Source: Heterotrichella gracilis | Taxonomy: Eukaryota > Sar > Xanthophyceae > Tribonematales > Xanthonemataceae | Length of the DNA stretch: 37,505 nt | Direction of reading: 5' to 3' | Assembly (NCBI GenBank): GCA_032358255.1 | Contig: JAULBX010027418.1 | Location: forward strand, 1 to 37,505 | Part shown: positions 1-37,505 of the stretch, one piece after another | Position numbering within the stretch: the stretch's first letter is position 1 | Layout: each line of letters begins with the position of its first letter | Notes under the pieces: model-generated | Databases searched by the model: none | Told to the model about the DNA's origin: nothing | The model's input: the letters and a program-made list of their open reading frames with translations, nothing else | Position numbers and translations under genes: made by a program

Positions 1-1210
1 CCGCCGGGCCCCCCACCGCGCCCCCGCCCGCACCACCACCACCACCCGCGGCCCCGCCCCCACAGCACCCACGGCGCTCTGGAGCGGTGGACACCCTATC
101 TTAGGGACACCGCGCTGCGCGTGTATGGCTCCATAGGTGCCTCGGTGCAGTTTGGCAAGTTCACGCGGCGGGTGTTTGACTTCACGTCTGCCTCTGCGCG
201 CCTGGATCTGGGTCTGATGTCGCAGGGGGAGGAGGGGGTTGCTGTGCGCACAGGTATGACCACGCATGTGCACACGTAATTTAGGTGGTTGCCTGGGTAC
301 GACGCGGGTTTTTTCATGGAAACCACTGGAAACCAGCCAGATTAGCGGCCAGCCTTGCAGTTTGGCCAGTTCACTCGGCGGGTGTTTGCTTTCATGTTTG
401 TGTCTGCTCGCCTGGACCCTGCGGGGTGTCGCAGGGGGATGAGGGGGGCGCTGTGCAGGTATGACCACGCATGTGCACACGCGTGCAGCTCAAGTGGTAA
501 TGTCATCCCAGCATTAGAACCAGAGCATTACACAGCCCCCTTCATGGCACATGCCAGCTGGCAACCACATGGCTGCAAGCCAGGACGACAATGACAATAA
601 CAGTGACAACCACTCCCGCAGGAGGTGACGGAGCGCTGGCTGCCTCCCCTGCCCGCCACCGCGCGTTCTCCCTTGAGGGCCGAGGCACATGGCATGCGCT
701 GAGCGTGTCGCTGGCGCAGCAGGTGTTTGGGCCAGTTCGGGCGCGTGCAGACTTCAGGTGAGGCACCGCCCCTCAACATGGCTCGGACTCAAACCACCTT
801 CAAACCACCCTGCCCTGCTACGCGTCTTATCCCCTTCCCCTGCCCCTCGGGGGATCCAAACCCTGAAACTCCAAATCCCACACCCTCCTACACCGCCTCT
901 GTGTTTGGACACGACTCCTCGCACACACCCCTGCTCCCCGGAACGCATTTAAACGCCCCCTGTCCTGACCGCCCCACCCCACTGCCCCGCGCCCTCCAGG
1001 TTTGCCCTCGACCCCGCGCACACCCCGCTCCCCGCTGAGCGCAACACCTTCAAGGGCCTGGTGGAGACAGCGGTGTCGGTGCGCCCGCAGCTGCTGGAGG
1101 CCGCCTACGGCGCCGACATGGTCATCCCGGGGACCGGCGGCGCGGCGCGGGCGGTGGTGTGGGTGTCGCCCACCCGCAGGGAGGCCATGGCGGAGCTGCG
1201 CCTGTTCTAG
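1..1210 (+). CDS. TGD4: TGD4-like chloroplast outer-envelope lipid-transfer protein, C-terminal part (5' end outside window)
   Basis: Three exons are visible: <1-253, 622-757 and 1000-1210, ending in TAG. All junctions are GT-AG and the phases agree (1 then 2). The protein reads through a motif VYGSIGASVQFGKFTRR, then ARLDLGL, then SLAQQVFGPVRARADFRFAL, and ends in VVWVSPTRREAMAELRLF. Set against plant TRIGALACTOSYLDIACYLGLYCEROL 4 as I remember it, the order and wording of these blocks agree (an FGS..F..GRF block, a QQVAGP..FRVDS block and a terminal SPKRKEGMIELRLF block). TGD4 is a beta-barrel, phosphatidic-acid-binding protein of the outer chloroplast envelope that works with the TGD1-2-3 ABC transporter in moving lipid from ER to plastid. 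The His/Pro-rich start may be linker or intron read in frame. The alignment is from memory, so the identity is good but not certain. Echo copies of two of its exons lie nearby (357-503 and 1277-1374). Confidence 0.68.
357..503 (+). repeat. Echo of TGD4-like exon 3' end plus donor, inside the following intron
   Basis: This stretch repeats positions 148-290 with many substitutions in the coding part. The splice donor and about 20 bases after it are identical (GTATGACCACGCATGTGCAC in both). It is a tandem copy with a spacing of about 210 bases that crosses the exon/intron boundary. It is not needed for the open frame, because splicing from 253 to 622 keeps phase. Confidence 0.85.
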
Positions 1211-3449
1211 CCTGGAACTTTATGAAGGCATCGCTGCAGCGCGCGGCCGTGATTTCTGTGAGCTGTGTGCGCGGCGGATATGGTTATTCTGGGGACTGAC
1301 GGCGCCGCGCGGGTGGTGGTGTGGGTGTGTCCCACCCGCAGGGGGCAACGGCGGAGCTGGGCCTGTTTCTAAGTTGCGGATAGGCCCAGTGCGTGTGACA
1401 CCCTAGGTTCCATCGCTGGGGCAGGAGGGTGGAGCGTCTGAGCGGGAGTGCTTCGGGGTGTGCATTTTGTGGGCTTCGTCTACCCAGTGTGTTGGTGGGA
1501 TGTCTGGCGTGGTGCGCCGAGAAAGGATAGCACATCCGCTGGAAGCACGCGTGACGCTTCCTCTTATTTAGGGTTTTTGGGTTGGGGTCGGTGGGGTGGT
1601 GGTGGTGTAGGGAATCAGGTTTTTGTATCAAAACTGTGGAGTTGCCCACCACCTATATTTACCTATATATTTCTAGGTGTTTTAGGGCTCAGGGTTTGGG
1701 GTTTGGCCCCTCTGAGAAAAGTGCAGATGGGTAAAACGGGAAAGGAACGGAAACAGAGGGGGTAGAACCAAGCAGCAGCAGGCAAAGCACAAACAGGACC
1801 AAACGGTGCAGGGGTAAGCTGGAAAAACAGCAGAACACAGAACAAGCTCAAAGCAAACACAAAGCAGCAAGACGAAGCAGACAAGGACAAACAAAGCAAA
1901 GGGTGAGCAGCGGACAAGCAGCACAACAGAAAGAATCAGGGCAGAACAGAAAAGCAGGTACAGGATGGGGGCACCCGGCAGCACAGTTTGGCCCCTGTGC
2001 ATAGCCTGCCCTTGTAGATGCCAGGAGCCATTTGCGGCAGCGAGTTCCCAGGGTGTGCAAGAGTGTTACCGACTGGATGCATATACCATGTTGTGACGGG
2101 GGAAGCTTTTGGGGTAGCCCTTGATGGCTACCATGCCATCAGCGTCATAGTGCACGTTCGTTTGCATGCTAGTCGTGGCTATGCATGTGACGGTGTTAGT
2201 GGATGTCCAGGTTGCAGCAGCAGCTGCCCAGCGTTTAGGGTTTGGGGTGTAGTTCTTAAAGCCTATGCGGTCAAAAGCCTCGAGCATGGAAGTCGCCCTT
2301 GCCCAGGCCACCGTTCAAGCCCACTTTTAAAGAAGTCTGTCATGGGGCTACCCGCCACACTTGCCGCAAGCAACCCCTAAAAGCCAGCCGCCAACGAAAC
2401 GCCTGGATAAAAAAAAACCCTCTTGCACCCCTGCGCGCATCCACACTTGCCCCTCCAAACTTTGTGACCCCCTTGCGCACACATGCCGTAGCCTGCCAGC
2501 CCAGGGGGTCTGGCTCTGCTTAAGAAACGCCAACGGCGATCCAGTCCACGGTTCTAACTGCTGGCCTCTACTGCAGTCGACGGCACAGGTTGTGCGACGG
2601 AGCGTTCAACCCGTCTAGCTGGAGTTCGAACGCATGAGTGGGCAGAGCAAGTAGGGTTTTGACAAAGGGTAGGAGGCGAACTGGCGCAGATGACGTGGCA
2701 ATTTGTACCGTCACGTGTACAGGGGCCTGACAAAACGATCGTACATTTCGGCATGTACCCGCGGACGTAATTCTTGCCCTGCCAAATTCGAGGGTGGTCA
2801 CCCTGTCATAAGGGCATTTCGACAGCATTTCTGAGGGGTCTGCCAGTTGTACCGGTCACATGGGCTTGTGTGGCCAGTGAACGGGTGCGCATATGAAGGG
2901 ACCGGCAGGACGCGCGCGGGCCAGACCAGGCAGCGCAGACGCGGCCGGCGGCGATAATGAATTTCCTTTTCGCGCTGGTTCGCGTTGAAAAAGCGAGGCA
3001 GCAGCGCCGCCGTCGGCGGCACCCAATATCTGGAGAGACCGGGCCGCTGCCTGCCAACCAACGCTTCACCCAGCAAGCCTTTTGGACAACAGAGGCGGAG
3101 CCTTGAAGGCTGAACTATTTCGTCAGACACACGGACTGCGTCCCATCGTGTTTGCAAGCCTTGTGACACCGCCTGTTCGCCGCATCCCGTTGCCAGGGGC
3201 GAGTACTCTGCGAGCAGGGGTGATACGCAAGATCATTATATCATAGCCATTTGCAGCGCCCAGCGGGGCTCCTAGCCAGCGGCACCGAGCCCGGACGAAG
3301 CACAGGGTCGTAGGAAAGGGGTCCATCGTGGGGTTTCTGTGGCTCTCGAGGGCTGATTATCCCTTCATGGGCTAAGGGGCTGTCAGCAGGCGCATTAGTT
3401 GCCCTGCACCCCTCCATCCCCCAGCCAGGGCAGCACCGCGAGGGGCAGA
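1211..3449. other. Intergenic region between the TGD4-like gene and the receptor kinase
   Basis: I find no supported gene. The open frames here have no recognisable motif and overlap one another on both strands. The start holds the 3' flank of the TGD4-like gene with its echo. About 1780-1990 is an A/C/G-rich low-complexity stretch of CAGAACA- and AAGCA-like words. Telomere-like words occur near 1682 and 2238. The promoter of the downstream kinase should lie in the last few hundred bases, but I cannot point to a specific element. Confidence 0.6.
1277..1374 (+). repeat. Degenerate echo of the last TGD4-like exon, after the stop codon
   Basis: The stretch reproduces the last part of the terminal exon (about 1116-1210), including the block coding VVWVSPTRR, but with frame-breaking changes: GTGTGTCCCACCC replaces GTGTCGCCCACCC. 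It lies in the presumed 3' untranslated region. Confidence 0.8.
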
Positions 3450-6400
3450 ATGCTGGCCAGGAGGCGGTGGAAGACGCAGCCCGGCTGTAAACGGTGGCTG
3501 CTGGTGGTGCACGTGCTGGTGTTTACGATTGGAGCGGTGAAGCGCACGAGTGGGCAGGTGAGCCGCTGCACGCCACCCACTCTTCGACAGGTGGACCCAT
3601 GCCAGCGAGGAGGTTTAGCGTGTCGGTGTTGCAGCACACGCCTCGACGGGGCGTGCAGGAGGTCTCGTTGCTGGACCTTTGGCGGCGGGTTGGGTGGTGG
3701 GTGTCGTACTGGTGTGGTTTTGGCTGCGGGATGTCACCTCGTGGTCTCAAGAGACAGAAGGTGGGCTCGCCATACCCCTTTTTGGCGATGGCAGCGGCTC
3801 GATCCAGGGGTCGAGCGGGTTGATGCCGTATTTCTAGTTCACTGCTGGTGACTGCAAGGGCAGCGGTTCGATTTGAGCGTTGGGATGGGTGGTGAGCATG
3901 GTCTGTGAAGCTACCTGGGGAGCAATGCATGCATATGCTTGCCTGTCCACCGGCGCCGTTCTATCTTGTGTGACAGCCGTCGTGACATTTAAGAAAGGTA
4001 CCACCTCTTGTCATAGGCGAGGCAAACGGGCGTTTGAGGTTGGCAAGGGCTTTTTGTGCGAAAGGGTTGCATGCCAATGGAATGCGCAGGGGCTAGTGGG
4101 TGGTGGTGGGCTTGCTCGACCAACAAGCCTCGTGCAATAACTAGCGTTGGTGCAAACCGGTAGGACCACCCTTTTTGCAGCTGGGTTTACCTTTTCTATG
4201 TCCGATTTTCCCTAGATGTTTTTAACCAACCCCTGCAGGACTTGGGACACACCTAGCCTGCCTCCTTTTGATACCCCCAGCAAAGAAACGCCAGCCCGTG
4301 CTGTCATCTTCCTCTGATAACCCACGCTTGTGTCCACATCCATCCCACCTGCACACCTTACCAAGCCGCACGCCCCTCTATGCACCCGCAACACCCCCTT
4401 CCACACCTCCCCCTTACCCCCTCCCTACCCACACCCGCGGCGAATACACCCCCACCCACCGCCACCCTGCCTTACCCTGTACGAAAACCCTCCAGTACCT
4501 CCACCCTGTCCAGGGCTAGGGTTTTAGTCACCCTCCCCCTCACCTCATCCCCCCGTGCACTCAACCCCAGCACACACCATTGTGGGCAGCTATTTAATCC
4601 AATCTTCAGCAGTACAGCCAGACGAGCAGTCACTTTTGCACAAAGCGTGCACCAAGCCTGCCTTGGCGCACATAGTATACCAGACAACTTTCACTCCACA
4701 CCCGCGTCTTGCTTGCTCCCAGGCCACCTCCTTGTGAGCAAAACATGGCGTCATGAGCTATGCCAAACTCGCATTTTCTTATTGCTTCGCCTAACACCCT
4801 CCCCCTCGCTTGCGCCCCCAGGACACCCCCTGTGACACCAGCCTGTGGGACCAGCTGGAAGCGCGCCACGAGCTGAACCAATACACGCGGCGCTATGCAG
4901 CCTTTGGGCTGTCAGATACCCTCAAAGACCCTAGCAACCTGGTCACGCTGCTGGTGGCGACCAACGAGGCGATCATCAGCTGGGTGGGCAGGAATGGTGC
5001 GTGATTAACACAGAAATTGACAGGGACTTTTGGTGCGTTTGGTCGTGTATGGGTAAAGGTCAAATAGGTTATCATCGTATATAGCTGCTTGTCATTGTGG
5101 GGTTCATGTTTCTCACGTACACAGGCATAATTGCACAGTGATTTGACTTGAGCAACCACCTAGGATAGAGAAAAGGGTCGTTAGTCCGCTGGGGCAGCAT
5201 GACTCCACACTGCTGTTGCGGAAATGCCGCAGCCGCGCACCCTTTTCCTCGCTTGACTAATCCCCCCTTTGCCTCCTGCAGACGTGCAAGTGACCAATGT
5301 GGACGTGCTGCACACCGCCGAAGCCGCCCTCTACACCGTGCTGCCTGGTTACTACTCCAATGCCAGCCAGCTGTTGGATGCGCAGGTTGTGAACACAGCC
5401 CTTGCGTACCGGGCGAATGGGGACTACCCGCTCCTGTTCTTGCCGGATGATAGTGCGGAGGTGAGGCGGGGATTGGTGGTGGTGGTGGTGGGAGGGGAGG
5501 GGGGAGAGTGCGGTGTGGGATACCCGCTCCTGTTTTTGTGGAGGGACAAGAGGTGGGGGTGGGGCACGGGGGGCTGCTTTGCGTCAGAGGGGGGTGAGTA
5601 TGGGGACGAGAAGGGTGGGAGCGTGCTAGTTGTTAGTCGGGGGGGGCCTACTGACTTTTGTTGGGGGGTTTAGGTTGGGCCATGGTGGGTGATGGTGGGT
5701 GCTGGGGTGTGGCGGGTAATGGGAGGACGTGTGGGCGTGGCGCACCATGTGGTGGGCGGTGCGGCGGGAAGGGTCCATCCCCACACCCTTGCATAACCCT
5801 ATATTCAAAACCCTAATAAAACCCCTTTTCCCCTATCTCCTCCCAGGGCGTGCAGGTGGTTGGGCTAGGCCACAGCCCAGACAGCGTGGCCCGGGTGACT
5901 GAGGTGATCCGGGTGTGCGGGAGCGGCGCCATTTGGATAGTGGACAACGTGCTGCTACCCACCTTCAGCTACCAGGCGCTTGACCAGCTGAACAACACCA
6001 TCACGCAGGTGGAGGTGGAGGTGCGTGGAACCCTAAACCCTAGGAAGAACGTAACCCTGCTATCCAAAGCGCTGGCCCTCAAGCCCAGCCACACGGGGGA
6101 TCAATGAACCATAAATTGTGAGAATATTAAATCCTAGGCTAGTGCCCACCTTCAGCTACCAGGCGCTGAACAACACCGTCACTCTGGTGCCTGGTGGAGG
6201 TGCGTGGAACCCTAAACCCTAGCAGTATGGAACCCTACATCCTAGGCAGATGCTGGGCACTTTCCATTGTATCATAGAACAACGATGGCCAGCCTTAACC
6301 ATGGTATGTCTCCACCATCAACCCCATGCCCCACATCCACGGGTTGTGCATATCCCCGCCTGACCCTCTCCCCTTTCCCTCTCGTCTTGTGCCCCAATCA

Positions 6401-9400
6401 CTGACCTTTGACATCCCCGCCTGACCCCGCTCCCTTTTCCCCACCTGCAGCTGTGCAACCCCGAGAATGGCACCCTGTACAATACCCTAGAGGGTTTGGA
6501 CGACTACAAGTTCCAGCTGGCCACCTACTCAAGCTTCAACTTCACAGAGGCACAGGAGCCGGGGCTGGCGGTGACCTCCTTTGCGTTTAATGATGCTGCT
6601 CTCACCCCCTTCCTGACTGTCACCGGTGAGACATGCAAAACCCTAAATCCTTGGAACCCGAAACCCTAAAGCCATGATCTATTTAACCCTATGCTGGGGC
6701 TGGCGGTGACCTCCTTTGCGTTTAATGATGCTGCACCCAACTCCCCTTTGTAGTGGCCACTAGTGAGGCATGCAACATCATGTGGCTGGCAATGACCTCC
6801 TGTGCCTTCCCTATGATGCTCCACTCACTCCCTCCACTGGTGAGACAGGTGGTTCTCTAAACTGTATAACCCTTTCAAGGGCTTCCTAGGGTTTGCTGTT
6901 CTTAGAGGCTTTCCCTCCCACCGGCATGTACCCCCCACTTTGCCACGCGCCACTGCCCATTAAATGCCCAACCCTCCCCTCCTCCCCAGGGTTTGACTTC
7001 TTCTCCGCCCAGCAGCGCTACCCTCAGATCCAGGGCCAGGTGGCATACAGCCCCCCCCCCCTCTTTACCCCCCCTAACTGCACCACAAACCGTTGCCTAA
7101 CCAAATCTCTCCCCACCCCCATCTCAAATTCTCCCCCGTAACACCCAATTTGTGCCCCTTCCCCTTGCAGGGTTTGACTTCTTCTCCGCCCAGCAGCGCT
7201 ACCCCCAGATCCAGGGCCAGGTGGCATACAGCATCCTCCCACAGCCCCAGTGCTGGCAGGACCTACTGGCCGCGCGCACGTACCCTACCCTGCTCTCGGA
7301 AACCCTACATCAGAACTACAGCCAGTCGTTCGGGGTTTTGGGGGACGGCCAGGACGTGATCTATCCCCTGAGCGGTCCCAGCAATGTGACGGGGATGGTG
7401 CGCGCCTGCGCGAGCGTGATTTACACGATCATGGACATCACCTTTCCCGGGGAGGATGTGATGACCGCCGCGGGAATCAGCAGCTATCCCCCGGTGGCGC
7501 TGGCGCCTGTGCCAGGTAGGGTTTGTGAAATCCCTTGAAGTTACCTGAAACCCTACCCTAACGGGCCGCTCACGCCCGTGCTGGTGGCGAATCCTTGCAT
7601 CAACCTTGGCAAAACCCACTCAAAAGGGCTAGATTGCTTCTTCCCCCCTGTTCACCGCCACTGGGTGCCTTATCTTGAATCCCTAGCCAGTGCCCTAGGC
7701 TCCTGCGCTGAACCTTGGCAGCTCCAAGGCCCTACACCCCATGCCCCAAACCCCTAAACCCTAATCTCCTCTCCCCTTGCACACCCACAGGGGAGGTCAG
7801 CTTCTGCATCAACCTGGATAGCTCCAAGGCCCAGGCTATCGCCACGCTACAGCAACGCTATGCAGACTACAATGGCCAGGCCCACGCACCCGCACCCCCC
7901 ACTCGCCCCTCCCCATCGATCTTGATGTCGCCTTCCCCCCTGCCCTCCCCTGACAGGTAAGGGTATATATTACTTTGGCACCAAGCCTTCAGGGCACCAT
8001 GTCATTCACACCTGCATGCGCACCAAGGTGTACATACCAGAAGGCTAATGTGGCTAGTACAAGCGGTAAACGTAAATCCTAAACCCTCATCAGGTTCTTG
8101 TGGGCAAGTTTTGGGTGCTGGCTGAGTGAAGGGGCCAATTTAATGAAGGGCCCAACTTAATGAAGGGCCCAATTTAATGAAGGGCCCAATTTAATGAAGG
8201 GCCCAGTTGCATCAACCTCAGCAGAGTGAAATAATTTCCACCATGTGGCTGCAAAAATCCCTATGTAGGTCCGATAGGCCATTCACGCTGTTCTAACCCC
8301 TTCCCCACTTGTTCCCGCAGCAATATGGCGCCACCCACACCCACCACCACCACCTCCAGCACCAGCACCACCCTGTATGTGGGGGTGGCTGTGGCTGTGG
8401 CTCTTATCCTGGCGGTGGGTGCGGCTGTGGCTGTGTTTGTGGTGCGGCGGCGGCGGCGGGCAGCGGTGGGGGTTGAGGACAAGGGGGGCGATGTGGAAAA
8501 GGCAAATTGGGGAGGGTCAGTGAAGGGTTGTTCGGAGGAGGGGAAGGCGGCTGGGGAGGTGGGTGGTGGGGAGGTGGATTGCGGAAGGGGCGGTGGGGGG
8601 TGTAGTGTGTGGATGGGCAGGCGTGCATGCGCATATGTATGGTTGTGTTTGTTGTTTAGGGTTGCAACGTGCATGTAATGTATGTGGAATTGGCTTCTGG
8701 CATCCGGGAACGGTCGCTCTTGCACATTACCCTCACCTAGGGTTTTCAATCGCATGACCGTAACTCAGGGTTTCCCGCAGGACCCTGCCAACGCCCGCAC
8801 CTCCAAGTCCATCGCCGGCAGCCTGGGATCCCAGGACCAGGACCAGGGCGATTATGTTTCCAGAACAACTTCCACTGTCCCCAGATTCACCTCCACCACC
8901 ACCCCCTACCAGCCCTCGCCCTACACCTCCAGCGGGAGTGGGGACTCGCCCCCCCACTCCGACCCCACCACCGCCACCACCACCACCAACGGGGGGGTGG
9001 CGTACGCCCTCTCCCGGCAGGGCTCCAGCAAATTGACCCGACAGGGGTCGGGGGTGCCGCCTCTGGGCCCGGGGGCGCCCCCCCGCACCCCCTTCCAGGG
9101 GGCCAAGAACCCCTTCCACAGTACCTCCCAGGAGGCCTCGGGGGGTGCCAGCGTGGCCACTGCGGACAGCAACATGGCGGATATGCTGTCGCGGATCAAC
9201 TCGGGGCAACGTGAGTGGTGTTTTAGTGGCTAGGTTTGAGGATTCCCGCTGTTGACCTGGCTTTGCCGTATGCCGTGGCTGACGAGATTGGGCCAACTTG
9301 CGTGGGTGTGGATCGTGTTTCTATGGAGGTGAAAGATTGTGGTCTGCATGCCACGGTGAAATCCGCTTTTGTTGCTGATCCGTGTTGCTGATCCTTAGAT

Positions 9401-12083
9401 GGGTTTTGATAGAATAACATAATAATGATGAAAAGCCACCCACTAAGGCGTCCTGATTCCGTCCCCTTTCGCTTTCCACAGTATCAACCTTCCCCAGCGA
9501 ACCAATCGAGGAGCTAGATTGGAACATCAGGACTGAAGAAATCCAGTTCTGCATGAACCCAGACAACTCCTACTGGCTGCTGGGTAACGGGGCGTTTGGC
9601 AAGGTAGGGCTCGCAGGGAAACCCTAAACCCTACATCCTAAAACCCTAGATATGAAGGTTGACATGAGTGGGGTCTGCATGGGCTTGGACAATTCGTATT
9701 GGCCTGCTGGGTGTATGCTGGGACGTCTGGCAAGATAGGGTGGACCTGTACCAGACAGAGAACCCTGCTTGAACCCAAAGCCCTATTCTACACCCTGCTG
9801 AAAACCCTTGAAACCATACCCAAAACACCCCCACGGATGTACAAGGCCATTTGGAAGGGCGGCATGTACGTGGCGGTCAAGGTCTTTCCCACACAGGACC
9901 TGTACCAGACAGCAAACCCTACCATTAACCCTACATAGACCCCAAAACCCCACCTTTCACAACCCTGCATTCTTCAAACCCCCGGAAACCTCTGAACCCT
10001 ACCTGAACCCTTTTGCAGGTATACAAGGCCATCTGGAAGGGCGGCATGTACGTGGCGGTGAAGGTGTTCCCCACACAGGACCTGTACCAAACAGAGAAGG
10101 GCAGGTCGCTCCTCCTCAAGGAGGTCACGATACTCAAATCGTGTCGGTCGCCCTACATCGTGCAGTTTTTGGGCGCCTGCATCCAGCCCGATACCATCAT
10201 GATCCTTACAGAGCTGATGGGTGGGGGCAGCCTGCAGACCGCCATCGGGAGGGGGATCGTCAACTGGTACAACAGGTGCGGTTTTGGAGTTTTTGGTAGG
10301 GTTTTGTGGCGGGGTTTTGTGAATGGGTACAGCAAGCTGGGTTTTTTGGTCATGGGGTCGCTGTATTGGCGCTAGCCGTGTGGCGGTGCCCAGGCTTGTG
10401 GTTTACCATGTGTGAGAACCCTAAACCACAAACCCTGCCCATTGCCGGGCGGCCTTGAGGATATATTGCTTATGTTATGGGTTATCTCCCGGCTTCATGG
10501 TACCCCTCCACTGGACACCAAACCCTAACCTAGATTCTATACTTCCCAGGGGTGCGGGCATCGCGCTTGACATCGCGCAGGGCATCCACTACCTGCATGA
10601 ACGCAACGTGCTGCACCTGGACATCAAGTCAGCTAATATCCTGCTGACTGAGACTGGTGGGGCAAAGGTGCGTGACAACCATGAACCCTAAACCCTTTGT
10701 TTGCCCCTCGTAAAACCCTGCAGCTGGGGACCCTAAGGGTTTGCGATCGTGCACCTGTGACGAGTGGATGACTGTACGCGTGCCAGCGACACCGTCCTGT
10801 GGGGGTTTGGTGCTGGGCGGGGGAAAGTGTGTTGCCTCACAGCTGTGTGAGCCTTGTGCGGCTCACACGACCCTGCGTAATACGCCCTTTAGGGTGGCGC
10901 ATACCACCCAGCCCCCCTGTGTGGCCAACACAAACCCAATGGTCACAATGCCTAACAAGAAACCCTTGTTGTAGGTTGCTGACGTGGGCATGGCGCACAT
11001 CATCCAGTGTACCTGTGTTGCCAGCATCCCCGGGAACCCTAATGGAAACCCTGTCAGAACCTGTCAGAAACCCTAACCCGACTCAAAAACCCTCGTTGCA
11101 GGTTGCTGACGTGGGCATGGCGCACATCATCCAGTCCACCTATGCGCACGAGGGGTCTGTGGAGATGAAAGGCACGCTGGCATGGATGGCACCGGAGGTC
11201 ATCCTAGGTGCGCACTGACCCTCTAGGGTTTTGAACCAGGGTGTTGGGGTGCGCAGAAACAGTACATGCAGGCAGGGTCCCATCCTGCAACATCTGCCAC
11301 TGGCTGTTTCTGTAGGGTGTTGCAACTTGCGAGCTAGGGTTTTCAACGACCAAGGCTGGTGTGTGCAGCTTTAGCAAATTTGGGGTGCCACATTAGGGTT
11401 TCTTTGTGGTATCTCTAGGGTTGCCCTTACACTTTCCCTCCCCTTTCAGGCCCCAAGGTGAGCACCAAGGCTGACGTGTACAGCTTCGGGGTGCTGCTGT
11501 GGGAGATTGTGACGGGGGAGCGACCACTCAGGCACTCCAGACGCGTGCTCAAGTAAGGAAAAACCCTGCACCAAACCCTGCGAAAACCCTCGCTCTAAAT
11601 AACTCTGCCGTAGGCGCGCGTGGGTTCCTAGGCGAGGGGTATCTTGAAGTTCCCCTGATAATGGCGTGGCTTGCATGCCATTACCCCAATCGTGACCCAG
11701 GCTCCATGTCATTACCCCAATCATGACCTAGGCTCCATGTCATTACCCCAATCATGACCGGCTCCATGTCATTACCATTGGAATGTTCCTCTTCTGCGCC
11801 ACCCCCACACTTTACTCCCAGTCCCGCTTGTAAGCAAACCCTGGAATCTCTCTGGATTCAGAAAAGCCTCCAAATGCACATGTATGCGAGAAGCCTGGAT
11901 GTTCATGTCTTGTGCAAACCCTAACGTGTGGTTCTCCCTTTCTGCCCCAGGGTCCCCGAGGATTGCCCCTCCGAGGTCCAAATGCTCATCGATTTGATGA
12001 CCCAGCCGGACCCCGACGCGCGCCCCACAGTACTGGAGACAATTGAGATCCTTCGATGCCTCCAGCCGGTATACCTAGAGTAG
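3450..12083 (+). CDS. Receptor-like kinase with two extracellular FAS1 (fasciclin) domains
   Basis: Exons: 3450-3557, 4822-4996, 5282-5460, 5847-6020, 6451-6625, 7171-7515, 7791-7956, 8321-8519, 8781-9210, 9482-9603, 10019-10275, 10550-10667, 11102-11207, 11450-11552 and 11951-12083. They sum to 2790 nt, or 929 residues, with every junction in phase. Residues 1-36 look like a signal peptide (basic start, then WLLVVHVLVFTIGA). FAS1 domain 1 spans about 37-212 (LVTLLVATNEAI, then IWIVDNVLLP). FAS1 domain 2 spans about 213-385 (AVTSFAFNDAALTPF, then VIYTIMDITFPG). Several N-glycosylation sequons (NAS, NNT, NGT, NFT, NYS, NVT) fit an outside location. A membrane span at about 459-482 is followed by five Arg. 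A Ser/Thr/Pro/Gly-rich linker leads to a kinase domain from about 684: GNGAFGKV loop, VAVK Lys706, HLD801 with Asn806, DVG 819-821, WMAPE848 and DVYSFGVLLWE. It is TKL/RLK-like. Exon 1 is the least certain, resting on signal character and phase. Ligand and substrates are unknown; FAS1 domains usually mediate adhesion or wall contact. Confidence 0.85.
5517..5545 (+). repeat. Echo of receptor-kinase exon 3 end
   Basis: It repeats the region around TACCCGCTCCTGTT from 5428-5450 with substitutions, in a G-rich intron, downstream of the real exon end at 5460. Confidence 0.65.
6141..6224 (+). repeat. Echo of receptor-kinase exon 4 end plus donor and telomere-like word
   Basis: It copies about 5955-6045, including CCCACCTTCAGCTACCAGGC, the donor GTGCGTGG and the AACCCTAAACCCTAG word that follows. 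Internal deletions remove part of the exon (a GACCAG hexamer, for example). The copied block therefore carries both the splice site and its telomere-like tail. Confidence 0.85.
6694..6850 (+). repeat. Two further echoes of receptor-kinase exon 5 end
   Basis: The first (6694-6775) is nearly identical to 6555-6600 over GGGGCTGGCGGTGACCTCC and TTTGCGTTTAATGATGCTGC, then decays. The second (6783-6850) is more diverged but still carries a CACTGGTGAGACA donor like the real one at 6626. The different divergence suggests duplications of different age. Confidence 0.85.
6990..7051 (+). repeat. Near-identical echo of receptor-kinase exon 6 start with its acceptor
   Basis: It has 62 bases with one mismatch to 7171-7232, and is preceded by a usable acceptor (CCTCCCCAG). 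It would be a recent duplication. If the upstream acceptor were used, the retained sequence would run into a poly-C stretch and break the frame, so it is a possible source of mis-splicing. Confidence 0.9.
7697..7735 (+). repeat. Degenerate echo of receptor-kinase exon 7 start
   Basis: It resembles the CTGCATCAACCTGGATAGCT and CCAAGGCCC part of 7805-7835. A weaker trace occurs at 7590-7612, and another after the exon at about 8208-8222. Confidence 0.55.
8129..8208 (+). repeat. 17-bp minisatellite in a receptor-kinase intron
   Basis: The unit GGGCCCAATTTAATGAA is repeated about 4.6 times with one or two substitutions. It is intronic, between exons 7 and 8. Confidence 0.9.
9660..9925 (+). repeat. 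Two facing echoes of the ATP-loop exons in one intron
   Basis: 9660-9741 is a decayed copy of the end of exon 10 (about 9525-9610, the Gly-loop region). 9838-9925 is a close copy of the start of exon 11 (10019-10100; GGCGGCATGTACGTGGCGGT is kept and ACACAGGACCTGTACCA is shared). An extra ACCTGTACCAGACAGAGAA fragment sits at 9744-9764. The intron therefore holds the end of the upstream exon and the start of the downstream one. Confidence 0.85.
10319..10345 (+). repeat. Echo of receptor-kinase exon 11 end and donor region
   Basis: GTGAATGGGTACAGCAAGCT and the GGTTTT run after it mirror the exon end GTCAACTGGTACAACAG and the start of the intron at 10259-10295. Confidence 0.6.
10975..11016 (+). 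repeat. Echo of receptor-kinase exon 13 start with a TAG acceptor
   Basis: GTTGCTGACGTGGGCATGGC continuing to CATCATCCAGT is identical to 11102-11140 and is preceded by TTGTTGTAG, against TCGTTGCAG at the real exon. It copies the DVG-motif exon start and diverges after about 40 bases. Confidence 0.9.
11346..11392 (+). repeat. Decayed echo of receptor-kinase exon 14 start
   Basis: It resembles the ACCAAGGCTGACGTGTACAG and TTCGGGGTGCTG part of 11460-11500, with substitutions and an insertion. No acceptor remains. Confidence 0.65.
11673..11785 (+). repeat. 31-bp minisatellite in the last receptor-kinase intron
   Basis: About three and a half units of CATTACCCCAATCATGACC followed by TAGGCTCCATGT, with small deletions in the last unit. 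It appears non-coding. Confidence 0.85.
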
Positions 12084-12489
12084 GGTTTATCATCGTGCCC
12101 TAGCAGATTCCCTACCAATCCACCCCCCTCTCAGCCACTATTTCATTGGTATGGTTTGGCAAGCCGTGGGTGGCTTTGGAGCATGGGTTGGGGCGTACCC
12201 ACCATTTGATTAATTTAATACCCCCAAGATGCAATTTCAGCGATGATCCCTGGGGTGATTTCAGACCTCGCCAGTGGATGTTATGATTGGAGACAATTCC
12301 TCAGATGATCAGCCAGCAGACGTAATATTTCCCCGTCAGTCAGGTGGAAAAAGCCCACTTGAAGTTTGCTTCCATATCCTTTATAAATCTGTTCTTTTTG
12401 TGGCGGGGCCACTCCCTTCGCCGGAGGCCTTGCCACTGCCCACTTGCATGTGTATTTATAAAGTTTGTGTAGTGTGCAGTTTGGCGCAT

Positions 12490-12494
12490 TGTAA
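12490..12494 (+). terminator. Candidate poly(A) signal of the receptor kinase
   Basis: A TGTAA pentamer, the usual chlorophyte poly(A) signal, lies about 410 bases after the stop codon. The word is short and can occur by chance. Confidence 0.4.
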
Positions 12495-13984
12495 CCCTGT
12501 TTAGAGGTAGCCCTGTTGTCGTGAACACTATGTATGTTTGGGGATTGGGGTGGGGATAGGGATAGGGATAGGGATAGGGGTGCAAAGAGCGCGAATTGTC
12601 CATGCTTTTTTGTTTGTCCAGCCCTAGTCGGCCGTTGCACATTTCCCACTGTGATTCCGGGTGAAAAGGTTGAAACCCTAAACCCTAGTATTGCCTTAGG
12701 CAGTCGACGGGGCGTGCAAGAAAACGCTCCCCACACACTTGCTTGTTGTGTTTCAGAAGCAGCGCTTGAGGGACCTTGCTACCCCTTTGTTTAGGGTGTC
12801 TGGTCAGTCACCGAGTACGGGATGGTACCGCTCACCCTAGCTAGGGGTTTTGCAAGGGAACGCGGTTGCTACCACGTTTGTGGGACACCATTTTGAATTC
12901 AGCATCACTGAGGCATTGCCATTGAATGCACTTGTGCAGCTCCACTCCAGGGGTCCAATAGGGAAGTAATGTTCTGACCACTATCATTGAACAACCAGTG
13001 TTTATTTGATGGCCGTTGCTCCACCATTCTCCACTCCATTTTCAATACTTTGTGCGCCCATTGGCATGAGATTGGCACATGTACACTGCTCATTTCTAGT
13101 TTGGCTATTGTAGATAAGCTGTCAGCGACGTGCAACCTTCAAGAAACCCAAGTTGGCTTGCTGGCACTTTATTGGAATAAAATATTTTCAAATTTGATTC
13201 GGATTCTCAGACTGTAACACTTCTATTACAAGTAATGTTGCGCAATCCAAAGGCTACGTGGCCCACTACGACGGCGTGGCCCAATCGGATTGTACAAGTG
13301 GACCGGTCAGGCCCTCCGAGGCAAGAGCCAATTGGATACAAGTGTAATATCGATATTATTGGCCTTAGTGCAAAGGGGTAGTATTGGGGGTTATAGCTTG
13401 AACGGGGAGGGAATAGTGACATAACTTGTGCATATTGGTCGCCTGGCAAGGATGATTTCCAACCTAAGGGTCCCTAGTAGTTTTCAAGTCCGTGCGGGGC
13501 CTGAGGCTGAGTCTGACCTTTGAATTACATCACTGCAGTTGTCCCTGGAAATTTTAAAGGTGACTGGCCCATGACAGACAGTCAGCACCGGCGGTACAAT
13601 CCATGGTGTTTAGGGTTTAGGGGTCCAGGAGCCACTGGCATATTACGCCAAGTGCCCCGCCTGGCCCAGCCCGCCAGTGGCGTAAGTGGCGGAAGAGTTA
13701 GCCAGCAAGGCACAATACTAATTATAATTCAAGCACATTCACTGATATCATATGTATAATTGCTGAGTGAGTTGAACTAAGGTACACAACCCGACTTCAG
13801 AGTCTCGCCAAAGTGCGCTATTGTACTATGTGGCACGTGGCCAGGCATTAATGCTACTAGCCTAGGTATCCTATCCAAGTTGGTTCTAAAGGGAAAACAG
13901 CAGCGGGAGTTGCAAACACGCGACGCTTGCGATTGCAATTATCTCAGATGGCACTCTTCTACAATACGGAAATTCACTCGACTC

Positions 13985-14320
13985 CAATTTGACTCCACAA
14001 CCACCTGCAGCCGTTTGCCACCGGCTCGCCCCACGCCATAGGGTTTAACCACACACCCTACCAGGCCCCACAGCCCAGCATTGCGCACCGGCCCCCACCG
14101 CCCACCACCCCCTTTGACCAGTAACCGCAGCGCCCACCCTCCGGCGCCCCCAACCACCTCCGCGCCCCCAACCACCGCCGGCACCGGCTCCTCAGTGCAA
14201 AGGGAGGGTGAGCTCAGCGACATACAGCGCGCCACGTCAGCGCCCCTGGCTGTTGTACGACTCTTCGAACATCGGGACGCTGCAACAGAGCAATGGGGAA
14301 TCAGGTGGAAACGCACATGG
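13985..14320 (+). pseudogene. Possible decayed proline-rich coding relic
   Basis: Three successive reading frames look protein-like, each in a different frame: first HTPYQAPQPSIAHRPPPPTT, then SAHPPAPPTTSAPPTTAG, then PRQRPWLLYDSSNIGTLQQ, followed by a possible GTGGAA donor. This looks like a coding stretch with two frameshifts, but low-complexity GC-rich DNA can imitate it. I do not recognise a family. Confidence 0.25.
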
Positions 14321-14758
14321 CTGCGGTGGGCTTAGGCAATTGGCAAGGCTGCCTCACTGTTTAGGTTTTAGAGTTTTAGGGTGTAGGATGTAGGGTGTAG
14401 GCATGCAAGGTTGCCTGACATATCTTAGAGGTGTGCACTTCCTAAGAGGTGTGCACGCATGCGCATGAGATGTTGAAGGCTGACTGGTCATGACCAACCA
14501 AAAGCTTCACATAAAAGGTGTAGGTACAACACGGCAAAACCTGTGCGCTCTTGCAAATTAGTCAAAACACAGCCAGGTGACGGCGTGGAACGCCTTCAGT
14601 TTAAACAATTGTTTGTTATTTTGTTTGTAGGTACAGCAAGCGTCGTTGGCGCGAAAGGAATAAATGTCTTGCTGACCTCCATATGCGTAGCTATTCACTT
14701 GTACTTATTTATTTACTTATATTGCCTTGCTGGCCTCACCTCCATGAGCGCCTCAGGC

Positions 14759-15880
14759 CTACACCTCCCGAGCCAGCTGGTCTGCTTTGGACCTCCCCTC
14801 CTGAAGCTTTTCCAGCTTCTCTTCCAGCTCCGTGAGTTTCTCCGACCTGCTTTCCTGGTAAATAAATGAATGAATAAGTAAGTACCCTCCTTATCTCAAG
14901 TATGAGGGCGTTGGTTGAGGAAGAGACAGAGTGAGAGACATCCAGCCTCGGAGCTGGTCATTCCCTCATCTGCCATGATGACACAAGGGAGTTGCGAAGG
15001 CAGATACAAGGGCTCAACACAGGTTCGCCAAAGCAGTGGTGTTGCGTATACGCGTCATGACTTTATCAGCTGCACCTTCTGTTTAGGGTTTAGAGTTTTA
15101 GGGTTTATCACCTGCACCGTTGGGCCAATAACAACTCACCTCTGTGCTCTGGAGCATCTGAAGCTCGGCATCGGTCTTGCCCATGAAATACCCAAAGGTG
15201 AATGCGATCACCATTGCAGCCAGGACAAACACTTGGAGCCCCAGGTTGTTGTTTAAGAACTTCAAAAAGGAGTTTGGTGGCGGGTCATCGTCCATGACTT
15301 TGTTTGAACCCCCCTGAGCCCTTGGGGCCACAACCGCCACCTTCCTGCGTACACAAGAAGCAAGTGGGGAATACGCATGCGCCAATCAATAAAATAATAA
15401 ATAAGTGGGGGAAGACGCAGACTTTGCAGTGTTTTGTGAAACAGAGTTCGCAGCAACAGCCACCGCAACAGCAGGGAAAGTGCGACAGGGAATAGCGAGA
15501 CTGCATGCAATGTGCCCACCAAATACCATGCAACCCTAACCAAAACCCTAGGAAGCCCACCATGCATGCACACGGACTGCGAGACACCAAGAGAAGAGGG
15601 CGCACCGACACCAACTCAAAGTTTCATATTCAAGCCAGCTTTCTCACGAACGTCCACCTGGTTCAAAGGACCAGCGTATGCTCTTGCATAGAGCCACATA
15701 CCTGCGAGTGCGGCAGCTGGAGGTACGGAGGCTCTGGAGTGGGCCAGCCCCAGGCCTGGACGGGGTTAGCAGGGCACACCTGGAGGAGGTGTAGGCTACT
15801 GAGCTGGTTGAAAGCCGTGGGTACATCGAGCCCCGTTTCTCCCTGAACCTGCAGGGATTAGAACGACCGTGGGCTGCCAT
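14759..15880 (-). CDS. Small predicted plastid protein: transit peptide, one membrane span, C-terminal coiled coil; function unknown
   Basis: Three exons on the minus strand: 15880-15702, 15344-15140 and 14854-14759, joined by GT-AG introns with matching phase (2 then 0), ending in TAG. Starting at the first ATG (15880) the product has 159 residues. A second ATG at 15826 gives 141 residues beginning MYPRLSTSSVAYTSSR, a very typical Ser/Arg-rich plastid transit peptide, and may be the true start. The middle exon codes a soluble segment (KVMDDDPPPNSFLKFL) and a hydrophobic span FVLAAMVIAFTFGYFMG. The last exon codes ESRSEKLTELEEKLEKLQEG, a Lys/Glu heptad coiled coil. The agreement of three exons in phase makes this a real gene. 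I do not recognise the family; a membrane-anchored plastid (thylakoid or envelope) factor is an inference only. Confidence 0.7.
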
Positions 15881-16404
15881 GCCAAATGGCAACCTAGGCC
15901 AAGCATGCATTGCATGGGTTGTGGAAATAACAAGGTACGGGCCCGTACAAGCTTCGCCCAGAGTGCAAGGGTTTGAGGAGATTCCACGAGTGAGACTGGG
16001 CAGCACATTCCCATGCGTGTGTGTTCGTTTACCTTGCGTGGGGACAGTGGTTGACGTTTGTGGTTTGGCGCTGCAGGCTAACAACGGTTCGAACGGTCAC
16101 CTTAATTAACCTTATAAGCTTCAGGTAGTGGTCAGCCAGGTGGAGCTCATACAACGATGCACGAGAGTCCTCGGATATCCTCAGAACGTCGTCTTGCTTC
16201 AGTTGTTGTCTTTCATTACCTCACACACGATCGCATGCACATCGGATTTCTATCCACTAATCCCATGTGGACTGCTCAGTGGAATACCCTTCGGAAGGGT
16301 TTATCGTCTCAGTCTAATGTTTTACTCGTGCACTCTTAGAATAGAAAAGCAGTTCAGCAGTTTGCCACTGCATGCAAACTTTTGAAAGCTGCTGTATCCC
16401 TTGC

Positions 16405-16566
16405 AGACCACCAAGTAGGGGCTGTCCACCACCGCAAACCCTGTCGTAGGGTCTGACCGTCTAATCCATCAGGTACTAGCTGTCCCGCACCGCAAACCCT
16501 TTTTGGGGTGCAAGAAAACTGCGGGCTCAATCCACCAGGTAGGGGCTGTCCAGCACCGCAAACCCT
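16405..16566 (-). repeat. Three tandem echoes of the GSH2 C-terminal codons and stop, in its 3' flank
   Basis: Units at about 16527-16566, 16461-16500 and 16407-16442 repeat the end of the real coding sequence (16593-16636), with a spacing of about 66 bases. On the minus strand the nearest unit still reads FAVLDSPYLVD followed by a stop. The second has an internal stop and the third is diverged. Each unit begins with a CAGGGTTTGCGG-like word that offers an AG. Confidence 0.9.
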
Positions 16567-16592
16567 GTCTTAGGGTGGAAGAAGTCCCAGGC

Positions 16593-19500
16593 TCAATCCA
16601 CTAGGTATGGGCTGTCCAGCACCGCAAACCCCGCCGCCACCCCCCCCTCGTCGCTCTCCAGCGCCTTGGTGCGCACCAGGTGCCCCACACAGGCGTTGGT
16701 CAGGACCTCCTCGCCCACCCGCAGGTAGGTGCCGTAGATCCCCAGCTCCTGTAGGGTTTCGGTCTGGGTGGCGGAACCCTTGCGGACCATGATGGCCCTG
16801 CGGGGTGCGGGTGGGTGGGGGGTGAGGGGCGGGGTGAGGGGAGGGGAGGGTGTGTGTGTGTGGTGGTAGGGTGGTAGCGCATGCTGGCAATGGTGAATTG
16901 GGGTATGGTGGGTGGTGGAATGGGTTTTCCCTGCTTGGGTGACTAGCCCCACGTACAGGATGGTGGGTGGCTGCATGCGCTACATCAAGATGCATGCCGC
17001 CAAATCCCTAAACCCTGCCCCAAACCCTCCCAAAACCCTAAACCCGAACCCCACGTACAAGTTGGTGGGGGGCTGCATGCCCTGCAACAAAACGTAGGTC
17101 ACCCAAACCCTAAACCCTAGGCCCACGTACAGGTTGCTGGTCGGCTGGATGCGCTGCATCAAGATGCATGCCGCCAAAACCCAAAACCCTGCCCCAAACC
17201 CTCCCAAAACCCTAAACCCTAGGCGCACGTACAGGTTGGTGGGCGGCTGGATCCGCTGCATCAAAATGTAGGCCGCCAGGCCCCCCCCGCCCCCCTCCAA
17301 TTTGGCCCTCAGCGCCTCTCCATACAGGTTGTTGCCCCCCCCCTCCCGCTGGGGTTTCAGCACGTAGCGCTCGGGATGCAAAATTGCGTCGGCGATCACC
17401 GAGGAGGTCCCGGGTTCGTCCCTGTCCTCCAGGCTCCACAGGCCTGCGCAGGGGGTTAGGGTTCAAACAGGTGTGGGGTTTTCGGCCCAGAACAGGATCC
17501 TCCTCTTATGATGTCCTAGACGACAATGCGGTAATTTGGGTAATTTTGAAACATAAGCCAGCGCCAGTGTTCAGGGTTTGGGATTTGAAAAACTAGCGCA
17601 TAGCGTTCCCACCTGCAAAGGTGGCCCGCACCGCCGCCACCTCCTCTTCATTAGCCAAAAACCGCTCCACAACCCCCGGCCGCGCCAAGTCCTGCTGCAC
17701 CCTTTTGGCCCCCGCCAGTTGGTACCCCACCGAGGGACATTTGGACGCATCTGAGCACTCCAGCAGGGTGCGCCCCTCCCACTCGACCCTAGTAGGGTAA
17801 TCCGTCGGGGTGTAGCCGGCACGCAGGTAGACCACGGCGACCGGGCGACCTGCGTAAAGTTTAGGATAGGGTTTTGATGTGGGGTTTTGGAGGGTATTGG
17901 AGGGTTTCAGGGTAGGGTAATCCTGTTGAGTGTAGGCCATCGGGCAACCTGCGGAGGGTATTGGAGCAGGGGTGAAGGTTTTGGAAATGGGCAAATGTCA
18001 CCTACATGGGAAGTACACTGAGCATGTGTATGAAAACAACGCTCACTACAGTGAAGTGCTTTGTTGGAAAACTGTGCACAAGTGTGGTGGACGCCAGGTG
18101 CCAACTTGCAAGGCCTTCAAAACCCCTTGACAGTTTTCGGGGACCCTAGCAAAGGATAAGAGTAGTACAAGCAGATTACCCCAGCTAAGGGTTGCAGTTT
18201 TGACCAGCGTGCCCTGGATGGTCAGGCAGTCCCCATCCAGCTCCGCCTCGTTGGCAACCTCCGCTAGGGTTGTCTGTAGGGTTTAGGGTTTCACGAAGGA
18301 CCCTAGCCTAGGGTTTGTTACATTCACCACCGTACCCTGGAAGGTCAGGCGGCAGTCCCCATCCAGCTCCGCCTCGTTGGCAACCTCCGCTAGGGTTTTC
18401 CGTAGGGTCCTCACGCCGTGCTGCTCCCACAGGGTGGTTTGGAGCCACTGCAAGGGGGGAGCGATAGGGATCAGGGTCCAGGGGGGAGAGGAGATCCATC
18501 ATGTGGGGTTCCGCATGCAGCAATGGAGCGGGGTTTGAGCTTTATTTCAGTTTTGATAAACCCAGCATATGCAAGACCTTAATTGGCCGTGCGGGTCGGG
18601 CACTTGTCCAGGATCCAAGCCAGTGCCCCCACTGGGTGCTTATGAATCGCATGCGGTCCTCTCCTGAGGCGGCAACCACCAGAAACACAGCCACACATCC
18701 CACACAGGCCCCACCCACCCTCCTCAACGCCCCGACACACCACCTCCACCACCACCCCACCACCCCACCTGTTGATCATACGAGTTCCTCTCCCCCGGTT
18801 GCACCACCATCAGCACAGCCGCACCCCCCACACCATACGCCGCCACCGCAGCCGCCAGCGCCCCTGCAATGCCCTCTGTTGCGCCATTGGGCGGCAGGCG
18901 CTGCGGATCCACCACCCCCCGGGGTTGGCGTGAGGCCATGTAGGCGTGCAGGTGGGTGGTGATGGTGCTCAGGCAACCAAAGGAGGAGGCGATGGTGTTG
19001 AGCTCAACCTGCGGTAGGGTTTCTCGCGGATTAAAGAAGGGTTTTGAGAGTGGAGAAAGGTTTTTTCAGTGCCTAGGCAGGTGCAGGTAATGGTGTTTGC
19101 AGGATGGTTTTGGGACCTATGGTACGTTTTTTGCTGGTAATGGTGGGGTAATGGAGTTTGGAGGTGGGGGTTTTGGTGGTGACAGAGGGGAGTCCCAGTG
19201 CTCAGGCAGCCAAGGGAGGTGATATTGACCCAACCATAGATAGGGTTTAGAGAGTCGCGAGGTAGGCAGTTGCAGTAGTGAGGCCTCGCTGGCGCGAGTG
19301 CACCCCTTCTCAAGGGGGCATAAGTAATGCCGCGAAACCAATCTGACCCTAAACCCTAGGCGTGTCCATCCCCAGGCGCCTCCACTTGCCCTAACTAACC
19401 CCGGGGATGCACCATCTGCCCCTCAGTCCAAACATTTTTTTAATGAGGACCAAGTGCGGACACCTTGACCACAGTGCAAGTCCGCCCTGCACCCACCACC

Positions 19501-19721
19501 CCCCAACCCCCATCCCACACCCCCCACCTGCAGCAGCGAATCGCTGGGCGCATCGATCATGTAGTCCGATCGGTTGATTGCCAGCACCACCTCGCTCCCC
19601 CTGCGCATGGCCCTTGCCTCTGACGTGTCGCGGTGAAGCTCCAGCAACGCAGCCTGGGGAACGGGGGAGGGGGAGGGGGTTGATACGAACAGTGCGGGCT
19701 TTGGCTGACATAATTGTGGAC

Positions 19722-19796
<75 letters not shown>

Positions 19797-21048
19797 AGGG
19801 TATCCTGCAGGTATTACTCCTCACTTGCCACGGCGTCTATGAGGGTAATGAATGCAGTGGCTGCGGCCAACTAATCTAATCACCCCCCACGGGTCCCCAC
19901 CTCATCCCAGGCACCAGCCACAGCCCTACCGACCCCCCCCGCTCTATCACCATGCACACACCGTGAAGTCGTCCTGCTCTGCTGCCGCTGCAAGAGTCTC
20001 CTGCAGGTACTCCTCGTCACTTGCCACGGCGTCTATGAGGGTGTTGAAAGCGGTGGCTACCGCAAGTGCCTGCTGGAAACGCGCCCTAGGGAAGGGTACG
20101 GGCAGGGCGGCAAGGGGGGCGTGGATGACTGCAGAGGGGGGGTCCTCCACGCCTGCGCCTACCACCTGTGGGTGTGGGGTGGGTGGGTGGTGGGTGAACT
20201 GCTGGTGGTGGGGGCGAGAGGAGGGTGCGTTGGGTGATCTGGTGGTGGTGGTGGCGTGGGGGGTGGGAATTTACCTTCACAGCACTACTGTCCATCGGAG
20301 CTTGTACTGGAGATATAAGTGGGTTTAACACCCTCTTCAATGCAACGCTGCAACGCTATTACAGCAACCATATGGAGTAAGACAACTGAGCCAACACCAA
20401 GTCTGTACGACAACGAAATTTGGGTGACATCAGCACTGTCCCTGTACTTGGACTCTATAACAGTGGGTCTATCAAATAGTTGTTCTGTATAAGTGTGGTT
20501 ACAACAAGGCGCTGGCTCCATACAGGCGATGAACATATGCATGCATGCATGTGCATGCATACCTTGGAACACAGTCCCAGCCCCAAACTGACTGGTTCAA
20601 CCACCCAAACCTCTCCCAGACACCTCGTTCCAACATATAACCACACACAATATGTCAAAAGCAGGAAAGCCAACCCTGAGATGAAGCCATACGGGCGATT
20701 CCCTACCATTCCATGTTGCGTGGCCCACACAATGGCATCAGCACCCAGCGCATCCACTTGCTCAGATCCCAAGAAGGACTCCCCATACGCCGACGACTGG
20801 CCAAACATCTCCGTCAAAGATGCGCTGCAGCGTAACCGACGCCCGTGGTTTAAAGCACGTTTGTGATGGTGTCCAACGTTACGGCATTCAAAGTGCCTGT
20901 TGCGTCGTTGTGGCCAGCCGTGTGGTAACTGCAGCAGTCTGGAGGCAGCTGTTGGTGTGGGGAAAAGGGAGCTTCGTCCAGAGGAACCCACAGGAACGGA
21001 GTGTAGTGTTTCTTGGCTCGAAGCTTGAGGTGGCTGTGTGCAGATCAT
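16593..21048 (-). CDS. GSH2: Glutathione synthetase, eukaryotic type
   Basis: It catalyses the ATP-dependent ligation of gamma-glutamylcysteine and glycine, the last step of glutathione synthesis. Minus-strand exons: 21048-20707, 20165-19962, 19653-19528, 19008-18769, 18447-18336, 17849-17613, 17443-17227 and 16797-16593 (TGA). Family blocks run in order: AIVWATQHGM/VVGAGVE, EEYLQETLAAAAEQDDFT, AINRSDYMID, VELNTIASSFGCL, VVQPGERNSYDQQ, VAVVYLRAGYTP, CPSVGYQLAGAKRVQQDL, ATFAGLWSLED, then the ATP-binding KPQREGGGNNLYG and the loop EGGVAAGFAVLDSPYLVD. From the ATG at 20808 the protein has 480 residues, the normal family length. An upstream in-frame ATG at 21048 adds 80 residues rich in Ser, Arg and His, which could be a plastid transit peptide. 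The 3' end of exon 7 is uncertain: a GC donor at 17226 and a GT donor at 17217 both keep frame. The introns are full of exon echoes. Confidence 0.93.
16950..17176 (-). repeat. Three tandem echoes of GSH2 exon 7 end
   Basis: Units at 16950-17001, 17050-17104 and 17121-17176 copy the real exon end at 17224-17280, which codes ILMQRIQPPTNLYV. They are separated by CCCTAAACCCT-type words. From the real exon, one frame stays open across the two nearest units on the minus strand (LAACILMQRIQPTSNLYVGL, then VLLQGMQPPTNLYVG) before it closes. Confidence 0.9.
17900..17955 (-). repeat. Echo of GSH2 exon 6 start with acceptor
   Basis: On the minus strand a CTCCGCAG acceptor is followed by a degenerate copy of the exon starting at 17849, with GTTGCCCGATGGCCTACACT for GTCGCCCGGTCGCCGTGGTC. 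It lies upstream of the real exon. Confidence 0.7.
18190..18272 (-). repeat. Echo of GSH2 exon 5 end
   Basis: It copies 18336-18399 (CTAGCGGAGGTTGCCAACGA and GGCGGAGCTGGATGGGGACTG are shared). It carries a three-base deletion and an altered donor (GGGCACGC for GGGTACGG). Confidence 0.85.
19190..19240 (-). repeat. Echo of GSH2 exon 4 start
   Basis: It resembles 18963-19015, with GTGCTCAGGCAGCCAAGGGA against GTGCTCAGGCAACCAAAGGA. It is more decayed towards the acceptor. A weaker trace may exist near 19062-19100. Confidence 0.65.
19723..19796 (-). repeat. (CTG)24 microsatellite in a GSH2 intron (CAG on the gene strand)
   Basis: Twenty-four uninterrupted CTG units plus CT. It sits directly next to, and appears to have grown from, the echo of exon 2 at 19797-19873, at the place where the real exon has a GCTGCTGCCGCTGC stretch coding Ala-Ala-Ala-Ala. 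Confidence 0.95.
19797..19873 (-). repeat. Echo of GSH2 exon 2 end flanking the CTG tract
   Basis: It shares TCCTGCAGGTA, TACTCCTC and CACTTGCCACGGCGTCTATG with 20000-20040. The side that should contain the donor is replaced by the CTG tract, so this copy has lost its splice site. Confidence 0.85.
20533..20560. repeat. Short alternating TGCA-type tract
   Basis: An almost uninterrupted run of ATGC/TGCA words in the first GSH2 intron. It is simple-sequence DNA with alternating purine and pyrimidine. Confidence 0.6.
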
Positions 21049-23603
21049 GGCTTTGCACTTGCACAACGACACTCCAGGGTACGCTGCACACGGGGAGGCG
21101 ATCTGAACGGAATTGGAGCAAGAATAAACAACGTGCAACACCCTGCTCGGGGTAGGAGTGCAGCAAGGCTCTGGTGCCAACACTGTTGGGGGAAGGATCC
21201 AGCGATTCAGTTTTAGGGAGCTTTGGGCGTCAAAACCCTAGGGTGTACGTGCCTGTTTACCACATTGCCCTGGTGTCAGGACATGTGGTCATACTGGGGC
21301 CTGCTTCCTGCCAGTTCGGGTGCACCTCAGGTTTTCCAACAGAGGTCAAATTTTAAGAGGTAACTCGTACCCATACCAAGCAACTGGAGCTCCTCCAACC
21401 CAAGCTATCTAAGCCAGCATGCTACATATGCGCGGCAACACAACTGAAATGGTCACCCACGCACCAAAGCTGATCCAGGATTTATAGCATTGAGATCAAA
21501 ATTTGAAGCAGAAGTGGGTGAATAGGACAAGTGGGGTGGGTGGGAGGTGGTGGCAGATAAAGGCACACGGGGATGGTGCGGTAATGGCGGTACAAACTCC
21601 ACATACACACCACAGTGGGAGGTAAGGGAGATTTCCCACGAGTTCTATGTGGTTATGGGCATGAATCTACCACCATTCAGGAGGCCAACAAGACCGAGGT
21701 GTCTACCTTGCGCCACGAATTCATGCATGGGCCCTGTCCACGGTTTTGTTGTGGGGGCTGGCCATGAGGATACAGCAGCACCAATAGCATGGACTGTTAT
21801 ATGGGATTGTATGGCCTGTACCCCTGTTGATCACCGGTTCTCTGCTCTTGTACCGCAGCTGCATCCACATGCACGCATGTGTCCTGGGTTCCTGAACATG
21901 TTTCCTTCAACTTCTTTATGGTGCCTACTTTATGCTGCAGAGTCCAAAATACCAGTGTAAGGTGCGGTTCAGAGCGCCAGTTCCGCTGAAGCTGCTGCGG
22001 TAGAGTAAATAGAGCTCCACCTTAAACCCCTGATAGCTGTACAGTCATATGTGGGGAGTGGGTTCTGACCAGACCACACCCATGAGGGCCCTGCCAAAGC
22101 TGCAACCCTCTCTTCAACTGTGTGGCCGTTGTGAACATCGTGACTGCACCTCTGTATTCTGCACTTTGCACTTGCATCCTGTATGTCGGAACCATGGCCA
22201 TCCGCACCTTGGGTGGGGTTTTGACTGGCCCACACCTCGAGCGACCTTTCGGAACGAACTATTCCTTCTGCGGTCCATCGTGCCAATCTGAACCGTTGGC
22301 AGCTCGTGCGTATGTGTAGGACCGGCCGTACCGTTTCAGTTTGGCGCAAATACTGGTCAGCATGTTGCTAGAGGTTAGGTACTCTCGGGCTTGCAGCAAA
22401 CGTTTCTGTTTGTCAGTGAAATCGGGCATGTGTCGGCGTGCTTGTTGACCATCGCATGCCTAATATTGAGTTGCGTCGTCACGAGGAAAGCACGAATTGC
22501 CACGAATCCCAACAGGTGTCAGCTGGGTTACTCTTACACTCTCGTCTTGCTTGCCGTTTCGAGTGCACGAGGTTCCGTGCCCATCGCCCAACTATGCATG
22601 CATGCAAGTGCATTTTTGTGAACATCGTCTCGTGTTTGCCAAGGGTTACATCTGTACCTGTTATAGCTAGTATTTGAGCTGCATTAGGGATGAAGCAATA
22701 CAGCCTTACATATTGTTCACAAAGATCTAGCGAGTTAGCGTGAGAGTTGAGCGTCGCGTTTGCATGCATTCGTGACCCTGTTGGAAAACTGCCTGCAAGT
22801 CTGGTTGCAAGACAGTACGTGGGCCCTTGTGAACCGTTCACCTATGCTCTAGAAGGCGCCGCATTGACAAAATGGGTGGCAGGTGCTTGTATGCGTTGTC
22901 ATCTTTAACTACCATCTTGATGGCATCGCCTTCCTGCACAGGTGCCCTGGGGTCGTCAGGTTGACAGAGCGCACGGATACTCGCATCAGTGGTAGCATAA
23001 CTACAGAATTCCATCTTGAGCCGTCCGGTACAGAGGCGCCATCATGGCGCTGGAACTGTACAAGTTGCAGTTCACAAAGCAGCGTAAGTGGAGTGGGGAC
23101 CATGGAGTGTGCACCTCTCGGGGCCAGGTTGGCTTTCAGATCTGGATCCATTAGATGTGGATGCTACACGTATGCACAGGCTAGGCAGTGAGGTCTAGCG
23201 CTTCTGTAGGTACCTGCACCCTCACTAGCTGGCTGCCAGGCTATGCAACGCTCCTCTTTCACGTTTAGGGGTAAGGGTTTAGGGTATAGCTCCACTCCTC
23301 TGCACAAGCTGCCCAAGTGCAGCAACAGTGTGATGTGTGTGATGTGGTACAGTCACAATGCACCCGCACAGCCACGGTACACCCGCTTAGATGCAACTCA
23401 AGTGTAGCATGACACACCCCGTCCCTGCCATCAGCTTGTCTCTGACAGCACCACGGGATAGACCAGGATAACCACCTCCTGGTATATATATCAACACCCC
23501 TGGCTGCACTGCGTGGCAGCGCTCTACATGCTGTACCACATTCAGCCTCCCGACAACAGCACTGCCATGCCCAACTTCAGCGCTGGCACTGCCTCTTATA
23601 CAC
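21049..23603. other. Divergent intergenic region between GSH2 (-) and the NHA antiporter (+)
   Basis: There is no supported gene, although promoters of both divergent genes and the missing first antiporter exon should lie here. Two plus-strand open frames are hydrophobic (about 22113-22320, VAVVNIVTAPLYSALCTCIL; and 22391-22621, ACLLTIACLILSCVV), but they have no recognisable family or clear splice context. A TTTAGG-type word lies near 23266-23282. The hairpin-related word at 23466-23506 is listed separately. Confidence 0.5.
23466..23506 (-). repeat. Dispersed relative of the 27657-27750 hairpin repeat
   Basis: On the minus strand it reads CCAGGGGTGTTGATATATAT then ACCAGGAGGTGGTTAT, closely matching the left arm and loop of the hairpin element in the antiporter intron. 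Two copies 4 kb apart suggest a small mobile or dispersed element. Confidence 0.65.
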
Positions 23604-26600
23604 AGTAGCCCATGCTCAGGACCGCACCAGCCACACATACACCACACAAACGTGCGCAACAAGCCCAAACCTGAATCCACCTTGTGGCGTGCAGTGTTCG
23701 TCCACATTGCGCTCATCGTGGCCCTGTTCTTCGTTTGCTACTTTGGCCTCTACTTCATCTTCGGGAGCCCCTTTGTGCCCCTGGATGGCCAGATGTTTGC
23801 CGTCACCCTGCTGTGGGTGTGCGCACACGTGGCGGGCTTCCTGGCACAGCAGGTGAGGCAACAATCAGAAAAGTGCCACATAAATGGCATTTTAGATCAC
23901 ATAAATGATCGTATCCATCTGATGATGATTATCCATGTGATCATGTCATCTGTGGGTGTGCGCACACGTGGCAGGCTTCCTGGCACAGCAGGTGAGGGGA
24001 TAACAGCGCACAATCGCCGTGTGATCAGTCATCCGATGATCACCCATGTGGTTTGTCATCCATGTGATCATGTCATCCGATGATCACCACCCATGTGATC
24101 ATGTCAACTGATGGTCATAGTCATGTGATCATGTTCATCGGCTGATCACAATCCATGTGACCACCTTACCAATGGTTTAAGGTAATATATGCAGTGTCAC
24201 AATTAAACCTTACACCCAAAGCTTACACCCAAACCAAAACCCGTAAAACGTCATCTTGAATGCAAGCTCTTCCCCTTTGCAGTGAAAGCTCCCCACCCTG
24301 CCAGGACAGCTCCTGGTGGGCATGCTCTTAAAAATCACTGAGGGTTTCCTTGCAGTGCGTCACAACTGAAACCCTCCACCCAAACCCTACATCCAAACCG
24401 ACAACCCGTAAAATTCCGTCTTGAACTGACGTTCATCGAATTTCCCCCCTTGCAGTGCAAGCTTCCCCCCCTGCTGGGTCAACTTCTGGTGGGCATGCTC
24501 CTAGAGAACCTACCCGGCGACCCGCTCCAGGCCTACAGCCACGCCTGGTCGAGTAAGATCAAGGTGTTTGGCCTGGCAACAATTCTCATGCGGGCAGGGC
24601 TGGAGATCGACTACAACACGGTGCGATGCCAGACCCTCATCTGGGATTTCTGATAAAAAATTTTATAAACTCCCTAATTAGGTTTATAAACCCTAGACCG
24701 TAAACCCCCATCGTCGTGGACAGCAACTGTTACTGCATCAAACCCTCAACCCCGATGAAAACCCTACAGCCACGCCTGGTCGAGTAAGATCAAGGTGTTT
24801 GGCCTGGCAGGGCTGGAGATCGACTACAACACGGTGAGATGCCAATCCCTTAACTGGGATCTCTAAACCCTAAATTGCAAACCCTACCGATGTGGAGTGC
24901 AAATGTTACAATAACTGGACCAAACTTTCACCCCCAATGCAAACCTACATCATGCACAGTCCAGTCAGACAAGGTGTTTGGCCTGGCAGCCATTCTCATG
25001 CGGGCAGGGATAAAGATCGACTACAACACGGTGCAATGCCAGCTCCTTCATCTGGATCCCTAAACCCTAAACCTTCACTGAAGGTCGACTGCGACATGCT
25101 ATATGTGCCTTTGGGCGACATCAGCCCCTCCTCCTGCAACCTAAACCCTAATCCATTAGCCGTAAACTCTACGTCCTAAACAAGGCTTCATAGAAAAGGA
25201 CTCCTACCAAACATAAAATGGTGTGGGCACACTTGCCACCCCTGTCCCCTCCCCCCATCACAGGCCTTCAGGCGCGCCACGGGGACCACCTTCCGCGTGG
25301 GTACAATCCCCTGAACCATCCAGGGATTCATGGGTGCCCGCACCGGCATTCCTGCATTTATCAAAATGCCTGCCCTGGTCATCCAAGGACCCCCGGGACG
25401 AGGGGCAAATGGCTCAACTGCTTCATTTCTCCCCTACCCTGCAGGCCTTCAAGCGCGCCCCCGGGACCGTCGTCCGCATGGGCACGATCCCCGTCATCCT
25501 GGAGGGATTCGTGGACGCCGGCCTCATCTCCGCATTTTTCGGGATGCCTGCGCTGATGAGCATCACGGGCGGCTTCCTCATGGCCCCCCTCAGCCCCACG
25601 GTGGTCATCACAAGCATGCTGGCGCTGCAGCAGCGCGGCTATGGCCTCAAGCACGGTGCGATGAACATGAACGAATATATATATAAATAATGAAACCGAG
25701 GGTTGCTGGTCACCAGCAGTGTGTAAGCAGCTACCCTGCAGCGTATTTTTGGGGCCAATATCTTTACAATTGTGATTTCCTAGTGCCACCCTCAGCCCCA
25801 CGGTGGTCATCAGAAGCATGCTGGCGCTGCAGCAGCGCTGCTATGGCCTCAAGCACGGTGGGTTGGAAACGGGGCAATGCTGTTTTGTGTGGTAAAGAGG
25901 CTTGCAGGCTAGTGTGTAAACGGCCGCACCTTGCTGGTCTTGTGCGTCGACGTTTTGCTTGTAGCCTTGGCTGATGCAGGTAATCTGTGCTTAAAGAGAA
26001 AAAACTACCATGTCCAACCACGACACCACAAACTGGCCGTGGTTGTGCATCATCCCAGTGTGGTGTTCAAGCCAATGCCACAGTCCTTTACCCCGATCCA
26101 GGTTTCCTATATTGTTACCCCTTTCGCAGGCATCCCTTCGTTGGCCATGGCAGCCGTGGGGATCGACGTGGTGGTGGGGATTTGCTTCTTCTCCATTTTC
26201 CTGTCATTAGCAGTGCAGGACCCTGGCAACGTCACGATCTGGTCGGTGGGCAAGGGAGCGTACAGCGTGCTCATTGGTGCGTGCCATAACCCTAAACAAT
26301 GTTCCTAAGGATCCCAATAAACCTAGAATATACAACCAAAACCCTGTGGATGCAATTGTGTGCAGCGTGCTCATAGGTCTGTGGTACATGTTTGGTGTAG
26401 GGTTCATGTTGTCTCCCCTCCCAAATCTACTTCCCCTTCCCCCTCCTCAGTGGCATTGCTGCCTCACCCTCCTCTCTTTGTCCCATTCTCCCTGTTCTTC
26501 CCCTTTCCTCCCTTCCCTTCTCCCATTTAGGGTAGCCGTGGTACCCTCCCTCCAACTTCCTCCCCTCTCATTCTCACCTTCAGTCCCTCTGCAGGTGGCG

Positions 26601-29600
26601 CTGCTGCACTCCTTGGAGGCGCCATCCTGGGATGCACCAAGCTGCTGGACATACCCCTGTTCAGACCACTGTCCTTTCCCCCCTCCCTATTCCATACCCT
26701 CTTCTTTCCTCCCGTTTCTGATTCCCCCCATTTCCCTTCCCCCTCTCTCTCCTTCACCTCTCATTCTCACCTTCATTCCCTCTGCAGGTGGCGCGGCGGC
26801 ACTCCTTGGAGGGGCCATCCTGGGATGCACCAAGCTGCTGGACACACCCCTGTTCAGGTCGTTCTACACATTTGCACTGGGGCAGCTGTTCATGTTCCTA
26901 TGGTAAGGTTGGTTTGGGTCCTAGGTTTATTAGGGTTTCATGTGATTGTGTTGTAGACTTGAGTATTGGCTCGCTCTACGTGTTTGCAGTGAGCAAGTGT
27001 CCATGTTCATATGGCGTTGGAGCTATGGCTGTGGTTTAGGGTACCATGGCTGTGGTGTAGGGTCTATTGTACACATCTGCGACTAGGAAAGTGTTTTCTG
27101 CACACAGTAAGGACATGGGTTAAGGGGATAGGGTTCTGGTCCATGCCGTGCCAAAGTGGTTAGGGTCTAGGGTTTCTCTTGCAAAGTATGTTGCCATGGT
27201 TTGCAAACTATCTGATTGAAGTCATGCAATTACTTTTGCATTGTGCATTAAACCGGTACCGGATACCAAACAGTATGGATACCTACAATAAGCCCATCAT
27301 CAGCAAAAACAAGCTGCAATATGCCAGAAGACCAATGACGCTTAAATCCACGTAAATAATCAACATGGCAACAGCTGTCTCACGGCATGACTCGTGATTA
27401 TCAAAAGAGGCACTTAACCATTGTGTATTTGCAGCTTGAAGTGCCAGGAAAGAGCTGCGTGGCGCCGCATGTGCAAGACCGACTGCTAATCTGGCTGTAT
27501 TGCTGGAATGCATGTAACTAACTAGCTAACTAACTATTTGCAGCTTGAAGTTCAAGATCATCGGAGGCGGTGCGCTGGCGTGCATCGGTCTGACTGCCAT
27601 TGCATCCCTCTTCTGGGCACGTGGTTGGCCAAAGGCACTGTCGGCAGGTACGTCCTATGTGTCACACCAGGGGTGTTAATATATGAACCAGGAAGGGGTG
27701 GTTTATATATTAACACCCCTGGTTTATATATTAACACCCCTGGTCACACTGAGGATGGGGTGGGGGGAAGGGGGGGGAGGAGTGTGGCTTGGTGTGCTGT
27801 GTGTGTGCCTGCATGGGCCCTCCATCCTTGTAGTTTTGCTTTGAAACGCACGCTTGGGGGCATTGCGTTGACGTGCATCGGGCCGACTGCCATTGTCTCG
27901 CGCTTCTGGGCCTGTGGTTGGCCAAAGGCACTGCCGGCAGGTATGCAACGTGTGCGTTGGCAACAATTGTGCATGAAAGTGCCATGCTTTTCATTCGCAG
28001 CAAGGTACCATATGTAGATGTAATCGAAAAGGGAACAATGCATCTGAAAGCACCAGGTGTATATTGCCCAGGTTGCGATTTGCACATCAGGCACAGAGTT
28101 GCATGGACACATCGTGGTAATGATCCCACTTATTTTGAAATTCACTGCTGTGCAGGAAATATAGTGTAATTGCACGTTGCGAGGTCTTTTATTCATTATC
28201 ATTTTTCAATAATGGAGCCACTGGTATGCTTGCCGCTGGTCGTATTATATTAAATTCGTGTACCGAGAACGAAGTGGATGGCCACATCGCTGTGTTTTCT
28301 ATTAAAAATATATACAATAATTTTTTTTTAATATGCCGCAGGCTGCTACGCGCACACCAAGCACGAAGTTGACAGCCAGATGGCTGTGTTCTTTGATAAT
28401 TAGTAATTAATAATTCTAATATTCTCAATTTGCCGCAGGCAAAAGTGCGCACACCAAGCATGAGGTTGACAGCCACATCGCTGCGTTCAATATTAGTAAT
28501 ATTTATTAATAAGTTTTTAATTTGCTGCAGGCAAAAATGTGCACACCAAACACGAGGTAGACAGCCACATCGCTGTGTTCTGGGTCATCTTCATGCAGCC
28601 GCTGCTGTTTGGGAGCGTGGGCGCCAGCATCAACTTTGACATCATCACGGGGTCCATCATCATGAAAGCCATCGGAGTCACCCTTGTTGGTAAGCACAGC
28701 AAAGGGGCGCATTGTTTTGGGGGGCCAATTTTACTTGTATCTTGTACGAATGCTACTTATTTATTTGCAGTACAGCGGATGGGCGCATAGTCTTGGCAAA
28801 CACTCAAAATCAGACATTGGCGATCTTACTTTTATCTTGTGCGAGATATGTGCAATAAAACAGATTTAAATGCAGTGGATGCCCGGGGGTGTAATGCATG
28901 TGCAGGAGTACTCACCCGCAGATGTTGGTCTTGGGGGATGTTTCCAATGTTGGGTCCCTGGGGTGACATGGATTTTTCCTGTGCAGGCATGGTTGTGCGC
29001 CAGATCAGCACATGGCTGCTGCTGCACAAGTCGCCAATCACCCCCACCGAGCGCCTCTTCCTGGCGCTGTCATGGGTGCCAAAGGTGGGTCCATGTGGGT
29101 CGCTCAGCAATTTCATAAATGCATTTCAGCAAGTTTAGCGGTTAGTCTTGCACATTGCACCCCAAGCAGGTTGGCCCTGGCAAATTTTGGGCTATGTTTA
29201 TTATTAATATAAATCTGAGCACATGGCTGCTGCTGCACAAGTCCCCAGTCACCCCCACCGAGCGCCTCTTCCTGGCGCTGTCATGGGTGCCAAACGTGGG
29301 TCGAGCAGTACATTTAAAGTCATGCATTTCTGCAGTACAGCCAGGTTAGCGGTTAGTCTTGCACTTATTTGCACATGGGGCGTCAAGCGGTTTGGTCCTG
29401 GCGGTGTTCATGCCACGTAATCTTCACTTTTTTTTTTTTTTCCAGGCCACGGTGCAAGGTGCGCTGGCCACCGCCCCGCTGGACATTGTCGAGGCTGTGC
29501 AGTCCGGGGCGCCAGATTCGCCCTACAAGGAGCAGCAGATACTGTATGCCCAGGAGCTGCTGGCTGCTGCGGTGGTGTGCATCCTGGTCACCGCGCCTTT

Positions 29601-30094
29601 TGGCCTGCTCATGATTACCCGGGGGGGGAAGAAGATGCTGACAAAGGTGAGGCTGCGGGTGGAAAACAGAAACTTTGTCGGACAACTTACAAGATTTACA
29701 AGACAATAAACATGCACCATTGTCCAGAATACTGCATTATCCTGCTGGAGTGGGGTGCATCCTGGTGACTGCTTCTTTTGGCCTGCTCATGATCACAATG
29801 GTTGTGATGTACAATGTAATGTCAAAAATAGTTGCAGTGTACAGCACGTCACCTCCAACATGTAACCAGGGGCCAACAGCCGGCTGGCGCTGTTTGGATT
29901 TGAAGAATTAAGCCTGCCATTGATTTCTTTTCTGTGTGCTCATCCAGACTGATCCAACGACTGCCGAATTCGCCTTTGATGACATCGATTCCTCGATTGC
30001 AAAGGAATCTGCGGGCATCCCAGGGGGGGACCATCATGTTCAACAAGCCCACGGCGGGGAGGACATAGAAAAGGTGTCTGCAGCTGCAGCCTAG
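23604..30094 (+). CDS. CPA2-type Na+/H+ antiporter of the NHA/SLC9B family (first exon not found)
   Basis: Visible exons: about 23604-23852 (5' limit uncertain), 24456-24620, 25445-25655, 26130-26276, 26788-26902, 27544-27647, 28531-28689, 28987-29084, 29446-29646 and 29948-30094 (TAG). All phases agree. From residue V at 23652 this gives about 515 residues, against roughly 540 in animal NHA2, so little is missing. Family blocks: KLPPLLGQLLVGMLLENLP, then ILMRAGLEID, then GGFLMAPLSPTVVITSMLAL, then GYGLKHGIPSLAMAA, then MQPLLFGSVGASI, then LALSWVPKATVQGALATAPL. It should be a polytopic membrane protein exchanging Na+ or Li+ for protons. The ion-site motif reads GIDVVV where animal NHA2 has FDDIL, so the second Asp is Val. 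The C-tail is short, acidic and hydrophilic. Most exon edges are echoed in the introns, and exon 6 has a complete second version at 27834-27940. No in-frame ATG lies just upstream of 23652, so the start must be in an unseen exon. Confidence 0.9.
23920..24165. repeat. Irregular ATGTGATCATGTCATC-type tandem repeats
   Basis: Words built on CCATGTGATCATGTCATC and CGATGATCA recur about six times with variation, interrupted by the exon echo at 23951-23997. A similar TGATTACA/TGATCACA-rich stretch lies at 36470-36660. Confidence 0.6.
23951..23997 (+). repeat. Near-identical echo of the antiporter's first visible exon end plus donor
   Basis: Forty-seven bases with one mismatch to 23812-23858, including the CAG/GTGAGG donor. 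Confidence 0.9.
24277..24325 (+). repeat. Echo of antiporter exon 24456 start with acceptor
   Basis: TTGCAGTGAAAGCTCCCCAC continuing to CTCCTGGTGGGCATGCTC resembles 24451-24502, with several substitutions. It is followed by a diverged tail. Confidence 0.75.
24763..25040 (+). repeat. Two echoes of antiporter exon 24456-24620 end plus donor
   Basis: 24763-24845 is nearly identical to 24533-24632 but lacks a short internal block (the part coding ATILMR). 24962-25040 keeps that block with substitutions (GCAGCCATTCTCATGCGGGC). Both keep the ACACG/GTG donor. They alternate with CCCTAAACCCT-type words. Confidence 0.9.
25252..25390 (+). repeat. Long decayed echo of antiporter exon 25445 start with acceptor
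   Basis: ATCACAGGCCTTCAGGCGCG followed by a GGGACCACC..CGCGTGGG pattern follows 25436-25560 for over 120 bases with many substitutions, including a premature stop (TGAACC). Confidence 0.8.
25790..25864 (+). repeat. Echo of antiporter exon 25655 end plus donor
   Basis: CTCAGCCCCACGGTGGTCAT continuing to CTATGGCCTCAAGCACGGTG is nearly identical to 25587-25661. One difference changes CGCGGC to CGCTGC. Confidence 0.9.
26580..26675 (+). repeat. Echo of antiporter exon 26788 start with acceptor
   Basis: It copies 26775-26862 with the TCCCTCTGCAG acceptor kept; only scattered changes occur until CTGTTCAGA, after which identity stops. It still reads GGAAALLGGAILGCTKLLD. Confidence 0.9.
26960..27015 (+). 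repeat. Decayed echo of antiporter exon 26902 end
   Basis: CTACGTGTTTGCAGTGAGCA and then GTTCATATGG follow the real TCTACACATTTGCACTGGGG and GTTCCTATGG. No donor is left. Confidence 0.6.
27657..27750. repeat. AT-centred inverted repeat, possible hairpin or small MITE
   Basis: The left arm GTCACACCAGGGGTGTTAAT at 27661 is inverted by ATTAACACCCCTGGTCAC at the right end (about 27729-27746). A second copy of the right arm (GGTTTATATATTAACACCCC) lies at 27699-27718. The core is TATA-rich. It sits between the two versions of antiporter exon 6. Confidence 0.8.
27834..27940 (+). CDS. Complete alternative copy of antiporter exon 6 (candidate mutually exclusive exon)
   Basis: The stretch is bounded by its own acceptor (CCTTGTAG) and donor (GCAG/GTATGC). 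It is 107 nt long against 104 nt for the exon at 27544-27647, so both have the same length modulo 3 and the same boundary phases. It reads ALKRTLGGIALTCIGPTAIV, then SRFWACGWPKALPA without a stop. Using either exon alone keeps the antiporter frame. Using both, or neither, shifts it, and using both meets a TGA within a few codons. Over the 28 aligned codons from GGA/GGG onward I count 5 synonymous and 7 replacement differences, including Leu to Arg. That does not prove selection; it may be a young duplicate drifting to decay. Confidence 0.55.
28257..28490 (+). repeat. Array of three echoes of antiporter exon 28531 start
   Basis: Units at 28257-28300, 28338-28396 and 28436-28488 precede the real exon at 28531, with a spacing of about 95 bases. 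They share GCACACCAAGCACGAAGTTG-like wording and GCCACATCGCTG. Units two and three keep a TGCCGCAG acceptor. Each is followed by an AT-rich spacer of TATTAGTAAT type. Real unit and echoes form a four-unit array. Confidence 0.9.
29214..29300 (+). repeat. Echo of antiporter exon 28987-29084 with donor, part of a ~215-bp tandem duplication
   Basis: AGCACATGGCTGCTGCTGCA and the following CACCGAGCGCCTCTTCCTGG are identical to 29008-29070. The first 14 bases of the exon and its acceptor are missing. The intron after it (AGCGGTTAGTCTTGCAC at 29138 and again at 29347) is duplicated too, so the unit runs over exon and intron. Confidence 0.9.
29749..29800 (+). repeat. Echo of antiporter exon 29446-29646 internal/3' part
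   Basis: GTGCATCCTGGTGACTGCTT and TTTTGGCCTGCTCATGAT match 29576-29617 with few changes, then identity stops. Confidence 0.85.
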
Positions 30095-31652
30095 GTAACC
30101 CTAAACTGGATGGGTTATTAGGGTCCTGGCTGACAGTGTTAGGAATTTTTTTGGGTCGCTAGAGGCATTTTGTCCCTACCTTTCTCTGCATCTAGGGCGT
30201 GATTTCCTCTACCAGTATAAGGCTGTGCATGGATCATTCAGGCAGTGCCCCCCTGGGATCAAGAATCGCTCCACCAGGGATTTGCTGGTTGTTAGAACTT
30301 CTGAGAGCAATGCTGCGGGCCATGTGGTCAATTTTGGAGAGCATTATCATGTAGCCTATTGTTGGCTACACGATATGTTTTACATTGAATGCTGTCTGAC
30401 TGTCCTTGGACGATAGGTCTTGCATCGCATGGTGTCCGACTGGCCTTGAACGTCTGTAGACGCGTACACGCGAGCACAAAGTATTATCATGAGCGAGCCA
30501 GCGAATCATCAGAGATGGCATATGATCGATCGTGGTGAACATTGAAATTAAACCCCATCAGAAATCCCGTGCTGAAACCGTACCACTGGGGGTCCTGGCC
30601 CTGGGTAAGGGACCGGGTGACCACAATGTAATATCATGAACCTCAACTTGAAGGACCCTGGTGGTGAGTCCTATCAAGTTGTCGCAAGCATCATGGCGAC
30701 CATGGTGGCACGCGTACGCGCATGCGATTGCTGCGCCGCACCGCCGGTGTCAGAATATCAATATTGCACGGTAGGCCAACAACAACACCGCAAAGGGGAC
30801 TGCCGTGATCCCCAGCAATACGGCTGGTATTTTCCAAAAAATTAAATTATTATGATAATCATTCAATGATGATCTTCGTCAGGGGTACTTGTGGGCGTCA
30901 GCATCAACGGCGCTGGAAGGCTGCATGTTCAGATAGCCACTAGCCAGCCAGAGCCTGCTTGTACAATCTCACATCGTCCGCGGCGGCGCTGTACATACGT
31001 ATAAAAAAAGACAAAAAAAAACACGTAGGTGACTCTGCAATATGCCATGGCACAACATTCCTGCGTTGTCAAGATGAATTCTTGCAAAAGCAACGTATTT
31101 CTGGCAATTTACCTCATGAAGCATGAAGTAAAGCATGACAAGGATGGACAAAAAATCCTAATTCAGAACCCTGGTTCAAGAACTCTGAATTTCTATCTTC
31201 AAAATAGATACACAAATACATGCTCCCAAAGCTCTGAAAATTGATGCCCAACATAGGCAAACCCACAGCCCTGAAAATCGATGCACAAAAGAAACCTACA
31301 CCCTCAAAATCGATGCTCAGCGCTCTGCCCTGAACGTTGCGGCCCCAAAAAAACCCTTTCTCAATGGCCACTCCATAACAGGTTGCGCGCTTCTGAATCA
31401 GGTGCAGGCTGCCTTCCACAGCAAAATGTGTATTCATTCACGATGCAATCACGGTGTAATCACTGTATGTCTTAAAGGAATTTCTTAAGAGAACTGCACA
31501 AATATGAAGTGGGGATGATTGTATTAATGTACCCACCAGCAACATCATACACAATGACTGGTATTGGACCAATGGACCCTCTTGCAGGGCGTTGCATACA
31601 ATTTCAATAGTACCCTGTTGCAATCTTATTAGCAGGGGAATGGTTTTGAAGG
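30095..31652. other. Intergenic region after the antiporter
   Basis: It contains the antiporter 3' flank. No gene is supported; the short open frames lack motifs. About 31225-31345 holds loosely repeated CTGAAAATCGATGC-type words (TCTGAAAATTGATGCCCAAC, CCTGAAAATCGATGCACAAA, CTCAAAATCGATGCTCAG). Confidence 0.5.
30627..30631 (+). terminator. Candidate poly(A) signal of the antiporter
   Basis: TGTAA about 530 bases after the stop codon. It is plausible for a chlorophyte 3' end, but the word is short. Confidence 0.35.
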
Positions 31653-32062
31653 TCATAGGCTCTGGCACATACTGTATGTCACACGAATCCTGCTGTGACG
31701 CACGGTGGGCGAGGTATCCCCGCTGCCAGGTGGCGACATGTCGGCACTCCCCACGCACTCATCACCGCCAGGTGGCGCCACGTCAGCACTGCCCATGTGG
31801 GTGGTGCCACGGGGCGCCACATCAGGATTGCCCTCGAGGGGCGCCAGCTGGCCCCCGCACTCCGCCACGTCAGCACTGCCCATGTGGGTGTGGGGTGTGC
31901 CAAGGGGTGATAAGTGCCCCCCATATTCCACCACAGGCACCCGCTCTGTTGCCGCCAGCGGTAGATCTCCAACCAGCTCCACCGCATAGTCCACGTGGCG
32001 GTCAGGTTCTACCACAAACACAGGGTGCATCACATGCTTTAAGACTGTCTTGGGAGTCGCCC
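31653..32062 (-). CDS. Terminal exon of an unrecognised gene, with an internal GSAD repeat
   Basis: On the minus strand the exon follows a CTTGCAG acceptor and runs open for 135 codons to TGA. The first part reads TPKTVLKHVMHPVFVVEPDR, then a DYAVELVGDLPLA stretch. The second part contains three related units around THMGSADVAE, THMGSADVAPPGGDE and CVGSADMSPPG, rich in Gly, Ala, Asp and Pro and probably disordered. Codon third positions are G/C-rich like the other genes here. It starts with two bases of a split codon, so the exon before it must end in phase 1; I could not identify that exon. A decayed copy of its start lies at 32100-32190. I do not recognise the family. Confidence 0.5.
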
Positions 32063-32099
32063 CTGCAAGCGTAGGGGTAGGGTTGTAGGGTTGGTTATA

Positions 32100-32190
32100 T
32101 AGGTCGTGGGAAGAGATGTAGGGTTCAACCACAAAGGGCGAGGCGCAGCATGTGCTTGGGGATCGTATTGGAGGCGACTCTGAATAAAAT
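32100..32190 (-). repeat. Decayed echo of the unknown terminal exon start
   Basis: Minus strand: a GGCGACTC-like start, then AAGCACATGCTGCGCC and TTTGTGGTTGAACCCTAC parallel the real exon (GGGCGACTCCCAAGACAGTC, TTTGTGGTAGAACCTGAC). Confidence 0.65.
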
Positions 32191-32295
32191 GTACGATTAA
32201 TAGCACCTTTTGGATCACTTTGTGCAGTGTACACCTTTCAGCACCTCGCGCCTACCTGGTCCTTGGACAACCCCAAACCCTGAACCCTAAACCCT

Positions 32296-32350
32296 AAACA
32301 GGTGGTGCAGCACACAAGCCACCTCTAGCATGCGCTGAGGGCCATCTAGG
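32296..32350 (-). repeat. Decayed echo of the putative exon at 32575-32646
   Basis: Minus strand: CTCAGCGCATGCTAGAGGTG then GCTTGTGTGCTGCACCAC parallels the coding CTGCGCAAGGTGTGCCAGGT then GGCCCGAGTGCTTCAACAG. The presence of an echo supports the idea that the original is an exon. Confidence 0.5.
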
Positions 32351-32574
32351 GTTTGCGCTCTCCATGCCTACTTTTAGCGTGTAGGGTTTAGGGTTTGCAG
32401 TCGTCCCTGGCCACATCTTCGACCAGGCGTAGCACCCGGCAGTACGGGTGTACAAGCCGGCTGCTGTCAGAGACTAAAACCATATGCAGCTATATTTTGC
32501 TGTGCATGGCGTATCCTGCGGTATTTACCTTTCAGCGCCCCCCTGCCTGCCTCCTCCCTTGATACCCTGAACAC

Positions 32575-32646
32575 CTGTTGAAGCACTCGGGCCACCTGGC
32601 ACACCTTGCGCAGTATCCAGTTGAAAGGCATGGGGTTCAGGAGGGT
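32575..32646 (-). CDS. Probable internal exon of the same unrecognised gene
   Basis: A 72-nt open stretch between an acceptor (GGGTGGCAG) and a donor (CAACAG/GTGTTC) reads TLLNPMPFNWILRKVCQVAR then VLQQ, phase 0 at both ends. It cannot join directly to the terminal exon at 32062 without another exon, because the phases differ. An open frame with good codon usage near 32400-32466 (RLVHPYCRVLRLVEDVARDD) may be part of the missing piece, but I could not place its ends. Confidence 0.35.
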
Positions 32647-32676
32647 CTGCCACCCAATATGGATGTGGGTGGAGCT

Positions 32677-32772
32677 GGCGGCGGCGGCGACGGCGGCGAC
32701 GGCGGCGGCGGCGGTGGTGGTGGTGGTGGTGGTGGTGGTGGTGGTGGTGGTGGTGGTGGTGGTGGTGGTGGT
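32677..32772. repeat. (GGC)n followed by (GGT)20 microsatellite
   Basis: A GGC/GAC-rich stretch up to 32712 is followed by 20 perfect GGT units at 32713-32772. It lies just upstream, on the minus strand, of the putative exon at 32575-32646, so it could be intronic or code Ala/Thr. Confidence 0.9.
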
Positions 32773-32809
32773 GTGGTCTGGAAGGGGGGGTGATGTGGGT
32801 CAGGGGAGG

Positions 32810-32850
32810 TTTAGGGTTTAGGGTTCAGGGTGTAGGGTTTAGGGTAGCCT
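32810..32850. repeat. Interstitial telomere-like cluster
   Basis: Five consecutive TTTAGGG-like units (GGTTTAGGGTTTAGGGTTCA and on), the densest such cluster in the window. Similar clusters lie at 32273-32300, 17099-17120, 17196-17222 and 36203-36222. Confidence 0.85.
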
Positions 32851-35183
32851 GGGCTGCGGGTGTGTTAGGGAGAAACTGGTGTGGAAGTCCTTGTTGTCAG
32901 AGGACAACTAGGTATGAGGGCAGACCTTCATCACATGTCAAACTTGTGCACGCCGTATTTTCCTAACGTGCAGTAACAGCCCTGCCCCACACACACATTT
33001 ACGATCCACGAAGGCACACTCCTGGCACACAACCACCACGGCATCTCCAAAACACGTCGCCCAGCCTCTAGATTCAGACAATATGTGAACGCAACCATCC
33101 ATACTGTGTAGGATATACCTACGGGAGACAGCGTTCCCAGTACAGCACTATGCAAACTGACAGCACAATGCCCCCTCACTAACCTGCACTTGCTGCGTCA
33201 AGCTTGCGAATACTAGCACCACTAGGCTGCTACAAATCTTTATTCTTGGTTAAAGGGCGTGGCGCTGCCGGTGCTGACGCCCGAACCTGGAAACGGTAGC
33301 TATAGCCCTGCTTGACAGGATGCATGCATGCACCGACTCGGCAAAGCATTCGGGTACTGGATAGATTGGACGCGCCCAAGTAGAGTTTGAACACAGTTGC
33401 AAAAGACTGCGTAGCTATAGCAACTGCTGTGTCTATCGTATACGCTATAGCCAGGTCCTGTAAGGTTCCGGAACTGGGGTATCCCACTCCCGCGCCCCCG
33501 CTGTGAAATCCTCAGCTGAGCCAAAATCGAGCATCTTTGGGACCCAGCTTGTGACGTCGCCTAAATATGGATTCCAGCTGGCACTGGCACCACTGACAGA
33601 CAGCGCCTGCAGCATTTTGCATGCAGGCCAAGTGTCGACAGTGCAGTGCCCCTTCCTGTATGATAACCATGGTGTGACACCCCTTGTGTACACCCCAGTC
33701 GTCAAGAGTAGCAAGAGGAAAACATCTGCGAAAGACGCGTCTAGAGAGTGCTTACCAGGCCTCTGGGGGGTCTCGTGGCAAGAACCCATGGCCTTGGTTT
33801 GAAAGCCAACGCACAAGCCTGTTTGCACTGTCACCAGCAAACAACGAACTGTGACATGCCAGGACATGCCACTCCGGGTGGATGTGTCATGGTGGTTTTG
33901 GGCCAGCGGCCCCAGTCGTGCAGGTGAGCATGGTATGAAATAGGTAGTAGGTACCGTCAACGTGTCCACCAAAGGGACTCAATCCAATCGGTGAATTGAG
34001 TCCCAAAGGTGCTCAGAGTTGGATGAGCGCACAGGTGGCGGCGCACATGGGGCAGGGACTAGCCTGTAAGGGGGGGGGTGGGGGGGGGGTGCTGCGGCCT
34101 GGGCCCCGGGTTACCCAGGCTGAGCCGATGCGCCTGGCGGCTAGGCCCGGGCCCGCTTGAGAAGGGAGGGATGGTCACTGGGAGGGGGAGGAAGGGGGGG
34201 GGGCGTGTAGGGGACTGTGAAGGGTTTAGGGTTTGCAACGTAGGGTTCAGGGTTTACGTTGTAGGTGCAGGGTTCATGTTGCAGCATTCAACTACATGTG
34301 AACCGCTTGAGTGCAAGGATTCAAAGCTTTGTGGCCCACCCAGGGTGTGCGCTGAAAAGCCACCTGTCATTGGGTGCCGCACGTTTGAGTCATCGTCATA
34401 TAATAATTGCAGTGGCTATCCATTTTCCCCACAAGCGTGGTGCGGTCTCCCTTTGGAGATCACTACAGTGATGCTCAAAAGGATCATGAGAAACATGTTG
34501 AGCTGAGCTCAGCCTGAGAACTGATCACACAACAAGCAGGTTTAAACTTCAAAGGAAATTCCTGATCGGTAGCGGTGAGTTCATCACGAAGTACTGATCC
34601 TGACCCAAGGAACGCAATTAAATCCTTAGCATTAACTCCTCATACGACAGCTGAAAGACCGAGGTTTGCAGTAGCTGATCGACCCAACTTGGCTGACCAC
34701 ACGATGCTGATCCAATACAAATCATCAAAGCTGTCACAGCTGTCACATGGGCAATCTAAAAAAGAATGTGTAGCGTGAAAATACGAGATGGCAGGCTGTG
34801 TGGCCTCGTGCGTTGCAATGCGAGAGAAATCGGGGAACAGGTGAAGATGGCTGGCACAGCAAGGAAGGCAGTATGGAATAAATGACGATGGTTGGCGCAG
34901 GCACTGGAGAAAGCTGGAAAAGTACAGCATAGTCACGGGCCGCAAAAAGCCGTTAAATATGTGTGCACCACTACCAAAAGCCATGCAGCATGTCTACCAA
35001 AAGCCACACTGCATGCGGCACAGACTCTAAAGTATCGTGTAATAGACTACATCTTGAAGATTGGCAACACAGAAGGGAGCTCCGCCGTTGCTCACCGCAG
35101 CAGCATCATGCCAGTGTTTGCCATCAGATTGGGTACCATTGGCACCTGCAATGACCTGCACGCCGCACTACTGAGGGCACCGC

Positions 35184-37505
35184 CTATGCCCCACCTGATG
35201 GTGGGGGCACTGCCTTGGCGCCATCGGAGACAATCTCGTTCTTGGTCAGGCTGCAGAGAGGTGGGGGCAGGGTTTAGGGTTTTGAGTGTGTTTTTAGGGT
35301 TTCAGGGGTGAGCGGGGGAAAAGGGGTTGATATCATCCTAGGTCGGCCTGCAGCGGGGGGGTGGAGAAGGACAACCAAATTTCCCAATCTCCCACCCTGC
35401 TCGGGATTGGAGGAAGGGGAGGGTGTGGGAGAAAGGGTGGTGCGGGGTGCATGCGCAGGGTGGGAAATCAGAAAATTGGAAAATATGCAAGTGGGGCCAG
35501 AGGTTGCTAGGAATGGAGGTGGTGGTCAATGGCTGGGTGCAAAAACAAGTCCAGGGCGGAGAACGCCTTGGGGAAACTTGATCAATATATGAATCAATTC
35601 AATATATTCATTATGGCCGCCAGTCCATGCACCCACATGCCCAGGCACGCACGGATGCACCCCCCACACGCCCACACACCCATCCAGGTAGGGTCTAGGG
35701 TACCAGCTCAGCCTCTGTGGTTGGGTCGTCCATCTTGCCACAGCCCTACCATCTGCTGAGGGCCCCCGGGTCCATTCAAACTCATCACACCTCTAATGCT
35801 CCTTCCCCAACTCGCGCACCCCCCCCCCCCCTACCACCCAACAAACACCCACAGAAAGCGCACCCCTCTCCCCCCCCCCGCCCACTCACCCATCCACATC
35901 CAGGTCCACACTCCCATAGGGCACCAGCTCAGCCTCAGTGGTTGGGTCATACATCTTGCCATAGCCCAGTATGCGCTCGAGCACAGACAGGTGCTTAGGG
36001 TTCACGGCGGGGCCGGTGTAGGGTTTCCCATTGAGGAGGTCCAGCCAGCGCTCATCGCCTTGGAGGAGGTCCAGGGCGCCGGTGTCTGGAGGGGGGGAGG
36101 TGGATGGAGGGGTTGCAACTTGCGTGTGCAAGGGGGGTTATTACGCGTGTGAGAGATTGGGTGCGTGGGTGTAAACCGAGCACAGGGCACCTGTGAGGTG
36201 CAGGTTTTAGGGTTTAGGGTTTGGCCTGGTTGACCAGTGTAGGGTTTATTGTTAAGCTAGTTAAGCAGCGCCAGCCAGCGCTCGTCGCCTTGCAGGAGGT
36301 CCAGGGCGCTGTTGTCTGTACAATGGAGAAATAATGTGCGATGAGAGATTAAAGTTTTATTGAATTTGTTGTTGCTTATTGGAGGTCCAGGGCACATTTG
36401 TCTGGGGTGGGGGGGGATTGGGGGAGTGTGAGCGCGAGTGTGATCATGAAATGGGTGAGCACCAGTTATGCAAGTCCACCATTGATCATGTTTGATGACA
36501 CTTGATTACATCTGGTTACAAGAAAATGTACTTGATCACATGGGAAGTTGCACCTTCCTAACCTGGGATCATGAGGATAGTGAGCACGATCCCCGCCAGG
36601 CCACAATTGATTACAATTGATTACATTTGATTGCACTGAATCACATTTGTAATTCCACCCCCGCTCACCTGGAATCATGAGGATGGTGAGCACAATCCCC
36701 GCCAGGCCACAGAATGCTGAGATGTAGAACTTGACTTGGTTGTCCACCAGCCCAAACACCACACCAGCAACCAGCGCGCCGCCCTTGCCTGCAGGGGAGG
36801 GGGAGGGGGTTGCGGGTGGTGAGGGTGGCCGTGGTATGCAGTATCAGCGTTGCATTAAGGCGGACCTTATTGCTAGAGGTCTTTTTGGGGTTGGCATCTG
36901 GCAGCGTATTGTGTTGGACAGGAGTGCCTGGCGGTTGGCGACTATTGGTGGATGCATCCCTCCGGGGCCACGCATGTAACTGTAACTGTAACTGTAACTG
37001 TAAATGAGGGCGGCCGTGACAAGGGAGGCAATGAGTGAGGTGCCTAGGCGGGGAGGGAACTGGCCCAGGCCCTGATCATTTCGAACTGTGCAAAGGTGTG
37101 CACGCCAAAACTAAAAGCGGAATAACTATCAGTGTCGATAACAATACGGTCAATAATCAATATGGCCCTGGCTCAAGTAAAGATAATGTTCGAGGGGGCA
37201 TTGCAAAGCAGAGTGTACATTGGCATTGCATAGACTACATAGGTAAGCAGTCAGTGGCAACATTTAGTTTGTTCTTTGATTGGGTTCCTATTGAATTGCC
37301 TGCTGCAAAGCTAAGACATGCACAGGGCTGTGCATGTCCCCGCTCGCCTCAGATGCACCTGGCTGTTACCCTTCACATAGAACCCTAAACAACCTAAAGG
37401 GGGGGCGCAACTCGCACCTGTTGCCGCGGCGATTCCGTGGCTCATGGCCCGCATCTCTGTTGGTATGAGCTCAGCTGGCAGCAGCCATGTGGTTGCATTT
37501 GGACC
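35184..37505 (-). CDS. PHT1/PHO84-like phosphate:H+ symporter (MFS), C-terminal part; 5' end outside window
   Basis: Minus-strand exons: >37505-37418, 36788-36669, 36085-35890 and 35250-35184 (TAG), with GT-AG introns and phases 1, 1 and 2 that agree. The first reads GPNATTWLLPAELIPTEMRA then MSHGIAAATG, continued by GKGGALVAGVVFGLVD. This is the loop and following helix typical of the phosphate:H+ symporter family, where PHO84/PHT1 proteins have GPN.TTF..P.E.FP..R...HG.SAA.GK.GA. Next comes a hydrophobic last helix (AFCGLAGIVLTILMIP). The tail then reads DERWLDLLNGKPYTGPAVNP, LGYGKMYDP and a polar end LTKNEIVSDGAKAVPPPSGG. It should take up inorganic phosphate at the plasma membrane or another membrane. 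The subfamily (the green-algal PTA type is my preference) cannot be fixed from the C-terminal part. Confidence 0.82.
35685..35760 (-). repeat. Echo of the phosphate-transporter exon 35890 end
   Basis: TACCAGCTCAGCCTCTGTGG and TTGGGTCGTCCATCTTGCCA resemble 35920-35965 with few changes, and CCCATCCAGGTAGGG recalls the real donor side. It lies downstream of the exon on the minus strand. Confidence 0.85.
36250..36405 (-). repeat. Two echoes of the phosphate-transporter exon 36085 start
   Basis: 36262-36318 copies GCCAGCCAGCGCTCGTCGCC, then GAGGTCCAGGGCGCTGTTGT and a TCTGTAC acceptor region. 36380-36405 is a shorter copy (GGAGGTCCAGGGCACATTTG). Both are upstream of the real exon on the minus strand. 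Confidence 0.85.
36540..36605 (-). repeat. Echo of the phosphate-transporter exon 36669 end
   Basis: CTGGGATCATGAGGATAGTG continuing to GATCCCCGCCAGGCCACA matches 36669-36713 with few changes; the donor has become GGTTAG. Confidence 0.85.
36975..37003 (+). repeat. (TGTAAC)n microsatellite
   Basis: Nearly five perfect TGTAAC units in the first visible phosphate-transporter intron. Confidence 0.9.

Follow-up and report, generated by a model that had tools for sequence, protein, structure and literature searches.

Copies of exon edges recur in the adjacent introns of an algal genome

What are the partial exon copies that lie in the introns beside their own exons in this DNA, and how did they come to be there? 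The window, by which we mean the whole stretch of 37,505 nucleotides that was analysed, is contig C491 of a 68.5-Mb genome in 903 contigs, and it was picked for its richness in copies, which is a selection bias. Three of its genes, encoding a receptor-like protein kinase, a Na+/H+ exchanger and glutathione synthetase, were modelled by hand (Table 1). The C-terminal 291 aa of the kinase match Pfam PF07714/PF00069, and exons 2-8 of the glutathione synthetase (388 aa) match PF03917 and PF03199; the donor of kinase exon 8 and the phases of the exon 1/2 and exon 8/9 joints of the synthetase are provisional. Among the 30 matches listed for the exchanger, from 8000 candidates scored, the top one is a EukProt protein (47%), and the closest named homologues are those of Chlamydomonas sp. 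UWO 241 (45%) and, next, Myrmecia bisecta (39%), so that, as far as the proteins tell, they point to a green alga. For comparison, 20 stretches (187.5 kb) of the same genome were sampled outside the window. The gene models there are predictions by our own HMM gene finder, trained on the hand models and re-trained on the sample, which on its own training genes recovered 12 of the 15 kinase and all 11 exchanger exons exactly; two of the outside loci (L014 and L021) were without a predicted gene.

It is confirmed that copies of exon edges, here called echoes, are real and lie in the adjacent introns. In the three hand-modelled genes, 23 of 67 pairs of an exon and its adjacent flank exceeded the 99th percentile set by 1158 pairs that are not adjacent. 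With the models of the gene finder, 29 of 94 exon-flank tests in the window were significant, where 0.5% would be expected from foreign flanks, and inverted copies were found in one of the 539 tests in the window and outside together; chance is thereby ruled out. Self-BLAST of the window returned 25 non-overlapping local duplications (19 CDS/noncoding, 4 mixed, 1 CDS/CDS and 1 noncoding), which are direct, mostly spaced 100-230 bp, and pair coding with noncoding DNA. Throughout the self-BLAST analysis each overlapping cluster was counted as one event and CDS/CDS pairs (7) were set apart; the finder had called two exons within exchanger intron 3 that are in fact echoes, and their masking was removed manually.

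The individual copies named in a preliminary description of this DNA were recovered. The copy at 6990-7051, given there with one mismatch, has exactly 1 in 62 against 7171-7232, and the faint one at 11346-11392 aligns with kinase exon 14 over 23 nt without a gap (score 17, Markov-shuffle p 0.002), under our main threshold. The same description put the number of copies at about 40, which is possible given the multiple copies at some edges (16.4-16.6, 16.9-17.2, 24.7-25.1 and 28.3-28.5 kb) but exceeds the number that we can count. It also placed copies beside essentially all multi-exon genes, which is not wholly upheld: the predicted minus-strand gene at 31.7-32.8 kb has one borderline match, with a score of 18.8, that is not at an edge.

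Table 1. Hand-modelled genes and echoes in the window
Feature	Position	Strand	Evidence or detail
Echo of exon end 146-276	356..481	+	spacing 210; 83% over 132
Echo of CDS end across stop codon (1112-1206)	1274..1367	+	spacing 162; 84% over 95
Receptor-like protein kinase gene	3450..12083	+	15 exons, 3450-3557 to 11951-12083; hand model, open frame
Echo of kinase exon 4 end, including donor and flanking intron	6145..6236	+	self-BLAST, alignment
Two echoes of kinase exon 5 end	6693..6833 (6693-6775, 6784-6833)	+	self-BLAST
Echo of kinase exon 6 start	6987..7059	+	1 mismatch in 62; intron homology undetectable, z -0.1
Doubtful weak echo at kinase exon 8 (exon end provisional)	8534..8602	+	score 20.2; 76%
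Weak echo of kinase exon 10 end	9674..9734	+	80%
Echo of kinase exon 11 start, acceptor AG lost	9840..9912	+	93% over 73
Echo of kinase exon 13 start, with TAG	10960..11017	+	self-BLAST, alignment; older copy upstream by eye
Faint echo of kinase exon 14 start	11346..11392	+	p 0.002
66-bp units repeating glutathione synthetase CDS end past stop codon	16408..16592	-	self-BLAST
Glutathione synthetase gene	16593..20808	-	9 exons; hand model
Several echoes of glutathione synthetase exon 8 end	16943..17218	-	self-BLAST
Echo of glutathione synthetase exon 6 end, GC in place of donor GT	18200..18282	-	self-BLAST
Weak echo of glutathione synthetase exon 5 end	18646..18733	-	77%
Echo of glutathione synthetase exon 3 end, overlapping CTG run	19777..19862	-	self-BLAST
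Na+/H+ exchanger gene	23044..30094	+	11 exons, 514 aa; Pfam PF00999
Echo of exchanger exon 2 end with GTGAGG	23950..23997	+	98%, spacing 139; diverged homology across remaining unit
Echo of exchanger exon 3 start and upstream intron	24190..24330	+	self-BLAST, alignment
Two echoes of exchanger exon 3 end	24763..25055	+	self-BLAST
Old echo of exchanger exon 4 start with CAG	25261..25377	+	self-BLAST
Echo of exchanger exon 4 end	25785..25860	+	96%; weak homology in the adjoining intron, z 2.6
Echo of exchanger exon 6 start and 47 nt of intron	26548..26664	+	self-BLAST, alignment
Weak echo of exchanger exon 6 end	26971..27013	+	77%
Echo of exchanger exon 7 end	27856..27943	+	spacing 293
92-bp units repeating exchanger exon 8 start with acceptor	28262..28530	+	self-BLAST, alignment
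Echo of exchanger exon 9 end, including donor and intron	29218..29364	+	2 mismatches in the 77 of the exon part
Echo of exchanger exon 10, 28 nt short of exon end	29742..29796	+	self-BLAST
Echo of exon end 35870-35967, predicted minus-strand gene	35660..35746	-	self-BLAST and exon-flank test
Echo of exon start 36041-36088	36271..36318	-	spacing 230
Echo of exon end 36603-36711	36498..36605	-	spacing 105

The echoes have a consistent anatomy. Of 64 significant matches, 54 adjoin the near edge of their exon and none adjoins the far edge alone, which bears out the rule, proposed earlier, that copies of exon starts lie upstream and copies of exon ends downstream; the rule follows from the geometry of tandem duplication. 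Exon starts and ends are echoed about equally (28 upstream, 36 downstream), and the unit is 66-231 bp long in 59 of the 64. The spacings show a dip at 140-160 nt (2 of 64) that is too weak to claim. The 54 edge-anchored matches were used for the residual-homology, codon and splice tests, and 52 of them had a usable intron part. When these were scored against junction-matched unrelated introns, homology with z above 3 was present in 16 of the 52, and in 13 of the 25 with an exon identity of at least 0.88; exchanger exons 2, 3, 6, 8 and 9 and kinase exon 4 are among those with z above 3. In several of ten cases that were aligned, the homology crosses the splice site and carries on along one diagonal within the intron, a sign of contiguous tandem duplication. 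For some of the echoes such an origin is well supported, and for the others it is plausible. Introns with an echo have a median length of 398 nt, or 228 nt after the unit is subtracted, against 285 nt in introns without one. The short tandem duplication across exon borders that the preliminary description had put forward is therefore upheld by direct orientation, edge anchoring, partial intron homology and the greater length of echo introns. Its tie to splice junctions was too narrow: stop-codon ends are copied as well (1274-1367 and 16408-16592), so splice sites are not required for copying.

An assembly or haplotype artefact is a highly improbable source of such a pattern. Artefacts should be near-identical, whereas the exon parts of the echoes in the hand-modelled genes (glutathione synthetase exon 1 left out) diverge by about 2% to 26% and the spacing varies. 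Allelic chimaeras should differ mostly at third codon positions, and among echoes with an identity of at least 0.88 only 47 of 90 mismatches fall there. Both were rejected on the range of divergence and the codon positions.

Another possibility is that the echoes are functional, as backup or regulated splice sites or as alternative exon ends under selection. GT or AG is retained in 32 of 47 echoes, and the gene finder took several echoes as exons at loose settings and two at tighter ones. The retention, however, is not above the 36.4 expected from divergence, a result that speaks against the backup splice sites suggested earlier. With reading frames set anew for this test, mismatches at codon positions 1, 2 and 3 number 148, 162 and 243, a third-position excess of 1.58-fold overall, as would be expected of a constrained exon and an unconstrained copy. 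For echoes of identity at least 0.88 the counts are 18, 25 and 47; the 2.2-fold excess is at the upper end for a neutral copy and counts in favour of function. Only 9 of 75 gaps are a multiple of 3. Codon positions, gap lengths and splice dinucleotides thus give no clear sign of selection for or against the copies, which look non-functional, and we regard selected splice sites or exon ends as very unlikely. Duplicated alternative exons were rejected in the same way: the overall mismatch and gap counts lack the coding constraint that such a copy would have, although the counts for the more similar echoes permit mild constraint in some.

The simplest origin would be ordinary random tandem duplication followed by neutral decay, in introns far more prone to indels than exons, with the exon pieces remaining visible through their conserved partner and stable sequence. 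Direct orientation and edge anchoring are as this would have them, and the codon-position pattern suits a neutral copy of a constrained exon. In simulations, tandem duplications were placed at random in the sequences analysed, exons being constrained and the rest free, and the results went through the same BLAST and the same classes; k denotes the decay rate of the intron relative to the exon piece. At one neutral rate (k=1), with detection bias included, 59% of the events are expected to be noncoding-only, and 6 of 61 were observed (p about 1e-15); outside the window the figure was 5 of 37 (p about 1e-8). The median unit coverage of recent edge events was 0.44 (n=21), against 1.0 simulated at k=1. 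Raising k to 4 gave 30% noncoding-only events and a coverage of 0.76, while k=6 gave 21% and 0.64; at k=6 the class counts still differ for all events (p 0.022) but are not significantly off outside the window (p 0.2).

Decay simulations under the same selection of matches put most of the discrepancy in the more similar copies. The 15 most similar echoes need k of 4-6, the next 10 about 3, and the 27 older ones just 1.5-3, a modest rate gap that ordinary duplication could accommodate. At an exon identity of at least 0.92 (n=15), the intron parts score 0.23 per nt where 0.76 is expected. The differences in the intron halves are largely gaps, and slippage in simple intron sequence may account for part of the excess decay. 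The 4-6-fold gap is left unexplained, since an echo's exon piece and its intron half share one intron. Plain neutral decay of random duplications thus fits badly; ordinary duplication in strongly indel-prone introns we consider possible but not probable. The preliminary description had named short tandem duplication as the simplest explanation, and in its simple form, with random events and neutral decay, that explanation agrees poorly with these results. Its remark that other duplications disappear leaves the scarcity of noncoding-only events unaccounted for, as these should do no harm.

A further possibility is that the exon is preferentially copied at birth, for example by repair synthesis on the exon or on pre-mRNA, with filler in place of a true intron duplication. 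The echo of kinase exon 6, which combines high identity with no detectable intron homology, is what this would produce, as is the scarcity of noncoding-only events; filler insertion is possible for some echoes, in that 36 of 52 lie below the z threshold of 3 and, for 35 of the 52, the intron part scores lower than in any of 60 simulations. Yet several echoes share donor hexamers or diverged stretches of intron with their source, and the near-equal echoing of starts and ends is unlike a splicing product. We hold exon-biased copying to be unlikely.

The reading that we favour, and think probable, is that short contiguous tandem duplications across exon borders or stop codons recur in genes, that the exon piece then decays, and that, less certainly, exchange between exon and copy prolongs their likeness. 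Duplications, mostly of 66-231 bp, would originate in the repair of staggered breaks or nicks or in replication template switching. When one runs from an exon into the intron or past the stop codon, the original coding edge would still work and the noncoding side would gain one unit, whose exon piece, being non-functional, would then decay. The exon piece may stay similar, and here we are less certain, through local gene conversion or unequal exchange, with the exon as the fixed template and conversion from echo to exon selected against. The intron halves, drifting on both sides, would lose their homology first and drop out. Such homogenisation of echo by exon is an unproven candidate. Conversion tracts are not directly demonstrable from the homology that is left outside the strict core: beyond its exon-side end the mean z in 54 cases is 1.0 (Wilcoxon p 0.0004, 14 of 54 above 2), mostly at weak cores and with a foreign-intron null that, unlike the null for intron homology, was not junction-matched. 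Uniform old divergence explains the residual homology beyond weak cores, and of the 13 cores scoring at least 40, 3 have a z over 2, the L009 array being one of these. More speculatively, exons might serve as standing templates for the neighbouring introns, with recurrent duplication and homogenisation preserving exon edges of fresh appearance within them and exon borders being the main site of intron growth; this we put forward as a doubtful extension only.

Intron lengthening is mostly ascribed to transposons; in this alga the introns seem to lengthen by taking up pieces copied from their own exons. Tandem duplications in plants reportedly arise from paired nicks or staggered breaks, for which the unit size and direct orientation seen here would fit; we know of no link between such duplications and exon edges. 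Single duplications that cross a boundary are known. In the potato RdRp gene, a tandem duplication across an intron/exon border, verified by DNA reads and RNA, gave rise in one event to a new spliced intron and an extra exon (PMC4974935). Part of the echoes resemble that case, their unit spanning the exon/intron border, but here each gene has undergone many events of differing age, and the exon piece apparently stays inside the intron. In intron gain by tandem genomic duplication of AGGT, the unit becomes the new intron and both splice sites come from the duplicated AGGT (PMC3443670). Local direct duplication of exon sequence beside splice signals is common to both; AGGT-type gain was nonetheless rejected, none of the 45 echo introns having a unit within 12 nt of the intron length. 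One weak near-AGGT case, a 129-nt intron with a unit of 132, is outside the 45. Introners are dispersed families that add intron sequence on a large scale, also in algae (PMC9860276). The echoes likewise add intron sequence at scale but are local direct copies of the host exon, as had been argued earlier. Introners were rejected because each echo resembles the exon beside it; one echo, that of exon 6, was probed singly with 311 bp and matched its own place only, genome-wide, while gene-wide probes, with 40 scored candidates each, found kinase exons elsewhere and one SINE-like family. The duplications described for MSH1 are whole-exon partial gene duplications, not edges (PMC10487979). In a search that left most subscription journals aside, we found no report of exon-edge copies as common intron content, and it is this prevalence that appears to be new.

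The phenomenon is present elsewhere in the genome, where it is weaker than in the window: in the 187.5 kb outside, 35 of 445 exon-flank tests were positive, against 0.5% in foreign flanks. When introns no shorter than 40 nt were tested, each flanked by exons no shorter than 60 nt, an echo was present in 20 of 39 inside the window and in 25 of 183 outside, so that the window is unusually rich in echoes, and altogether 45 of the 222 introns tested hold exon-derived material from local duplication. The outside loci are heterogeneous (chi2 33, df 17), with no match in 6 of the 18 loci that had tests. Between loci, telomere-like motifs vary with the echoes (Spearman 0.62, p 0.005), and echo introns are richer in these motifs (p 0.0009); within loci the p value is 0.24, and no link is claimed. 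If exchange between exon and echo is true, introns would be shaped by concerted evolution with their own exons, with a bearing on gene prediction and cryptic splicing. The graded series of divergence in one genome makes unit size, decay rate and the fate of splice sites directly measurable. At kinase exon 13 two echoes can be told apart by eye, one young and, farther from the exon, one older, as expected from recurrent duplication at one edge.

The SINE-like repeat near exon 7 of the Na+/H+ exchanger gene is flanked by a target-site duplication of about 17 nt, which consists of the acceptor and the start of exon 7 repeated. Among the matches listed for a 7-kb probe, this element recurs at 93-99% identity in at least 39 further places, and the copies at two other loci, L025 and L027, extend further on the 5' side than the copy in the window.

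Repeat features in the window and in one fetched stretch
Feature	Position	Details
SINE-like repeat	27440-27536	(CTAA)n tail
CTG repeat	19723-19796	perfect, 24.7 units
GGT repeat	32713-32777	22 units; in predicted coding region, minus strand
Long array	L009 (G000:C320:20001-30000)	unit length 125-126 bp; lies in sequence predicted to be coding

The long array in the fetched locus L009 is a local repeat of a different kind. L009 supplies 2 of the 35 exon-flank hits outside the window, one of which (spacing 497) stems from the array.

At the starts of contigs C70, C140, C526, C609, C717, C770 and C824, CCCTAAA arrays begin within 7 bases of the end, and CCCTAAA is therefore probably the telomere repeat. 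Telomere-like 7-mers are also enriched within introns of the window and the fetched loci, with 306 clusters in 88.4 kb of intron, against 58 in shuffled introns, 25 in 58.9 kb of exon and 62 in 55.3 kb of intergenic sequence. These intronic motifs are possibly traces of break repair or, alternatively, a splicing motif.

Unlike the other fetched stretches, L021 (G000:C331:60001-70000) has a GC content of 35.5%, and gene prediction gave no gene in this interval; it may be organellar or foreign DNA. Within the window, the CTG repeat overlaps the end of the echo, a decayed direct copy of an exon edge, of glutathione synthetase exon 3.
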